In this document: piece after piece, positions 1-64,000 of the stretch
Position numbering within the stretch: position 1 is the stretch's first letter
Layout: every line of letters starts with the position of its first letter
NCBI RefSeq assembly: GCF_018417475.1
Contig: NZ_CP054856.1
Span: 372,001-436,000 of the forward strand
DNA length: 64,000 nucleotides
Reading direction: 5' to 3'
From: Novosphingobium decolorationis
GTDB lineage: Bacteria > Pseudomonadota > Alphaproteobacteria > Sphingomonadales > Sphingomonadaceae
The notes under the pieces: model-generated
The model's database searches: none
Seen by the model: only the letters and a program-made list of their open reading frames with translations
Told to the model about the DNA's origin: nothing
Program-made: the position numbers and the translations under genes

Positions 1-2
1 TC

Positions 3-2369
3 CTGATCGACGGCACCCGCGCGACGCCGTTCAGCTTCCGCAACTCGATTGATGCGAACTCGATCCCCGCCTCGCTGATCAAGCGCGTCGACGTGCTGAC
101 AGGCGGTGCAGCCGCCGTCTATGGTGCTGATGCCGTGGCGGGCGTCGTCAATTTCGTGCTCGACGACGAATTCGAAGGTGTGAAGGGCACCGCGACCACG
201 CGTCTTTCGCAGCATGGCGGCGCGCAATACGGCGGTGCTCTAACTCTCGGAACCGGGGTAGGTGATCGCGGGCACATCGTCCTTGCGATGGACTACACGC
301 AGCGCGACATGATCCGCGCGGGCGACCGTGACTGGGCCGAGACGCCGGGAACGACGATCCCCAGCCTCGGCGGCACATACACCGATGTCGCGAGTGGGAA
401 CACCTTTGGGTACACCGACGCCGGGGCGTTCACGACCTCCCCTTCGGCAACCTCCAACATTAGCGCGCGCTATCCGCTCGTTTCGGGGCTCAAGCGTTTC
501 AACGCAACCGCGCTCTACAAATACGAGATCACGCCGGACATCGAAGTCTATGGCCGTGTCATGTACACCAACGTCCGCTCGACCGAGACGGGCACCGTCG
601 GCGCCACGCCGGTTGCGCTGAACGAGACGGTCTCGATCCTGGAATCCAATCCCTATCTCACCGACGAAATTCACAATCAGTTGACCTTCGTCGACGGGGC
701 GGCCGCGGTGAACGTGTCGCGGTCGCTCAACCAGATCGTGATGTACCACACCGATCGCGATACCTTCCAGGCTCAGACGGGTCTGCGCGGCGGGCTGACG
801 CCTGCGACGAACTGGAACATCTACGCGCAATACGGCCGTTCGAGCGAATCCACTGACATCACGGGTGACGGCATTCGCAACGCCTCGTCGGGTGCCTCGA
901 TGTTCTCCACGATTGCCAACAGCACGAACATCTTTGCGCAGGATGGCTCGCTCGAGGATGCTCTGCTCAGCGACTTCAGCAGCTTCCATCGTGACCGCGA
1001 CCAGTTCGTTACGGCCGCCAACCTCAGCGGTACGCTCGACGATTTCCTGACCCTTCCGGCAGGTCCTATCGGCTTCTCGCTGGGCGTGGAATACCGCCGC
1101 GAGACCGCCAGCATCGATCAGGATTCCGCGCTGCTTAACGGCACGACCTACCGCGAAGGCGTGCAGGCGGCCTACCGTGGTTCGTTTGATGTGGCCGAGC
1201 TCTACGGCGAATTGCTCGTGCCCGTGCTGCACGACATTCCGCTGATCGAGAAGTTCGATGTGGGCGGCGCGTACCGTCTCTCGAAGTACGACAAATGGGG
1301 AACGCACGGAACCTGGAAGATCGAGGCGAACTGGAAGGTCGATTCCAACGTGCGTCTGCGCGGCACTTACCAGCGCGTTCTGCGTACGCCCAACTTCGGG
1401 GAGTTCGCGGGCGGCACCTCTTCGCTTGCGTTCAGCAGCCTCGTGACCGTCGATCGTCTGCGTCCGCGTTACGGCGGTGACCCGTGCGCCCTTGGAACCG
1501 GCGATGCTGCGCAGTGCGCGCGCTTTGGAGCGCCGGCCGCCGGTTCGGTGGATTCGACTGCAGCGGGTTACCTCACAGGCAACTACTACTATGGCGGCAA
1601 CCCCGACCTGCAGCCGGAAACCGGGCACACCAAGACCCTTGGCGCGGTGCTGACGCCGACGTTCCTGCCCGGCCTCACCGCGACGGTGGACTGGTACGAG
1701 CTGGACCTTCGCGGTGCCGTGGGCGTCATCCAGCCGATCGCTGCAATCACAAGCTGCTACATCACCGATCCGAGTGCCGGAAATCCGCTGTGCCAGCTTG
1801 TTACGCGCAACGACGACGGCTCGTTCCGCGATGCCTACGTCAACAATCAGAACCTGGGCCGTATTCTCCAGCGCGGGATCGACATCGGCGTGACCTACAC
1901 GCTCTCGCCCGATTGGATCCCGGGTGACGGCCTGCGCCTGCGTTATCAGGGCAATATTGTCACCTCCTACAAGATCCAGGCGAACGCGACCGTGGATGCG
2001 GTGCAGTGCAAGGGCACCTTCGGGGCCACCTGCTCGAGCGATGGTACCACGCTCGTCCAGCCCGATTACCGTCACACCGCCGGCGTTTCGTGGCTGTTCG
2101 ACAAGGGGCTGATCCAGTTTGACTGGCAGCGGATCGGCAAGGTCCGTTCGAGCGCAGCGGGCTCGACGGCCACGATCTCCGCGCAGAACACCTTCGATCT
2201 TTCGGCCTCGTACGAATTCGAAAAGGGGATCACGATGACGGCAGGTATCTACAACCTGTTCGACAAGGATCCGCCGTTCGTTTCGAGCGGGGGCGTGTTC
2301 AATACCTTCCCGGACACTTATGACATTCTCGGACGAACCATCGGCCTCTCGCTGAGCGCCCGTATCTGA
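3..2369 (+). CDS. TonB-dependent receptor, 5' end outside the window
   Basis: Outer-membrane active-transport receptor. The reading frame is open from base 3, so the start, signal peptide and TonB box lie upstream of the window. The first visible residues already belong to the plug domain (TGGAAAVYGADAVAGVVNF, the conserved end of the plug). A long beta-barrel follows, ending in GLSLSARI with the aromatic/charged alternation and terminal hydrophobic residue usual for barrels. An internal GTG at 93 is not the start. The symporter, MurQ and GntR regulator follow on the same strand after 133 bases that contain two strong hairpins, so it probably shares their substrate, perhaps peptidoglycan fragments or amino sugars. 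The family is certain; the ligand is inference from context. Confidence 0.93.
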   Translation: MIDGTRATPFSFRNSIDANSIPASLIKRVDVLTGGAAAVYGADAVAGVVNFVLDDEFEGVKGTATTRLSQHGGAQYGGALTLGTGVGDRGHIVLAMDYTQRDMIRAGDRDWAETPGTTIPSLGGTYTDVASGNTFGYTDAGAFTTSPSATSNISARYPLVSGLKRFNATALYKYEITPDIEVYGRVMYTNVRSTETGTVGATPVALNETVSILESNPYLTDEIHNQLTFVDGAAAVNVSRSLNQIVMYHTDRDTFQAQTGLRGGLTPATNWNIYAQYGRSSESTDITGDGIRNASSGASMFSTIANSTNIFAQDGSLEDALLSDFSSFHRDRDQFVTAANLSGTLDDFLTLPAGPIGFSLGVEYRRETASIDQDSALLNGTTYREGVQAAYRGSFDVAELYGELLVPVLHDIPLIEKFDVGGAYRLSKYDKWGTHGTWKIEANWKVDSNVRLRGTYQRVLRTPNFGEFAGGTSSLAFSSLVTVDRLRPRYGGDPCALGTGDAAQCARFGAPAAGSVDSTAAGYLTGNYYYGGNPDLQPETGHTKTLGAVLTPTFLPGLTATVDWYELDLRGAVGVIQPIAAITSCYITDPSAGNPLCQLVTRNDDGSFRDAYVNNQNLGRILQRGIDIGVTYTLSPDWIPGDGLRLRYQGNIVTSYKIQANATVDAVQCKGTFGATCSSDGTTLVQPDYRHTAGVSWLFDKGLIQFDWQRIGKVRSSAAGSTATISAQNTFDLSASYEFEKGITMTAGIYNLFDKDPPFVSSGGVFNTFPDTYDILGRTIGLSLSARI

Positions 2370-2384
2370 GAATAGCAGCGCGTT

Positions 2385-2420
2385 CCGGCACCCGGCCCTC
2401 CTCCTCAGGCCGGGTGCCGG
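2385..2420 (+). terminator. Hairpin after the TonB receptor gene
   Basis: A perfect 13-bp stem (CCGGCACCCGGCC pairing with GGCCGGGTGCCGG) with a 10-base loop starts 16 bases after the receptor stop codon. There is no clear T-run behind it, so it may be a partial terminator or an mRNA-stabilising structure rather than a full intrinsic terminator. Confidence 0.5.
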
Positions 2421-2431
2421 ATACGTTTGCA

Positions 2432-2467
2432 GGCACGTACCGGCACCGCGCGGTGCCGGTACGTGCC
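2432..2467. repeat. 36-bp perfect palindrome before the symporter gene
   Basis: GGCACGTACCGGCACCG at 2432-2448 and its exact complement at 2451-2467 flank a central CG, so all 36 bases form a perfect palindrome. It ends 35 bases before the symporter start. It could be a second intercistronic hairpin that sets receptor versus symporter mRNA levels, or a DNA operator for the GntR regulator encoded downstream. Confidence 0.55.
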
Positions 2468-2502
2468 GAAGGCCATGTCCCCTCGGGTAGTGGAGTAAGA
2501 GT

Positions 2503-4062
2503 TTGTCGTTGCCGTTTTCGTTTCTGGACTGGCTGGTCATCGCCGCCTACCTTTTCCTCCTGGTTGCCGGAGGCTGGATTTTCACGCCGCGCAAGACCGC
2601 TTCGGCGCGCGACTATTTCCTTGCAGGCGGGACCGTTCCGGCCTGGCTCGCCGCAATTTCAGTTCTTTCAGCGACGCAGTCGGCGGCGACATTCCTGGGC
2701 GGGCCGGATTACGGCTACCATGGGGACCTCACTTATCTCAGCGGCAATATCGGCGGATTGATCGGGGCTATCTTCGTGGCCCACATCATGATCCCGCGCT
2801 TCTATGCGATCAAGGCGACGACAGCCTATGAATTGCTGACCTTGCGCTTCAGCGAGAAGGCTACGCGCTGGGCCGGAGGCATGTTCCTCGTCGGGCGTGT
2901 CTTTGCAGGTGGTGCGCGCGTCTATCTGGCTGCCATCGCGCTGGCGATGGTGATCAGCGGCACGGTCGATGCCGGCGGTATCATGATCGCTGCTGCGGTG
3001 CTGGTGATCGCGAGCGTGCTGTTCACGTTTGTGGGCGGCCTCAAGTCGGTCCTGTGGAACGACCTTATCCAGTTCATCGTCTATCTTGGCTCGGCCATCG
3101 CGGTGCTGGTCTTCCTGCGCCTCTCGATCCCGGCCTCGACCGGCGAGATCGTGCAGGGGCTGATGCAGACACCGGAAGGTGTGAACAAGCTGCGGCTGTT
3201 CGATTTTTCGCTCGATCCCTCGCATCCCTTCTCGATGCTGGGTGTCGTGACGGGCCTTGCGCTTCTCTACATCGCCAATGCGGGCATGGACCAGGATACG
3301 ACCCAGCGCCTGCTTTCCTGCGAGGATGCAAGGACAGGGGCCAGGAGCTTATATCTTTCGGTGTTTGCAACCGTGCCCGTGGTTGGCATGTTCATTGTCA
3401 TCGGGCTGTTGCTGTACGTCTTCTATGATCGGCCGGACCTGATGGGCGGCGCAACGGCGATCGCCGGCAACGAATTCGGCGGTGAGAAAATCAGTATTTT
3501 CATGCACTATATCCTGACCCAGCTGCCCGCTGGTCTGCGCGGCCTCGTTACGGTCGGGATCTGTGCGGCGGCGGTGGCGACCACCAATTCGGCGCTCAAC
3601 GCCATGTCTTCGGTCCTTATCCAGGATTTTTATCGGCCCTGGCGCGAGACGCGTGGCTCTGTCGAGGAGCACCACTTCGTGCAGGCCGGGCGCGCGGGCA
3701 TGGGTGTGATCGGCTTTGCCATGTTCCTGATGGCGATCGTGTCCTTCTACTGGCAGCGCTACACCGAGATGGGCCTGCTGGAATTTGCGCTGCAGGTTAT
3801 GGTTTTCACCTACGCAGGCTTGATCGGTGTTTATTTCACGGCGCTGTTCACGCGGCGCGGGAGCACGGGTTCGGTCATTGCCTCACTTCTGATCGGCTTC
3901 GTCACGGTGCTGCTCCTGCAGCCGGGTATCGCCGGGACGCTGGGGCTACCCGCCGTTCTCCTGGGTCTTTCGTTCCCCTTCCAGCTTTGCATCGCCTCGC
4001 TGGTCGCCTTCTGTGTCTGTGCCGTCGTGCCCGGGGAAGCCCCGCGCCCCGTTCCCGCCTGA
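2503..4062 (+). CDS. Sodium/solute symporter (SSS family)
   Basis: Inner-membrane permease of the sodium:solute symporter family, 519 residues. It has many hydrophobic segments consistent with the 13-helix fold, beginning with FLDWLVIAAYLFLLVAGG. Family-typical stretches are visible, such as the SATQSAATFLGGPDYGY helix and the GLKSVLWNDLIQF segment. The start is a TTG at 2503 with GGAG at 2492-2495 seven bases before it; no ATG fits the N-terminus. It lies between a TonB receptor and murQ, so the likely cargo is MurNAc, anhydro-MurNAc or a related sugar crossing the inner membrane without a PTS. That specificity is inference: SSS proteins also carry other sugars, amino acids and organic acids. 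Confidence 0.88.
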   Translation: MSLPFSFLDWLVIAAYLFLLVAGGWIFTPRKTASARDYFLAGGTVPAWLAAISVLSATQSAATFLGGPDYGYHGDLTYLSGNIGGLIGAIFVAHIMIPRFYAIKATTAYELLTLRFSEKATRWAGGMFLVGRVFAGGARVYLAAIALAMVISGTVDAGGIMIAAAVLVIASVLFTFVGGLKSVLWNDLIQFIVYLGSAIAVLVFLRLSIPASTGEIVQGLMQTPEGVNKLRLFDFSLDPSHPFSMLGVVTGLALLYIANAGMDQDTTQRLLSCEDARTGARSLYLSVFATVPVVGMFIVIGLLLYVFYDRPDLMGGATAIAGNEFGGEKISIFMHYILTQLPAGLRGLVTVGICAAAVATTNSALNAMSSVLIQDFYRPWRETRGSVEEHHFVQAGRAGMGVIGFAMFLMAIVSFYWQRYTEMGLLEFALQVMVFTYAGLIGVYFTALFTRRGSTGSVIASLLIGFVTVLLLQPGIAGTLGLPAVLLGLSFPFQLCIASLVAFCVCAVVPGEAPRPVPA

Positions 4063-4095
4063 CAGTCCTGCCCCTCATGCGAATACGACAAGGAT

Positions 4096-4992
4096 ATGAT
4101 GAAAACTGAAGCGCTCGATCCGCGCTACCGCGATCTCGAATTCTGGCCCACCCAACAGGCGGTGGAGGCCATGCTCGAAGGGCAGATGGCGGCCGTTGCC
4201 GCAATCCATTCCCAGACCACGGCGATTGCGGCTGCGGCAGAGGCCGCAGCGGAAAGGCTGGGGACGAGCGGACGTCTCGTGTTCGTGGGGGCCGGGACCT
4301 CGGGACGCCTTGGCGTGCAGGACGGCGTGGAGCTGAATCCGACCTTCGGCTGGCCGATGGAACGTCTCGTGTTCCTGATGGCGGGCGGTCTCGATGCCAT
4401 GACCGAAGCCTATGAGGGCGCCGAGGATGACAGCGAGGCCGCGCGCGCCGAAATCGCACAATCCAGGATCTGCCGTGAGGACGTGGTGATCGGTATCGCG
4501 GCGAGCGGCCGCACGCCCTATACCATCGCGGCAGTGGAAGCCGCGCGTGCTGCCGGTGCGCTCACCATCGCGGTAGCCAACAACGCAGGATCGGTTCTGG
4601 CCGCCTGCGCCGAGCATGCGATCGTCGCCGTCACCGGCAGCGAGGTCCTGGCCGGCTCCACGCGCATGAAGGCGGGAACCGCGCAGAAGGCGATCCTCAA
4701 CCTCCTCTCGACGACGATCATGCTTCGCATGGGACTTGTCTACGATGGCCGCATGGTGGCGATGCGCATCACCAACGAGAAACTGTTGCAACGCGGGTGC
4801 GCTATGGTTCAGGATATCGCTGGGGTGGATGAAGCTGCTGCGATGGCCGCGCTGGACTTGGCGAGGAACGATATCCGGCTGGGCATTCTGGTTGCGAAGG
4901 GGCTTTCGGCGGAGGAAGGCGCCCGACAGCTCGCCACCTCGGGAGGGGACCTGCGTCGGATACTCCCGGCGCTCGAACGGCGAGAGAGCTGA
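4096..4992 (+). CDS. murQ: N-acetylmuramic acid 6-phosphate etherase MurQ
   Basis: Cytoplasmic lyase that removes D-lactate from MurNAc-6-phosphate to give GlcNAc-6-phosphate in peptidoglycan recycling. The 298 residues match the family length. The SIS-domain phosphosugar site is seen as VGAGTSGRLGVQDGVEL (about 64-80). Glu79 and Glu110 (in YEGAEDD) have the same 31-residue spacing as the two catalytic Glu of E. coli MurQ. The S/T-rich phosphate loop VLAGSTRMKAGTAQK follows later. Tandem ATG codons at 4096 and 4099 sit behind AAGGA; the second has the better spacing. It lies 33 bases after the symporter and 2 bases before the GntR gene. No MurNAc kinase or anhydro-MurNAc kinase is in the window, so the phosphorylated substrate must be made elsewhere. 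Confidence 0.96.
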   Translation: MMKTEALDPRYRDLEFWPTQQAVEAMLEGQMAAVAAIHSQTTAIAAAAEAAAERLGTSGRLVFVGAGTSGRLGVQDGVELNPTFGWPMERLVFLMAGGLDAMTEAYEGAEDDSEAARAEIAQSRICREDVVIGIAASGRTPYTIAAVEAARAAGALTIAVANNAGSVLAACAEHAIVAVTGSEVLAGSTRMKAGTAQKAILNLLSTTIMLRMGLVYDGRMVAMRITNEKLLQRGCAMVQDIAGVDEAAAMAALDLARNDIRLGILVAKGLSAEEGARQLATSGGDLRRILPALERRES

Positions 4993-4994
4993 CA

Positions 4995-5726
4995 ATGGGG
5001 GAATTTGTCTGGACGCGAAGCGACGAGGGCACACCGCTCTATCTGCAACTCGCGCGATCCTTGCGCGAGCAGATCGGCAAAGGCGTTCTTGAAGCAGGGA
5101 GCGCCTTGCCGTCCGAGCGCGATCTTTGTGCGTTGGCGGGGCTTTCGCGGGTGACGGTTCGCAAGGGTATCGAACAGCTTATCGATGAAGGCGTTCTCGT
5201 GCGGCGGCAGGGGTCCGGTACCTTCGTCGCCCGCCGTATCGAGGCGCCGGGCGAGAAATTGAGCAGTTTCAGTGATGAAACACGATTGCGCGGCGAAAAT
5301 CCGGGGGTGGTCTGGATCAGCCGTTCCTACGCCCGCCCCACGGAGGAAGAAGCGAGTGTTCTGGGCATCACCGCTTCGGAGCGTGTGGTACGGCTCAGCC
5401 GGGTACGACTTGCCGGTGGTGAACCGCTTGCGATCGAGAACGCCGTGCTTCCGGCCGAATTCCTGCCCGATCTCGATGGGCTGGGGGATTCACTTTATGA
5501 GGCGCTTGAAGCGCATGGCCATCGGCCTGTCTCGGGCACCCAGCGGGTGCGTGCTTCTCTGGCGACACCCACCGAGGCCGGTATACTGTGTATCGAGCAC
5601 AATTCCGAAGTCCTGCGCATCGAGCGCACGACGACGACGACGGATGGGCGCGCGATCGAATTCACCCGCTCGGTCTATCGCGGTGATCGGTACGAGTTCG
5701 TGACCGAGTTGCGCCAAGTCTCCTGA
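4995..5726 (+). CDS. GntR/HutC-family transcriptional regulator
   Basis: DNA-binding repressor with an effector pocket, 243 residues. The N-terminal winged helix-turn-helix is clear (about residues 12-75): YLQLARSLREQIGKGVL, then LPSERDLCALAGLSRVTVRK and the wing RQGSGTFV. Residues about 95-240 form a UTRA ligand-binding domain ending in a YRGDRYEF segment typical of the NagR/HutC group. The gene starts 2 bases after the murQ stop, so it is co-transcribed and probably controls this unit, with an amino-sugar phosphate as a plausible effector by analogy with NagR. The 36-bp palindrome at 2432-2467 is one candidate operator. Confidence 0.92.
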   Translation: MGEFVWTRSDEGTPLYLQLARSLREQIGKGVLEAGSALPSERDLCALAGLSRVTVRKGIEQLIDEGVLVRRQGSGTFVARRIEAPGEKLSSFSDETRLRGENPGVVWISRSYARPTEEEASVLGITASERVVRLSRVRLAGGEPLAIENAVLPAEFLPDLDGLGDSLYEALEAHGHRPVSGTQRVRASLATPTEAGILCIEHNSEVLRIERTTTTTDGRAIEFTRSVYRGDRYEFVTELRQVS

Positions 5727-5855
5727 TTTCGCGGGCTCGTCCGCGCGCATCGGCAAGCGACACTTCGCGGCGCACTTTCAGACTGCGAAATATTGAACTC
5801 AAGTCGTGTCGCAGGCCGAGGTGGCCCTTATGGGCGGGCGAGGCCGCCGGCCTGG

Positions 5856-7847
5856 TTATGGTCCCGGTGTCACTAGGCCGAAGTTACCGGATGGCGCCTT
5901 GAACAGGGATGTAAATTGCGTGAGCAACTTCTGTTCGGCCTCGGGCATCTCGCCGGGAAACGGCCTATGGGTGATGGCCGCCACAAATTGCGCGCGAGTC
6001 AGCTGCAAAAGAGGGGCTTGGGGGAGGTCCGATCCGAGCGGTTGATGGACAAGCACGCCATTGCGGATCGAAATCTGTTCGCCTGTCTCGGCCTCGGTCT
6101 CGTCGGTAAGTTTCAGATTGAAGGCCATCGGGGATGCAAGGGCCCTGTCCGGAACGAGGCGGACTGCCATCAGATCGAGTATGTCGCTCAGTGGCAGGTT
6201 CGGTATCGTTCCCGCCAACGAGTCGAACTGGCCTGTCCGGATACCTTCGCGCAGCTCTCGGGCCCCGGAGAGGAACTGGTTGCGCCATTGCGAGCTGGTG
6301 GCCTGGTACCCCTGCTGTTCGAGGCTGTCGGCCAGGGCAAACCGGGCGGCCTCGTTGTCCGGTTCGGCGAAGACGAGGTACGACAGCAGCTCGGAAGCCC
6401 ACCGGTAGTCGCCCGCGGCAATGGCCTCCCGCCCCTTTGAAAGGACCGCCTGCGCGCCCCCCATCGCTTCGACGTGCCTGCGTCCCGACGCTTCGGGAGG
6501 GAGCGGGTTGAGATGGGCGGGATTGCCGTCGTACCAGCCAAGATAGCGTTGGTAGACCGCTTTGGAATTGTGGCTGAGGGTACCGTAATAGCCCTGATTG
6601 AACCAGCGTTGCCCCAGTGCCGGAGGCAGGGCGATTGCTTCGGCGATTTCCTGTCCGTTCTGTCCGTCATTCATCATCCGCACGCTCTGGTCATGCAGGT
6701 ACTTGTAGGTGTCGCGCTGCGAAGACAGGAAATCGAGGATCCTGGCATTGCCCCAGCGCGGCCAGAAATGCGACGTGATCAGGGTGTCGGTACGGCTGCC
6801 GAAACGCCGCAGGGCATGGGTGAGCCCGTCCGCCCATGACTTTGCATCGCGCACCTGTGCACCGCGCAGGGTCAGGATGTTGTGCAGGCTTCCATTGGCG
6901 ACTTCCGCCATGTCGAGCACGCGAAGCTGCGGCATGTAGATTGCCATTTCCGCGGGTGCCTCGGTGCCGGGCAGGTACAGAAATTCGAAATCGATGCCGT
7001 CGATGGTGAGTGGCTTGCCGTTGTCCGCGGCCTCGCCGATTTCAAGGGTCGGTCGCAGCATACGGTTGGTGCCCGGACGCAGGCGGTTGAAGGCGGGGCC
7101 GATGCCGTCGCTGATGTCCGCTCTAGGCCCCACACCGATGAGATGGCCGAAGGCGTACATCGTGCGCCGGCTCATCGCCGGTCCGGCGATGACGTTCTCG
7201 GACACCGCCTCCTGATAGAAGTTCTTCGGGGCAACGATCGGTATCCCGCGCGCCTTCGCCTCCTCGGGGGAAATGACGCCCGCAGCGCCTCCGAAATGGT
7301 CGATATGCGAATGGGTGTAGATCACGCCGGTTACCGGCCGGTCGCCGAGCGTATCTCGGACCAGTTGCATCGCCGCGCGGGCCGCCTCGACCGTGGTCAG
7401 CGTATCGATAACGACATAGCCCTTGTCGCCCAGAACGACGGTCAGATTGGCAAGCTCGATACCCCGGACCTGATAGACCCGGTCGGTGACCTTGAAGAGA
7501 CCGGCGTTCGCCAGCAACCGGGCGTTGCGCCACAAGCTGGGATTGACGGTCGCCGGGCGCTCTCCTTCAAGGATGTCCGTATCGTGCAGGTCACGCACGA
7601 GATTACCCTGCGCATCGCGGATCTCGCGCGATGGGATCGTCGCGACCAGGCCGCGCGTGGCCAGGGTCTCGTCCTCCCGATCCTCCCAGGCCAGCGAGCC
7701 GGTGGTCTCCTCGAAATATCGGCGCGTCGCCTCGGAGGCATCCTTTGAAGCTGCATCGTGCGCCTCATCCGCCCCTGCCGGGCTTGGAGTTCGGGCCAAG
7801 AGCGCGACGGCGGCAAGGCTAAGAAGAAGTCGGGCCTTGGGTTTCAT
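5856..7847 (-). CDS. Exported alkyl sulfatase, metallo-beta-lactamase type (SdsA1-like)
   Basis: Zinc-dependent hydrolase of primary alkyl sulfate esters releasing the alcohol and sulfate, 663 residues. The N-terminus (MKPKARLLLSLAAVALLART) is a signal peptide, so the enzyme acts in the periplasm. The metal site THSHIDHFGG is at 178-187. An alkyl-sulfatase dimerisation domain follows and an SCP2-like C-terminal domain occupies roughly the last 130 residues. The open frame extends upstream to 8039, but the ATG at 7847 is preceded by GGAAGGA and begins the signal peptide, so it is the start. It diverges from the TonB receptor now at 10758, and before the IS insertion they shared one promoter region. 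The alcohol product could feed the alcohol dehydrogenase at 23.1 kb (inference). Confidence 0.93.
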   Translation of the reverse strand: MKPKARLLLSLAAVALLARTPSPAGADEAHDAASKDASEATRRYFEETTGSLAWEDREDETLATRGLVATIPSREIRDAQGNLVRDLHDTDILEGERPATVNPSLWRNARLLANAGLFKVTDRVYQVRGIELANLTVVLGDKGYVVIDTLTTVEAARAAMQLVRDTLGDRPVTGVIYTHSHIDHFGGAAGVISPEEAKARGIPIVAPKNFYQEAVSENVIAGPAMSRRTMYAFGHLIGVGPRADISDGIGPAFNRLRPGTNRMLRPTLEIGEAADNGKPLTIDGIDFEFLYLPGTEAPAEMAIYMPQLRVLDMAEVANGSLHNILTLRGAQVRDAKSWADGLTHALRRFGSRTDTLITSHFWPRWGNARILDFLSSQRDTYKYLHDQSVRMMNDGQNGQEIAEAIALPPALGQRWFNQGYYGTLSHNSKAVYQRYLGWYDGNPAHLNPLPPEASGRRHVEAMGGAQAVLSKGREAIAAGDYRWASELLSYLVFAEPDNEAARFALADSLEQQGYQATSSQWRNQFLSGARELREGIRTGQFDSLAGTIPNLPLSDILDLMAVRLVPDRALASPMAFNLKLTDETEAETGEQISIRNGVLVHQPLGSDLPQAPLLQLTRAQFVAAITHRPFPGEMPEAEQKLLTQFTSLFKAPSGNFGLVTPGP

Positions 7848-8164
7848 CGTGCATTCCTTCCCATTTTTCGTGCGCGGGCACCTGCGGCCCGTCTTGTTCG
7901 GATTTTCCGCCGCGCCATCCGCGCGGTTACGCCTGCCCTTGCAAGGACGCCTGCATTGGCAGGGAGGCCTCTTGCGGCCACGCCGGATTGACGGATTTCT
8001 TCGGGGGCCTGAAATCCTCGCCCCGCCGCGGAACGGCACCCTCCTATAGGATGGGGTTCCTGAATTTCACTGCGAAACGAACAGCCTGCCGTGATGCTGT
8101 GGGGCAATGGCGTTCCACGAAGCACAGCGCACGCGAGTTCCCGACCCGAAAAGGAAAAATGCGG

Positions 8165-8185
8165 CCCCTACCAAAGAAGGGGGGG
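8165..8185. promoter_or_regulatory. Shared near-palindromic motif, copy a
   Basis: CCCC-TACCAAAGAA-GGGGGGG. It lies 67 bases before the original GTG start (8253) of the TonB receptor that the IS displaced. The paralogous receptor at 36776 has its copy at exactly the same distance. It is one of six such sites in the catabolic island. Confidence 0.55.
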
Positions 8186-8247
8186 AAGTCATGGCGAACC
8201 GCGTATTCGATCCTGGACAAAAATAAACCCGATACCGGGGGAGGAAA

Positions 8248-8255
8248 CCATCGTG
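8248..8255. repeat. Target-site duplication, left of IS copy 1
   Basis: CCATCGTG directly precedes the IS end and is repeated at 10753-10760 directly after it. Eight-bp duplications are within the range known for the IS21 family. The duplicated octamer contains the GTG start codon of the receptor. Confidence 0.92.
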
Positions 8256-8360
8256 TGAGAACGGCGGAGCAATATTCGACCACGCTAGCGGCGGGATAGT
8301 CCTGCTGCGGGCGGCGTAAAAGTCGTCCACCTTGAAGCCTTTCTGCCAAGTCAGGGAGGT

Positions 8361-9867
8361 GTGGGGATCTACAGCGTGGAACTTTATCTTCAGGTCCGTT
8401 TGGCTTGCGCGGATGGCATGAGCCAGCGGGCGGCGGCGAAGCGTTTCAATGTGTCGCGCGACACGGTGCGCAAGATGCTGTCGTTTTCATCGCCACCGGG
8501 TTACCGGCGTCAATCTGTCCCGCAGCGTCCGAAGCTGGACGGGTTTGTGGCGATCATTGATGGATGGCTTGAAGGGGACCGCTGCGTCCCGCGCAAACAG
8601 CGCCATACGGCGAAGCGGGTATTCGACCGCTTGCGCGCCGAGCATGGTTTCACCGGCGGCTATACGATCATCAAGGATTACATCCGCGAGCGTGAGCAAC
8701 GCAGCCGGGAGATGTTCGTGCCGCTGGCCCACCCGGCGGGGGATGCGCAGGCCGATTTCGGGGAAGCGCTGGTGGAGATCGGCGGGGTGCAGCAGAAGGC
8801 CTACTTCTTCGCACTCGATCTGCCGCACAGTGATGCCTGCTATGTGCGGCCTATCCGGCGGCGGTGGCGGAGGCCCGGTGGACGGACACGTTCATGCCTT
8901 CGCGTTCTTCGGCGCGGTGCCGCGCTCGATCGTCTATGACAACGATCGCTGCCTTGTGGCGAAGATCCTGCCAGACGGCACGCGTAAGCGTGCCACGCTG
9001 TTCAGCGCTTTCCTGTCGCATTACGTGATCCGCGACCGCTATGCCCGCCCGGGCAAGGGGAACGAGAAAGGCAATGTGGAAGGGCTGGTTGGTTACTGCC
9101 GCCGCAATTTCATGGTGCCGATCCCGAAGTTCCCGACCTGGGAGGCCTTCAACCTATGGCTGGAGGAGCAATGCCGCAAGCGCCAGCAGGACAAGGTGCG
9201 CGGACAGAGCGAGACGATCGGTGAGCGCTTGCAACGCGATCTGGCAGCCATGCAGCCTCTGCCCGCTACACCCTTCGAGGCCTGCGATCAGACGAGCGGG
9301 CGGGTCTCCTCGCAATCCCTGGTGCGCTACAGGACCAACGATTATTCGGTTCCGGTGGCCTGGGGCCATCAGGAGGTCTGGATCAGGGCCTATGTCGATG
9401 AGGTGGTGGTCGGCTGCCGCAGCGAAGTCATCGCCCGTCATCCTCGTTGTTATGCCCGCGAGGAGGTTATCTTCGACCCGCTCCACTATCTCCCGCTGAT
9501 CGAGCAGAAGATCAACGCATTCGACCAGGCCGCGCCTTTGCAGGGCTGGGATTTGCCCGAAGCGTTCACGACACTGCAGCGGTTGATGGAAGGCCGCATG
9601 CACAAGCATGGCAGGCGTGAATATGTACAGGTGCTGCGCCTGTTGGAAACGTTCACCCTCGCCGATCTCCAGGCGGCGGTGGAACAGGCCATTGATCTTG
9701 GCGCCATCGGCTTCGATGCCGTCAAGCACCTCGCCCTGTGCCGGGTCGAACGCGTACCGCCCAGGCTGGACCTGGACGTCTATCCCTTCCTGCCACGCAC
9801 AACGGTCGAGAAGACCTTTGCCAGAGCCTATCTGAGCCTGCTCTCCGACCAGCAGGAGGCCGCATGA
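8361..9867 (+). pseudogene. istA: IS21 transposase IstA, frameshifted as sequenced
   Basis: DDE transposase of the IS21 family; the consensus has 502 residues. The GTG-started N-terminal part has a helix-turn-helix (SQRAAAKRFNVSRDTVRKML) and the start of the integrase core (QADFGEALVEIGGVQQKAYF). The frame breaks near 8850-8875, where two single bases are missing relative to copy 2 (GCGGCC against GCGGGCC, and GCCCGG against GCACGGG). It continues one frame over to the stop at 9867. Copy 2 is intact across this point, so the break may be a sequencing error. Its stop overlaps the istB start (ATGA at 9864). Confidence 0.9.
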
Positions 9868-10629
9868 GCGATCAGACCCCGGAGCTTCTTCTCGCTCACA
9901 ATCTCAAGGCACCAAGCTGCCTACGTGCCTGCGAGAGCACCACAAGCTCGCCCGGCAATGTGCCGCTGAAGGCGTCGATCATATCCGCTTCCTCGCCCGC
10001 CTTGTCGAGATGGAGATGATCGACAGGAGCGTCGTATGGTCGAGCGGCGCATCAAGGCCGCGCGCTTCCCCGCCGTCAAAAGCCTCGACAGCTTCGACTT
10101 CACCGTCATCCCCAGGCTCAACAAGATGCAGGTGCTCGAGATGGCGCGCTGCGAGTGGATCGAGCGGCGTGAGAACGCCATCGCTCTGGGGCCATCGGGC
10201 ACCGGAAAGACGCACGTAGCGTTGGGGCTCGGACTGGCAGCATGCCAGAAAGGGCTGTCGGTGGGCTTCACCACTGCGGCGGCGCTGGTCAGCGAAATGA
10301 TGGAGGCGCGCGACGAGCGGCGTCTCCTGCGCTTCCAGAAGCAGATGGTCGGATACAAACTGCTCATCATCGACGAACTGGGCTTCGTACCGCTCTCCAA
10401 GACCGGCGCCGAACTGCTGTTCGAGCTGATCTCCCAGCGTTACGAACGCGGCTCCACCTTGATCACCAGCAACCTGCCCTTCGACGAATGGACCGAAACC
10501 TTCGGATCCGAGCGTCTCACAGGCGCGCTCCTCGATCGCCTGACCCATCACGTCAGCATCCTCGAGATGAACGGCGAAAGCTATCGCCTCGCTCACAGCC
10601 GGGCCCGCAAGGCCAAAATCAGACCCTGA
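9864..10629 (+). pseudogene. istB: IS21 helper ATPase IstB, frameshifted as sequenced
   Basis: AAA+ helper of IstA that binds target DNA and licenses transposition. Relative to the intact copy at 57453-58220, two single bases are missing: a T near 9910 and a G near 10025. As a result the first about 50 codons and the remaining 197 are in different frames. The Walker A motif GPSGTGKTHVALGL and the Walker B region KLLIIDELGFVPLS are intact in the second part. The corrected length is 255 residues. Confidence 0.9.
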
Positions 10630-10642
10630 AAAGCAAGCCAAT

Positions 10643-10691
10643 GCCGGGGGGAGTGGCCCTCGGGCTACGCCCTCACGCCACTCCCCCCGGC
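10643..10691 (+). terminator. Terminator-like hairpin after istB, copy 1
   Basis: A perfect 15-bp stem (GCCGGGGGGAGTGGC with its complement) and a 19-base loop lie 13 bases downstream of the istB stop, inside the IS. The same structure is at 57391-57439 in copy 2. It probably ends IS transcription and would limit readthrough into the receptor gene. Confidence 0.6.
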
Positions 10692-10752
10692 GTGTAACAC
10701 GATGGCCTGGTTTTACGCCGCCCCATGGCCGACTTTTGCTCCGCCGTTGACA

Positions 10753-10760
10753 CCATCGTG
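10753..10760. repeat. Target-site duplication, right of IS copy 1
   Basis: Second copy of CCATCGTG. The last three bases are the GTG that served as start codon of the receptor gene, so the coding sequence survived the insertion but its Shine-Dalgarno did not. Confidence 0.92.
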
Positions 10761-13505
10761 AAACTTATCCATGCCCTACTTGCGTCTACCGTTACCATTG
10801 CGCCTGTGAACGCTCTGGCCCAGGCCGAAGCCACCGATCTTGGCAGTTCGACGCAGGAGGCCGCACCTGCAGCCGAAATCGTTGTGACTGGATCGCGCGC
10901 GATCACCAATGGCGAACAGGCCCCAACCCCTGTGACGGTCCTGAGCAGCCAGCAATTGCGCAACACCGCGCCGAACCTGGCCGAGGCCTTGCGGCAGCTC
11001 CCCCAGCTGACGGCTTCAGGTACGCCCGCGACCCCGAACCCCACAATCGGCGGCGGGCCGAGCACGCAGAGCACCGCCAACCTGCGCAACCTTGGCGCCA
11101 ACCGCACGCTGACGCTTCTGAACGGGCGGCGACCGGCCATTTTCGGCGGTTCGGGTCTGGTCGACACGGGCGTGTTTCCGCAGGCGCTGATCTCGCGCGT
11201 GGATATCGTCACGGGCGGTGCCTCGTCGGCCTATGGCTCGGACGCCATCTCGGGCGTTGTAAACTACGTTGTCGACACCGATTACCAGGGCCTGACCGCC
11301 GAAGCCCGCCAAGGCATCTCGACCTACGGCGATGCCGGATCGTACGCCGTGGAAGTGGCGGGGGGCACCAGCTTCGGGGGCGGCCGGGGCCACGTGGTCG
11401 CAAGCTTCAACATGAACGGGCAGCAACTGCTTGAGGCAGACCAGCGCGACTACAACCTCATCAGTGCCGCAACGATCCCCAACCCCTTGGCCGGGCAGCC
11501 CGGGCAGCCCCAGCTTATCTACCGTGAAAACGCGACCATCGCGACAGGCACGTTCGGTGGCCGGATCATCACGCCCGGCCTCAACACGATCCGGTTCGAT
11601 GCTGCGGGCAATCCGGTTCCCTACACCCCCGGGACCGAGAGCACCGGCGCGCTGCAAGTCGGTGGCGACGGGGCAAGCTATCCCTCGACCCTGGTTGCGC
11701 GCACGCGCAACTGGAGCGCCTATGGCCATGCCAAGTACGCCCTGACCGACGACATCGAGGTCTTCGCCGAAGGCAGCTTCGGCCACGCCCGTTCGACATC
11801 GCCCAATCTCTACTTCTTCAACCTGGGCGCCAACGGGGCCTATACCGTACGCCGCGACAACGCCTATCTGCCCGAATCGATCGGGGCCCTGATGGACGAG
11901 CAGGGGCTGAGCGCGATCCAACTGGGCAAGATCGACCGCAATTACGGCCGCAACGTCACCTTCTTCGACAGCGACACCTGGAATGCGACGATCGGAGCCA
12001 ACGCCAACCTGTGGGGCAACTGGAAGCTCGACATCTATGGCTCGCACAGTGTGTCAAAAACCCGGTACGGTGCGCAGAACAATCGCATCCAGGCCCGCTC
12101 GCGGCTCGCAACCGATGCCGTGTTTGCCCCCGATGGGGGGATCGTGTGCCGCTCGTCTCTCACCGATCCGGGCAATGGCTGTGTACCAACCAATCCGTTT
12201 GGCGAAACCCCTCTCACGCAAGCCCAGCGTGACTACCTGACCGCCACCTCGATCGCGCGCTCCACCACCAAGCAGGACGTGGCAGCATTGTCACTGCACG
12301 GCGATGTCGTGGAGGCCTGGGCAGGAGCCATCACGGGCGCCGTAGGCGTGGAATACCGCAAGGTCTCGCTCGATCAGGTGGCCGACCCGATCGGGCAGGC
12401 AAATGGCTTTACCGCCGGCAACCTCAAGACCAGTTCCGGCAGTTACAACGTGAAGGAGGCATTCGCGGAACTGCAGGTTCCGCTGCTGCGGGACGTGACG
12501 CTGGCGCAGGACCTCAGTCTCAACGCCGCGATCCGGCGGACGGACTACAGCACCAGCGGCGCCGTCACCACGTGGAAGGTCGGCCTCACCGATGAAGTGT
12601 TCCATGGCTTCCGCCTGCGCGCCAGCCTGTCGCAGGACATTCGCGCACCCAACATCAACGAGCTGTTCGGCGGCGTCGTGCGCGGCGTCACGACCGTTCG
12701 CGACCCCAATTTCAACGGAGAGACCTTCCTTAATATCTTCAGCTATTCGGGCAGCAACGCCGATCTGGGGCCGGAGAAGGCGCGCACACTGACGGCGGGT
12801 GCGGTGTACCGGCCCGACTGGCTTCCCGGCTTCGGCCTGTCGGTCGACTACTATCGCATCAAGCTTTCCGACGCGATCACCCAGGTCGCTTTCCAGACGG
12901 TGGTCGACCAGTGCGGTGTCGGCAACGCGCTGTTCTGTTCGTTGATCTCGCGCGGCTCGGATGGGCGGATCGTCGAGATCAATGCGCCGCTGCAGAACGT
13001 GCAGTCCGCGCGCGTTTCGGGCGTCGACTTCGAGGCCAACTACCAGACCGAAGTGGGCAACGGGGACCTGAACCTGCGGGCACTGGGCACCTATCTCGAT
13101 CAATACCGCTTCTCGAACCCCGGGGCCGCCACGGTCGAGCAGGCGGGTACTCCAACCCTGCCGCGTTGGCGTGCGAACTTCCTTGCCAGCTATACGAACG
13201 GTGGCTTCACGATGACCGTGCAGGAACGCTATGTCGGCAAGACGACACGAGTGGTCCTTCCCACGACGGTCGATGACAACACGGTGAAAAGCGTGTTCTA
13301 CACCAATCTGACCCTGCGGTATCGCTTCGAGGACGAGCGGATGGGCAGTCCCGAACTGTTCATGAACGTCAACAATCTGTTCAACCAGGCGCCGCGGGTA
13401 GGCCAGACCAACTCGCTGAACCTGGGCTTTGCGCGGATGTACGACGGGGCGCTCTACGACATCGTCGGCCGCTTCTTCACCGTGGGCGCACGGGTGCGTT
13501 TCTAG
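10758..13505 (+). CDS. TonB-dependent receptor separated from its promoter by an IS
   Basis: Outer-membrane receptor of 915 residues from the native GTG at 10758. The N-terminus VKLIHALLASTVTIAPVNALA is a signal peptide. EIVVTGSRAITNGEQAPTPV opens the plug, followed by LRNLGANRTLTLLNGRRPA, and the barrel ends in VGARVRF. Before insertion the GTG followed GGGGGAGGAAACCATC; that ribosome site is now at 8237-8252. In the present arrangement an ATG inside the IS end (10725) is in frame and adds 11 residues before the signal peptide, but it lacks a good ribosome site. Expression is therefore doubtful unless the IS supplies a promoter. It is a close paralogue of the receptor at 36776, which may compensate. 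Confidence 0.93.
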   Translation: MKLIHALLASTVTIAPVNALAQAEATDLGSSTQEAAPAAEIVVTGSRAITNGEQAPTPVTVLSSQQLRNTAPNLAEALRQLPQLTASGTPATPNPTIGGGPSTQSTANLRNLGANRTLTLLNGRRPAIFGGSGLVDTGVFPQALISRVDIVTGGASSAYGSDAISGVVNYVVDTDYQGLTAEARQGISTYGDAGSYAVEVAGGTSFGGGRGHVVASFNMNGQQLLEADQRDYNLISAATIPNPLAGQPGQPQLIYRENATIATGTFGGRIITPGLNTIRFDAAGNPVPYTPGTESTGALQVGGDGASYPSTLVARTRNWSAYGHAKYALTDDIEVFAEGSFGHARSTSPNLYFFNLGANGAYTVRRDNAYLPESIGALMDEQGLSAIQLGKIDRNYGRNVTFFDSDTWNATIGANANLWGNWKLDIYGSHSVSKTRYGAQNNRIQARSRLATDAVFAPDGGIVCRSSLTDPGNGCVPTNPFGETPLTQAQRDYLTATSIARSTTKQDVAALSLHGDVVEAWAGAITGAVGVEYRKVSLDQVADPIGQANGFTAGNLKTSSGSYNVKEAFAELQVPLLRDVTLAQDLSLNAAIRRTDYSTSGAVTTWKVGLTDEVFHGFRLRASLSQDIRAPNINELFGGVVRGVTTVRDPNFNGETFLNIFSYSGSNADLGPEKARTLTAGAVYRPDWLPGFGLSVDYYRIKLSDAITQVAFQTVVDQCGVGNALFCSLISRGSDGRIVEINAPLQNVQSARVSGVDFEANYQTEVGNGDLNLRALGTYLDQYRFSNPGAATVEQAGTPTLPRWRANFLASYTNGGFTMTVQERYVGKTTRVVLPTTVDDNTVKSVFYTNLTLRYRFEDERMGSPELFMNVNNLFNQAPRVGQTNSLNLGFARMYDGALYDIVGRFFTVGARVRF

Positions 13506-13824
13506 GCTCAGGACCCGTCCGAGACGTCTGGGCGCGGATGTCCGCTCGCCAGGATCGGACGGGCCCGTATCGCCCCATGCTCAAACCTGCTTGCGTGGGA
13601 GGGTGCATGGGGCGATTGAGCGCGGTGTACGTGGGGCCTTAGCGGGGCGAGGCGGGCAGTTCCTTGAACGGAAAGGAACCTGCCATGACTGTCTCGATCA
13701 GCCCGCTGCGCCAGCCGATGCAGCACAAGAGCGGGCAGGGAACGCCGGGGACTGGATCAGAGCTTTTGCTGGAGCGGACAATGGAAGGCAAAAGGAACTG
13801 GATCGATGGATCGATATCCCGACA
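13506..13824. other. Intergenic region between convergent genes
   Basis: 319 bases between the receptor and the minus-strand acyl-CoA dehydrogenase. They hold the hairpin at 13569-13616 and a short palindrome ACGGGCCCGT at 13559-13568. A plus-strand frame at 13684-13885 has a fair ribosome site, but it resembles nothing I know and overlaps the dehydrogenase 3' end, so I do not call it. Confidence 0.6.
13569..13616. terminator. Hairpin between convergent genes
   Basis: ATCGCCCCATGC at 13569-13580 pairs perfectly with GCATGGGGCGAT at 13605-13616 across a 24-base loop. It sits between the ends of two convergent genes and could act in both directions; there is no T-run. Confidence 0.45.
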
Positions 13825-14976
13825 TCAAGTGCGCGCAAGGCCTCTGCCAAGTATCTCGCGCATGATCTCGCTGCTTCCCCCATAGATCCGACGCACGCGC
13901 GCGTCTCGCCAGATTCGGGCGATGGGAAATTCGTTCATGTAGCCAGCGCCGCCGTGCGCCTGGAGAGCGTTGTCACAGGCCTGCCACTGCATCTCGCTGT
14001 GCCACAACTTGGCCGCGGCGGCCTCTTCCGCGGTCAGACGGCCGGCCAGATGGCGCTGGACCAGCCAGTCCAGGTGGGCCCAGCCCACCTGCAGTTGGGC
14101 TGCGATGTCGGCGAGCGTGAAGCGGGTGTTCTGGAAATCGAGAACGGGCTGCCCGAAGGCGGTGCGCTCACGGGTAAAGGCCAGCGCCTCGTCGAAGGCG
14201 CGCTGCGCGGCGGCCTGTGCGGAAACGGCGATGCTCAGCCGCTCTTGCGGCAATTCGCCGAAGAGATGGGCCATCGCACGGTTTTCCTCCCCCACGAGAT
14301 TTCCGACCGGCACGCGCACGTTTTCGAAGGCAAGTTCGGACGTATCGGCCATCCAGTGTCCAATCTTGTCGAGGTTGCGACCGCGCGTGAAGCCGGGACG
14401 GTCCGCTTCCACCAGGATCAGCGAAAAACCCTGGCCGCCGGCTTCGGGATCGGTCCGGCACACCACGAAGATGATGTCGGCGTTCTGACCGTTGGTGATG
14501 TAGGTCTTGGCGCCGTTGATCACGTAGTCCGATCCTTCGCGTCGCGCCCGTGTGCGCAAACCCTTGAGGTCCGATCCGGCCTGGGGTTCGGTCATGGCGA
14601 TCGCCGCGATCACATCTCCTGTGACCATGCCCGGCAGCCAGCGTTCCTTGAGTTCAGGCCCGGCGTGGTGGAGCAGGTAGGGCATGGTGATGTCAGATTG
14701 CAGCGTGATGCCATCGGCCATCATCGCATAGGACACCTCCTCGTTGACCACCGTGTTGAAGCGGAAATCGAGGTTGAGGCCCCCGTATTCGGCAGGGACC
14801 CCAGGGCATAGTATTCCGGCCTCGCCGGCCTTGCGCCAGAAATCGCGCGCGATGCGTCCGCACGCCTCGAACTCGGGAATGCGAGGGGTGAATTCTCGGG
14901 CGAGGAAGCGCCGAATGCTCGCGCGGAAGGCGTGAAGGTCTTCGTCGAAGAGTAGGCTCTCGGAGCGGTCGAGCAT
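13825..14976 (-). CDS. Acyl-CoA dehydrogenase (1)
   Basis: FAD-dependent alpha,beta-dehydrogenase of acyl-CoA thioesters, 383 residues, the usual length. It shows the N-terminal helical domain, the FAD/substrate segment AIAMTEPQAGSDLKGLRT, DYVINGAKTYITNG, and the C-terminal domain with QAHGGAGYMNEFPIARIWRDARV. At the MCAD base position it has IYGGSSEIM without Glu, while a Glu occurs in the helix-G region (PQERLSIAV). This is the pattern of the isovaleryl/long-chain group and suggests a branched or bulky substrate. The ATG at 14976 follows AGGGAGC. It lies 26 bases after the stop of the second dehydrogenase, so CoA-transferase, dehydrogenase 2 and dehydrogenase 1 form a minus-strand operon. 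Confidence 0.93.
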   Translation of the reverse strand: MLDRSESLLFDEDLHAFRASIRRFLAREFTPRIPEFEACGRIARDFWRKAGEAGILCPGVPAEYGGLNLDFRFNTVVNEEVSYAMMADGITLQSDITMPYLLHHAGPELKERWLPGMVTGDVIAAIAMTEPQAGSDLKGLRTRARREGSDYVINGAKTYITNGQNADIIFVVCRTDPEAGGQGFSLILVEADRPGFTRGRNLDKIGHWMADTSELAFENVRVPVGNLVGEENRAMAHLFGELPQERLSIAVSAQAAAQRAFDEALAFTRERTAFGQPVLDFQNTRFTLADIAAQLQVGWAHLDWLVQRHLAGRLTAEEAAAAKLWHSEMQWQACDNALQAHGGAGYMNEFPIARIWRDARVRRIYGGSSEIMREILGRGLART

Positions 14977-15002
14977 CGGGGGGCTCCCTGGAAGGACAGG
15001 CG

Positions 15003-16151
15003 TCAGTTGCGGGGCAGGGTGCCTTCCAGCTTGGCAATGATGGTCAGCATGATCTCGTCCGCGCCCCCGCCAATCGAACTCAGGCGCCCGTCGCGGTAGA
15101 ACTGGGAGACGTAGTTGTCGGCGGTGTAGCCCATGCCGCCCCAGTACTGGAGGCAGGAATCGCTGACTTCGCGCATCAGGCGCCCGGACTTGAGTTTGGC
15201 CATCGAGGCGAGCCGCGTCACCTCGTGACCCGCGACGTACTCGTCCACGCCGCGATAGGTCAGCGCGCGTAGCGCCTCGACCTCGCTGCGCAGTTCGGCG
15301 AGGCGGAAATGGATCGCCTGATTGTCGAGCAGGGCCTTGCCGAAAACCTTGCGCTGGCGGGCGTATTCGATCGTCTCATCGATCATCCGGTCGAGCGTGC
15401 GCAGGTTTCGCGCCGCACCCCAGAGGCGTTCCTCCTGGAATTGCTGCATCTGGTAGACGAACCCCTTGCCCTCCTCGCCGATGAGGTTGCGGCGCGGCAC
15501 GCGCACATCGTCGAAGAAGAGTTGGGCCGTATCCGAAGACAGCATGCCCATCTTGTCGATCTTGGCCCGGGTAATGCCGGGCAGGTCGAGCGGAACGATG
15601 ATCAGGCTCTTGTTGCGGTGGACCGGTCCATCGCCGGTGTTGACGAGAAGACAGCACCAGTCGGCCTGGAGGCCATTGGTGATCCACATCTTGGTGCCAT
15701 TGATGACGTAGTCGTCGCCGTCAATTCGGGCGCTGGTGCGCAGCGAGGCGACGTCCGATCCCGCGCCAGGCTCGCTTACCCCAATGCAGCCCACCAGTGT
15801 TCCGGCGATGGTCGGGGCAAGGTATTCGGCCTTGAGTTCGCTCGAGCCGAAGCGGGCCAGGGCGGGCGTACACATGTCGGTCTGCACCCCGATGCCCAGC
15901 GGCACACCGCCGCAATTGGCCTCGCCCAGCGCCTCGGCCATGACCAGCGAATAGGTGAAGTCGAGACCAAGCCCGCCGTAGTCCTCCTCGTACTTGATGC
16001 CAAGCAGGCCCAGTTCGCCCAGCTTGGGGAACAATTCGTGCGCGGGGAACATGCCGGCGCGCTCCCATTCGGGCACATGGGGGTTGATCTCTTCGCGGAC
16101 GAAACGCTGCACGGTCTCGGCCATCAGGCGGTGTTCATCGGTGAGGATCAT
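15003..16151 (-). CDS. Acyl-CoA dehydrogenase (2)
   Basis: Second FAD-dependent acyl-CoA dehydrogenase of the operon, 382 residues. Seen are IGVSEPGAGSDVASLRT, DYVINGTKMWITNG, and the C-terminal QYWGGMGYTADNYVSQFYRD followed by SIGGGADEIM, again without Glu at the MCAD base position; QEERLWGAARN could supply it from helix G. The frame is open upstream to 16409, but the ATG at 16151 overlaps the CoA-transferase stop (ATGA) and starts the conserved MILTDEHRLMAETVQRF. The two dehydrogenases differ enough to act on different chain lengths or as a heteromer; both are untested possibilities. Confidence 0.93.
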   Translation of the reverse strand: MILTDEHRLMAETVQRFVREEINPHVPEWERAGMFPAHELFPKLGELGLLGIKYEEDYGGLGLDFTYSLVMAEALGEANCGGVPLGIGVQTDMCTPALARFGSSELKAEYLAPTIAGTLVGCIGVSEPGAGSDVASLRTSARIDGDDYVINGTKMWITNGLQADWCCLLVNTGDGPVHRNKSLIIVPLDLPGITRAKIDKMGMLSSDTAQLFFDDVRVPRRNLIGEEGKGFVYQMQQFQEERLWGAARNLRTLDRMIDETIEYARQRKVFGKALLDNQAIHFRLAELRSEVEALRALTYRGVDEYVAGHEVTRLASMAKLKSGRLMREVSDSCLQYWGGMGYTADNYVSQFYRDGRLSSIGGGADEIMLTIIAKLEGTLPRN

Positions 16152-17323
16152 GGCATCTGCTCCGGTTCGAGGCCGAGTTCGTGCGCGACGCTGGCCGAAT
16201 GTTCGCCGATCCGCGGTGCATGGCAAACCTCCTCGGGGCATCCGGCGGAGAAGCGGACCGGTCCGCGCACTTCGCGGTAGGTGCCCTCGCTGGGGTGTTC
16301 GCGCTCGCGGAAGAGGCCCGAAGCGGCCAGCTGGGGGTCTTCGAGCAGGTCGTGCAGCGAGTTGATCCGGCTGGCCGGGATGCTGTTTTCCGCGAACAGC
16401 GCGAGCCATTCCGCGGTGGTCCGCTCGGGCAGGCGCGAGGCCAGCGCGGTGTAGAGTCGGTCGGCGTTTTCACGTCGCGACATGAGGTCGGTAAGTCCCG
16501 GTTCCTCGAGAATCTCGGACATCTCGAGAAGTTCGAAGACGCGGATCCAACGGTTGTCCTGGTAGGGGGCGACGACGATGTAGCCATCCTTCGTGGGCAA
16601 GGGCTGTCGGGTCGGATCGAGCTGGCGGGTGTAGCCGATCGGGCCGATCGGCGGCACAAAGGTCTCCTCGTAGAGGTGATCCAGCAGGTTGAAGCTGACC
16701 AGCGATTCCAGCATCGGAACCTCGACCATCTGGCCCTCACCGGTGCGCAGCCGGTGGATGATCGCGGCGAGGACGGCATAAGCGCCATGCAGGCCCGATA
16801 CCTTGTCGGCCATGGCCATCGGTACGAAGCGAGGCGCGGGATTGGCGTCCACCATCGGCAGCAGCGAGGCGATGCCCGAGGCCGCCTGGATGATGTCGTC
16901 ATAGGCCGGCTGACCGGAACTCGGGCCACGCGTATCGAAGCCGGTGCATTGCACGTAGACGATGTCCGGACGCAGCGCGCGCACGGTTTCGTAATCGAGC
17001 TGCGCGCGTTCGGTGGCGTCGGGACGAATGTTGTGGATCAGCACGTCGCTCGTCGATATCAGGCGTTCGAGTGCATGGCGTCCCTTCGGCGTCTTGATGT
17101 CCCAGTCGACTGACCGCTTGCCCCGGTTCATGCGCAAGTGCAATCCGCCCATGAGTTTGGTGTGCGACGACTTGCCGATGTTGCGCGAGGCATCGCCGCC
17201 GCGTGGTTCGACCTTGATTACGTCGGCGCCGAGGTCAGCCAGGATCTGCGTGCAATAAGGGCCGAAGATCACGGTCGTCATGTCCGTGATCCGGATCCCC
17301 TCGAGAATCGCTTTTTGCTTCAT
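16148..17323 (-). CDS. CaiB/BaiF family (class III) CoA-transferase (1)
   Basis: Transfers CoA from one thioester to a free carboxylate, making the acyl-CoA for the dehydrogenases encoded after it. 391 residues from the ATG at 17323. The conserved N-terminus EGIRITDMTTVIFGPYCTQI and LADLGADVIKVEPRGGD are followed by SVDWDIKTPKGR. The family catalytic Asp is expected in the YVQCTGFDTRGPSSGQPAYDD segment. An upstream in-frame ATG exists at 17374 but has no good ribosome site. Its stop overlaps the next start by 4 bases. It diverges from the LAL regulator at 17616, with a shared motif between them. Confidence 0.92.
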   Translation of the reverse strand: MKQKAILEGIRITDMTTVIFGPYCTQILADLGADVIKVEPRGGDASRNIGKSSHTKLMGGLHLRMNRGKRSVDWDIKTPKGRHALERLISTSDVLIHNIRPDATERAQLDYETVRALRPDIVYVQCTGFDTRGPSSGQPAYDDIIQAASGIASLLPMVDANPAPRFVPMAMADKVSGLHGAYAVLAAIIHRLRTGEGQMVEVPMLESLVSFNLLDHLYEETFVPPIGPIGYTRQLDPTRQPLPTKDGYIVVAPYQDNRWIRVFELLEMSEILEEPGLTDLMSRRENADRLYTALASRLPERTTAEWLALFAENSIPASRINSLHDLLEDPQLAASGLFREREHPSEGTYREVRGPVRFSAGCPEEVCHAPRIGEHSASVAHELGLEPEQMP

Positions 17324-17528
17324 GTCCGAGCCGGTCCTTTCGATCCGCTTCTCTGCTGTAATGTCTTTGGGCATGGGCCCGGGTGCTTCGGCCAGCGGCG
17401 ATGGAACGAGGCGGTCGGGAAGGGCCGGCGAAGGTGCTTCGCGGCGCGGTCTTTCCTCATCCCCATCGGTGCGTGCTGGTGGGTCGCACAGTCTTGAGTG
17501 TCCTGATCGCCGCTCTTCACACCGCCTG

Positions 17529-17547
17529 CCCCCTCCTTTCGGAGGGG
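17529..17547. promoter_or_regulatory. Shared near-palindromic motif, copy b
   Basis: CCCCCTCCTTTCGGAGGGG, a nearly perfect inverted repeat. It lies 68 bases before the LAL regulator start, in the divergent region with the CoA-transferase operon (205 bases from that start). It could mediate autoregulation. Confidence 0.55.
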
Positions 17548-17615
17548 TGGTTGCTTGCAATTCATGATTACCTGGTTTCAGATGCATCGCCAGAGAACAA
17601 GAACGGGAGAGTCAG

Positions 17616-20018
17616 ATGCGGATCGAGGCGGAACTGCGCCCTGCGTCCAGCCAGAGCGCCTTGGACAAGTTGATGGCGGCGCGCGCGCGCCTGGTCGTCG
17701 TTGCGGCCCCGGCGGGCTATGGCAAATCGGCGTTGCTTCAATCGTTCGCCGATAGCCTGGGCATGCGGATCGAGGGGCCCGTCAGCCAGGGGCCCGGGGT
17801 CCGCATCGTGGACGATGGTGCCTATCTTGACGCCGCACGCGTCCACACGTTGATTGGCGAGGGCGAGACTGGCGAACGTGTCGTGCTTGCGAGCCGCAAC
17901 CTGCCTCCGATCGACTGGCTCTCGTTGCAGATGAGCGGCAAGGCACAGGTTGTCGGGGTGGAGGATATGCGCCTCGGACTTGGCGAAACGTCCGCTTTGC
18001 TGGAGGGGCGTGTTTCGGGAAGCGACGATCTCGCCCGCCGTCTGCACCAGGACACCGCTGGTTGGCCCGCAGCGGCGCTTGCCGGTGTCGAGATCCTGCG
18101 ATCGCGCGATCGCGGGGCCGATCCTGCCGCTCCCTTGCTGCAGGGTGCGGCGGCGCGCGGTTTCTTCCGCACCTTCGTCGACGATGTCCTTCCGGCTGAC
18201 CTCGTGGCGTTCCTGTCGCGGTGCGCGGTCTTCGATCTGCTTTCCAAGGATCTTGTCGAAGTGGCCTTCGGCCCACGGGGAGCCGCCGATTTTCTGCGCT
18301 GTCGCGACGAGTTCATGCTCTTTGTGCCAAGTGAACGGGATGGGTTCCTGAAGCTGCCTCCGGCGTTGCGGCGCCACTTCAACCGCGTCCACCCGGTCGC
18401 GCCTGAGGACGACGCGCAGGCGCTTCTGGCCACGATCAGCTGGCACGAGGCGCAGGGCCTGGAAGATGTCGCGATCGACTATCTCCTTCGGATGGATCTC
18501 GCCGAGGAGGCCGCACGGCTTCTGGCTCTCCACGCCCCACGCATCCGGCGCCAGCAGGGGGATAGTCCCAAGATGCTGGGCTGGCTGGAAAGCGTGGAGC
18601 ATAAGGGCGGGTACCTCGGGCACGAGCTGCAACTGTGGTACGTGCGCGCGCTGGCCTTCTCGATGCGGCTCGACGAGGCCGAGGCACGGCTCGAACGGAT
18701 CGTGCCGCAACTGGCCGAAGGCGACGATGCCGCGATGGCCTTCGCCGAACGCCTGCGCATCACCGTGGCGGCGCGACGCGGGGACGCGGAGCAGACCCGC
18801 CAACTCTCCCAGGACTGGCTCGACCGCTGGGCCAACGACGATGCGCTGCAGGCCGCGGGCGTCGCGATCATGTACGCCCTTGCCCACGGCTATGCCTTCG
18901 ACGAACGCGCCTGTCGCCGCATGTTGCTCATGGCGCGTCACTATTCGACCCAGTCCGCCAACGAGGCGGGCAACGTCTGGGCCATGGGGATCGAGGCGCT
19001 GACCGAGCTGGATGGCGGGCGGGCGCAACTGGCGCTCGACATTATCGAGCGGGCCGAGAGCCATGCCCAGAGCGCGTGCGGACGCAATTCGACCGTGGCC
19101 AAGATGCTCGGGCTGATTTCCGCGACGGTCCAGCTCGAACTCGACAATTTCGAGGCGGTGAAGGACGGGCTTGACCACGGCTATGCGACCAGCAGCTATG
19201 GTCTGCCGCGCCTGCACATCGCTGCGCAGGAGGCGATGACGGCATCTGTCGAGCACAGCCAGGGCATCAACGCCGCGCTCCTTTCGGTGCACCAGGACGG
19301 CATCCATGGCTGGTTCTATTCGCATATGGGCCAGCTGCTCGGGGTGCGGATGTTGATCCGTGCAGGCCGCGTGGAAGAAGCCAGCACGCGTTTCGATGCG
19401 GTCCGCGATGCGATGGCAAACCGGATGGATGCGCGCATGGAACTCGATTTCCAGGCCGTCGAAGCCTGGCTCCGTTTCGCGCACGGGGATGCGGCCGGGG
19501 CCCGCGAATTGCTTCTGCCCCTGATCGATTTCGCCGAACTCCATGGGCAACGCCGCTGGATGACTTCGCTGATGTTGCTGCGCGCCGCCTGCGAATGGGC
19601 GCTGGGCGAACTGGGAACCGCGCGGCGCTGCTTCTCGCGTGCCATCGCGGTGGCGGCGTCCGGCCAATTGCTGCGCACCGTGCTCGATCTTGAATGGGCG
19701 CTGCGCGCGATGATCGCGCACATGGTCTTCGACGATCAGATCAGCACCCAGTCGCGTCATTTCATGGCCAACATAATGGCGCGCATGGGCATGACCCCGC
19801 CCGAAGATGCCGAAGCGGCCCCGCTCGAAAAGCTGACTGCGCGCGAAGCCGAAGTGCTGATGGCGCTCGACAGCGGGATGATCGCCCGTGACATCGCCGA
19901 TCGGCTCGACGTCTCGCTGTGCACACTCAAGTGGCACATCAAGAACGTCTACGGGAAGCTCGGCGTCCGAAACCGGACCGGGGCCATTACCGTGGCGCGC
20001 CGGTTCGGTCTCATCTGA
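17616..20018 (+). CDS. MalT-like ATP-dependent LuxR-family regulator (LAL)
   Basis: Large ATP-dependent transcription activator, 800 residues. The Walker A motif APAGYGKSA is at 31-39, a Walker-B-like VRIVDDGAYL follows, and the MalT-type sensor QDTAGWPAAALAG is near 145. The middle is a long helical repeat (TPR-like) region, the usual inducer-sensing part. The last about 60 residues are a LuxR helix-turn-helix: LTAREAEVLMALDSGMIARD, then DRLDVSLCTLKWHIKNVYGK. The NTPase part is somewhat shorter than in MalT. The ATG follows CGGGAGAG. It is the only transcription factor in the 37-kb catabolic island and sits at its centre, so it is the best candidate to bind the shared motif. An enoyl-CoA hydratase gene follows after 44 bases. 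Confidence 0.92.
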   Translation: MRIEAELRPASSQSALDKLMAARARLVVVAAPAGYGKSALLQSFADSLGMRIEGPVSQGPGVRIVDDGAYLDAARVHTLIGEGETGERVVLASRNLPPIDWLSLQMSGKAQVVGVEDMRLGLGETSALLEGRVSGSDDLARRLHQDTAGWPAAALAGVEILRSRDRGADPAAPLLQGAAARGFFRTFVDDVLPADLVAFLSRCAVFDLLSKDLVEVAFGPRGAADFLRCRDEFMLFVPSERDGFLKLPPALRRHFNRVHPVAPEDDAQALLATISWHEAQGLEDVAIDYLLRMDLAEEAARLLALHAPRIRRQQGDSPKMLGWLESVEHKGGYLGHELQLWYVRALAFSMRLDEAEARLERIVPQLAEGDDAAMAFAERLRITVAARRGDAEQTRQLSQDWLDRWANDDALQAAGVAIMYALAHGYAFDERACRRMLLMARHYSTQSANEAGNVWAMGIEALTELDGGRAQLALDIIERAESHAQSACGRNSTVAKMLGLISATVQLELDNFEAVKDGLDHGYATSSYGLPRLHIAAQEAMTASVEHSQGINAALLSVHQDGIHGWFYSHMGQLLGVRMLIRAGRVEEASTRFDAVRDAMANRMDARMELDFQAVEAWLRFAHGDAAGARELLLPLIDFAELHGQRRWMTSLMLLRAACEWALGELGTARRCFSRAIAVAASGQLLRTVLDLEWALRAMIAHMVFDDQISTQSRHFMANIMARMGMTPPEDAEAAPLEKLTAREAEVLMALDSGMIARDIADRLDVSLCTLKWHIKNVYGKLGVRNRTGAITVARRFGLI

Positions 20019-20062
20019 ACGGCCCGTCGGCCAACCGCCAATCCCCCGGAAGGAACTCCCGC

Positions 20063-20869
20063 ATGTCCACCCTACCGCCATCCTCGTGCGAGGTCCTCGT
20101 CGCGCGCGAGGCGAATGTCATGGTCGTTACTCTCAACCGCCCACAGGCAATGAACGCGATCACGGCCGATGTCGCCTTACAGGTCGGGGAAGCACTTGAG
20201 GCAGCCGAAGCCGATCCCGAAGTGCGCTGTATCGTGCTGACCGGCTCGGGTGAGCGGGCCTTCTGCGCGGGCATGGACCTCAAAGCGGCGGCGCGCGGCG
20301 AGCGGCCCGTCCCGCCCGGCGAGCGGGAGGCCTGGGGGTTTGCCGGGATCGTTTCGCATCCGCTGTCCAAGCCGCTCATTGCCGCGGTCAATGGCTTCGC
20401 GGTGGGGGGAGGAACGGAGATCGTGCTGGCCTGCGACATCGCAGTGGCCGCCGAGACCGCGAATTTCGGTCTGCCCGAAGTGAAGCGCGGTATTCTGGCG
20501 GCCGCCGGCGGCGCCTTCCGTCTGCCGCGCGCGATCGGTTCGAAGGCGGCCATGGAGTTGCTGCTGACGGGGGACACCATTGACGCGTACCAGGCGCGCG
20601 ACCTTGGCCTTGTCAACCGGGTCGTTGCGCGTGAGGAGGTAATGGGCGAAGCTCTTGCGATCGCTCGCCGCATTGCGGCGAACGCGCCGCTGGCGGTGCA
20701 GGCCACGAAGCGCATCGCCCGCGGCTACATGCCCGAGGGAGTGCCGGATGAGGCCGCGGACTGGGCCCTTTCCCACCGTGAGATGGCGGCGATCCGGACC
20801 AGCGAGGACGCGCGCGAGGGCGCCTTGGCTTTCGCCGAGAAGCGCGCGCCGGTCTGGAAGGGGCGCTAA
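20063..20869 (+). CDS. Enoyl-CoA hydratase/isomerase (crotonase) family protein
   Basis: Crotonase-fold enzyme, 268 residues, probably hydrating the enoyl-CoA made by the dehydrogenases. Conserved segments are VVTLNRPQAMNAI (start of the fold), ERAFCAGMDLKA and AAVNGFAVGGGTEIVLACD (oxyanion hole), LPEVKRGILAAAGGAFRLPR and APLAVQATKRIARGYM. The Glu of LPEVKRG is present, but the other hydratase Glu position reads as GGGTEI, so isomerase or other crotonase chemistry cannot be excluded. The frame is open far upstream, but ATG 20063 has GGAAGGA eight bases before it. The thiolase-like gene begins one base after its stop. Confidence 0.9.
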   Translation: MSTLPPSSCEVLVAREANVMVVTLNRPQAMNAITADVALQVGEALEAAEADPEVRCIVLTGSGERAFCAGMDLKAAARGERPVPPGEREAWGFAGIVSHPLSKPLIAAVNGFAVGGGTEIVLACDIAVAAETANFGLPEVKRGILAAAGGAFRLPRAIGSKAAMELLLTGDTIDAYQARDLGLVNRVVAREEVMGEALAIARRIAANAPLAVQATKRIARGYMPEGVPDEAADWALSHREMAAIRTSEDAREGALAFAEKRAPVWKGR

Positions 20870-20870
20870 T

Positions 20871-22424
20871 ATGGCGTCGACTACCGCTCGGCTCGATGAT
20901 CGGACGCCCGTTCTCATCGGCGCGGGACAGAGCGTCGATCGCATCGAGGCACCTGATTACCATGCCTGGTCCGGCGTCGATCTCGCCGCCGAGGCCGCGC
21001 GACTAGCCTTTGCGGATGCCGGTCTCGACCCGGCGCTCGCGGCGCGCCTTGATGTGATCGCGACCACGCGCACCTTCGAGGATACGCTCGGCCTGCCGGC
21101 CCCCTTCGGCAAGTCGTCGAATTATCCGCGCTCGGTTGCCCAGCGCCTCGGAGCGAACCCGGCGCGGGCGGTTTGGGAAAAGGCGGGCGGCAACACGCCC
21201 CAGGACCTCGTCGGCGAATTCTGCGCGGAAATCGCGGGGGGGCGGGCCGATCTCGTTCTGCTCGCGGGGGGAGAGGCCATCTCGACCGCGCGACATGCCC
21301 GGAAGACCGGGGCGCAGCTCGACTTTACGGAGGCTCCGGAAGGGGAGGTGGAGGATCGCGGCGCGGGGCTTGAAGGCTGGCGCGATCCGCTGGCCGCGCG
21401 TCATGGTGTGGCGAGCCCGACGCTTGCCTACGCCCTTGCCGAGAACGCGCGGCGCGCGGCGCGCGGGGAGAGCCGGGGGGACTATGCCACAGCGATGGCC
21501 GGGCTCTTTGCCCCGTTCGTCCCGGTTGCGCGCGCGAATCCGTATTCCGCAGCGGTCGTCGGCCATGTCGATGCCGCCCGCCTTGGCGAAGCGCACGCGC
21601 ACAACCGCTGGATCGCCGATCCCTACACGCTGCAACTCGTGGCTCGCGATCTCGTCAATCAGGGGGCGGCGCTGCTCTTGGCTTCGCGCGGCACCGCGCG
21701 TGCAATGGGCGTGCGCGAGGAGGCGATGGTCTATCTTCACGGCCATGCCCGCGGGGTGGAAAAATCCCTGTTGAGCCGTCCCGACATGGGCGCGGCCCCC
21801 TCGGCCGTTGCGGCCTGCCGCACTGCGCTCGCGCAGGCGGGAATTGCAGTCGGGGAGGTGGCGGGCTTCGATTTCTACAGCTGCTTCCCGATCGCCGTGT
21901 CCAACGCCGCTCTCGACGGGCTGGGCCTTGCCCCCGACGACCCTCGCGGGCTCACTTTGACCGGGGGGCTGCCGTTCTTCGGGGGGCCGGGCAACGGCTA
22001 TTCGCTGCACGCGATTGCCGAAGCCGTGGCCTTCGCACGCCGCGCGCCCGGCTGTGCCGCGCTTGTCGGTGCGAACGGCGGTTACCTGTCCAAGTACAGC
22101 GCCGGGATCTACAGCACCGAACCGCGCGGGTGGCTGGCGCAGGATAGCAGGGCGCTCCAGGCGGACCTCGATGCGGTGCCTGGGCTCGTCCCCTTGGAAA
22201 CCTACGCCGGTGACGCGCAGGTCGAAACCTATACGGTTCAGCACGATCGCGAAGGTCCTGCCTATGCCGTCGTCGTTGCGCGGACTGCGGAGGGCGCACG
22301 CCTTATCGCGCGTAGCCCCACCGACCGGCGCGACGCAGCGCACGTGGCCCACGAAAGCGATCCCCTCGGGCGCACGATCCGCGTCACCTGCGAGGATGAG
22401 ATCAACACGTTCGCGTTTGTCTGA
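20871..22424 (+). CDS. Thiolase-like protein with degenerate nucleophile (TLP1/SCP-x-like)
   Basis: Thiolase-fold protein of 517 residues, about 120 longer than a normal thiolase because of a C-terminal extension of the kind seen in TLP1 proteins (ending in EDEINTFAFV). Where thiolases have the nucleophile Cys this one reads KAGGNTPQDLVGEFC (GGNTPQ at 106-111), so the usual acylated Cys is missing. LAGGEAIST and the C-terminal TGGLPFFGGPGNGYSLHAI are recognisable. It begins one base after the hydratase stop and the pair must be co-expressed. A role in retro-Claisen or aldol-type cleavage with the hydratase, or a non-catalytic one, is possible; ordinary thiolysis is unlikely. Confidence 0.85.
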   Translation: MASTTARLDDRTPVLIGAGQSVDRIEAPDYHAWSGVDLAAEAARLAFADAGLDPALAARLDVIATTRTFEDTLGLPAPFGKSSNYPRSVAQRLGANPARAVWEKAGGNTPQDLVGEFCAEIAGGRADLVLLAGGEAISTARHARKTGAQLDFTEAPEGEVEDRGAGLEGWRDPLAARHGVASPTLAYALAENARRAARGESRGDYATAMAGLFAPFVPVARANPYSAAVVGHVDAARLGEAHAHNRWIADPYTLQLVARDLVNQGAALLLASRGTARAMGVREEAMVYLHGHARGVEKSLLSRPDMGAAPSAVAACRTALAQAGIAVGEVAGFDFYSCFPIAVSNAALDGLGLAPDDPRGLTLTGGLPFFGGPGNGYSLHAIAEAVAFARRAPGCAALVGANGGYLSKYSAGIYSTEPRGWLAQDSRALQADLDAVPGLVPLETYAGDAQVETYTVQHDREGPAYAVVVARTAEGARLIARSPTDRRDAAHVAHESDPLGRTIRVTCEDEINTFAFV

Positions 22425-22456
22425 ACCGCGCGCACGCCCGGCAGGGCTGTGACGCA

Positions 22457-22498
22457 CAGAACGAAGGCCGGAGCTACTCAGCTGCGGCCTTCGTTCTG
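22457..22498. terminator. Strong hairpin between convergent genes
   Basis: CAGAACGAAGGCCG at 22457-22470 and its exact complement at 22485-22498 form a 14-bp stem with a 14-base loop. It lies 33 bases past the thiolase-like stop and just beyond the end of the convergent GST gene. A further GTTCTGTGC at 22501-22509 could form an alternative pairing. Confidence 0.6.
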
Positions 22499-22545
22499 CC
22501 GTTCTGTGCCGGCTCGCGACGTGAAGCCGGAACAGGGGTGGTGGG

Positions 22546-23123
22546 TTATTCGGTTTCCTGGCGGGCCAGTGCGCGCTGGAAGGCGTCCCGTGCGGTCAAC
22601 CGCTCAAGATAGTCAACCTGGGCAGGGCTAAGGACCTCGTCGAGATGTCGGCAATCGTGAAATCCGCACCGGCAGCATGGGCTCCGCGCTGCAACTGTCC
22701 ATCGAGCCAGCGCAGGCGCGAGCGGAAGAACAGGCGGTAGTCTTCGGCGGCCTGTGGGAGGCGGCGCTCGGCCGGTTCGAAGCGCGAATAGCGAAGGTAG
22801 ACGGCCTGGGGGAAGGTGAGCGTTGCCTCGCCGTGGTGGAGTGCGTTGAGATAGTCTCCATAGCGCGGGTCATGCGGCGCCACGGCCAGTCCCGCGTCGG
22901 GATGCCGCTCGGCCAGATATTGGCAGATCGCCGCGGATTCGGTCATCCGTGTCGCACCGTCCACCAGCAGTGGGATTGTGCCCAGCGGATTTTCCTCCTT
23001 GAAGGAAGGCGTCGTCGCGCGGGGCGGGAAGGGCATCGTGACCAGCTCGTATGCCACGCCCACTTCCTCCAGCGCCCAGAGGGCGCGGAAGGAGCGGGTG
23101 AAATTGGAATGGAAGAGTTTCAT
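22546..23123 (-). pseudogene. Glutathione S-transferase, 3' end disrupted by a small deletion
   Basis: The N-terminal thioredoxin-like domain is intact (MKLFHSNFTRSFRALWALEE, then NPLGTIPLLVDG and MTESAAICQYLAERHP) and so is most of the helical domain up to GADFTIADIS. There the frame is lost and stops at 22596. In another frame the next bases give DEVLSPAQVDYLERLTARD followed by AFQRALARQETE and a stop at 22546, a typical GST C-terminus. The segment that should join the two (roughly 10-15 residues) is absent, so an out-of-frame deletion is the simplest reading. It starts 4 bases after the alcohol dehydrogenase stop, in the same operon. A truncated 176-residue product might still be made. Confidence 0.75.
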
Positions 23124-23127
23124 CGCG

Positions 23128-24255
23128 TCAACTTTCTTCGGCGCCATCGGCATCGGGCAGCAGCACGACCTTGATACATTCACCTCGGGCCTGTGCGGCG
23201 ATCGCCTCATTGATCTGTGACAGGGGGAAAGTGCGGATCAGTCGATCAAAGGGAAAGCGTCCCGCCTCGCGCAGTGCGATCAGTTCTGGGATGAAGGTCT
23301 TCTGGTCACTGTCGCCTTCGACCACGCCGATCACGCGGTGCCCGCGCAGCATTGTGCGCGAGAGCGGCAGGGGGATGGTCGCAGCGGCATCGTGAGGAAC
23401 CCCCAGAAGCGCCAGCGTGCCGTGCACGGCAAGCGAATCGAGCGCGCCTGTGGCCACGTCGGGACGGCCGGTGGTATCCACGATGTAGTCGGCGCCGCCC
23501 GGCAGGAGTGCGAGGATCTGCTCGGTGAGGGGCCCCGCAAGCGGGTCGATGGTCGCGCTGGCCCCCAGTTCCATTGCGAGCGCGCGGCGCTCTGCCATCG
23601 GTTCGACCAGGATGATCGTCGCGCAGCCCTGCACCGATCCCGCCATCAGCGCTGAGAGCCCGACCGAACCGCCGCCCACGACGACGAGGCTTGAACCCGC
23701 TGCGCACGCCAACGCGCGCATGACTGCGCCTGCACCGGTCTGGATTCCGCAGCCCAGCGGACCAAGGAGCGACAGGTCGAGTGATGTTTCGGGTACCTTT
23801 ACAAGGTTACCCGCACGCGTGACCGCGTGGCGCGCGAACGAGGATTGGCCGAAGAAGTGCGAGGCGACCTTGGTATCCCCTCGCCGGTAGGCCGTGGTCC
23901 CGTCGCGCCGCGAGCCAATGAAGTTGAGCGGGGCAAAATCCGCGCAGTAACCGGGCAGGCCTTCGTCGCAGCGGGGGCAGGCCTCGCAGCTCGAGAAGCC
24001 CAGGATCACGGCGTCGCCGGGAGCGAAATCGGTGACCTCGCTGCCGATGGAAACGACGATTCCGGCACCTTCGTGGCCGAGCACGGCGGGCATGGGGTAA
24101 GGCCTGTGACCTTCGGCGAAGACGATGTCCGAGTGGCACAGTCCCACGCCCTCGATCCTGACCACGACCTCGTCGGCGCGTGGCTCTTCCACCATCACGT
24201 CCTGAAGGACGAATTCGTCACCTGCTCTTTCGAGCACCGCTGCGCGCGTTTCCAT
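23128..24255 (-). CDS. Zinc-dependent alcohol dehydrogenase (aryl/benzyl-alcohol type)
   Basis: NAD(P)-dependent medium-chain dehydrogenase, 375 residues, oxidising an alcohol to the aldehyde. Catalytic zinc ligands are in GLCHSD and GHEGAG; the structural zinc loop is seen as CEACPRCDEGLPGYC. The Rossmann motif is VVGGGSVGLSAL. It resembles the benzyl-alcohol/geraniol dehydrogenase group. A frame-open ATG at 24279 exists, but AAGGAGAGG lies just before the ATG at 24255. It is divergent from the aldehyde dehydrogenase at 24408, with the shared motif between them, so alcohol and aldehyde oxidation are probably switched on together. Confidence 0.93.
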   Translation of the reverse strand: METRAAVLERAGDEFVLQDVMVEEPRADEVVVRIEGVGLCHSDIVFAEGHRPYPMPAVLGHEGAGIVVSIGSEVTDFAPGDAVILGFSSCEACPRCDEGLPGYCADFAPLNFIGSRRDGTTAYRRGDTKVASHFFGQSSFARHAVTRAGNLVKVPETSLDLSLLGPLGCGIQTGAGAVMRALACAAGSSLVVVGGGSVGLSALMAGSVQGCATIILVEPMAERRALAMELGASATIDPLAGPLTEQILALLPGGADYIVDTTGRPDVATGALDSLAVHGTLALLGVPHDAAATIPLPLSRTMLRGHRVIGVVEGDSDQKTFIPELIALREAGRFPFDRLIRTFPLSQINEAIAAQARGECIKVVLLPDADGAEES

Positions 24256-24331
24256 GAACCTCTCCTTGGTGTCGGGCATGCATGCCCCATCTTGCTGACG
24301 AAAAGGCCTATCGTTTCACTTGCTGCGCTTG

Positions 24332-24350
24332 CCCCTCCTTTGGGAGGGGG
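24332..24350. promoter_or_regulatory. Shared near-palindromic motif, copy c
   Basis: CCCCTCCTTTGGGAGGGGG, the cleanest copy of the motif. It lies 57 bases before the aldehyde dehydrogenase start and 76 bases from the divergent alcohol dehydrogenase start, so one site could serve both. Confidence 0.6.
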
Positions 24351-24407
24351 CATGCCGGGATGGGAGGAGGCTTAAACACGGGAAACGCGAAGAAAAGGGC
24401 GAGGACC

Positions 24408-25838
24408 ATGAATTCGGAAAGCGACTACGCGATGCTGATCGACGGGAAGCGCGTGGCAACGGGGCAGGGCACTTGCGGGGTGACGAACCCCGCGACCGGC
24501 GAAGAAATCGCCCGGGTGCCCGATTGCAGCGACGAACAGCTCGACGAGGCCATCGCCGCTGCACGTGCCGCCTTCCCCGCCTGGTCGGCGCTCGACCTGA
24601 ACGAACGTCGTGCCCGTCTGGTAGCTTTTGCCGAAGCGATTCTTGCCCAGACCGCGCCGCTGGCGCGATTGCTCACACAGGAACAGGGCAAGCCTCTCCA
24701 CGAGGCAGAGCGCGAGGTCATGGGCTGCGCGGGCTGGCTCAAGGGGGTCTGCGCGCTCGACCTGCCCGAAGAAGTCAACGAGGACAACGAAACCCGCCTC
24801 AGTGTGACCCAGCGCGTGCCACTCGGAGTGGTCGGCGCGATCGTGCCGTGGAATTTCCCACTTCTCCTGGCGATGTTCAAGATCGGTCCGGCCCTCGTCA
24901 CGGGCAATACGATGGTGCTCAAGCCCTCGCCCTTTACGCCTCTCACGACCTTGCGCATGGCCGAGTTGTCGCGCGGGATACTGCCCGACGGGGTGCTCAA
25001 CGTGATTTGCGGCGAGGACCGCCTCGGTCCGGCCATGACCGCGCATCCGGGGGTCGACAAGATCAGCTTTACCGGCTCCACGGCGACGGGACGACGGGTG
25101 ATGGGTTCCTCCGCCGCGACGCTTAAGCGCGTGACGCTCGAACTGGGTGGGAACGATGCCGCAATCGTCCTGCCCGATGCCGATGTCGAACGCATCGCCC
25201 CGGACCTGTTCTGGGCCGCGTTTCGCAACAACGGACAGATCTGCATCGCCACCAAGCGCCTTTACGTCCACCGCAGCGTCTACGCGCGCCTCAAGGAGGC
25301 CCTCGTTGCCTATGCCGGGACGGTGCGTCTCGGCGATGGCACCGAGCAGGGCGTAGGGCTCGGCCCGCTCAACAACAAGCCGCAGTTCGATCGGGTCCGG
25401 GACCTACTCGAGGACAGCCGGGCGCAAGGGCATAGCTTTCTGTTCGAGGCGGCCGGCGACGTCCCGGCCAACGGCTATTTCGTTCCCGTGACGCTGATCG
25501 ACAACCCGCCCGAAGAGGCTCGGATCGTCCAGGAAGAGCAGTTCGGCCCGGTTCTGCCAATCCTCGTCTACGAGGATGTCGAGGAGGCAATCGCGCGCGC
25601 CAACGCCAGTGAATACGGCCTTGGCTGTTCGATATGGGGCACCGACGAGGAGGCCGCCGCGGCAGTTGCCGCGCGGATCCAGAGCGGTACGGTATGGATC
25701 AACGAGACGCAGTACCTTTCCCCCTTCGCCTCGTTCGGCGGGTGGAAGCAGTCGGGTGTCGGCACCGAGGGCGGGCGCGAAGGGCTAGTGGAATACACCG
25801 TACCGCGCACCATCGTCCGCCGCCGGGCATCGGCGTGA
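24408..25838 (+). CDS. NAD(P)-dependent aldehyde dehydrogenase
   Basis: Oxidises an aldehyde to the carboxylic acid, 476 residues. Seen are VPWNFPLLLAMFKIGPALV, the cofactor-site FTGSTATGRRVM, the Glu motif LELGGNDAAIV, the nucleophile in NNGQICIATKR, and EEQFGPVLPILVY. The ATG at 24408 starts the conserved YAMLIDGKRV region; the upstream open frame is not coding. Paired with the divergent alcohol dehydrogenase it completes alcohol-to-acid oxidation, and the CoA ligase two genes downstream would activate the product. It heads the operon aldehyde dehydrogenase, esterase, ligase, thiolase, FadJ-like, SDR. Confidence 0.95.
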   Translation: MNSESDYAMLIDGKRVATGQGTCGVTNPATGEEIARVPDCSDEQLDEAIAAARAAFPAWSALDLNERRARLVAFAEAILAQTAPLARLLTQEQGKPLHEAEREVMGCAGWLKGVCALDLPEEVNEDNETRLSVTQRVPLGVVGAIVPWNFPLLLAMFKIGPALVTGNTMVLKPSPFTPLTTLRMAELSRGILPDGVLNVICGEDRLGPAMTAHPGVDKISFTGSTATGRRVMGSSAATLKRVTLELGGNDAAIVLPDADVERIAPDLFWAAFRNNGQICIATKRLYVHRSVYARLKEALVAYAGTVRLGDGTEQGVGLGPLNNKPQFDRVRDLLEDSRAQGHSFLFEAAGDVPANGYFVPVTLIDNPPEEARIVQEEQFGPVLPILVYEDVEEAIARANASEYGLGCSIWGTDEEAAAAVAARIQSGTVWINETQYLSPFASFGGWKQSGVGTEGGREGLVEYTVPRTIVRRRASA

Positions 25839-25843
25839 GGCAC

Positions 25844-27529
25844 ATGATGCGCAACCTTCCCAGGTCCGCGAATCTGGCGCGGCCTCTGCCTGTCATGGCG
25901 CGAGGCCTGCCGGCTCTGTTCGCAGTAGGTGCACTGGCAGGCTGCGCAACGTCCGCGCCTTCGGCGACGGATGACGGCGTCGCGCTGGGCAGGGGGGCGC
26001 CGTCGGATCATACCGTCTCGGATTGCGCATCCCTGCGGGATCGCGCGCCTGGAGCGCAGGCCATCGCGCTGCCCTCGCGCGGAATTAAGATCGTGGAAGC
26101 GCGCCGCATCGAAGAGGGCACCCGGCCGTTCTGCGAAGTAACCGGCGCCGTCGTTTCGGTCCGAGATGGCGATCCGCCTGTGCGTTTCCGCGTCAATCTG
26201 CCCGAGGGCTGGAACGGCAAGGCCGTGCAGTTCGGCGGCGGCGGTTTCGATGGAACACTGGTCGGCGCGCAAGGGGCCATCGCCAACGGTCCCGAAGACG
26301 CGGCCCCGCTTGCTGCAGGCTATCTGACCTATGGAAGCGACGGGGGCCATACCGGGGCTTCGGGTTTCGACGGTAGTTTCGGCATGAACGAGACCGCGAT
26401 GCGCAACTACCTGGGCGAGAGCGTCAAGCGCGCGCGCGATGCGGCCCGCGCGGTTGCCGAGCTCTATTATGGCAAGGCACCAGCACGAACCTATTTCATC
26501 GGCGGCTCGAAGGGCGGGCACGAGGCCCTCGTCGCCGCGCAGCGGTACGGATCGGACTACGATGGGATCGTCGCCTATTACCCCGCGCAGTTGCTGACGC
26601 CTGTCTGGCAGCGGCTGTGGCAGGCGGCTTACGGCAGCCCCGGCCACGCGCTCGACAGCGCGCAGCAGGCCCTCCTCAAAGGTGCGGTGCTGCGCAGTTG
26701 CGACGGCCTTGACGGGCTCGAGGACGGCATCGTGGGGAATACGAAGGCGTGCGCCAAGGCGTTTGACGTGACCGGGTTGCTGTGCCCGGAAGGCGGGGCA
26801 GAGGGCGCGCCCTGCCTTTCGTCGGGCCAGATCGAGGCGCTGCGCGTGGCGGCAAACCCCGTTCACTTCGATTATGCCTTCGCCCAGGGGATCGCCCAAA
26901 TGGGGCCGTTCCCGGTTTTCGAGGGCGGCGATCTCGGCGGCTTCTACATGGACCAGAGCGGCAAGGACGGGACGAAGACGGCCTACTACGGCTTCAATTC
27001 CGGCGTCATCCGCTACTTCATTACCCGTGATCCCGCTGCCCGCGTGGAGGATTTCGACGAGGCCCGCTGGTCGCAACGGATCCAGGAGCTTTCCAGGATC
27101 TGGGATGCGAAGAACCCCGACATCGACGCCTTCCGGGGCCCAGATGGAAAGGATGCGAAGGGTACCCGAAAGGGCAAGCTGATGCTGGTGCAGGGCAGCA
27201 CCGACATGGCCGTGCCCCCCGCCGAGACCAGCGCCTATTTCCAGAGTCTCGAGGGCCGTTATGGCACCAGTCTGGACAACTTCGTGCGCTACTACCTCGT
27301 GCCGGGATTCGGTCATGGACATGGCTCGTTCACGCTCAAGTGGGATGCCCTGGGCGCGCTTGATCGTTGGGTCGAACAGGGCATCGCCCCACAGGACCCG
27401 ATCGGCACCGATGGCGCGTCCGAAACCAGCGGGCGCAGCCGCCCGCTGTGCCGCTATCCCGCCTACCCACGCTATCTCGGATCGGGCGATCCGCAAGCTG
27501 CGGCAAGTTTCGAATGCACGCTTCCCTGA
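25844..27529 (+). CDS. Tannase/feruloyl esterase family lipoprotein
   Basis: Serine esterase of the tannase/feruloyl-esterase family, 561 residues. The N-terminus carries a hydrophobic segment and the lipobox LAGC (Cys34), so it is probably a lipoprotein in the periplasm or outer membrane. The nucleophile elbow is GGSKGGHEAL. The late PGFGHGHGS segment supplies the catalytic His, and the lid domain contains paired Cys residues as in the family. It starts 5 bases after the aldehyde dehydrogenase stop, at tandem ATGs 25844/25847. It should cleave an ester taken up by the TonB receptors; family members act on gallate, ferulate, phthalate-type and MHET esters, so the substrate is open. Confidence 0.9.
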   Translation: MMRNLPRSANLARPLPVMARGLPALFAVGALAGCATSAPSATDDGVALGRGAPSDHTVSDCASLRDRAPGAQAIALPSRGIKIVEARRIEEGTRPFCEVTGAVVSVRDGDPPVRFRVNLPEGWNGKAVQFGGGGFDGTLVGAQGAIANGPEDAAPLAAGYLTYGSDGGHTGASGFDGSFGMNETAMRNYLGESVKRARDAARAVAELYYGKAPARTYFIGGSKGGHEALVAAQRYGSDYDGIVAYYPAQLLTPVWQRLWQAAYGSPGHALDSAQQALLKGAVLRSCDGLDGLEDGIVGNTKACAKAFDVTGLLCPEGGAEGAPCLSSGQIEALRVAANPVHFDYAFAQGIAQMGPFPVFEGGDLGGFYMDQSGKDGTKTAYYGFNSGVIRYFITRDPAARVEDFDEARWSQRIQELSRIWDAKNPDIDAFRGPDGKDAKGTRKGKLMLVQGSTDMAVPPAETSAYFQSLEGRYGTSLDNFVRYYLVPGFGHGHGSFTLKWDALGALDRWVEQGIAPQDPIGTDGASETSGRSRPLCRYPAYPRYLGSGDPQAAASFECTLP

Positions 27530-27619
27530 CCGGGATGCACGCGCAAAAGGGACCGGACACGGTTCCGCCGGGTGACCTGCAAGAAACGGGCTCCCGAACC
27601 AGATGGGAGAGTCAGGCCA

Positions 27620-29215
27620 ATGACGTCATTTGATATTGCGGATACCGTTCTACCCGAGATCTGGGCGAGTCACGCGCGCAATCGCCCGGCCTCCCCTGCG
27701 CTCGTATGCGCCGGGGAGGTGGTATCCTGGGGCGACTTCAACGCCCGGATGAACCGTCTCGCCAACGCCCTTCTTGCCAGCGGTGTGGGCAAGGGTGACC
27801 GGGTCGCGGTGCTGGCCTCCTCGTCCGTTGCGGCGTGCGTGGCGATGTTCGGTACCGTCAAGTCGGGCGCAGCTATGGTGCCGATTTCCTCGATGCTGGC
27901 GGCCGATCAGGTGGCAACGATCCTCAACGATTGCGGCGCCAGCCATGTCCTTTGCACCGCGGACTTACGCCATCTCGTCGATGCCGTCAGGCCACAGCTG
28001 ACGGCGGTAGTATCTGGCGGATTCGTGGGTCTCGACTTCGCTGAGCCCGAAGGGGCGCATGGAGGCTGGCGCGACTTTGCAGAGTTCAGCGCAGGTGTCG
28101 ACGAGGCCGAGCCGCCAGTTGTGCTGGGTGCCCATGACGTTTTTTCGATCATGTACAGTTCGGGCACCACCGGCGCGCCGAAAGGGGTGGTCCACCTGCA
28201 CGGCGCTCGCACCTATTTCGCGCTCTCCAACGGATTCGAGATGGGCTACGCGCCCGGCGCAAGGGGACTGGTGACGACCGCGCTCTATACCGCCGGGACC
28301 TGGCTCGTGGTCATGCCCACGCTGCTTGTCGGCGGTACGCTCCACATCCATGCCCGCTACGATGCGCAACGCTATGTAGACGCGCTTGAGGCCGAGGGAA
28401 TAACCCACACGTTCGCCGTGCCCAGCCAGTTGCGCGCCCTGCTTGACGAGGGACGTCTGGATGGGCGCGCATTCCCCGATCTGCGCGTGCTGCTCTCGGC
28501 GGGATCCCCGCTGCGACCTGAGGAAAAGAAGCGGCTGATCGGCCTCATCGGCCGCCGTTTCTATGAACTTTACGGCTTTACCGAAGGCGGATCGACATTG
28601 CTGCGCCCCGAGGATCAGGCGGCCAAGCCGACGTCGGTGGGCAAGCCGCTGATGGGGCAGGAACTGGTCATTCTCGACGAAGGGCGTATCTGCGGGCCAG
28701 GCGAACCGGGCGAGATTGCAACCCGCGGGCCGGGGCTCCTGCGCGAATACGCGGGGCGCGAAGACGCCACGCGTGCGGCGATCTGGCGCGATGCGGGCGG
28801 GCGCAGCTTCGTGCGTTCGGGCGATGTCGGGCAACTCGACGAAGAGGGCTTCCTCTATATCCTCGACCGGAAGAAGGACATGATCATCTCGGGCGGGCTG
28901 AACATCTATCCCGCGGATCTGGAGGGCGTGCTGTGCAGCCATCCGGCTGTCGCGGACGTTTGCGTGATCGGCATCGCCCACCCGAAATGGGACGAGACCC
29001 CGCTGGGGCTGGTCGTTCTCCATCCCGGCGCGGCTATTGAGGCCGAGGAACTGCGCATCTGGGCCAACGCGCGGCTCGGCAAGCACCAGCGCCTGTCCCA
29101 TCTCCTGTTGCGCACGGATCTGCCGCGCAACGCGCTGGGCAAGGTGCTCAAGCGCGAACTGCGCATCGAATACACTCAGTGGCGCGAGGCTGCCGTTCCC
29201 GGCGCCACCAGCTGA
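27620..29215 (+). CDS. Acyl-CoA synthetase (AMP-forming ligase)
   Basis: ATP-dependent ligase that activates a carboxylic acid to its CoA thioester, 531 residues. The P-loop YSSGTTGAPKG, YGFTEGG, the hinge DRKKDMIISGGLNIYP and the C-terminal Lys motif RNALGKVLKRELR are all present. It resembles the benzoate/cyclohexanecarboxylate/medium-chain ligase group. ATG 27620 follows GGGAGA. It is the committed step between aldehyde oxidation and beta-oxidation in this operon; a thiolase follows after 21 bases. Confidence 0.94.
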   Translation: MTSFDIADTVLPEIWASHARNRPASPALVCAGEVVSWGDFNARMNRLANALLASGVGKGDRVAVLASSSVAACVAMFGTVKSGAAMVPISSMLAADQVATILNDCGASHVLCTADLRHLVDAVRPQLTAVVSGGFVGLDFAEPEGAHGGWRDFAEFSAGVDEAEPPVVLGAHDVFSIMYSSGTTGAPKGVVHLHGARTYFALSNGFEMGYAPGARGLVTTALYTAGTWLVVMPTLLVGGTLHIHARYDAQRYVDALEAEGITHTFAVPSQLRALLDEGRLDGRAFPDLRVLLSAGSPLRPEEKKRLIGLIGRRFYELYGFTEGGSTLLRPEDQAAKPTSVGKPLMGQELVILDEGRICGPGEPGEIATRGPGLLREYAGREDATRAAIWRDAGGRSFVRSGDVGQLDEEGFLYILDRKKDMIISGGLNIYPADLEGVLCSHPAVADVCVIGIAHPKWDETPLGLVVLHPGAAIEAEELRIWANARLGKHQRLSHLLLRTDLPRNALGKVLKRELRIEYTQWREAAVPGATS

Positions 29216-29236
29216 CATTCAAGCGAGGAATTTTTC

Positions 29237-30445
29237 ATGGCAGAGGCCTTCATCTACGATCACCTGCGCACGCCGCGCGGCAAGGGCCGTCCGGGCGGCG
29301 GCCTGAACGAGATCACGCCGATCGAACTGGCGCGGCAGGTCCTCGCGGGGCTGAGCGCACGTAGCGATCTCGATACGGCGCTGGTCGAGGACGTGATCAT
29401 GGGCATCGTTACGCCGGTCGGTGAACAGGGCTGCGATATGCCCCGCATCGCCGCACTGCTCGCCGGGTACGACGAGCGGGTCACCGGAATCCAGGTCAAC
29501 CGTTTCTGCGCTTCCGCGCTGGAATCGGTGAACCTTGCCGCAGCCAAGGTCATCGCAGGCGACGGCATGGCGGTCGTGGCTGGCGGCGTCGAATCGATGA
29601 GCCGCGTGCCTATCTTCGGCGATGGCGGTGCCTGCTATAGCGATCCGAGCGCGAACTGGGGCAGTTGGTATATCCCCCAGGGCATCGGCGCGGACACCAT
29701 CGCGACGATGGAAGGGTTCAGCCGGGAGACGCTCGATACTTACGCGATCGAGAGCCAGACCCGCGCCGCGCATGCCTGGGAAAATGGCTGGTTCGATCGT
29801 TCGATCCTGCCCGTGCGCGATGTCCTAGGCGAGGTCGTGCTGGCGCGCGACGAACACGTCCGGGCGGGCACCACGCTTGCCGACCTTGGCAAGCTGGCTC
29901 CCGTCTTCGCCGGCATGGGCAAACGTGACGGGCTCGATGCGATCATGCTCCAGCGTTATCCCGAGATCGAGACCATCGCCCATCTCCACACGGCGGGCAA
30001 TTCGAGCGGCATCGTCGATGGCGCCGCGGCCGTCCTGGTGGGCAACGCCGATTTCGCCGCGGCCAGCGGCCTCAAGCCGCGCGCGCGCATCCGCGCCTTC
30101 GCGACCATCGGCACCGAACCTGCGATCATGCTGACCGGACCGGGGCCGGTCTCGCGCAAGGCGCTGGCCCGGGCCGGGATGGAGATTTCGGACATCGATC
30201 TGTTTGAGGTCAACGAGGCCTTCGCCAGCGTCGTGCTGCGCTACATGCGCGAAATGGGCATCGAACCCGACCGGGTCAATGTGGCCGGAGGAGCCATCGC
30301 CATGGGCCATCCGCTGGGCGCCACGGGCGCGATGATTCTGGGCACGGTCATCGACGAACTGGAGCGCCGCGATCTCAACACTGCTCTCGTCACGCTGTGC
30401 GCGGCGGCCGGAATGGCCATCGCCACGATCGTCGAGCGGGTCTGA
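29237..30445 (+). CDS. Acetyl-CoA acyltransferase (thiolase)
   Basis: Degradative thiolase, 402 residues, cleaving 3-ketoacyl-CoA with CoA. All catalytic elements are present: nucleophile Cys91 in [47 protein letters not shown] and the C-terminal [10 protein letters not shown]. The ATG has GAGG nine bases before it. It is followed 16 bases later by the FadJ-like gene, giving the classical FadA/FadB-type pair. Unlike the protein at 20871 it has the intact nucleophile, so it is the working thiolase of the island. Confidence 0.95.
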
Positions 30446-30461
30446 AAGGAAAGCTGAAATC

Positions 30462-32633
30462 ATGACCACGATCCACACCTCTCTCGACGAGGCGGGCATC
30501 GCGCTCTGGCAGGTCGATGTTCCGGGCCACGCGTTCAACGTGCTGACGCCTGAGTTCTTCGAAGATCTAGACCGGGCCATCGACGACGTGGCTGCCAACC
30601 CGGCCGTGCGCGGCGTGATCCTCACCTCGGGCAAGGCCTCAGGTTTCATGGCGGGCGCCGATGTCGAGCAGATCCTCGACATGCAGGCCGGTGGGCTGAC
30701 ACCGGCACAAGGCGCCGCCTGGGCAATTGCCAACGGCAGCGTGCTGCGCAAGCTGGAGACCTGCGGCAAGCCGGTCGTCGCCGCGATCAACGGGCTGGCG
30801 CTCGGCGGTGGGCTCGAACTGGCGCTGGCCTGCCACCGGCGCGTCCTGCTGGCCCGCGCGGACATTGCGATCGGATTACCCGAAGTGACGCTGGGCCTTC
30901 TGCCCGGTGCCGGCGGCACCCAGCGCCTCGCCCGCATGCTCGGCATCGAGAAGGCGCTGCCTCTCCTTCTCGAGGGAAGGCGCCTCGATCCTGCGAAAGC
31001 CCATGCGACGGGGATCGTCGAAGACCTGGAGGACAGCGAGGAGGCGCTTCTCGCCCGCGCGCGCGAATGGCTCCTTGCTGGGCCGGCCGGAGTGCAGCCC
31101 TGGGACGTCAAGGGCTACCAGATCCCGGGAGGCGCGGGTCCTCTGGCGCCGCACGCCGCCCGCAGTTTCCAGGCCCGGGCCAGCCAGTTGCGGGCGCGCC
31201 AGGGGCGCTATCCCGCCCCAATCGCGATCCTCTCGGCGGTCTACGAGGGCACCCAGGTGGCGATGGACGTCGGGCTGAAGATCGAAGCCAAGTATTTCGG
31301 CACGCTGATCGGTGGGAAGGTTTCGGGCAACCTCGTGCGCGCCTTCCTGCGCCAGAACCGGGCCCGCAAGCGGGATCTGGCCGCGTCGGGGCACGAACCG
31401 CTGGAGGTTGGCCGTCTTGGCGTGATCGGCGCAGGCATGATGGGAGCTGGCATCGCCAACGTGGCGGCCGGCGCCGGGATCGACGTCGTGCTCCTCGACA
31501 CGAGCGCTGAAGCCGCCCAGCGCGCGCAGGACCACGCAGCCAGGCTGCGCGCGAAAGAGGTCGAGCGCGGACAGCGCAGCGAAGAATCTGCCCGCGAAAT
31601 CGTCGCACGGATTCGTCCGACCGCCGATCCGGCTGGTCTTTCGGGCACAGACCTCATCATCGAGGCGGTTTTCGAGGATCGGGACATCAAGGGCGCGGTT
31701 TACAAGGACGCGCTAGCCGGGCTCGCCCCGGGCGGCGTGCTGGCGTCCAATACGTCGACCCTTTCGATCGGCAGCCTTGCGCAAGGGTTGCCCGACCCCT
31801 ACCGCTTTATCGGCATGCACTTCTTTTCACCGGTCGAGCGCATGCCACTGGTGGAGATCATCGCCGGGCCCGAGACCTCTCCGGCGACGATGGCCGATGC
31901 TTTCGCGCTGGCGGGGCGCCTGCGCAAGACGCCGATCCTCGTTCATGACAGCCCTGGCTTTTATACGAGCCGCGTGTTCTGCACGTATATCGACGAGGCG
32001 ATGGCGATGCTGCGCGAAGGCGTGTCGCCCGCACTCATCGAGAACGCCGCGCGCGAGGCGGGCTTCCCCGCACCACCGCTGGCAGTGACCGACGAGGTTT
32101 CGCTCGACCTCCAGAAGCGGGTGATCGAACAGGCCCAGCGCGACGGCCTCGATGCGCGGTTCCTGCGGGCCCATGCCGAGCCGGTGGTCGAGGCAATGAA
32201 CGCAAGGGGACGTCTTGGCCGCAAGACGGGTGGCGGATTCTATACCTTTACCGACGAGGGTAAGCATCTGTGGGAAGGGCTCGCCGATCTGTTCCCGCTG
32301 GCCGAGAGCCAGCCTGCCGCAGACGATGTCGCCAAGCGCTTGCTCTACATTCAGGCGCTTGAGAGCGCTCGATGCCTGGCTGAAGGGGTGATTGACGACG
32401 AGGCGAGCGCAGACCTCGGCTCCGTGCTCGGGATCGGTTTTCCGGCCTGGACGGGCGGCGCGCTTTCGCTCATCTCGACCGTCGGGGTCGACGCCTTCGT
32501 GGCCGATTGCACCCGCTTTGCCGACCGGGCTGGCCCGCGCTTCCATCCCGATCCTGCGGCAATCGAAGCCGTCCGCACCGAAGCCGAACGGGTCCGTCAG
32601 GTCCGCCCTGTCCTGGCGGGGGAAGACGCATGA
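30462..32633 (+). CDS. Bifunctional enoyl-CoA hydratase / 3-hydroxyacyl-CoA dehydrogenase (FadJ/FadB-like)
   Basis: Two-step beta-oxidation enzyme, 723 residues. Residues 1 to about 200 are a crotonase domain (SGFMAGADVEQI, AAINGLALGGGLELALACH, GLPEVTLGLLPGAGGTQRL with both catalytic Glu). From about 318 comes the NAD-binding 3-hydroxyacyl-CoA dehydrogenase domain (GVIGAGMMGAGIAN), with ASNTSTLSIGSLA and FIGMHFFSPVERMPLVEII. C-terminal domains contain GRKTGGGFYTF. The length matches FadB/FadJ. GAAAGGAAAG precedes the ATG. Its stop overlaps the SDR start (ATGA). Confidence 0.96.
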   Translation: MTTIHTSLDEAGIALWQVDVPGHAFNVLTPEFFEDLDRAIDDVAANPAVRGVILTSGKASGFMAGADVEQILDMQAGGLTPAQGAAWAIANGSVLRKLETCGKPVVAAINGLALGGGLELALACHRRVLLARADIAIGLPEVTLGLLPGAGGTQRLARMLGIEKALPLLLEGRRLDPAKAHATGIVEDLEDSEEALLARAREWLLAGPAGVQPWDVKGYQIPGGAGPLAPHAARSFQARASQLRARQGRYPAPIAILSAVYEGTQVAMDVGLKIEAKYFGTLIGGKVSGNLVRAFLRQNRARKRDLAASGHEPLEVGRLGVIGAGMMGAGIANVAAGAGIDVVLLDTSAEAAQRAQDHAARLRAKEVERGQRSEESAREIVARIRPTADPAGLSGTDLIIEAVFEDRDIKGAVYKDALAGLAPGGVLASNTSTLSIGSLAQGLPDPYRFIGMHFFSPVERMPLVEIIAGPETSPATMADAFALAGRLRKTPILVHDSPGFYTSRVFCTYIDEAMAMLREGVSPALIENAAREAGFPAPPLAVTDEVSLDLQKRVIEQAQRDGLDARFLRAHAEPVVEAMNARGRLGRKTGGGFYTFTDEGKHLWEGLADLFPLAESQPAADDVAKRLLYIQALESARCLAEGVIDDEASADLGSVLGIGFPAWTGGALSLISTVGVDAFVADCTRFADRAGPRFHPDPAAIEAVRTEAERVRQVRPVLAGEDA

Positions 32634-33382
32634 GCGACATCCTCTCGCTGCAAGGCAAGCGCGCGCTGGTGACGGGAGCATCGTCCGGTTTGGGGCGTCA
32701 TTTCGCCGGGGTTCTGGCTCGAGCCGGGGCCGAGGTCGTCGTTGGTGCGCGCCGGACGGAGCCCCTTGATGCCCTGGTCGCCGAACTGAGAGGAGCGGGG
32801 CATGTGGCCTCGCGCGTTGTGCTCGATGTGTGCGACGAGAGTTCGGTCATGGCCGCGCTCGTAGGCTCGGACTTCGACATCGTCATCAATAACGCGGGCG
32901 TGACGATCACCTCGCCCGCGCTGGAGACTTCGCTCGACGACTGGAATCGGGTTCTCTCAACCGATCTCACCGGTGTCTTCCTTGTCGCCCGCTGCGCCGC
33001 GCAGGGGATGCGAGCCTCGGGACGCGGTGGGGCGATCGTCAACATCGCCTCGATCCTCGGCCACCGCGTGGCGGGCAGCTTGTCCGCCTACGCGACGGCC
33101 AAGGCCGGGGTGGTGCAGCTTACCCGCAGCCTCGCGCTCGAATGGGCGCGCCACGGCATTCGCGTAAACGCGCTTTGCCCGGGATATATCGAGACCGATC
33201 TCAATGCGGACTTCTTTGCCAGTGAGGCGGGCACCGCGCTGATCCGGCGCGTGCCGCAGCGCCGTCTGGGCAGAGCCGAAGAGTTGGACGGCCCACTGCT
33301 TCTGCTCGCATCGGACGCCGGTTCCTACCTGACCGGTGCGGATATCTGCGTCGACGGGGGACATCTGGTCTCCTCGCTCTGA
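32630..33382 (+). CDS. Short-chain dehydrogenase/reductase (SDR)
   Basis: Classical NAD(P)-dependent SDR of 250 residues. It has the cofactor motif TGASSGLGRH, NNAGV, the Ser in VNIASILGHR, the catalytic Tyr-Lys in SAYATAK and the C-terminal LTGADICVDGG. It is translationally coupled to the FadJ-like gene by a 4-base overlap and ends the operon that starts at 24408. It may oxidise a ring or side-chain hydroxyl that the bifunctional enzyme cannot use, such as a 3-hydroxyacyl-CoA with a bulky or 2-methyl group; this is inferred from context. Confidence 0.93.
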   Translation: MSDILSLQGKRALVTGASSGLGRHFAGVLARAGAEVVVGARRTEPLDALVAELRGAGHVASRVVLDVCDESSVMAALVGSDFDIVINNAGVTITSPALETSLDDWNRVLSTDLTGVFLVARCAAQGMRASGRGGAIVNIASILGHRVAGSLSAYATAKAGVVQLTRSLALEWARHGIRVNALCPGYIETDLNADFFASEAGTALIRRVPQRRLGRAEELDGPLLLLASDAGSYLTGADICVDGGHLVSSL

Positions 33383-33421
33383 TCAGGAGCCTTCTCAACA
33401 AAATTTCATCGGAATCGCCGT

Positions 33422-33442
33422 CCCCCTGCTTTGGGATGGGGG
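33422..33442. promoter_or_regulatory. Shared near-palindromic motif, copy d
   Basis: CCCCC-TGCTTTGGGAT-GGGGG. It lies 62 bases before the second esterase start and 39 bases past the SDR stop. Confidence 0.55.
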
Positions 33443-33504
33443 ATGGCCTCGAGAACCGGGCCAGACTTCAGCCAACAAAAAAGCAAGAACATCGGGGAGG
33501 GGCC

Positions 33505-35313
33505 ATGAGAGCCTGTTCATTGGTTCGCACGTGCGTCTGGCTGGCGTGCGCCGGAGCGCCGCTGGCGTACGGCACTCCGGGCCGTGTCGAGGTCGCCTGG
33601 GCGGGAGCCGGAGACGAGGGCGCCCGATGCTCAGCCCTTGCGCGGAACCTGCTGTCCCGCGAACTCGGCGTGCCTGTCGATTTTGAGGCACCGCGCATCG
33701 AGACCGGAGAATGGGAAGGGCAGGCGCTTCCCCGCCATTGCCGGATCGCAGGCCGGATCAATCCCCGTACCAGCCCTGTGGACGGGCGGGACTATGCGAT
33801 TGCCTTCGTCCTGCGCCTGCCGGTCGGGGGGGCTTGGAACGGCCGCTTCGTGCAACTGGGCGGTGGCGGTTCCAACGGAGCAACTCCCACAGCGCTCGAT
33901 CACGTCTTTGCCTCGGACACCACGCCGCTCCTTCGCGGCTTCGCGGTGATTGATACCGACGGTGGGCACAACGCGGCGAACGCCGATCCCGAAGCGGGGG
34001 GATCGGCCGCCTTCGGGCGCGATCCACAGGCCCGGCGCGATCACTTCTTCAACGCGTACGACATGGTCGCGCGCGTCGGGAAATCGCTGTCCGCGCAGTT
34101 CTATGGCGCGCCGATGCATAGCTATTTTGTCGGCTGTTCGGAAGGAGGGCGCGAGGCGCTCCTGATGGCGCAACGCTTCCCCGACCACTTCGATGGCGTC
34201 CTTGCCGGGGCTCCACAGTTCCTGCAGCCCATGCAGTCGTTGTCCTCGGTCCACGGCCTGCAAGCGCTGGCGAAGGAGGCTCGCGCCCGCGGGTTGCTCG
34301 ATCCCGACGGACAACCCGCCATCCACAAGGTCTTTTCGGATGGCGATCTCCTGCTGGCCGCGAACGCCATCGCGCGGGCCTGCGATGGCGCGGACGGCCT
34401 CGTCGATGGACTTGTCTCCAACTACCGGCAATGCAGTGAACATCGTGTCGTCGCCCAGCTTCGCACCGTGACCTGCCCAGGGGAAAAAGAGGCGAGCTGC
34501 CTTCTCCCTGGCCAAGTGACCGCCCTGCGCACCTTGCACGCGCCGGTACGCAACGCGTCGGGTGATCAGCTTTATCCGGGCTATCCCTGGGACACTGGAA
34601 TCACCGCGCGCCGCGCGGGCTTTCGGGCCTGGTGGCTGGGTGATTACGCGAAGCTAAAATCCGATTCGATCCGGTTGCACTTTTCCTCGAACATGCTGCG
34701 CATGGTCTGGCACGATCCGGCCCGGCCCTTCGCGTTGAAGCAGGGGGCCGCGATCGCGCTGGGCTATCCTTATGCCAGGAGCCCGGCCGATCCGGTCCGG
34801 GCCTGGCCGGCGCAGAGCGGCAATCCCGACGATGCCGCGGGCATCGCCATGATCAACGACACGCCGGACCTCGATGCCTTCCGTGCACACGCGGGCAAGT
34901 TGCTCCTGTGGGCCGGCGCGGCCGACGCCACCCACTCGCTCTATCAGACGCAGGGCTACGTTGACCGCCTGGGGAAGCGCTACGGAACGCAGCGCGGCAA
35001 CTTCGCGCGCTTCTTCGTTGCCCCCGGGGTCGGCCATTGCGGCGGAGGTCCCGGCCCCGAGAAAGCGGATCTGCTCGGCGCACTGGTGAAGTGGGTCGAA
35101 GAAGACAAGGCGCCGGAAGCGATCGTGGCGCGCGGGCATGTGCCTGGCGAGGAAGCCAACGAAGCCTCCCCCCTTGCTCCAGGTGCGAGAAACGGACTCG
35201 GCGGAACCTACACACGTCCGCTCTGCGCCTATCCCGCCCATGCGCACTATCGAGGCGGTCCGATTGACCAGGCTGCCAGCTTTTCCTGCACCCAAGCGGA
35301 GACGACCCTATGA
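33505..35313 (+). CDS. Tannase/feruloyl esterase family protein, secreted
   Basis: Second tannase-family serine esterase, 602 residues. A signal peptide (MRACSLVRTCVWLACAGAPL) puts it in the periplasm or outside; no lipobox is evident. The nucleophile elbow is VGCSEGGREALLMAQ, the acid is expected in LWAGAADATHSL, and the His in APGVGHCGGGPGP. Paired Cys residues CSA and HC fit the tannase disulfide next to the catalytic triad. GGGGAGGGG precedes the ATG at 33505. It is only distantly similar to the esterase at 25844, so the two may cut different ester bonds of one substrate. It overlaps the MFS gene by 4 bases. Confidence 0.9.
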   Translation: MRACSLVRTCVWLACAGAPLAYGTPGRVEVAWAGAGDEGARCSALARNLLSRELGVPVDFEAPRIETGEWEGQALPRHCRIAGRINPRTSPVDGRDYAIAFVLRLPVGGAWNGRFVQLGGGGSNGATPTALDHVFASDTTPLLRGFAVIDTDGGHNAANADPEAGGSAAFGRDPQARRDHFFNAYDMVARVGKSLSAQFYGAPMHSYFVGCSEGGREALLMAQRFPDHFDGVLAGAPQFLQPMQSLSSVHGLQALAKEARARGLLDPDGQPAIHKVFSDGDLLLAANAIARACDGADGLVDGLVSNYRQCSEHRVVAQLRTVTCPGEKEASCLLPGQVTALRTLHAPVRNASGDQLYPGYPWDTGITARRAGFRAWWLGDYAKLKSDSIRLHFSSNMLRMVWHDPARPFALKQGAAIALGYPYARSPADPVRAWPAQSGNPDDAAGIAMINDTPDLDAFRAHAGKLLLWAGAADATHSLYQTQGYVDRLGKRYGTQRGNFARFFVAPGVGHCGGGPGPEKADLLGALVKWVEEDKAPEAIVARGHVPGEEANEASPLAPGARNGLGGTYTRPLCAYPAHAHYRGGPIDQAASFSCTQAETTL

Positions 35314-36647
35314 ACGCTTCCCTTTCCACCGGGCACGCGGACTCAGGCGATCGGCCTTCAGCGGGCGTGCCTTACCTGTTGGTCGGGATGATGTTCCTGA
35401 CATACGCATTCAGCTACCTTGATCGTCAGATCGTGAACATCGTGGCCGAGCACATGAAAACGGACCTCGATCTAGCCGACTGGCAGATCGGGGCGATGAG
35501 TGGACTGGGCTTCGCGCTTCTCTACACGACGCTGGGCCTGCCCGTCGCGCGCCTTGCCGAACGTACCGATCGGGTGAACATCATCACCGCCGCGCTCATG
35601 GTCTGGAGTGGGTGCACCGCGCTGTTTGGCTTGGGCCGTAATTTCATCGAGGTTTTCGCGGCGCGCATCGGGGTTGGCCTTGGCGAAGCCGGTGGCAGTC
35701 CTCCGGCGATGTCGATGATCGCGGACGCCACGCCGCGTGCCTACCAATCCCGCGCGCTTGCGCTCTACAACCTGGGCGTGCCGATGGGAGCTCTTCTGGG
35801 GATGGTGCTGGGCGGTTTCGTGGTCGATGCGCTGGGCTGGCGCTGGGCGTTCTGGATCGTCGGGCCTCCGGGCATCCTGCTCGCGATCCTGATCCGGATG
35901 CTCCTGCGTGACCCGCGTGGCAGGGCGGATGCCGAGGCGAGCAAAGCCGTGCGCAGTCAAGACACGGTTCCCTCGCTGGGCGAAGTGGCCGCCAGCCTGC
36001 GGCGCAACACCGCGTTCTGGTGGATCGCGGCGGGTGCCGCGCTGACCACCTTCGTGGGCTATGGCCAGCAGACGTTCTACGCCTCGTTTTTTCTGCGCAA
36101 CCATGCGGACCAGCTGGACGACCTTGCCAAGGCGTTGGGTCTTGCCGGGCCGACGACGGTCCTTGGCATCGGTCTTGGCATCGCCTTCGGTCTGGGAGGG
36201 GCTATCGGGACCATTCTGGGCGGGCAACTGGGCGACCGCTGGCGCTCGCCCCACGCCTATCTGTGGGTTCCCGCGCTGGGCAGCGCGCTGGCGGCCCCAC
36301 TCTACATCGCGACCTTGGTCTTGCCATCGGCAGGCTTTTCGTTGGCGTTGCTGGTTGTGCCCGTCGCGCTCAAGAGCATGTGGTACGGGCCGATCTACGC
36401 CGCCGTGCAGCGCATGACGCACGCCCGTTCGCGGGCCACGGTGCTTGCCATCTTCCTCTTTCTTCTCAACGCGCTGGGGCTGGGTTTCGGACCGCTTTCG
36501 ATCGGCCTCATCAGCGATTGGCTGGCCCAGTCGATGGGCGAGGCGCAAGGGCTGCGCTGGGCGCTCATCGCGGTCACCATCGTCAGCCTCGCCTCCAGCC
36601 TGTGCTTCTGGGCGGCCAAAGGGCGTCCAGGGGAAGTTCCAGGGTGA
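35310..36647 (+). CDS. MFS transporter
   Basis: Twelve-helix major facilitator permease of 445 residues in the inner membrane. It starts with YLLVGMMFLTYAFSYLDRQI, the DRQI form typical of sphingomonad MFS proteins next to catabolic genes. The loop 2-3 motif GLPVARLAERTDR and GVGLGEAGGSPPAMSMIAD follow. Its start overlaps the esterase stop, so it probably imports the acid or alcohol released by that enzyme. The exact substrate cannot be read from the sequence. Confidence 0.93.
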   Translation: MNASLSTGHADSGDRPSAGVPYLLVGMMFLTYAFSYLDRQIVNIVAEHMKTDLDLADWQIGAMSGLGFALLYTTLGLPVARLAERTDRVNIITAALMVWSGCTALFGLGRNFIEVFAARIGVGLGEAGGSPPAMSMIADATPRAYQSRALALYNLGVPMGALLGMVLGGFVVDALGWRWAFWIVGPPGILLAILIRMLLRDPRGRADAEASKAVRSQDTVPSLGEVAASLRRNTAFWWIAAGAALTTFVGYGQQTFYASFFLRNHADQLDDLAKALGLAGPTTVLGIGLGIAFGLGGAIGTILGGQLGDRWRSPHAYLWVPALGSALAAPLYIATLVLPSAGFSLALLVVPVALKSMWYGPIYAAVQRMTHARSRATVLAIFLFLLNALGLGFGPLSIGLISDWLAQSMGEAQGLRWALIAVTIVSLASSLCFWAAKGRPGEVPG

Positions 36648-36686
36648 TCCGGGCGCGGGGATCCGCGCCGTACCGGAATTTTCAGG

Positions 36687-36708
36687 CCCCACCTCAAAGA
36701 GGGGGGGG
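36687..36708. promoter_or_regulatory. Shared near-palindromic motif, copy e
   Basis: CCCC-ACCTCAAAGA-GGGGGGGG. It lies 67 bases before the second receptor start, exactly the distance seen for its paralogue's original start (copy a). In both places an A-rich AAAAATAA stretch and a GGGGAG-type ribosome site follow. Confidence 0.55.
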
Positions 36709-36775
36709 CAACCAAAGCGACCGGACGACAATTTCCGGAAATCAAAAATAACATTACGATCTGGGGAGACCTGAA

Positions 36776-39529
36776 ATGCGACTTTACACCTGTCTGCTCG
36801 CGTCTGCGGCCTGCATCGTTCCGGGAGTAGCTCTGGCCCGACAAGAGGTGCCACCAGCTTCGGCGCCTGCACCGGAGCAAACGATTGCGCCCAAGGAGGC
36901 CGAGGAAATCATCGTCACCGGTTCGCGCGCGATCACCAACGGTGAACAGGCCCCCACGCCCGTCACCGTGCTCAGCTCCGCCCAGCTCAAGGACGCCGCA
37001 CCGAACCTGAACGAGGCGTTGCGCCAGTTGCCGCAGCTGACGGCTTCGGGCTCTCCGGCCACGCCCAATCCCACCATTGGCGGTGGTCCGAGCACGCAGA
37101 ACACGCCGAACTTGCGCAACCTGGGAGCCAACCGCACGCTCACCCTTCTCAATGGGCGTCGACCGGCGATCTTCGGTGGTTCAGGACTGGTTGACGCGGG
37201 CGTGTTTCCGCAATCACTGGTCAAGCGTGTCGACATCGTGACCGGTGGTGCCTCGTCGGCCTACGGTTCGGACGCGATCGCGGGCGTGGTCAACTACATC
37301 ATCGACACCGACTACCAGGGCCTGACGGCCGAGGCCCGCCAGAGCCTCTCGACTTACGGCGACGCCGCCGCACGGGCCTTTGAGATTGCAGGAGGCGCGA
37401 ACCTCGGCTCGCGAGGGCACATCGTGGCCAGCGTCAACTACAACAGCCAGGACCTGCTCCAGGGCGAAAAACGCGACTATGCTCGGGCTGGATGGTCGAC
37501 CATGCCCAATCCCAACTCGGGTCAGCCCGGTGAGCCCGATCTCCTGTTCCGCGAGAACGTGACCATTACCACTGCGACCTTCGGGGGCCGGATCATCACG
37601 CCGGGCCTCAACAATATCCAGTTCGATGCCGCGGGCAACCCGATCCCCTACACACCTGGCAGTCTGGTTTCGGGTGCCTTGCAGGTGGGTGGCGACGGCG
37701 CCCGTTACGCGCAGCCGCTCAGCGCCGACGTGAAGAACGTGAGCGGCTATGCCCATGCGAAGTACGAAATCTTCGACGGCGTCGAGATCTTTGCCGAAGG
37801 CAGCTACGGCCATGCCAAGTCACGTAGCCCCAACCTCTACTTCTTCAACCTTGGCGGCAACGCCTACCGTATCCAGCGCGACAACGCTTACCTTCCGGAC
37901 TCGATAGCCCAGCTCATGGACGAGAACGGACTTACCTCGATCCAGCTCGGCAAACTCGACCGCAACTACGGGCGCAACGTCACGTTCTTCGAGAGCGATA
38001 CCTACAGCATCTCGACCGGCCTCAACGCGAAGCTCTGGGGGAACTGGGAACTGGACGTCTATGGTACGCATAGTGTTTCCAAGACCCGCTACGGCGCCGA
38101 GAACAGCCGCTACCAGGCGCGCTCACGCCTGGCGACCGACGCCGTGTTCGGACCGGACGGAACGATCGTGTGCCGCTCCACCCTCATGGATCCGGACAAC
38201 GGTTGTGTCCCGACCGATCCCTTCGGTGAGATTCCGCTGAGTGAGGCCCAGCGCGGCTACCTCACCGGCACCTCGATCGCGCGCGCGACGACCAAGCAGG
38301 ACGTTGCCGCGGCCTCGATGCACGGAACGCTCCTCGAAGGCTGGGCCGGTCCGATCAGCGCGGCGCTCGGCGCGGAATATCGCAAGGTCTCGCTCGATCA
38401 GGTCGCTGATCCCACGGGCATGTCGTTTGGCTGGAGTGCGGGCAACCTCAGTTCCAGCGCGGGGTCCTACAACGTCAAGGAGGTCTTCGGCGAAGTGCAG
38501 GTGCCGCTCCTGAACGACGTCCCGCTGGCGCGTGACCTCAGCCTCAACGCCGCGATCCGGCGCACCAACTACAGCACCAGCGGCAGCGTCACGACCTGGA
38601 AAGTGGGCGTTACGGATGAAGTCTTCGATGGCTTCCGCCTGCGCGGCAGCCTTTCGCAGGACATCCGCGCGCCGAATATCAACGAACTGTTCGGGGGCAT
38701 CGTGCGCTCGGTCACCACGATCAGCGATCCGGATTTCAACGGCCAGACGTTCCTCAACATCTTCACCTTCTCGGGCAGCAACACCGCGCTTCGCCCCGAG
38801 AAGGCCCGGACCCTGACTTTCGGCGCGGTCTACCGGCCCGACTGGCTGCCCGGCCTGGGCATGTCGGTCGATTACTACCGGATCAAGCTGTCGGATTCGA
38901 TCACACAGGTGGGCTTCCAGACCGTCGTCGACCAGTGCGATGCGGGCAACGCCCTGTTCTGCGGCCTGATCACCCGCGACGATGCGGGCGTGCTGACCGA
39001 AATCAACGCTCCGCTCCAGAATGTCCAGTCGGGCCGGGTCTCGGGCATCGATTTCGAGGCCAACTACGACACAGCACTGGGCGATGGCTTCCTGCGCCTG
39101 CGCGCCATCGGCACCTATCTCGACACCTACCAGTTCACCAACCCGGGCGCGCCTACGGTCGAGCAGGCGGGAACGCCGGGCCTGCCGCGCTGGCGGGGCA
39201 ATCTCTCGGCGACCTACTCGAGCGGGGGCCTCTCGCTTTCGGTCCAGGAGCGTTACATCGGCAAGACGACCCGCGTGGTCCTGCCGATCACGGTGGATGA
39301 CAACAGCGTAAAGAGCGTCTTCTACACCAACGCGACGCTGCGCTACGCGTTCGATGAGGGGACGTTTGGGAACCCTGAGTTCTTTTTCAACGTGAACAAC
39401 CTGTTCAATCAGAAGCCTCGCGTGGGGCGGACCAACTCGACGAACCTGGGCTTCAATCAGGCCTACGATGGATCCCTCTACGACGTGATTGGGCGCTATT
39501 TCACGCTGGGCCTGCGCATTCGGTACTGA
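36776..39529 (+). CDS. TonB-dependent receptor, paralogue of the IS-disrupted one
   Basis: Outer-membrane receptor, 917 residues, with signal peptide MRLYTCLLASAACIVPGVAL. It is very similar to the protein at 10758 over its full length: both have ITNGEQAPTPVTVLSS, LRNLGANRTLTLLNGRRPA, the long loops, and a NNLFNQ-PRVG-TNS motif before the C-terminus. The barrel ends in TLGLRIRY. The start follows GGGGAG. It likely takes up the same ester as its partner and can replace it where the IS has blocked expression. A CoA-transferase gene follows after 53 bases. Confidence 0.95.
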   Translation: MRLYTCLLASAACIVPGVALARQEVPPASAPAPEQTIAPKEAEEIIVTGSRAITNGEQAPTPVTVLSSAQLKDAAPNLNEALRQLPQLTASGSPATPNPTIGGGPSTQNTPNLRNLGANRTLTLLNGRRPAIFGGSGLVDAGVFPQSLVKRVDIVTGGASSAYGSDAIAGVVNYIIDTDYQGLTAEARQSLSTYGDAAARAFEIAGGANLGSRGHIVASVNYNSQDLLQGEKRDYARAGWSTMPNPNSGQPGEPDLLFRENVTITTATFGGRIITPGLNNIQFDAAGNPIPYTPGSLVSGALQVGGDGARYAQPLSADVKNVSGYAHAKYEIFDGVEIFAEGSYGHAKSRSPNLYFFNLGGNAYRIQRDNAYLPDSIAQLMDENGLTSIQLGKLDRNYGRNVTFFESDTYSISTGLNAKLWGNWELDVYGTHSVSKTRYGAENSRYQARSRLATDAVFGPDGTIVCRSTLMDPDNGCVPTDPFGEIPLSEAQRGYLTGTSIARATTKQDVAAASMHGTLLEGWAGPISAALGAEYRKVSLDQVADPTGMSFGWSAGNLSSSAGSYNVKEVFGEVQVPLLNDVPLARDLSLNAAIRRTNYSTSGSVTTWKVGVTDEVFDGFRLRGSLSQDIRAPNINELFGGIVRSVTTISDPDFNGQTFLNIFTFSGSNTALRPEKARTLTFGAVYRPDWLPGLGMSVDYYRIKLSDSITQVGFQTVVDQCDAGNALFCGLITRDDAGVLTEINAPLQNVQSGRVSGIDFEANYDTALGDGFLRLRAIGTYLDTYQFTNPGAPTVEQAGTPGLPRWRGNLSATYSSGGLSLSVQERYIGKTTRVVLPITVDDNSVKSVFYTNATLRYAFDEGTFGNPEFFFNVNNLFNQKPRVGRTNSTNLGFNQAYDGSLYDVIGRYFTLGLRIRY

Positions 39530-39582
39530 GGAGGCGTCCGGCAACTTTCGGCAATTCAAGGAGAACAGATGGAGACGGCTCG

Positions 39583-40755
39583 ATGACGGATCCCTTCGCT
39601 CGCACCCGCGCACAGGCCGATGACGGGGCAGGGGCGATGCGTCCCGGTGGTCCGCTGGAGGGCTTGCGCATCCTTGAGCTCGACGCGATCGGGCCGGTGC
39701 CGCTCTGCGGGATGCTCCTGGCCGACATGGGCGCAGACGTGGTGCGGATCACGCGTCCGGGCGGGCAGAGCGCTTATGCCGACGTAGGTGCGGCCATCTT
39801 GCACCGTGGCCGCACGAGCGTCGAACTCGATCTCAAGTCTGCGGCGGGACGCGACGGGGTTCTTGCTCTGGTGGCGCGCACCGATGCGCTAATCGAGGGG
39901 ATGCGTCCAGGCGTCATGGAGCGCCTGGGCCTCGGTCCGGACATATGTCTGGAGCGGGCACCCCGGCTTGTCTATGCGCGCGCGACGGGATGGGGGCAAA
40001 ACGGGCCGTTGCATGCGCGGGCCGGGCACGACATCAACTATCTGGCCCTCACCGGCGCACTCCACGCGCTGCGCGGGAGCGACGGGCGTCCGCAGGCCCC
40101 GCTCAACCTCGTGGGCGATTATGCGGGAGGTGCGCTCTATCTCGCCTTCGGGATCGTCAGCGCGATACTCCATGCCCGCAAGAGTGGAGAAGGGCAGGTG
40201 CTCGACGCGGCAATTGTCGATGGTGTGAGCCACCTCATGGGCCTGTTCCACGCCCTGCTTGCAAATGGGCAGTGGTGTGAGCAGCCGCAGGCCAACCTGC
40301 TCGATGGCGGAGCCCCCTTCTACCGTTGCTATGCCTGCGCCGATGGCGGGCACGTGGCCGTCGGCGCGCTGGAGCCGCAGTTTTATGCCGCGCTGCTGAC
40401 GGGACTGGGCCTTGATGTCGCGCTTTATCCCCAGCATGAACGAAGCCGCTGGCCAGCTCTGGAAACGGCGCTCGCGCAGGCTTTTGCGCGTGCCCCACGG
40501 GCGCACTGGGAAGCAATCTTTGCGGAAATCGATGCCTGCGTGACGCCGGTCCTCACGTTGTCCGAGGCGATGGAGCATCCCGCGAACGTGGCGCGGGATG
40601 TGTTCGTGGAGCGCGATGAGGTGTGGCAGTCCGCACCCGCGCCGCGTTTCTCGAGGACGCCAGGGCGCATCGCGAGGGGACAAGAGCTCTCTTTGAAGGA
40701 TGCGCTGGATCTTTGGAAAGCTCCGTCGGACCGCTCGCGAGGATCCCCCTCCTAA
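39583..40755 (+). CDS. CaiB/BaiF family CoA-transferase (2)
   Basis: Class III CoA-transferase or alpha-methylacyl-CoA racemase-like protein, 390 residues. It shows EGLRILELDAIGPVPLCGML, ADMGADVVRITRPGG, ELDLKSAAGRDGV and GHDINYLALTGAL, where the catalytic Asp of the family occurs in the GHDINY motif typical of racemase-like members. A methylacyl-CoA racemase role (AMACR group) is therefore as likely as CoA transfer. A five-codon reading frame at 39569 with a good ribosome site (AAGGAG) ends at 39586 and overlaps this start, suggesting translational coupling. The 3' end overlaps motif copy f. Confidence 0.88.
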   Translation: MTDPFARTRAQADDGAGAMRPGGPLEGLRILELDAIGPVPLCGMLLADMGADVVRITRPGGQSAYADVGAAILHRGRTSVELDLKSAAGRDGVLALVARTDALIEGMRPGVMERLGLGPDICLERAPRLVYARATGWGQNGPLHARAGHDINYLALTGALHALRGSDGRPQAPLNLVGDYAGGALYLAFGIVSAILHARKSGEGQVLDAAIVDGVSHLMGLFHALLANGQWCEQPQANLLDGGAPFYRCYACADGGHVAVGALEPQFYAALLTGLGLDVALYPQHERSRWPALETALAQAFARAPRAHWEAIFAEIDACVTPVLTLSEAMEHPANVARDVFVERDEVWQSAPAPRFSRTPGRIARGQELSLKDALDLWKAPSDRSRGSPS

Positions 40756-40764
40756 AGGTGGGGG
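40745..40764. promoter_or_regulatory. Shared near-palindromic motif, copy f
   Basis: CCCCCTCCTAAAGGTGGGGG. It overlaps the last codons and stop of the CoA-transferase gene and lies 69 bases before the ATG at 40834 (84 before the alternative at 40849). Confidence 0.55.
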
Positions 40765-40833
40765 CGAGGCCCTTGCGGGAGTGTCTATCCCCTCGCCATG
40801 GACACGCGCCCGGGCCACCGGGGCAGATGAAAA

Positions 40834-42063
40834 ATGGGTTCGAGGACAATGGCATTGAAGGCGGACGATCCGGCATGGGCAATCGGCGAGAAGGTGGAAG
40901 CCTTCGTTCGCACGACGATCATTCCCTACGAAAGCGACCCGCGTCGTGACCACCATGGCGCCCCCACCGAGGAACTCGTGCGCGAATTGCGCGCCCTCGC
41001 ACGGGCCGAAGGCCTGATGACGCCGCATATTCTGCCGGATGGCGCGCACCTCACGCAGGAGGGGACAGCCTACGTCCTCATCCGTTCGGGGCTGTCTCCG
41101 CTTGGACCTGTTGCGCTCAACACGATGGCGCCCGACGAAGGCAACATGTATCTTCTCGGGCACGTCGCCGCGCCCCATCTCAAGGAGCGCTTCCTCGCGC
41201 CGCTGGTCTCGGGAGAGGCGCGCAGCGCCTTCTTCATGACCGAACCGGCCGAGTGGGGCGGAGCCGGATCGGATCCGATGATGATGAAGACCACTTGCCG
41301 CAAGGACGGCAACCATTGGATCATCAACGGCCGCAAAGCCTTTATCACCGGCGCCGACGGGGCGCGGGTGGGGATCGTCATGGCCAAGTCCGAGGATCCC
41401 GACAGTGCGGGTGGAGCCTGCATGTTCCTCGTCGACTTGCCCGATCCGGCCATCCGCATCGTCGATGTGCCCAATACCATAGACACCTCGATGCCCGGTT
41501 CGCACGCGACCGTGGAGATCAAGGACCTGCGTGTTCCGGCTGACCAGATGCTGGGGGAGGCCGGGGAGGGCTTTCGCTATGCACAGGTCAGGCTCAGCCC
41601 GGCCCGCCTCTCCCACTGCATGCGCTGGCTTGGCTGCTGCATCCGCGCACAGGAAATCGCAACCGACTACGCCTGCCGCCGTGAGGCCTTCGGCAAGACG
41701 CTGATCGATCACGAGGGCGTGGGCTTCCTGCTCGCGCAGAACCGCATCGATCTCAAACAGGCGCAGCTTATGATCGAATGGTGCGCGAGCGTGCTCGACG
41801 AAGGCGGGCTCGGCACGCAGGAAAGCTCGATGGCCAAGGTTGCCGTGTCCGAGGCGCTGATGCGGATCGCGGACAATTGCGTGCAGGTCATGGGCGGGAA
41901 CGGCCTGACCGACAAGACCGTGGTCGAACAGATCTTCCGTGAGGTACGCGCCTTCCGCGTCTACGATGGTCCGACCGAAGTTCACAAGTGGTCGCTCGCC
42001 AAGAAGATCAAGCGGGAATGGCGTGAGGCGCAGGTCGCGGATGCGGGGCAGGTGCGTGCATGA
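40834..42063 (+). CDS. Acyl-CoA dehydrogenase (3), ACAD10/11-like
   Basis: Acyl-CoA dehydrogenase of the long-N-terminus type, 409 residues. It shows AFFMTEPAEWGGAGSDPM, HWIINGRKAFITGADGA, RREAFGKTLIDHEGVGF and the C-terminal QVMGGNGLTDKTVVEQIFRE followed by VYDGPTEVHKWSLAKK. The VYDGPTEVH motif with Asp at the base position is typical of the ACAD10/11 group, which handles hydroxylated or unusual acyl-CoAs. ATG 40834 fits the motif spacing; ATG 40849 has a GAGG just before it and is an equally possible start. It overlaps the kinase-like gene by 4 bases, the bacterial equivalent of the ACAD10/11 fusion. Confidence 0.92.
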   Translation: MGSRTMALKADDPAWAIGEKVEAFVRTTIIPYESDPRRDHHGAPTEELVRELRALARAEGLMTPHILPDGAHLTQEGTAYVLIRSGLSPLGPVALNTMAPDEGNMYLLGHVAAPHLKERFLAPLVSGEARSAFFMTEPAEWGGAGSDPMMMKTTCRKDGNHWIINGRKAFITGADGARVGIVMAKSEDPDSAGGACMFLVDLPDPAIRIVDVPNTIDTSMPGSHATVEIKDLRVPADQMLGEAGEGFRYAQVRLSPARLSHCMRWLGCCIRAQEIATDYACRREAFGKTLIDHEGVGFLLAQNRIDLKQAQLMIEWCASVLDEGGLGTQESSMAKVAVSEALMRIADNCVQVMGGNGLTDKTVVEQIFREVRAFRVYDGPTEVHKWSLAKKIKREWREAQVADAGQVRA

Positions 42064-43130
42064 CCGACAGTATCGCGGTCGCCAACAGTGGAACCACCCC
42101 GGTCCGGCCCGGCTACGAGATTGATCTTGACCGGCTCGATTCCTGGATGCGCGCGCACGTCGAGGGGTACGCGGGCCCGCTTTCGATCGCGCAGTTCCGC
42201 GGGGGACAGTCAAACCCGACCTACCAGCTGACGACGCCGGACGCTCGCTACGTGCTGCGCCGCAAGCCTCCCGGCGAGATCCTCAAGGGGGCCCACGCGG
42301 TGGAGCGCGAGGCCAGGGTCATGGCCGCGCTCGGCCCCACAGGTTTCCCTGTCCCCCGCGTCCATGGCATTTGCACCGACGATACCGTCATCGGGACCTG
42401 GTTCTTCGTGATGGACCTCGTCGAGGGACGCATATTCTGGGACGCGACGTTTCCCGAAGTCTCGCGCGAGGAGCGGCCACTTTACTTCGACGCGATGAAT
42501 GCGACTTTGGCTGCTCTGCACCAGGTCGACTACGAAGGGCTCGGGCTCGGCGATTACGGCAAGCCCGGCAATTATTTCGCGCGCCAGATCGGACGCTGGT
42601 CGAAACAGTATCTCGCCGATCCGGCCGCGGGGCGCAATGCGGACATGGACAGGCTCATCGAATGGTTGCCCGCCCACATTCCCGAGGGCGATGAGACCAC
42701 GCTCGTCCACGGCGATTTTCGCTGTGACAACATGATTTTCCATCCCACCGAACCACGCGTGATCGCGGTCCTTGACTGGGAGCTGTCAACGCTCGGGCAT
42801 CCGCTTGCCGATTTCGCCTATGCCGCGATGATGTATCGCATGCCGCCGGACATCGTCGCTGGTCTCAGGGGCGCGGATCTCGCCGCACTCAACATTCCCG
42901 ACGAAAAGAGCTTCGTGGAGGCCTATTGCACCCGCATGGGACGTGAACACATTGCCGATTGGCGCTTCTACATGACCTTCCAATTGTTCCGCCTCGCCGC
43001 AATTTTTCACGGAATCAAGGGACGCGTACTGCGCGGAACGGCCGCGAATGCCCAGGCGATTACCCGCGCCGAAGCCTTCCCGAGGCTGGCGCGACTGGCG
43101 TGCGAGGCAATGGACGACGCCCTGGCTTAA
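42060..43130 (+). CDS. Aminoglycoside-phosphotransferase-fold kinase (ACAD10/11-type)
   Basis: APH/choline-kinase fold protein, 356 residues. The catalytic loop VHGDFRCDNMIFHP and the metal motif VLDWELSTLGHPLADFAY are intact, as is an N-terminal ATP-binding region with RRKPPGEIL. In ACAD10/11 an identical kinase domain is fused to the dehydrogenase; there it phosphorylates 4-hydroxyacyl-CoA. Here the two are separate but translationally coupled genes, so phosphorylation of a hydroxyacyl-CoA intermediate is the likely job (family knowledge plus context). Antibiotic resistance is not expected. Confidence 0.9.
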   Translation: MTDSIAVANSGTTPVRPGYEIDLDRLDSWMRAHVEGYAGPLSIAQFRGGQSNPTYQLTTPDARYVLRRKPPGEILKGAHAVEREARVMAALGPTGFPVPRVHGICTDDTVIGTWFFVMDLVEGRIFWDATFPEVSREERPLYFDAMNATLAALHQVDYEGLGLGDYGKPGNYFARQIGRWSKQYLADPAAGRNADMDRLIEWLPAHIPEGDETTLVHGDFRCDNMIFHPTEPRVIAVLDWELSTLGHPLADFAYAAMMYRMPPDIVAGLRGADLAALNIPDEKSFVEAYCTRMGREHIADWRFYMTFQLFRLAAIFHGIKGRVLRGTAANAQAITRAEAFPRLARLACEAMDDALA

Positions 43131-43154
43131 CAGGTTCGGAAAGAACGGCTCCGC

Positions 43155-43172
43155 AAGCCTGGGCTCAGGCTT
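43155..43172. terminator. Small hairpin after the kinase-like gene
   Basis: AAGCCTG and CAGGCTT pair across a 4-base loop (43155-43172), 24 bases after the kinase stop. There is no T-run, and the site is shared with the edge of the transposase remnant, so this is tentative. Confidence 0.35.
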
Positions 43173-43446
43173 CGTTGATCAGAGCCAGAAGATTACGGTC
43201 GAGGTCGCGCGCTGTGATCCGTTCTCCCAGCGGCTTGAAGCAATGCATTTTTGTCTCGACCAGACTGCGCTGTTGCCGCCTCGAGCGAGCGATTTCATTG
43301 CGGGCTGCAACGCCCGGCGTGCTCTCGGGCCAGGCCCTAGTGCCAAAGGCGCCATCGGCGCTAACGGTCGCAATGGCGTGATCGTGAGGGATCTGTTCCC
43401 GCAGTTGTGGAAACATGGGCACATCGCCGACCAGGCTTCCGGTCAC
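43165..43446 (-). pseudogene. IS5-family transposase remnant
   Basis: A 93-codon frame contains pieces of an IS5-type DDE transposase: HDHAIATVSADGAFGTR, then VAARNEIARSRR and RRQQRSLVETKMHCFKPLGE followed by RITARDLDR, which is the family C-terminal signature (VETKMHC...LG..ARDFDR). The N-terminal half and part of the core are missing. A second fragment of the same signature, LLGERIMARDFDRL, lies on the plus strand near 43468-43510. Two decayed copies in opposite orientation are thus nested in this 540-base gap. Confidence 0.7.
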
Positions 43447-43671
43447 TTCGGTGGCGCGGGCTTCAAGCTCCTGGGCGAACGCATCATGGCACGCGACTTC
43501 GATCGGCTGGACGCCGGGCTGCCTTTACAGCCGTTGCGGAGGAGGGCTTCCCCACATTTCCAATCGGTCACAGGTGGATGGGGTTGGATGCAGAAGGACG
43601 CGAATCACCCATCAAGCCAATGAAACCCTTGTACTTTTCGGTGTTCAGGTGGACATGAGAAGAGCGGTAAT

Positions 43672-43761
43672 TGGCGGACAGGGTGGGATTCGAACCCACG
43701 GTGAGCTTGCACCCACGGCGGTTTTCAAGACCGCTGCCTTAAACCACTCGGCCACCTGTCC
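43672..43761 (-). tRNA. tRNA-Ser (anticodon UGA)
   Basis: Read on the minus strand, the acceptor stem GGACAGG pairs with CCTGTCC, the discriminator is G and CCA is encoded. The anticodon stem-loop is GCGGTCTTGAAAACCGC with anticodon TGA. A long variable arm (GTGGGTGCAAGCTCAC region), as required for serine tRNAs, and the T loop GGTTCGAATCC are clear. The IS5 remnants lie directly downstream of its 3' end. Confidence 0.97.
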
Positions 43762-43942
43762 GCACTGGACCTGCGCATAGAGAAACGTGCGCGGAGTGCA
43801 AGATGGAATTGTGCGAGATTGGCGTTGCAGCCTGATGATGGCGCTGTTGCACGACCAAAGCCTTGTGGCATGCGGCAATTTGCGTGGGAAGGCGCGGTGG
43901 GCCGGTTTGCAAACGCAAAGCCTTGTGCGAAAACCAAGGGCA

Positions 43943-44977
43943 ATGAAATTCCGATTCCGCACCCTTCGCTCTGCCCCCCTCGCTCTCATAGCGACGGTGA
44001 CGCTTGCTTCACTTCCCAGTGTCACGGCCTGTGCCCAGTCGGAGAGTTTCCCGGCGTACATGGAGACCGTGGCACGGCATGCCCGGAGCGAGGGTGTCAG
44101 CGAGGCGACAATTTCGCGGACCCTGAGCGGGCTGACCCCGAACCCGCGCGTGATCGAACTCGACACGGCGCAACCCGGGCGTTCAAACACACCGCCGCCC
44201 ATGTCCGGCTATCTTTCGCGGCATCTGGGTTCCTCCATCATTTCGCGTGGGCGCGCCAAATACCAGGGGCTGGCCTCGATCCTGCCGGGGATCGAGCGAC
44301 GCTATGGCGTCCCGGCGTCCGTGCTTTTCGCGATCTGGGGGCATGAAACGAACTACGGCGGCTACACCGGCAATTTCGACACCGCGCGCTCGCTGGCGAC
44401 GCTGGCCTGGGAGGGACGCCGCCGCGAATTGTTCGAGGGCGAACTCATTGCGCTCATGAAGATGATCGACAGGGGGGTGCCGGCCTCCACGCTGAAGGGA
44501 AGCTGGGCCGGGGCCATCGGCAATCCCCAGTTCCTGCCCAGCGTCTACCTGCGCCTCGCCACCGATGGCGACGGCAACGGCACCATCGACATCTTCAACA
44601 GTTCGGCGGACACGCTGGCCTCGATTGCGCGCTATTTCCAGGACGCGGGTTGGCGGCCAGGGCGCCCTTGGGGCGTGCGCGCATCGGTGCCCTCCGGTTT
44701 CTCGCCCGAACGCTATGAAACCAAGCTCGAGGCCCCCACCTGCGACCGGGTTCATGCTCGCCATTCGCAGTGGATGCCGGTTTCACAGTGGAAGGCGCTT
44801 GGCGTTCAGCCACAATCCGCACTGGGCGACGATGTGCTCGCCTCGCTGTTCCAACCGGACGGCCCGGGCACGCCAGCCTACCTGTTAACCGGGAATTATC
44901 GGGTGATCCTGCAGTACAACTGCTCGAACTATTACGCCCTCTCGGTCGGATTGCTTGCAGATGAGATTGCCCGTTAA
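43943..44977 (+). CDS. MltB-family lytic murein transglycosylase
   Basis: Cleaves the MurNAc-GlcNAc bond with formation of 1,6-anhydro-MurNAc, 344 residues. The catalytic Glu135 is in FAIWGHETNYGGYTGNFD; KGSWAGAIGNPQFLPSVYL and DIFNSSADTLASIARYFQ are conserved SLT-2 segments. The N-terminal hydrophobic stretch ends in VTAC, so lipidation at Cys30 is possible. ATG 43943 follows AAGGG. It overlaps the RlpA-like gene by 17 bases, and the next gene is a D,D-carboxypeptidase, so this is a cell-wall remodelling unit. Confidence 0.94.
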   Translation: MKFRFRTLRSAPLALIATVTLASLPSVTACAQSESFPAYMETVARHARSEGVSEATISRTLSGLTPNPRVIELDTAQPGRSNTPPPMSGYLSRHLGSSIISRGRAKYQGLASILPGIERRYGVPASVLFAIWGHETNYGGYTGNFDTARSLATLAWEGRRRELFEGELIALMKMIDRGVPASTLKGSWAGAIGNPQFLPSVYLRLATDGDGNGTIDIFNSSADTLASIARYFQDAGWRPGRPWGVRASVPSGFSPERYETKLEAPTCDRVHARHSQWMPVSQWKALGVQPQSALGDDVLASLFQPDGPGTPAYLLTGNYRVILQYNCSNYYALSVGLLADEIAR

Positions 44978-45962
44978 GCGTACGCTGGCGCTGTTTGGAG
45001 GACTTGCGGGGAGCATCCTTGCTCCGCATGTCCAGGCGCAGGACACCCATTCCGCGCGGACCGGCCCCGCGGCCGATTACCCGATGGTGATCGGAGAGCC
45101 GTTCACCATCGACGGGACCGTCTGGACGCCCCGGGACCAGCTCAATTACGATGCGGTCGGCGTGGCGTCGGTGGCACAGGCAGACACCTCTGGCATCACG
45201 GCGGCGCACAAGACGCTGCCGCTTCCCAGCTATGTCGAAGTCACCGACCTGCAAAGCGGGCACACCATCCTCGTGCGCCTGGAAGAGCGCGGACCGATGG
45301 CCAACTCCCGGCTGATCGAACTTTCGCGCGGGGCGGCGCAGCAACTGGGCATTTCTCCCGGCTCCGATACCCCGGTCCGGGTGCGCCGCGTCAATCCTCC
45401 CGAACCCGAGCGTGCGGCGCTTCGCCAGGGCGGAGAGGCTCCACGCCGGATGGATACGCCCCAGGGCCTTCTCGAAGTGCTGCGCAAGAAGCTGGCCGGG
45501 CAATCGCCGCTGCTGCCTCCCCCCTCGACCCCGCCTACGCCGCCCAAGCTGTCGCCCGGGATGATGGGGCAGGGCGGTGCCAGGTCGTTCGCCACTGCGT
45601 TTCCGGCGCCCGCTGCGCAGCCCAAGGTCGCGACGGAGCCCGGCCTGACGCCAGAGACAAGCGCTACGGCTCCCTCATCGACGGCATCGGTGAAGCCCGC
45701 TGCGCCTGAACCGGTCGCGCCGTCTCCTGCGAAAGCCCCTGTCGCGTCCGCAGCATCCGGTTTCGTGGTGCAGGTAGGGGCCTTTTCGGTCGAACCCAAT
45801 GCCCGCAAGCTCGCGCAGGAACTCGGTGGCTTCGTCGAGAAGCCGGCCCGCCTCTGGCTCGTGCGCATGGGGCCCTTTGACAACCGTGCAAAAGCGGGAG
45901 CGGCGCTGGAGACAGCGCGCAAGGCTGGCTATAACGAGGCCCGAATCCTGCATCGGGACTGA
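44961..45962 (+). CDS. RlpA-like SPOR-domain protein with a divergent active site
   Basis: Exported septal-ring protein, 333 residues. A signal peptide (MRLPVKRTLALFGGLAG to HVQA) is followed by a double-psi beta-barrel with TAAHKTLPLPSYVEVTDL, a Pro-rich linker (about 175-260) and a C-terminal SPOR domain (GFVVQVGAFSVEPNARKLAQ), which binds denuded glycan at the septum. In active RlpA the barrel has a YHGR-T-GE segment and an NDRGP motif with the catalytic Asp. Here the first is replaced by SVAQADTSG and the second by EERGP, so lytic activity is doubtful while septal targeting is kept. ATG 44961 lies inside the mltB-like 3' end. Confidence 0.9.
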   Translation: MRLPVKRTLALFGGLAGSILAPHVQAQDTHSARTGPAADYPMVIGEPFTIDGTVWTPRDQLNYDAVGVASVAQADTSGITAAHKTLPLPSYVEVTDLQSGHTILVRLEERGPMANSRLIELSRGAAQQLGISPGSDTPVRVRRVNPPEPERAALRQGGEAPRRMDTPQGLLEVLRKKLAGQSPLLPPPSTPPTPPKLSPGMMGQGGARSFATAFPAPAAQPKVATEPGLTPETSATAPSSTASVKPAAPEPVAPSPAKAPVASAASGFVVQVGAFSVEPNARKLAQELGGFVEKPARLWLVRMGPFDNRAKAGAALETARKAGYNEARILHRD

Positions 45963-46064
45963 CGCGAGAAGTCAGGGTCGCTCGCCTGGCGGCAAGCTTC
46001 GCCGTTCTCCCTTTGCAAAAGGCCTAGCATAGCGCCGGGACAGGGCGCGCCGGAGAAGCGGATC

Positions 46065-47249
46065 TTGAAGTCCTATCGTTCGTTTGCACGCGCGCCACGT
46101 GCCGTGCTTGCCATGGGGGTCGCGCTGGCCGCGGCCACGCAGGTCCATGCCGCCACCAGCAACCCGAAGCCGCCCGAGGAACTGGGCCAGATCCCCGTCA
46201 GCATGCTCGTCGATCTGGGATCGGGGCAGGTCCTCGAACAGCGTCGGCCGGACATTCCCTTCCTGCCCGCATCGGTGACCAAGGTGATGACCGCGTTCGT
46301 CGCTTTCGAGGAGATCGATGCGGGGCGCCTGCCACTGGACCGGCGCTTCCAGATGGATCCGGAAACGGAGAAGGAATGGTGGGCCAAGGGCTCGACCATG
46401 TACATCACCCGCAACGACCGCCCCACGACCGAGGAACTGCTCCACGGCGTGATGACGGCATCGGGCAACGATGCCTGCATCGTACTGGCCAAGGGCTATG
46501 CTGGAAGCGTGTCAGCCTGGGTCGAGATGATGAACGCGGCCGCAAAGCGCATCGGCATGAGCCGCAGCCATTACAACACGCCCAATGGCTGGATGGACGA
46601 GGGCCAGACCTACGTCACCGCCAGCGACATGGTGAAACTGGCCGATGCCATGATCATGCGCCATCCCAAACTCTACCGGGAGTTTTCGGGCGTAAAGCAG
46701 TACCAGTGGCGCGATGTCGTCATGCGCAGCCACGATCCCACGGTGGGCATCGTGCCCGGCGCGGACGGCATCAAGACCGGCTACACGCTGGAGGCGGGCT
46801 ACAACTTCGTCGGCACGGCCGAGCGCGAGGGGCGCCGCCTCGTCATGGTGCTCGCCGGATCGCCAACCTTCCGCATCCGCGACGCCGCCGCGCGCAACCT
46901 TCTGGAATGGGGTTTCTCCGACTGGAGCGCGCGCCATCTCTTCGACATGGGACAGAGCGTGACCGACGCCCAGGTCCAGGACGGTGCCGAACTGTCGGTT
47001 CCGCTGGTTACCGACCGCGAGGTGCATGCGACGCTTCCCGCCAATGCGCCAGGACGCAAGGTGACGCTGACGGTCCACTACCAGGGGCCGCTGAAGGCAC
47101 CGGTGACCAAGGGCGACCGGGTGGGCGATCTGGAAATCGCGGTCGAAGGACTTGCCCCCGGACGCGTGCCGCTGTTCGCCGGGGCTGACGTCGCCAAGGC
47201 CGGTACGCTGGACAGGCTGCGCAACGGGCTTATCAACATCTTCCGATGA
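46065..47249 (+). CDS. dacC: D-alanyl-D-alanine carboxypeptidase (PBP5/6 class)
   Basis: Low-molecular-mass penicillin-binding protein that trims the terminal D-Ala of peptidoglycan stem peptides, 394 residues. After a signal peptide come the active-site SVTK (Ser70-Lys73), SGNDAC and DGIKTGYT, then the PBP5-type C-terminal beta domain and an amphipathic tail ending in LRNGLINIFR that anchors it to the membrane. The start is a TTG at 46065 behind GGAGAAG. Its stop overlaps the tmk start. The symbol dacC follows common usage and dacA would be equally fair. Confidence 0.94.
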   Translation: MKSYRSFARAPRAVLAMGVALAAATQVHAATSNPKPPEELGQIPVSMLVDLGSGQVLEQRRPDIPFLPASVTKVMTAFVAFEEIDAGRLPLDRRFQMDPETEKEWWAKGSTMYITRNDRPTTEELLHGVMTASGNDACIVLAKGYAGSVSAWVEMMNAAAKRIGMSRSHYNTPNGWMDEGQTYVTASDMVKLADAMIMRHPKLYREFSGVKQYQWRDVVMRSHDPTVGIVPGADGIKTGYTLEAGYNFVGTAEREGRRLVMVLAGSPTFRIRDAAARNLLEWGFSDWSARHLFDMGQSVTDAQVQDGAELSVPLVTDREVHATLPANAPGRKVTLTVHYQGPLKAPVTKGDRVGDLEIAVEGLAPGRVPLFAGADVAKAGTLDRLRNGLINIFR

Positions 47250-47896
47250 CCACTGGACGATTCATAGCGCTCGAAGGCGGGGAAGGGGCCGGCAAGTCGA
47301 CCCAGGCCCGGCTCCTGGCCGAAGCCCTGCGGGCACGCGGGCTCGAGGTCATCACGACCCGGGAACCGGGTGGAACTGCGGGCGCCGAAGCCATTCGCAG
47401 CCTTCTTCTCAACGGCGTTGAAGGCGATACTGCGGGCTGGGGGGCACGCGCCGAGGCACTGCTCTTTGCCGCGGCCCGGGCCGATCACGTCGCGCGATTG
47501 ATCCGTCCGGCGCTGGAGCGGGGAGCGTGGGTTGTCTGTGACCGGTATCTCGATTCCAGTCGTGCCTATCAGGGCGGAGGAGGGGGCGTCTCCGACGTGG
47601 ATCTCCTGACGCTCCATGCATTCGGAAGCGAAGGGCTGCTGCCGGATCTCACCTTGCTGGTCGAAGTCGCCGCCGAGGAAGTGGTGCGGCGCCTGGCCTT
47701 GCGCGACACCGAAGGATCGGACCGGATCGGCGGGCGCGAACAGGCCTACCACGACCGTGTCGCGGCTACGTTCCGCGCGCTGGCCGATGCCGATGAGGCG
47801 CGTTTCGCACGCATTGACGGCAACGGCACGCCCGAGCAGATCCACGCCCGCATTCTCGCGGCCATCGCGCCTTTGTGCGAAGGAGCGGAAAAATGA
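47246..47896 (+). CDS. tmk: Thymidylate kinase
   Basis: Phosphorylates dTMP to dTDP, 216 residues. The P-loop is EGGEGAGKST (about 10-19), with TREPGG, the DRY motif in VCDRYLDSSRAYQGGG, and the lid region near DTEGSDRIGGRE. It is joined by 4-base overlaps to dacC before it and holB after it, a linkage of dTTP supply and replication seen in many bacteria. Confidence 0.97.
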   Translation: MTTGRFIALEGGEGAGKSTQARLLAEALRARGLEVITTREPGGTAGAEAIRSLLLNGVEGDTAGWGARAEALLFAAARADHVARLIRPALERGAWVVCDRYLDSSRAYQGGGGGVSDVDLLTLHAFGSEGLLPDLTLLVEVAAEEVVRRLALRDTEGSDRIGGREQAYHDRVAATFRALADADEARFARIDGNGTPEQIHARILAAIAPLCEGAEK

Positions 47897-48864
47897 CGAC
47901 GGGCGATTTCTGGGGCCAGGATGCCGCCTGGCAGGAATGGATGCGCGCCCTCGGCTCGCAGCGCATGCACCATGCCTGGCTGCTTGCCGGGGCGCGAGGT
48001 CTTGGCAAGAAAGCCTTTGCGCGCGCGGCCGCCAGCGAACTGGTCGGCCATCTGCCAGGTAGTGAAATCGACGCGGAAGCGCACCCCGACATTCATATCC
48101 TGACCCCGCTTCCCGCAAGCGACGATGACGCCAAGAAAAAGGCGGACGGCAAGCCCTACCAGACCAAGCGCAACATCTCGGTCGACCAGGTGCGCGAGAT
48201 GATCCGCAAGCTCGCGACGCGCCCGACGCTCGGCGATCGTCGCGCGATCATCGTCGATCCGGCCGACGATCTGGAGAAGGGCGCCGTCAACGCGCTTCTC
48301 AAGGTGCTGGAGGAACCGCCTGCCGGGACTTATTTCCTGCTGCTTGCCCACCAGCCTGGACGTCTTCTGCCCACCGTACGCTCGCGCTGCCGGGTCCTGC
48401 GCTTTGCTCCGCTCAATGAGGACGCGCTGGGCGCCATGCTCGTGCGTGAGGCCCCCGAGGCGGACGAAGCGGCCCGGCAAGCGGCCATTCGCGCGGCCCA
48501 GGGCTCGCCCGGCCTTGCCCGGACCTTCGTGGCGCAAGACCTGGGTGCGATCCACGATCTGATGGTGCGGATCCTCCAGAACGGAGACCGTGACTATGCG
48601 CTGCGTGGCGGCCTATCGCGGGAAATGGGCATGCGGCCTACGCGGGATCGCCAGCTCGCCGCCATTGAACTGGCGCGTGCCGTACTCCTCGCGCAACTGG
48701 GCGAGACCGCAGGGCACCAGCAACTCGCGATCATCGAGGCCTACCAGAGCCTCAGCCAGCTTCTGGTGCGCGCGCCGACCTACAATTTCGACGCCGGTGT
48801 CCTCATAATGGAGATTGGCGGGTTGCTGGCGTCCTCGGCAATGCCTAGAGAACGTCGGGCCTAG
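47893..48864 (+). CDS. holB: DNA polymerase III subunit delta'
   Basis: Clamp-loader subunit, 323 residues. The AAA+ fold is seen in HHAWLLAGARGLGKKAFARA (a P-loop form), EKGAVNALLKVLEEPPAG and the sensor region TVRSRCRVLRF (the SRC motif that contacts neighbouring subunits). A charged insertion DDAKKKADGK lies near residue 80. It overlaps tmk by 4 bases. metG follows after 65 bases. Confidence 0.95.
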   Translation: MTTGDFWGQDAAWQEWMRALGSQRMHHAWLLAGARGLGKKAFARAAASELVGHLPGSEIDAEAHPDIHILTPLPASDDDAKKKADGKPYQTKRNISVDQVREMIRKLATRPTLGDRRAIIVDPADDLEKGAVNALLKVLEEPPAGTYFLLLAHQPGRLLPTVRSRCRVLRFAPLNEDALGAMLVREAPEADEAARQAAIRAAQGSPGLARTFVAQDLGAIHDLMVRILQNGDRDYALRGGLSREMGMRPTRDRQLAAIELARAVLLAQLGETAGHQQLAIIEAYQSLSQLLVRAPTYNFDAGVLIMEIGGLLASSAMPRERRA

Positions 48865-48929
48865 GACACCTCGGGCCCGACGAACGCACGGCCTTCATTC
48901 ACTCCGGACACAGAAAGTGTGACGCCGCC

Positions 48930-50501
48930 ATGGGCGAGCCTTATTACATCACCACCGCCATTTCCTACCCCAACGGCAAGCCCCACATCGGCCACGCCTA
49001 CGAGGCGATTGCCGCCGACGTGATTGCCCGCCATCGCAAGGCCGAAGGCTTCGATGTCCGTCTCCAGACCGGCACCGACGAACACGGCCTCAAGATGATG
49101 CAGAAGGCGCGTGATCTCGGGACGACCCCCGCAGAACTTGCTACGGAAATGTCCGGATATTTCCGGGAGATGTGCGACGCTCTCAACGTCGATTATGACG
49201 TATTTATCCGTACCACCGAGCCGCGCCATCACGAGGCGACGCAGGAACTGTGGCGCCGGATGGAAGCCAAGGGCGACCTCTATCTCGACCGCTACGAGGG
49301 CTGGTACTCGGTCCGCGACGAGGCCTATTACGACGAAAGTGAGCTCGTCGAAGGGGAAGGGGGCGCCAAGCTCTCTCCGCAGGGCACGCCGGTGGAGTGG
49401 ACCGTCGAGGAATCGTGGTTCTTCCGCCTGTCCAGGTACGAGGACAAGCTGCTCGAGCTCTACAACAGCGGCGACTTCATCCGACCGGAAAGCCGCCGCA
49501 ACGAGATCGCCCGCTTCGTGGAAGGTGGCCTTCGCGACCTCTCGATCTCCCGCACCAGTTTCGATTGGGGTGTGAAGGTTCCCGGCTCGGACAACCACGT
49601 CATGTATGTCTGGGTCGATGCCCTGACCAACTACCTGACCGGCCTGGGTTTCCCGAACGAGGAAGGCGACTACGCCCGCTACTGGCCCGCGAGCCTGCAC
49701 CTTATCGGCAAGGACATCGTGCGCTTCCACACGGTCTATTGGCCCGCGTTTCTGATGAGCGCGGACGTACCCGTGCCGCAGCAGGTCTTCGGCCACGGCT
49801 TCCTCTTGAACCGCGGCCAGAAGGAATCGAAGTCGGTCGGCAACGTGACCGATCCCATCGCGCTGGCCGAGACCTTCGGTGTCGATACGCTGCGCTATTT
49901 CTTCCTGCGCGAAGTGGCCTTCGGACAGGACGGCTCGTGGTCGCCCGAAGCCATTGTCACGCGCTGCAACGCCGAGCTCGCCAACAGCTTCGGCAACCTG
50001 GCCCAGCGCAGCTTGTCCATGATTTTCAAGAACATGGGCGGTGAAATTAAGTCCGATTTGGAGAAATCTGACGCGGACGTGGCGCTTTTCGAAGCGGTTG
50101 CCTCGGGCATTTCCAACATGCGCAAGGCGTTCATGGACCTTGCCTTCAGCGATGGTCTTGATGCCTGGATGAAGGCGGTCTTCGCCTGCAACCAGTATGT
50201 CGACGAACAGGCGCCCTGGGCCCTGCGCAAGACCGATCCGGCGCGTATGGAGGCTGTCCTGATGACCCTCTTCCAGGTGGTGCGCGATCTGGCCATCGCG
50301 GTTCGTCCGGTGGTTCCCAGCGCCATCGATGCGCTGCTCGACCAGATGGGCGTCGCCGCCGATGCGCGCGGCTATGAGGCGTTGGAGAAGAGCGACTGGT
50401 TCGCGGTTCTGGCCGCGTCGGACTATGCCGTCGAAAAGCCGCAGGGTGTGTTCCCGCGTCTTGAACTGCCCGACGATCAGGCCGAAGGTGACGCGGCCTG
50501 A
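48930..50501 (+). CDS. metG: Methionyl-tRNA synthetase
   Basis: Charges tRNA-Met, 523 residues, the short form without the C-terminal tRNA-binding domain. HIGH is at 19-22 (GKPHIGHAYEAIAAD) and the KMSKS loop reads KESKS at about 298-302. The catalytic-domain insertion lacks the CXXC zinc knuckles of the long form. Its stop overlaps the tatD start (TGATG). Confidence 0.97.
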   Translation: MGEPYYITTAISYPNGKPHIGHAYEAIAADVIARHRKAEGFDVRLQTGTDEHGLKMMQKARDLGTTPAELATEMSGYFREMCDALNVDYDVFIRTTEPRHHEATQELWRRMEAKGDLYLDRYEGWYSVRDEAYYDESELVEGEGGAKLSPQGTPVEWTVEESWFFRLSRYEDKLLELYNSGDFIRPESRRNEIARFVEGGLRDLSISRTSFDWGVKVPGSDNHVMYVWVDALTNYLTGLGFPNEEGDYARYWPASLHLIGKDIVRFHTVYWPAFLMSADVPVPQQVFGHGFLLNRGQKESKSVGNVTDPIALAETFGVDTLRYFFLREVAFGQDGSWSPEAIVTRCNAELANSFGNLAQRSLSMIFKNMGGEIKSDLEKSDADVALFEAVASGISNMRKAFMDLAFSDGLDAWMKAVFACNQYVDEQAPWALRKTDPARMEAVLMTLFQVVRDLAIAVRPVVPSAIDALLDQMGVAADARGYEALEKSDWFAVLAASDYAVEKPQGVFPRLELPDDQAEGDAA

Positions 50502-51292
50502 TGCTCATCGATTCCCACTGCCATCTCGAATACGAAGGCGTGGTCGAGGACCAGAACGGTGTTCTCGACCGCGCCCGTGCGGCCGGCATCAAGGGCTTCC
50601 TCAACATTTCCACCCGCCGCAGCGAGTGGGAGAGGGTGGTCGGAACAGCCGAGCGCGAGCCCGATGTCTGGGCGTCTGTCGGCATCCACCCGCATGAAGC
50701 CGACGCCCACGCCGACCTCGGCGCTGCCGCGCTGCTGGAAGCTGCGGCCCATCCGCGCGTGATCGCGATCGGTGAAACCGGGCTCGACTACTATTACGAC
50801 AAGTCGGACCGGGAGGTGCAGCAGGACCTGTTCCGCACGCACATCGGTGTGGCGCGAGCGACGGGCCTGCCGATCATCATCCACACCCGCGATGCCGAAG
50901 AGGACACCGCCCGTATCCTCCGCGAGGAGATGGAGAAGGGCCCGTTTCCGGCGCTGATCCACTGCTTCACGGCCAGCGCCGAGTTCGGCCGAACCGTTCT
51001 TGATCTTGGTCTCACGATCAGCCTGTCGGGCATCGTGACTTTCAAGAACGCCAAGGACCTCCAGGCCTTTGCGAAGGATGTACCGTCCGACCGGCTGCTG
51101 GTGGAAACGGATTCCCCGTTCCTGGCGCCTATCCCGCACCGGGGCCGCAAGTGCGAGCCGGCCTTCACGGCGGACACCGCGCGTTTCGTCGCGGATCTTC
51201 GCGGCGAGAGCCTTGAGGAACTCGGCGCAAACACCACCCGCAACTTCTTTGCCCTGTTCACCAAGGCAAGCCCGGTGGAGCAGGGCGCATGA
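50501..51292 (+). CDS. TatD-family metal-dependent hydrolase
   Basis: TIM-barrel metal-dependent DNase/hydrolase of 263 residues. Metal ligands are in DSHCHLEY, GETGLDYYY, IIIHTRDAEEDT, ALIHCFTAS and ETDSPFLAP. The metG-tatD-MBL order is common in proteobacteria. It shares one base with metG and four with the next gene. Confidence 0.94.
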   Translation: MLIDSHCHLEYEGVVEDQNGVLDRARAAGIKGFLNISTRRSEWERVVGTAEREPDVWASVGIHPHEADAHADLGAAALLEAAAHPRVIAIGETGLDYYYDKSDREVQQDLFRTHIGVARATGLPIIIHTRDAEEDTARILREEMEKGPFPALIHCFTASAEFGRTVLDLGLTISLSGIVTFKNAKDLQAFAKDVPSDRLLVETDSPFLAPIPHRGRKCEPAFTADTARFVADLRGESLEELGANTTRNFFALFTKASPVEQGA

Positions 51293-52068
51293 AGGTCACA
51301 ATTCTTGGTTGCGGCACATCCACGGGCGTTCCGCGTCTGGGCGGTGAGTTTGGCGCCGACTGGGGGCATTGCGACCCCAAGGAACCGAAGAACCGCCGCA
51401 CCCGTGTTGCGATCCTGCTCGAGAGCGATGCGGGCAAGCGCATTCTGGTAGACACCCCCACCGATCTGCGTGCGCAGCTTCTGGCCAATGACGTGCATCG
51501 CCTCGATGCGGTCTTCTGGACCCACGATCACGCCGATCATTGCCACGGCATCGATGACCTTCGCCCGCTGCGCTATGGCCGTGCCGGTCCGATTTCCGGC
51601 TTCGCGGCCTCCGAAACCGTGCGCCGCCTGCGCCAGCGCTTCGGGTACGTCTTTGCGGGCCAGTTCGGGTATCCAACGCTCGTCTCATTGGAAAACCTGG
51701 ACAACCTGAGGCTGTGCGAAGGCTACCGTGTCGAACACACACAAATGCCGCACGGCCCGGCACAGTCGACGGGTTTCCGGTTCGATTGTGACGGAAAATC
51801 CGTGTGTTACATGACGGACTTCAGTGAAATTACGAGGGACATGGTAGACCTTTGTGAAGACGCCGATCTCCTTGTCGTGGACTGCCTGCGGCGCGATCCC
51901 CATCCGACCCATGCGCATCTGGGCATGTCGCTCGAATTGGCTGAGCGGGCCGGTGTCGGTCGCACTGTCCTGACGCATCTCGACAAGAGCATGGATTACG
52001 CCACGCTTTCGGGTGAAGTGCCCAAAGGTGTCGAAGTCGCTTACGATGGCATGGTGCTCGTGCCGTGA
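51289..52068 (+). CDS. MBL-fold hydrolase, PhnP-like
   Basis: Metallo-beta-lactamase-fold phosphodiesterase-type protein, 259 residues. It starts with ILGCGTSTGVPRLGGEFGAD, carries the metal motif HDHADHCHGIDDLRPL and later YMTDFSEIT and VLTHLDKSMDY. The closest characterised relative by motif is PhnP, a cyclic phosphodiesterase, but no phosphonate genes are present, so the true substrate is unknown. It overlaps tatD and the following small gene by 4 bases each. Confidence 0.92.
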   Translation: MKVTILGCGTSTGVPRLGGEFGADWGHCDPKEPKNRRTRVAILLESDAGKRILVDTPTDLRAQLLANDVHRLDAVFWTHDHADHCHGIDDLRPLRYGRAGPISGFAASETVRRLRQRFGYVFAGQFGYPTLVSLENLDNLRLCEGYRVEHTQMPHGPAQSTGFRFDCDGKSVCYMTDFSEITRDMVDLCEDADLLVVDCLRRDPHPTHAHLGMSLELAERAGVGRTVLTHLDKSMDYATLSGEVPKGVEVAYDGMVLVP

Positions 52069-52244
52069 ACCTGATGGCGACTCTGACGTCCATCGTTGCC
52101 ATCGGGTGCTGTCTGCTGCTTGTCAGTCAGCACTCGGGGCTTCGGGAATTGGGGCCAGCACGCTTCATCCGTCTGGCGCTGATCTGGGCCGTCCTGATCG
52201 TTGGCCTGGTTCTGGTGATTCAGGTATTTGGTTCCGGGGCGTGA
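52065..52244 (+). CDS. Small two-helix membrane protein
   Basis: A 59-residue frame beginning at a GTG that overlaps the MBL gene stop (GTGA); an ATG three codons on (52074) is the alternative start. It encodes two hydrophobic stretches, ATLTSIVAIGCCLLLVSQ and LALIWAVLIVGLVLVIQVF, joined by a basic turn (ARFIR). I recognise no family. The overlap, the clean hydrophobic pattern and the position before a terminator-like hairpin support a real gene at the end of the metG operon. Confidence 0.6.
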   Translation: MNLMATLTSIVAIGCCLLLVSQHSGLRELGPARFIRLALIWAVLIVGLVLVIQVFGSGA

Positions 52245-52263
52245 TCGCAGGTCATTTTCCCGA

Positions 52264-52287
52264 AATCCGGCTTCGCCCCACCGGATT
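52264..52287 (+). terminator. Terminator-like hairpin between convergent genes
   Basis: AATCCGG and CCGGATT pair across a 10-base loop, followed by AATTTAAC. A 14-base perfect palindrome ATAATATATATTAT at 52296-52309 follows in an unusually AT-rich patch. Both lie between the metG operon and the convergent APH/AAA gene. Confidence 0.55.
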
Positions 52288-52330
52288 AATTTAACATAAT
52301 ATATATTATCTATCTCAACGTACCTCCGGA

Positions 52331-53893
52331 TCAAAGAGCCCTTCGCGCGGCTTCTGCGACATCCTGCGGTGATCCTTCGGCGCGAACGCAATGCCAGTCT
52401 GTGAGATCGCCCGGATCCATCTGGAGTTGGCGGTCGAGCACCTCGACATCCGCGTCCGAAGCGTCGTTGACCCGTCCTTCGATCCGATGGCGAAGGACCT
52501 CTCGTGATGCCTCGAGCCACAGTCCATCGAATGGCACACCGATCTTGTCCGCGAGTTCCGCCAAGGCCTGGCGCTCACTTGCGCGCGCGAAGACACCATC
52601 CAGGATGACGCTGCTTCCGGCCTGCAAGGTCTGCTCGGCCAGGGTCAGAAGCCGGACATAGACGGCGTCGGAATTTGCCCGGCTGTAAGCCGATTCTGGC
52701 AGACGGGTCTCAGGCGCGACACCGGCCAATTTCTTGCGCAGGACATCCGTGCGCAGCCAACGCGCGCCGGGCACGGCTCCCAATTCCGGAGCAAGGTGCG
52801 CCGCGAGCGTGGACTTTCCCGTACCCGAGAAGCCACCCACAGCAACAAGACGCGCCGATGACGGGGTCAGGAAATCCCGAGCTGCCTTCAGATAGCTCCG
52901 GGCCTCTTGCTGAAGCGCAAGCCCCCTCTCCTCGTCACGCGTCTGCGTTGCCTGTGTTGCAAGCACATGCGCACGAACGGCCGCGCGCATCGAAAGAAAC
53001 AAGGGGAACAAGGCCGGCGCATCCGCTTCCATGTCCACCCGGTCGAGATAGCGATTGGTCAGCAGTGAGGCGAGGTCGTGATGGCCACGATGCCAGAGGT
53101 CCATGACTGCGAAGGCAAGATCGTAAAGCACGTCACTGATCGCAAATTCATCATTGAATTCAAGGCAGTCGAACGGTGTCGGGCGCCCTTCCCACATGCA
53201 GATGTTGCCAAGATGGAGGTCCCCGTGCCCATGCCGTACCCAACCTTTGGCCGCGCGGGCCTGCAGGAGCGGGCTTACGCGTTCCAGTTCGGCGAGGCTC
53301 TCTTCCAGCAAGGCCTGGCACGCCTCAGGATCGAGAATTTCGGTGCCTGTAGCCGCCATGCTCTGCCGATTGCCTTCGATCACCCGGCGCACACGGGTCA
53401 CGCCGTCGTCCTGTACGGAATGGGCGTCGTGCTGATGAAAATGGGCGATAGTGTCGGCAAGGTCGCGAACCATCAGGGGCTTGAGCCGCCCTTCCCTCGC
53501 CATCGTCGCGAGCAGATCGCGATCCTGGAAGCGACGCATGACGACGACCCAATCGAGAACTTCGGGACCACTTTGTGAGGCTGTCCCGAATGCCAGGCTT
53601 GCGTCGGCGCGCTCCACGATCGGCAGGACGTCGAGGTAGAGGCCCGGCGCGGTACGGCGGTTCAACTCCAGTTCGCGCAGGCAAACGGCGTGGCGCTTGT
53701 CCAAGCTCGAAAAGTCGAGGTAGGAGAAGCGCACGGCACGCTTGAGCTTGTAGGCCCTGTCGGAAACGAGGAAGACGCTGGCCCCGTGCGTATCGACGCG
53801 CTCCACCGGCTCGCCATGCGTTGCGGGATCGGCCAGGAACGCAAGCACGCGGGCCTGCGGATCGCGGGGGCTTTCGGCTTTGCAAGTATCCAT
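52331..53893 (-). CDS. APH-like kinase / AAA ATPase fusion protein
   Basis: Two-domain cytoplasmic protein of 520 residues. Residues about 1-330 have an aminoglycoside-phosphotransferase fold with the catalytic loop RHGHGDLHLGNICMWEGRP and the metal segment FDCLEFNDEFAISDV. Residues about 345-520 are a P-loop kinase/ATPase with VGGFSGTGKSTLAAHLA and SSVILDGVFARASER. Fusions of this kind (COG2187/COG0645) are common in proteobacteria and have no assigned substrate. It lies alone, convergent to the metG operon. The ATG at 53893 gives the full conserved N-terminus. Confidence 0.88.
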   Translation of the reverse strand: MDTCKAESPRDPQARVLAFLADPATHGEPVERVDTHGASVFLVSDRAYKLKRAVRFSYLDFSSLDKRHAVCLRELELNRRTAPGLYLDVLPIVERADASLAFGTASQSGPEVLDWVVVMRRFQDRDLLATMAREGRLKPLMVRDLADTIAHFHQHDAHSVQDDGVTRVRRVIEGNRQSMAATGTEILDPEACQALLEESLAELERVSPLLQARAAKGWVRHGHGDLHLGNICMWEGRPTPFDCLEFNDEFAISDVLYDLAFAVMDLWHRGHHDLASLLTNRYLDRVDMEADAPALFPLFLSMRAAVRAHVLATQATQTRDEERGLALQQEARSYLKAARDFLTPSSARLVAVGGFSGTGKSTLAAHLAPELGAVPGARWLRTDVLRKKLAGVAPETRLPESAYSRANSDAVYVRLLTLAEQTLQAGSSVILDGVFARASERQALAELADKIGVPFDGLWLEASREVLRHRIEGRVNDASDADVEVLDRQLQMDPGDLTDWHCVRAEGSPQDVAEAARRAL

Positions 53894-53937
53894 GCCCCGG
53901 AGATGGCACAGGCCGACGGCTTACGCCATGTTCCAGA

Positions 53938-54411
53938 TCAAGGTGCGCGCATGGCCTCTGCCGCCTTGAGGATGGCCCGCTCAATGCGCGGATAGGTGCC
54001 ACAGCGGCACAGATTGGTGATGCTCGCCCGGACTGTCTCGGCGTCAGGCTCGGGCGTTTCGGCCAGGAACGCGGCGGCGGCCATGATCATGCCGCTCTGG
54101 CAATAGCCGCACTGGGGCACCTGCTCCTCGAGCCAGGCCTGCTGGAGCGGGTGCAGGGCGTCTTCGTCGTCCGGGCCCGACAGAGACTCGATGGTGGAGA
54201 TGGCTTGGCCCTCCTCCACGGCGGCAAGCGGCATCTGGCAGCTGCGCACGGCCATGCCATCGACATGAACGGTGCAGGCCCCGCACATGCCGATGCCGCA
54301 GCCGTACTTGGTGCCGGGTAGATCGAGATCCTCGCGCAGCACCCAGAGCAGCGGTGTGTCCTCTTCCACCTCGACCGTCCGCCGAGCGCCATTTACGAGC
54401 AGGTTCTTCAT
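53938..54411 (-). CDS. iorA: [2Fe-2S] subunit of a molybdenum hydroxylase (IorA-like)
   Basis: Small iron-sulfur subunit of a xanthine-oxidase-family enzyme such as isoquinoline 1-oxidoreductase, 157 residues. The plant-ferredoxin-type cluster is bound by YGCGIGMCGACTVHVDG plus the Cys of VRSCQMP; the second cluster by QCGYCQSGMIMAAAAFL and NLCRCGTYPRI. It passes electrons from the molybdenum cofactor subunit encoded just before it (14 bases). There is no FAD subunit, as in the IorAB type. Confidence 0.92.
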   Translation of the reverse strand: MKNLLVNGARRTVEVEEDTPLLWVLREDLDLPGTKYGCGIGMCGACTVHVDGMAVRSCQMPLAAVEEGQAISTIESLSGPDDEDALHPLQQAWLEEQVPQCGYCQSGMIMAAAAFLAETPEPDAETVRASITNLCRCGTYPRIERAILKAAEAMRAP

Positions 54412-54425
54412 CGTGAGAGCGTCCT

Positions 54426-56627
54426 TCAGATCGAGAGTGTGCGAGAGATGGGGAGTGCGCGGATGCGCGGCCCTCCAGCATCGACAATGGCGTTGGCAAG
54501 CGCGGGTGCGACGGCGGGCGTCGAAGCCTCGCCGACATTCCCGGGCTGGTCACTGCCGGGCATGAGCGCGACCTCGATCGGGGGCACGTCCATCATCATC
54601 GGCAGGCGATAGTCGGAGAAGTTCTGCGCCGTGGGCGCGCCGTCGGCAAAGTGGACCTCGCCCCACAGGGCGGCCTGGAGGCCGAAGACAATACCGCCAC
54701 TGATCTGTCCTTCCACGCTGACCGGATCGATCATAAGCCCGCAGTCGCACGCGCAGGCAATTCGCGTGAGGCTGAGGTTCTCACCTGAAAGCGCCACCTC
54801 GATGCCGACTGCGCAGAAATTGGCTTCGGTGTAGGCCAGCGCGATGCCGCGTCCGGTGCCCTCCGGCCGTGGCGCATCAAGGCCGATCATTTCGGCCGCG
54901 CGGGTGAGGACAGGCGTAATGCGCGGATGCCCATCCAGAAGACGCAGACGCAGCTGCAGCGGGTCCTGCCGGGTTTCCAGCGCGATCTCGTCAATGAAGC
55001 TCTCCATGAAGAAGGTGTTTTGCGAGAGCGAGACCGAACGCCAGAATCCGACCGGTACGCCCATGTCGACGCGGTGGCTTTCCGCATAGCGCAAAGGCTC
55101 TGCATAGGCATCGTAGACCAGCTTGCCCGCGCTCATCGGGTCGGCCATGTCGCCCAGGATATCGCCGCGACCGTGGTAGGCCATGATCGACTGTCCGGCG
55201 ACCGCGGACTTCAGGGCTGCAACGCGCCCGTCCTTCGCCAGGGCTGCCCGTGAGCGGGCGATGAAGGCCGGGCGGTACTGGTCGAAAGCCATGTCCTGCT
55301 CGCGCGGCCAGATCGTCTTGACCAACTGGCCTGGCACGCCCTTGGCGGCCTCGATGGCAATGCCGACGAAGTCGGTCCCCCACTTGCGGCCAAAACCGCC
55401 GCCCACATAAGTCAGTTCGACCCGCACGTCTTCAAACGGCACGCCTGAGAGCCTTGCGCCGAGCGCGCGGGCGCTTTCCGGGTCCTGGAGCGGGCCGCGC
55501 ACGAAGAGGCTGGTGGCGTCCATCCGCGCGGCGCAGCAGATCGGCTCGAGCGTCGCGTGCGCCAGGAACGGCACCTCGTACTCGGCTTCGAGCACGCGGT
55601 CGGCCTGAGCAAACGCGGCCTCGACCGCGGGCTTGTCCGGCATGATCGGACGGCCCGGGAAGCCGCTGCCTTTCTCGAACTCGGGAAAGACCCGAGGTTC
55701 TATCGTGGTAAAGGCCTCGCGCAGGCGCGATCGTATGGTGTCATCGTCGAGCCCGGCAATGGGGGATGACGTGACCGTCAGAGTAATGGCCTCGGCCGCG
55801 CTCTTTGCCCTCCAGAAACGGTCGGCAACGACCACGACGCCTCCGGTGACCGGCACCACGGCGCGCACGCCCGGACGAGCCCTGGCATCATCGAGCCCGG
55901 CAAGATCGAAAGTCGCGTGCGGATGCGGGGCGAGCACGGGAACGCCGACAAGCATGCCCTCCTCGCGCACGTCGATGCCGAACTCCGCGCTTCCGTTGAC
56001 CTTGGGCAGAAGATCCTTGCGCACGCTCGCAGAGCCGATGATCCGGAACTCGGAAACCGGCTTGAGAGGAACTTCGGCGGGGACCGGCAGCGACGAGGCG
56101 GCACGCGCGACCTCGCCAAAGCCCAGCGAGCGGCCGCTCGCCGAATGGGAAATCGTACCGGCCGATACGACGAGTTCGCCTTCGTCGGCGCCCAGGCGCT
56201 GCGCGGCGGCGCGCGTGAGCATCATCCGGGTCGCTGCGCCCAGGGTCCGCATCGCGGTGTAGTAGCCCATGACCGAGGTGCTGTTGGCGGTCATCTGCTT
56301 GCGCGAAAAAGGATTGGCAAACGCCGGATCGGCCCAGGGAAGCTCCACTTCGAGAGCCGCCCAGTCGCATTCCAGTTCCTCGGCCACCATGCGGGCGAGC
56401 GCTTCCTGCGTGCCCTGGCCCAGTTCGGAGGACGGCACGATCAGCCGGACGAGACCCGCCCCATCGATGGTCAGCATCGCCCCGAAACGGGCCGCGTCAG
56501 GGGCGTCTTCTGCCTCGGCAGCGCGCCCTTCCCGCGGGATGCCCAGCACGAAGCTGGCAGCAGCAAGACCAAGCGCACCCGCAAAGCCCCTACGCGACAG
56601 ATTGAGAATGGCGGGCATGGCTGTCAC
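54426..56627 (-). CDS. iorB: Molybdopterin-binding aldehyde/xanthine-oxidase-type subunit (IorB-like)
   Basis: Large catalytic subunit, 733 residues, of a two-subunit periplasmic molybdenum hydroxylase. A Tat signal (SRRGFAGALGLAAASFVLG) lies near residues 11-30. Next come an N-terminal molybdenum-binding part (SSELGQGTQEALARMVAEEL), a hammerhead domain and the C-terminal molybdopterin domains with YVGGGFGRKWGTDFVG. The order differs from xanthine oxidase and matches IorB/aldehyde dehydrogenases of this type. The start overlaps the upstream SUMF1-domain gene, so the IS in that gene is likely to be polar on both Ior subunits. The substrate, an N-heterocycle or aldehyde, is unknown. Confidence 0.92.
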   Translation of the reverse strand: MTAMPAILNLSRRGFAGALGLAAASFVLGIPREGRAAEAEDAPDAARFGAMLTIDGAGLVRLIVPSSELGQGTQEALARMVAEELECDWAALEVELPWADPAFANPFSRKQMTANSTSVMGYYTAMRTLGAATRMMLTRAAAQRLGADEGELVVSAGTISHSASGRSLGFGEVARAASSLPVPAEVPLKPVSEFRIIGSASVRKDLLPKVNGSAEFGIDVREEGMLVGVPVLAPHPHATFDLAGLDDARARPGVRAVVPVTGGVVVVADRFWRAKSAAEAITLTVTSSPIAGLDDDTIRSRLREAFTTIEPRVFPEFEKGSGFPGRPIMPDKPAVEAAFAQADRVLEAEYEVPFLAHATLEPICCAARMDATSLFVRGPLQDPESARALGARLSGVPFEDVRVELTYVGGGFGRKWGTDFVGIAIEAAKGVPGQLVKTIWPREQDMAFDQYRPAFIARSRAALAKDGRVAALKSAVAGQSIMAYHGRGDILGDMADPMSAGKLVYDAYAEPLRYAESHRVDMGVPVGFWRSVSLSQNTFFMESFIDEIALETRQDPLQLRLRLLDGHPRITPVLTRAAEMIGLDAPRPEGTGRGIALAYTEANFCAVGIEVALSGENLSLTRIACACDCGLMIDPVSVEGQISGGIVFGLQAALWGEVHFADGAPTAQNFSDYRLPMMMDVPPIEVALMPGSDQPGNVGEASTPAVAPALANAIVDAGGPRIRALPISRTLSI

Positions 56628-57329
56628 TGGATGTCTCCCTCGATATCGCGTGCCACGCGCAGGCCAAAGATCCAGGTGACCTGATCCACTGGATCACGTC
56701 CGCGCCAGGACACGCGGTTGCGGAATGGCGTGCTGATCCAGCTGCCGCCACGCACCGCGCGCAAGGGGCATTCCGCGGCATCGACGTAAGGCCGACCATC
56801 GCGCGGCACAGCCATGGGATAGGGTGCCGCATAGCAATCCTCGGTCCACTCCCAGACATTGCCGATCATGTCATGGAGCCCGAAGGCGTTGGGCGCGTAG
56901 CTGCCCACAGGGGCGGCCCCGGCGTGCCCATCGTGGCAGGCGGCATGGGGCAAAGCGGTGGTATCGCCATCGGCTTGGCCTCCGAAGACAGGGATCATGC
57001 CACTGGCGGCACCATCCTCGTCAAGCATGTTGCCCTGACGGCACCCCTCGTCGGCGCTGGTGCCCCAGGGGTAGTCGTCCTGCGATCCGGCGCGGGCCGC
57101 ATATTCCCACTCGGCCTCGCTTGGCAGGCGGTAATGCGCGCCGGTTCGCGTGCTCAGCCAGGAGAGATAGGCCTGCGCATCCTTCCAGGAGATGCATACG
57201 ACCGGCATCTGCGGGGCTCCATCACCGGCGCCAAGGCCCGGGTTCCGATAATCGGCCGTGGGCGTCTTGGCGACGGTCCCGTTTTCCGCATCGAGCGAGC
57301 GGCAATCGGCCGAAGGGATATGTCCCGTC
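56624..57329 (-). pseudogene. SUMF1/FGE-domain gene, 3' part (split by IS copy 2)
   Basis: C-terminal two thirds of a formylglycine-generating-enzyme-fold protein. Visible are MPVVCISWKDAQAYLSW, YRLPSEAEWEYAARAG, NVWEWTEDCY and RAVRGGSWISTPFRNRVSWR, all family signatures. Joined to 59824-60133 across the IS, with one copy of the 8-bp duplication removed, the frame is continuous (DETGHIPSADCRSLDAENG at the junction) and gives a protein of about 337 residues. Its stop overlaps the iorB start. Whether it is a true FGE, an EgtB/PvdO-like enzyme or a non-catalytic family member cannot be decided here. Confidence 0.9.
57322..57329. repeat. Target-site duplication, left of IS copy 2
   Basis: GTCCCGTC directly precedes the IS end at 57330 and is repeated at 59824-59831. 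It differs from the octamer around copy 1, so the two insertions were independent. Confidence 0.92.
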
Positions 57330-57390
57330 TGTCAACGGCGGAGCAAAAGTCGGCCATGGGGCGGCGTAAAACCAGGCCATCGTGTTACAC

Positions 57391-57439
57391 GCCGGGGGGA
57401 GTGGCGTGAGGGCGTAGCCCGAGGGCCACTCCCCCCGGC
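57391..57439 (-). terminator. Terminator-like hairpin after istB, copy 2
   Basis: Same 15-bp stem and 19-base loop as at 10643-10691. It lies downstream of istB on the minus strand and would reduce readthrough into the rest of the SUMF1-domain gene and iorBA. Confidence 0.6.
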
Positions 57440-57452
57440 ATTGGCTTGCTTT

Positions 57453-58220
57453 TCAGGGTCTGATTTTGGCCTTGCGGGCCCGGCTGTGAGCGAGGCGATA
57501 GCTTTCGCCGTTCATCTCGAGGATGCTGACGTGATGGGTCAGGCGATCGAGGAGCGCGCCTGTGAGACGCTCGGATCCGAAGGTTTCGGTCCATTCGTCG
57601 AAGGGCAGGTTGCTGGTGATCAAGGTGGAGCCGCGTTCGTAACGCTGGGAGATCAGCTCGAACAGCAGTTCGGCGCCGGTCTTGGAGAGCGGTACGAAGC
57701 CCAGTTCGTCGATGATGAGCAGTTTGTATCCGACCATCTGCTTCTGGAAGCGCAGGAGACGCCGCTCGTCGCGCGCCTCCATCATTTCGCTGACCAGCGC
57801 CGCCGCAGTGGTGAAGCCCACCGACAGCCCTTTCTGGCATGCTGCCAGTCCGAGCCCCAACGCTACGTGCGTCTTTCCGGTGCCCGATGGCCCCAGAGCG
57901 ATGGCGTTCTCACGCCGCTCGATCCACTCGCAGCGCGCCATCTCGAGCACCTGCATCTTGTTGAGCCTCGGGATGACGGTGAAGTCGAAGCTGTCGAGGC
58001 TTTTGACGGCGGGGAAGCGCGCGGCCTTGATGCGCCGCTCGACCATACGACGCTCCCTGTCGATCATCTCCATCTCGACAAGGCGGGCGAGGAAGCGGAT
58101 ATGATCGACGCCTTCAGCGGCACATTGCCGGGCGAGCTTGTGGTGCTCTCGCAGGCACGTAGGCAGCTTGAGTGCCTTGAGATTGTGAGCGAGAAGAAGC
58201 TCCGGGGTCTGATCGCTCAT
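57453..58220 (-). CDS. istB: IS21 helper ATPase IstB, intact
   Basis: 255 residues from ATG 58220, complete in this copy. Walker A is GPSGTGKTHVALGL, Walker B KLLIIDELGFVPLS, followed by STLITSNLPFDEWTETFG with the sensor Asn. One CCAGG of copy 1 reads CGAGG here, which changes codons without breaking the frame. A longer open frame running in from the istA region (to 59036) is an artefact of the istA frameshifts. Confidence 0.95.
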   Translation of the reverse strand: MSDQTPELLLAHNLKALKLPTCLREHHKLARQCAAEGVDHIRFLARLVEMEMIDRERRMVERRIKAARFPAVKSLDSFDFTVIPRLNKMQVLEMARCEWIERRENAIALGPSGTGKTHVALGLGLAACQKGLSVGFTTAAALVSEMMEARDERRLLRFQKQMVGYKLLIIDELGFVPLSKTGAELLFELISQRYERGSTLITSNLPFDEWTETFGSERLTGALLDRLTHHVSILEMNGESYRLAHSRARKAKIRP

Positions 58221-59718
58221 GCGGCCTCCTGCTGGTCGGAGAGCAGGCTCAGATAGGCTCTGGCAAAGGTCTTCTCGACCGTTGTGCGTGGCAGGAAGGG
58301 ATAGACGTCCGTGTCCAGCCCGGCGGTACGCGTTCGACCCGGCACAGGGCGAGGTGCTTGACGGCATCGAAGCCGATGGCGCCAAGATCAATGGCCTGTT
58401 CCACCGCCGCCGGAGATCGGCGAGGGTGAACGTTTCCAACAGGCGCAGCACCTGTACATATTCACGCCTGCCATGCTTGTGCATGCGGCCTTCCATCAAC
58501 CGCTGCAGTGTCGTGAACGCTTCGGGCAAATCCCAGCCCTGCAAAGGCGCGGCTCGGTCGAATGCGTTGATCTTCTGCTCGATCAGCGGGAGATAGTGGA
58601 GCGGGTCGAAGATAACCTCCTCGCGGGCATAACAACGAGGATGACGGGCGATGACTTCGCTGCGGCAGCCGACCACCACCTCATCGACATAGGCCCTGAT
58701 CCAGACCTCCTGATGGCCCCGGCCACCGGAACCGAATAATCGTTGGTCCTGTAGCGCACCGGGATTGCGAGGAGACCCGCCCGCTCGTCTGATCGCAGGC
58801 CTCGAAGGGTGTAGCGGGCAGAGGCTGCATGGCTGCCAGATCGCGTTGCAAGCGCTCACCGATCGTCTCGCTCTGTCCGCGCACCTTGTCCTGCTGGCGC
58901 TTGCGGCATTGCTCCTCCAGCCATAGGTTGAAGGCCTCCCGTCGGGAACTTCGGGATCGGCACCATGAAATTGCGGCGGCAGTAACCAACCAGCCCTTCC
59001 ACATTGCCTTTCTCGTTCCCTTGCCCGGGCGGGCATAGCGGTCGCGGATCACGTAATGCGACAGGAAAGCGCTGAACAGCGTGGCACGCTTACGCGTGCC
59101 GTCTGGCAGGATCTTCGCCACAAGGCAGCGATCGTTGTCATAGACGATCGAGCGCGGCACCGCGCCGAAGAACGCGAAGGCATGAACGTGTCCGTCCACC
59201 CGTGCCTCCGCCACCGCCGCCGGATAGGCCCGCACATAGCAGGCATCACTGTGCGGCAGATCGAGTGCGAAGAAGTAGGCCTTCTGCTGCACCCCGCCGA
59301 TCTCCACCAGCGCTTCCCCGAAATCGGCCTGCGCATCCCCCGCCGGGTGGGCCAGCGGCACGAACATCTCCCGGCTGCGTTGCTCACGCTCGCGGATGTA
59401 ATCCTTGATGATCGTATAGCCGCCGGTGAAACCATGCTCGGCGCGCAAGCGGTCGAATACCCGCTTCGCCGTATGGCGCTGTTTGCGCGGGACGCAGCGG
59501 TCCCCTTCAAGCCATCCATCAATGATCGCCACAAACCCGTCCAGCTTCGGACGCTGCGGGACAGATTGACGCCGGTAACCCGGTGGCGATGAAAACGACA
59601 GCATCTTGCGCACCGTGTCGCGCGACACATTGAAACGCTTCGCCGCCGCCCGCTGGCTCATGCCATCCGCGCAAGCCAAACGGACCTGAAGATAAAGTTC
59701 CACGCTGTAGATCCCCAC
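58217..59718 (-). pseudogene. istA: IS21 transposase IstA, frameshifted as sequenced
   Basis: Same gene as 8361-9867. It is intact from the GTG at 59718 through the first integrase-core half, including YVRAYPAAVAEARVDGHVHA where copy 1 is broken. It then loses the frame near 59024 (a G missing from GGGG) and regains it for a stretch near 58940 (two bases lost at ACCTGGG). The frame is lost again at CCTGG/CCAGG sites near 58770, 58718, 58411 and 58320. The consensus with copy 1 restores 502 codons. Confidence 0.9.
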
Positions 59719-59823
59719 ACCTCCCTGACTTGGCAGAAAGGCTTCAAGGTGGACGACTTTTACGCCGCCCGCAGCAGGACTATCCCGCCGCTAGCGTGGT
59801 CGAATATTGCTCCGCCGTTCTCA

Positions 59824-59831
59824 GTCCCGTC
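59824..59831. repeat. Target-site duplication, right of IS copy 2
   Basis: Second copy of GTCCCGTC, directly after the IS end (…CCGTTCTCA). Confidence 0.92.
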
Positions 59832-60133
59832 TCATCCACGAAGAGGGCATATTCCTGGTTGGAGACCTCGAACCGGCCGAGCGCGTAAGGACGCGCAAGC
59901 GCGATCTCACGAACGGGGCCTTCGGGACGACCTTCCTCGCCAGCATCAGCCCCCATCCGGAAACGTCCCGGGGCGATCGCGACCATCTGCGGACAGCCTT
60001 GCGCGCAGTCGGTGAATACCTCACCTGCGTGGCGCGGCTGTACGGGTTTGGCCCCGGCCATTCCACCGCCGCCCATCACGGCACCCAGGATACCAAGCGC
60101 TGCAGCCCCCTGCCGCACACGACCTGCCCTCAT
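59824..60133 (-). pseudogene. SUMF1/FGE-domain gene, 5' part (split by IS copy 2)
   Basis: About 103 codons from ATG 60133, which follows GGGGGGAG. A signal peptide (AALGILGAVMGGGGMAGA) shows that the intact protein was exported, matching the Tat-exported IorB. The start of the SUMF1 domain is seen in QMVAIAPGRFRMGADAGEEG and RFEVSNQEYALFVDETG. It is cut exactly at the target duplication; the remainder is at 56624-57329. Confidence 0.9.
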
Positions 60134-60199
60134 GCGTATCTCCCCCCTCCCGGACAGGACCGCACGCAGGTGCGGCCTCTGCCCCGCATTCTGACTCGA

Positions 60200-60493
60200 T
60201 CAGGTGCCGACGAGCGTGACCGAAATCTCAGCCAGTCCTTCGCGCAGCTTCTTGGCTTCGGCGTATTCGGGCGAATTCCAGAAGGCGAGCGCGGCCTCGC
60301 GGTCCTTCCACTGGGTCACCACGACCGAAGCGCCGTCTTCGCCCGGCCCTTCGAGCACGGTCCCGCCGGGGCCACGGATGATGTATTCACCGCCGTACTG
60401 CGCCTGGATCTTGGCGGCCGCCTGCGGATAGCCAGAGGCCATGAAGGCATCGCGGTCAGGGACGCGGGCGGTGACGATGAGCCATGCGGCCAT
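60200..60493 (-). CDS. DUF1330 family protein
   Basis: Small ferredoxin-like alpha/beta-barrel protein of 97 residues. It shows MAAWLIVTARVPDRDAF, the G-E-IIRGG-like segment EYIIRGPGGTVLEG, and VVVTQWKDREAALAFWNSPE, all typical of DUF1330. Function is unknown. It lies 66 bases upstream of the SUMF1-domain gene on the same strand and could be the first gene of that operon. Confidence 0.9.
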   Translation of the reverse strand: MAAWLIVTARVPDRDAFMASGYPQAAAKIQAQYGGEYIIRGPGGTVLEGPGEDGASVVVTQWKDREAALAFWNSPEYAEAKKLREGLAEISVTLVGT

Positions 60494-60778
60494 TTGGATA
60501 TACTCCCTTGTTTCGGTTTCGCTTGGGTGCAGTGATCCCCTTCACTCAGGGTTTTGGAAACAGGGTGCTTGCGGCGCTATCCGCAGGGCGGATGAATTGC
60601 TCCGGCTTTCCCCATCGCCCGGCAAACCATCGACATTGCGCCACGGTAGCGCGAATATGACCTAGAACTATATCTTTTAGTCGGATAGGTCTCCCCCATC
60701 GGCGCATTGTCGTCGCCGCGCGCTGCGCTTCCTTGCGAAGCGGGAGCCCCCACAAGTTGCGAAAGAGGTAAGATCCAG

Positions 60779-61459
60779 ATGAGCATCGTCGGCACCAAGA
60801 TGGTCAGCGACGGCAAGACCGCCCGCCAGATCTTCGAGGAAGTCATCGCCAACCCCACCCGCGCGAAGTTCGGCTTCGGCGAGAAGCTGGCGATCGTGAA
60901 CGTGGACTTCCAGAACGCCTATACCCGTATCGACGAGTTCAAAACGGCGTATGAGACCGACCCGCGCCAGATCGAGTACACCAACACGATCTCGCGCCTT
61001 GCCCGCGAAAAGGGCATGCCGGTGATCTGGACCCACGTCGCCTACGCCGAGGACGCGAGCGACGCCGGTGTCTGGGGCACGCGCACCGACACTCCGGACT
61101 CGCTGCAGAACATCAAGTACGATTCGCGCCGTCACGCCTTCGATGATCGCTGCGAGATCGATCCGGCCGACATGATCTACACCAAGCGCATGCCCTCGGC
61201 CTTCTTCGAGACGCCGCTGCAGAGCCTGCTCGTCTGGCACAAGGTCGACACGGTCATCGTCACCGGCGGTTCGACCTCGGGCTGCATCCGCGCCACCGCC
61301 GTCGACAGCCTCAGCCGTGGCTACCGCACCATCGTCCCGATCGAGACCTGCGCGGACAAGCACGAGAGCTACCACTTCGCCAATCTCACCGACCTGCACC
61401 TCAAGTACGCCGATGTCGAGCCGGTGCAGACGGTGATCGACTGGCTGGAGGCGCGGTAA
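60779..61459 (+). CDS. Isochorismatase-fold cysteine amidohydrolase (N-carbamoylsarcosine amidase-like)
   Basis: Cysteine hydrolase of 226 residues acting on C-N bonds of small amides or ureides. The triad is visible: Asp in VNVDFQNAYTRID, Lys in YTKRMPSAFFETPLQ, and Cys169 in VTGGSTSGCIRATAVDS. ATG 60779 begins the conserved region, with AGAGG 11 bases upstream. It heads a plus-strand operon with two deacetylase-fold proteins and a dehydrogenase, with stop/start overlaps or very short spacers, so they work on one substrate. The substrate cannot be read from the sequence. Confidence 0.9.
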   Translation: MSIVGTKMVSDGKTARQIFEEVIANPTRAKFGFGEKLAIVNVDFQNAYTRIDEFKTAYETDPRQIEYTNTISRLAREKGMPVIWTHVAYAEDASDAGVWGTRTDTPDSLQNIKYDSRRHAFDDRCEIDPADMIYTKRMPSAFFETPLQSLLVWHKVDTVIVTGGSTSGCIRATAVDSLSRGYRTIVPIETCADKHESYHFANLTDLHLKYADVEPVQTVIDWLEAR

Positions 61460-62355
61460 TGAACGAGGGCGAAAAGGACCCCGGCCTCTACAACTTCGCG
61501 CCCTATCGCGGGCGCGAGCCGTTCTCTTGGCCGGGCGACAAGAAGGTCGCGGTCTGGATCTCGCCGAACCTCGAGTTCTACGAGATCGACCCGCCGGCCA
61601 ACCCGCACCGCAAGTCCTGGGCGATGCCGCACCCCGATGTCGTGCGCCAGTCGCACCGCGACCACGCCAACCGCGTCAGCCACTGGCGCATGGCCGAAGT
61701 CATGTCCAAGCACGGTTTTCCGGGCTCGGTCAGCCTGTCGGTTGCGCTGTGCCAGCACCACCCCAACGTGGTCGAGGACGCGAACCAGCGGGGCTGGGAA
61801 TTCTTCAGCCACGGCATCTACAACACCCGCTACTCCTATGGGATGGACGAGGCGCAGGAACGCGCGATCATCGAGGATTCGATCAAGACCGTGCGCGATG
61901 CGACCGGCCAGACGATCCGCGGATGGCTGGCGCCCGCCCTCACCCACACCCCGCGCACGCTGGATCTGATCGCCGAGTACGGTCTCGACTATACCTGCGA
62001 CCTCTACCACGACGACCAGCCCCAGCGCGTGAAGACGAAGACCGGTGATCTGATCTCGATGCCCTACAGCCTCGAGGTCAACGACCACTACGGTTTCTTT
62101 GTCTACAACATGAGCCCACGCGAATACGCCGACACGCTGATCCGCCAGTACGAGCGCCTTGCCGCCGAGCCTTCGGGCACGGTCATGTGCATTCCGCTCC
62201 ACTCGTATCTCATCGGCCAGCCCCACCGCATCGGTCCCTTCGAGGACGTCCTGAAGCACATTGCCGCAGATGCCGGAGACGGTGGACGCGCGTGGATCAC
62301 GCGCTCGGGCGACATTGCCGATGCCTGGCGCGCCATTCACACGAAGGAGGCGTAA
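61459..62355 (+). CDS. Polysaccharide-deacetylase (NodB/PuuE-fold) family protein (1)
   Basis: TIM-barrel hydrolase of the CE4/NodB fold, 298 residues, close in style to the PuuE-type allantoinase group rather than to cell-wall deacetylases: cytoplasmic, no signal peptide, and starting near YRGREPFSWPGDKKVAVWIS. Metal and substrate segments appear in HPDVVRQSHRDHANRVSHWR, WEFFSHGIYNTRYSYGMDE and IRGWLAPALTHTPRTLDLI. Its start shares a base with the previous stop. It probably opens or deacylates a cyclic amide or ureide together with the amidohydrolase (inference). Confidence 0.87.
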   Translation: MNEGEKDPGLYNFAPYRGREPFSWPGDKKVAVWISPNLEFYEIDPPANPHRKSWAMPHPDVVRQSHRDHANRVSHWRMAEVMSKHGFPGSVSLSVALCQHHPNVVEDANQRGWEFFSHGIYNTRYSYGMDEAQERAIIEDSIKTVRDATGQTIRGWLAPALTHTPRTLDLIAEYGLDYTCDLYHDDQPQRVKTKTGDLISMPYSLEVNDHYGFFVYNMSPREYADTLIRQYERLAAEPSGTVMCIPLHSYLIGQPHRIGPFEDVLKHIAADAGDGGRAWITRSGDIADAWRAIHTKEA

Positions 62356-62356
62356 G

Positions 62357-63271
62357 ATGAGCCTCGATCCCGAATACCTCGAATACGCCAAGCGCGGCCT
62401 TGGCTACGACCACGACCTGTTCCCCTATTCGGTCATGGAGGAGCGCAAGCCCCTTGCCTGGCCCGAGGGCAAGAGCGTCGCAACCTGGATGGTGGTGAGC
62501 CTGGAATGGTTCCCGATCACGCCGGAAAGCACGCCCTTCAAGGCGCCGGGCCACATGCAGACGGCCTATCCTGACTACCGCCACTACACCTCGCGCGAAT
62601 ACGGCACACGGGTGGGCTTCTACCGCCTGCTCGACGCCTTTGCGAAGGCGGACGTGAAAGTCTCGGTCGCGGCGAACGCAGCGATTGCGCAGCGCTATCC
62701 CAGCGTCATCCGCGACATCGTCGATGCGGGCCACGAGATCATCGCCCACTCGACCGACATGAACGGCACCATCGCCTCCACCCTCCCTGTTGAGGACGAG
62801 CGCAAGCTCATCACCGAGAGCATCGCGATCCTCTCCGATGTTGCGGGTGTGAAGCCGCGCGGGTGGCATTCGATTGCCCGCCAGCAGAGCTTTGCGACGA
62901 TGGACCTGCTCAAGGACGCGGGCATCGAGTACTGCTGCGACTGGGTCAACGACGAGCTTCCCTACGCCTTCACCAACGGCGTCGTGAACATCCCGCTCAA
63001 CCATGAACTGTCGGACCGCCAGATCATCAACGGGCAGCAGCAGTCGGCTGACAGCTATGCGCAGCAGATGCTCGACGCGCACGACTGGCTGAGCGCCGAG
63101 GCCAAGGTCCATGGCGGGCGGATGCTGCCCATGCACCTCACGCCCTACATCATCGGCCTCCCCTACCGCATGGATGCCTTCGAGACGCTGCTGGGCGATC
63201 TCAAGGCGCGTGAAGGCACGTGGTTCGCGCGGGGCTGCGACATTCTCGACCAGTTCAGGAGCCAGATGTGA
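62357..63271 (+). CDS. Polysaccharide-deacetylase (NodB/PuuE-fold) family protein (2)
   Basis: Paralogous NodB-fold protein of 304 residues. It has ERKPLAWPEGKSVATWMVVS, HEIIAHSTDMNGTIAST, KPRGWHSIARQQSFATMDLL and YCCDWVNDELPYAF. It starts one base after the previous stop with AAGGAGG at 62344-62350. It is only moderately similar to the first protein, so a heteromer or two successive steps are both possible. Its stop overlaps the start of the dehydrogenase gene. Confidence 0.87.
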   Translation: MSLDPEYLEYAKRGLGYDHDLFPYSVMEERKPLAWPEGKSVATWMVVSLEWFPITPESTPFKAPGHMQTAYPDYRHYTSREYGTRVGFYRLLDAFAKADVKVSVAANAAIAQRYPSVIRDIVDAGHEIIAHSTDMNGTIASTLPVEDERKLITESIAILSDVAGVKPRGWHSIARQQSFATMDLLKDAGIEYCCDWVNDELPYAFTNGVVNIPLNHELSDRQIINGQQQSADSYAQQMLDAHDWLSAEAKVHGGRMLPMHLTPYIIGLPYRMDAFETLLGDLKAREGTWFARGCDILDQFRSQM

Positions 63272-64000
63272 AAGCTTACGTCCTTGGAACGCAGGAAGGT
63301 ATCTCCTCGCTGACGCTCACCGAGCGCCCCGACCCGGTCGCAGGACCGGGCGAGGCCGTGCTCAAGGTGCGCCTTGCCTGCCTCAACAACCGCGACATCC
63401 AGATCCTTGAAGGGCGCTATGGCGCGAAGAAGGCCGAGGACCGCATCCCCCTCGCCGAGGGGCTGGGCGAAGTCGTCTCGGTCGGTGACGGTGTCACGCA
63501 GGTTGCCGTGGGCGACCGCGCGGTGTGCCCGCACTTCGTCGCCTGGCACGATGGCCCGTTCGACATGAGCTACTTCGGCAAGGACCTGGGCACCTTCACC
63601 GATGGCTGGGCGGCCGAATACATCAAGGTGCCCGCAGGCGCCCTCGTCAAGGTCCCCGAGGGCCTCACCGACGAAGCCGCCGCCCCGCTTGCCGCCGCCA
63701 CGCTGACGGCCTGGCATGCGGTGTCGGTGATCGGCGAGGTCAAGGCGGGCGATCTTGTCCTGGCGCTCGGCACCGGCGGTGTCTCGATGGCCGCGCTGCA
63801 GATCGCCAAGGCCAACGGCGCTTTCGTCGCGATCACCTCGTCGAGCGATGAGAAGCTCGACGAGGCGCGCAAGATGGGCGCCGACTACACGGTGAACTAC
63901 CGCACCCACGCCGACTGGGCGGCTGAATTGCTAAGGCAGACCGGCGGACGCGGTGCGGACATCATCGCCGAGACCGGCGGCCAGCACACCCTGCCCCAGT
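63268..64000 (+). CDS. Medium-chain (zinc-binding type) dehydrogenase/quinone reductase, 3' end outside the window
   Basis: 244 codons of an NAD(P)-dependent MDR-superfamily enzyme starting at a GTG that overlaps the previous stop (GTGA). It shows the GroES-like fold (LACLNNRDIQILEGRYG, LAEGLGEVVSVGDGV), VPEGLTDEAAAPLAAATLTA and the Rossmann motif ALGTGGVSMAALQIAK. The usual Cys/His zinc ligands are not obvious, so it is nearer to the zinc-independent quinone-oxidoreductase group. The frame runs off the window at base 64000. Confidence 0.9.
   Translation, partial: MKAYVLGTQEGISSLTLTERPDPVAGPGEAVLKVRLACLNNRDIQILEGRYGAKKAEDRIPLAEGLGEVVSVGDGVTQVAVGDRAVCPHFVAWHDGPFDMSYFGKDLGTFTDGWAAEYIKVPAGALVKVPEGLTDEAAAPLAAATLTAWHAVSVIGEVKAGDLVLALGTGGVSMAALQIAKANGAFVAITSSSDEKLDEARKMGADYTVNYRTHADWAAELLRQTGGRGADIIAETGGQHTLPQ

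Follow-up and report, generated by a model that had tools for sequence, protein, structure and literature searches.

A 64,000-base stretch of the Novosphingobium decolorationis genome, referred to below as the window, carries a set of short near-palindromic dyads in front of the transcription units of a catabolic island. These dyads are most probably the operators of a regulator encoded by the island itself, a MalT-like, ATP-binding regulator of the LuxR type (LAL), which would activate the island together with its own gene. The dyads have a common form, are restricted to the island and are conserved in a second species.

Dyad sites of the catabolic island

The initial annotation had listed six near-palindromes, each 57-69 bases before the start codon of its unit, three of them between divergent genes, and had noted none in the housekeeping part of the window. 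Reading of the sequence at each position confirmed all six as well as the intergenic placement of three copies between divergent genes (Table 1), while the count itself was too low, as a seventh dyad at 8038-8055 had been overlooked. The spacing also holds: measured from the 18-base core, the six sites lie 58, 64, 68, 70, 70 and 71 bases before the start codon, and these figures deviate from the earlier ones only through a different site boundary.

Table 1. Positions of the dyads and of associated features in the window
Feature	Position	Strand	Start codon, gap (bases)	Remarks
Dyad 7, ACCCTCC-TATA-GGATGGG	8038..8055			between alkyl-sulfatase gene and receptor 1; matrix score 20.2
Receptor 1 dyad	8165..8182		original start GTG 8253, 70	
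IS21-type element	8254..10752	+		IstB_IS21, 214.7 bits; inserted at receptor 1 start codon
Catabolic block shared with N. profundi	13827..43119			blastn blocks of 75.8-81.5% identity; family scans
LAL gene dyad	17530..17547		ATG 17616, 68	orthologous site in N. profundi
LAL regulator, 800 aa	17616..20018	+		GerE domain 739-794, MalT-like TPR region; proposed binder of the dyads
Aldehyde dehydrogenase operon dyad	24332..24349		ATG 24408, 58	orthologous site in N. profundi
Tannase-family esterase 2 dyad	33423..33440		ATG 33505, 64	orthologous site in N. profundi
TonB receptor 2 dyad	36687..36704		ATG 36776, 71	weakest of the set; orthologous site in N. profundi
Acyl-CoA dehydrogenase 3 (ACAD3) dyad	40746..40763		ATG 40834, 70	identical in N. 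profundi over 18 bases

Each dyad consists of two GGA(G/T)GGG half-sites, read from the spacer outward, with a spacer of four bases. Among the 24 half-sites of 12 sites, position 1 was G in 21, position 2 was G in 20 and position 3 was A in 19; position 4 was occupied by G (21) or T (3), positions 5 and 6 by G in all 24 and position 7 by G in 23. The spacer is mostly A/T; it contains TTT or AAA, which may point either way with respect to the gene. Half-sites with a GGA(T/G)G core were found to precede several units, as expected of a MalT-type LAL regulon.

The seventh dyad is separated by 190 bases from the likely start (7847) of the minus-strand gene beside it, for which alkyl-sulfatase domains were found in Pfam; the other six lie nearer to their genes. 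On its other side the LAL dyad faces a divergent CoA-transferase gene with a likely start at 17323, and the alcohol dehydrogenase gene that diverges from the aldehyde dehydrogenase operon has its likely start at 24255, 76 bases from the dyad at 24332. The ACAD3 dyad shares bases with the 3' end of the CoA-transferase gene lying upstream, and an alternative in-frame ATG 15 bases further is possible for ACAD3.

The loose pattern CCCC-N(1-6)-(TTT or AAA)-N(1-6)-GGGG gave seven matches in the window, namely the six sites and an irregular one in the housekeeping part (59951); 100 first-order random sequences contained 0.63 on average and 3 at most. With the 18-mer CCCCTCCTTTGGGAGGGG and up to three mismatches, five matches were obtained in the window versus 0.08 expected, the receptor 2 site (36687) lying beyond this limit. 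A symmetrised matrix built from the six window sites and their five orthologues scored 17.6-25.6 at the six sites; in fifty first-order random 64-kb sequences the maxima averaged 10.8 and reached 16.6 at most. The best place in the window outside the island reached 8.5 (61830). When each site was left out of the matrix together with its orthologue, the six still scored 17.5-24.7, the top unlisted place was always 8038 (19.6-21.0) and the next in the window reached 8.6-9.6; the leave-one-out value of 17.5 for receptor 2 belongs to a register shifted by one, the first register giving 10.5. A pattern with an unspecified spacer was rejected as too loose, since it gave 10 matches in the window with up to three mismatches versus 8.7 expected; with up to two mismatches, 28 places in the own genome and 29 in N. 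profundi were found, and the reversed control gave 51 and 55. An AT-rich spacer is therefore required for specificity.

In the complete genome of 4.75 Mb, all five matches to CCCCTCCTTTGGGAGGGG with up to two mismatches were located within the island, and the reversed control gave none. A site-model search with E up to 10 returned six sites for N. decolorationis and five for N. profundi, again all in the island; this model was built from the sites themselves, scored 150 of 1413 candidates in the own genome and 150 of 1440 in N. profundi, and missed the seventh site. Scattered copies, which had been named in the initial annotation as the outcome that would speak against an operator, did not appear in either scan. 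With up to three mismatches nine matches were obtained in the own genome (five with 0-2 mismatches, four with three and outside the island), the reversed control also giving nine. Three matches with three mismatches outside the island of N. profundi likewise correspond to background level (14 in all for the reversed control). One match with three mismatches is common to both genomes (3407346 in the own genome, 542842 in N. profundi) and falls within open frames in both.

The LAL regulator and conservation in Novosphingobium profundi

The LAL carries a C-terminal GerE/LuxR-type DNA-binding domain (PF00196, 49.2 bits, cut-off 23.5). Its score against TPR_MalT (PF17874) was 30.6 bits with an E value of 2.7e-07, which is below the curated cut-off of 45, and the protein is not a MalT equivalog (NCBIfam NF003420, 79.1 bits versus a cut-off of 537). 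No ATPase domain was found in Pfam at significance; residues 31-41 read APAGYGKSALL, a putative Walker A motif. The LAL was the sole regulator recognised among the scanned proteins of the block shared with N. profundi, and two minus-strand frames at 20011-20944 were assigned to no family in the scan.

An orthologue with 82% identity over 800 residues is present in Novosphingobium profundi EaN21-2, the single one in the genome collection. A protein search with 8000 scored candidates gave two close LALs (window and N. profundi), one at 30% and 51 weaker ones; at E<=1e-40, the LAL was found in one of 298 family genomes, namely its own. The catabolic block has its counterpart in N. profundi (Table 1); for receptor 1 the sole match was to the receptor 2 region of that species (74.1%), and the comparison of the window with 63 kb of N. 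profundi gave no further match at E 1e-10.

The dyad is kept in N. profundi at all five shared promoters, i.e. those of the LAL gene, the aldehyde dehydrogenase operon, esterase 2, receptor 2 and ACAD3. Between the two species the 18-base sites are identical at 82 of 90 bases, versus 326 of 585 in the flanks (60 bases before and 57 after each site); well-kept flanks occur too, after the aldehyde dehydrogenase site (50 of 57) and before the LAL site (47 of 60). A comparable cluster of sites was absent from all 396 other family genomes scanned with up to two mismatches. Scattered matches at this threshold were present in 52 of the 396, with a maximum of four per genome (G075, where three of the four are one repeated variant inside 0.7 kb), and the reversed control gave scattered matches likewise, up to three per genome.

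The regulon operator, offered in the initial annotation as the simplest reading, is thus supported by the genome restriction and by the conservation of the site at the five shared promoters. For the LAL as the binder, towards which that annotation had also pointed, the co-inheritance of regulator and sites, the MalT-type palindrome and the parallel dyads at unrelated LAL clusters described below are all favourable, and we infer from them that the LAL probably binds the dyads. The rarity of the LAL matches that of the motif and was counted for the LAL in this respect, the co-inheritance being based on two genomes.

Dyads of other LAL lineages and comparison with known systems

Distant LALs were located at 15 places in 9 of 336 class genomes and at 12 places in 11 of 396 family genomes, the own genome being excluded from both sets. 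Wider stretches were examined for 16 of these 27 places and for genome G193. The LALs of G042, G381 and G388, the first two from the same genus as the window, show 83-86% identity among themselves and 26-27% to the window LAL. In all three genomes the dyad CCATAC-N4-GKATGG stands by the LAL gene and recurs once in its vicinity. Genome-wide and with up to one mismatch, 2 of 2 places (G042), 2 of 2 (G381) and 2 of 3 (G388) were at the LAL locus; the controls gave 0, and no place was obtained for the genomes of the window and of N. profundi. In G042 the dyad stands 67 bases before the presumed LAL start codon (TTG), in G381 66 bases, compared to 68 in the window. The cluster of G042 includes genes for enoyl-CoA hydratase, CoA ligase, desaturase, thiolase, ADH and ALDH. 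At the LAL promoter of G388, the dyad (L096:1311-1326) directly adjoins the presumed TTG; bases may have been deleted or misassembled there, or the start may be wrongly placed.

For the LAL of G193, with 24% identity to the window LAL, all five places of CCTATC-N6-GATAGG (three exact, two with one mismatch) fall in a 12.7-kb region around the LAL gene, in front of genes for a PF00144 protein, a TonB receptor, the LAL and an MFS transporter. As the reversed control gave 7 places in this genome, the signal lies in the clustering and not in the number. In G138, whose LAL is 54% identical to that of G193, one of three places belongs to the LAL locus, and the control gave 3 places.

A de novo dyad search in the 16 stretches revealed a GGA-type family in two (L094, L096), with a third (L095) found by pattern; the remaining 13 gave mostly GC-rich families and no GGA-type dyad. 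Upstream of the 12 plus-strand distant LALs, the described kinds of dyad were present in five (L082, L083, L084, L087, L090) and a C/G-rich perfect dyad in L088; the same spelling was found upstream of none of the 15 minus-strand ones. G542 (L074) carries two perfect dyads upstream of its LAL with GGGGA(T/G) half-sites, like the core of the E. coli MalT box, and G564 and G660 (L067/L068) have in common perfect dyads of another kind, TCTTTC-N6-GAAAGA and CGTCGA-N5-TCGACG. In view of these upstream results, a single half-site grammar common to all LALs was dropped. The lack of a GGA-type dyad at most of the other distant LALs examined, some of them with dyads of another kind, counts against the operator reading. 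That other LAL lineages carry their own dyads at their own clusters argues for the dyads of the window being LAL operators.

The system would be one more of the known MalT/AlkS-type regulons. In the published account of the ACSP50_3915 regulon of Actinoplanes sp. SE50/110, a MalT-like LAL activates its region through the palindrome TCATCC-N5-GGATGA over the -35 (PMC7567727). As in the window, the regulator gene is located inside a large region, and many transcription starts of the Actinoplanes region are preceded by a palindrome with inward GGA(T/G)G half-sites (PMC7567727). That account gives six-base half-sites, a five-base spacer and 17 sites, unlike the GGAGGGG half-sites and four-base spacer found here; the gene content also differs, activation in Actinoplanes was demonstrated by deletion and overexpression, and the -35 overlap comes from mapped starts, whereas here it is predicted from sequence (PMC7567727). 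Action on maltose genes is not shown in the same account either (PMC7567727).

The GGA(T/G)G core is also shared with the MalT regulon of E. coli and Klebsiella, described as controlled by an ATP-dependent LAL activator with a site at the -35 (PMC7567727, PMC4381067), and this core in the half-sites is a further argument for the LAL as the binder. According to the same sources the E. coli MalT box is GGGGA(T/G)GAGG (PMC7567727), and, unlike the window dyads, the boxes are asymmetric, form direct repeats of GGA(T/G)GA and serve maltose genes (PMC7567727, PMC4381067); the window LAL is also far below the MalT equivalog cut-off. AlkS of Pseudomonas putida GPo1, of the LuxR/MalT type as well, is reported to have an inverted repeat both at the promoter of its catabolic operon (PalkB) and at its own promoter, with positive feedback as is likewise proposed here (PMC8784404). 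The likeness concerns the layout. The AlkS repeat spans 20 bases and is described as LuxR-family-operator-like (PMC8784404), and no enzyme of the alkane hydroxylase pathway served by AlkS was recognised in the island. Among open-licence PMC papers, none was recognised as dealing with the motif or with an LAL regulon in Novosphingobium.

Proposed regulation and alternative explanations

A -10-like signal was scored with generally known weights. Pooled over 15 sites (six from the window, five orthologues and four from G042 and G381, mutually non-independent), the score peaks 21-24 bases after the 16-base core, and 0 of 5000 rotations reach the observed signal. The window six together with two other LAL promoters were equalled by 130 of 5000 rotations, and the six window promoters alone, equalled by 826 of 5000, gave no significant signal. 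Because of this last result, an overlap of the dyads with the -35 is regarded as plausible and not as shown, the window itself pointing to it weakly.

For LAL binding, activation, inducer and exact promoter geometry we infer the following scheme. A substrate or intermediate of the pathway, perhaps an ester-derived alcohol or acid, would bind the TPR sensor as the inducer, and the ATP-bound LAL would multimerise. Two GerE domains could then hold the two half-sites beside the -35 and recruit RNA polymerase. In this way uptake (TonB receptors, MFS), ester cleavage, alcohol and aldehyde oxidation and beta-oxidation would be switched on jointly, the dyad in front of the LAL gene would create a positive feedback, and the dyad at 24332 might act on both divergent genes.

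That the sites are regulon operators bound by another transcription factor, encoded elsewhere and perhaps a repressor released by a pathway intermediate, is unlikely. The dyad form and promoter position would suit many factor families, activator and repressor are indistinguishable from sequence, and at its distance of 58-71 bases from the start the site might equally serve to block the polymerase. Such a factor, however, must exist in both genomes, yet none of the 396 other family genomes clusters its sites, while the LAL travels together with them; the GGA(G/T)G core shared with MalT boxes and the parallel dyads at other LALs also speak against it.

Two explanations without a DNA-binding protein are far less probable. 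An RNA element, i.e. a hairpin of the 5' leader or a terminator/attenuator, is very improbable: as RNA the best sites could fold into a stem of seven pairs and a loop of four bases, but among 12 sites (10 distinct) no pair is changed on both sides, 84.3% of cells pair, which equals the shuffles, no T-run follows the sites, and the TTT/AAA centre occurs in either orientation. The dispersed extragenic repeat without regulatory role, considered as the alternative in the initial annotation, would account for short near-identical copies in intergenic DNA and can hardly be maintained, as the whole-genome scans (up to two mismatches; site model) place copies in the island only. Moreover, only the dyad is common to the copies and their flanks differ, the distance to the start codon is narrow, and the sites form short conserved islands in N. 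profundi.

If the dyads are LAL operators, the regulator, operators and full target set of an uncharacterised catabolic island could be read together; two TonB receptors, a transporter, two esterases and a beta-oxidation set would belong to one pathway, and a positive-feedback switch is predicted. The dyads at three LAL lineages with 24-27% identity have the half-sites GGAGGGG, GTATGGG/GGATGGG and RGATAGG. We tentatively suggest that sphingomonad catabolic islands might be self-contained switch-plus-pathway units, each with a private LAL and a private, differently spelled dyad operator, an idea that is newer than the regulon itself. If such private pairs exist, the LAL recognition code and the target lists of orphan pathways could be read from genomes. 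The parallel dyads at other LAL clusters would make it possible to test by which code this little-studied class of regulators recognises DNA, and they would provide independent regulator-promoter pairs.

The enzymes encoded by the shared block comprise acyl-CoA dehydrogenases, CoA-transferases, thiolases, GST, ADH, ALDH, a CoA ligase, a FadJ-like protein and SDR, and the block also holds the LAL, two tannase-family esterases, an MFS transporter, a TonB receptor and an APH-domain protein. The IS21-type element is flanked on both sides by CCATCG, and the receptor 1 frame now opens within it (ATG 10725), 2.5 kb from its own dyad. Since this insertion separates the frame from the dyad, receptor 1 is probably out of the regulon, unless the element provides a promoter. 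The TonB receptors at 10725-13505 and 36776-39529 are paralogous with one dyad each, and in the N. profundi stretch compared only a receptor 2 counterpart is present. The APH-domain protein (42060-43130) is encoded after an acyl-CoA dehydrogenase gene and scores far under the NCBI aminoglycoside phosphotransferase cut-offs; presumably it resembles the acyl-CoA-pathway kinases of the ACAD10/11 type rather than a resistance gene.
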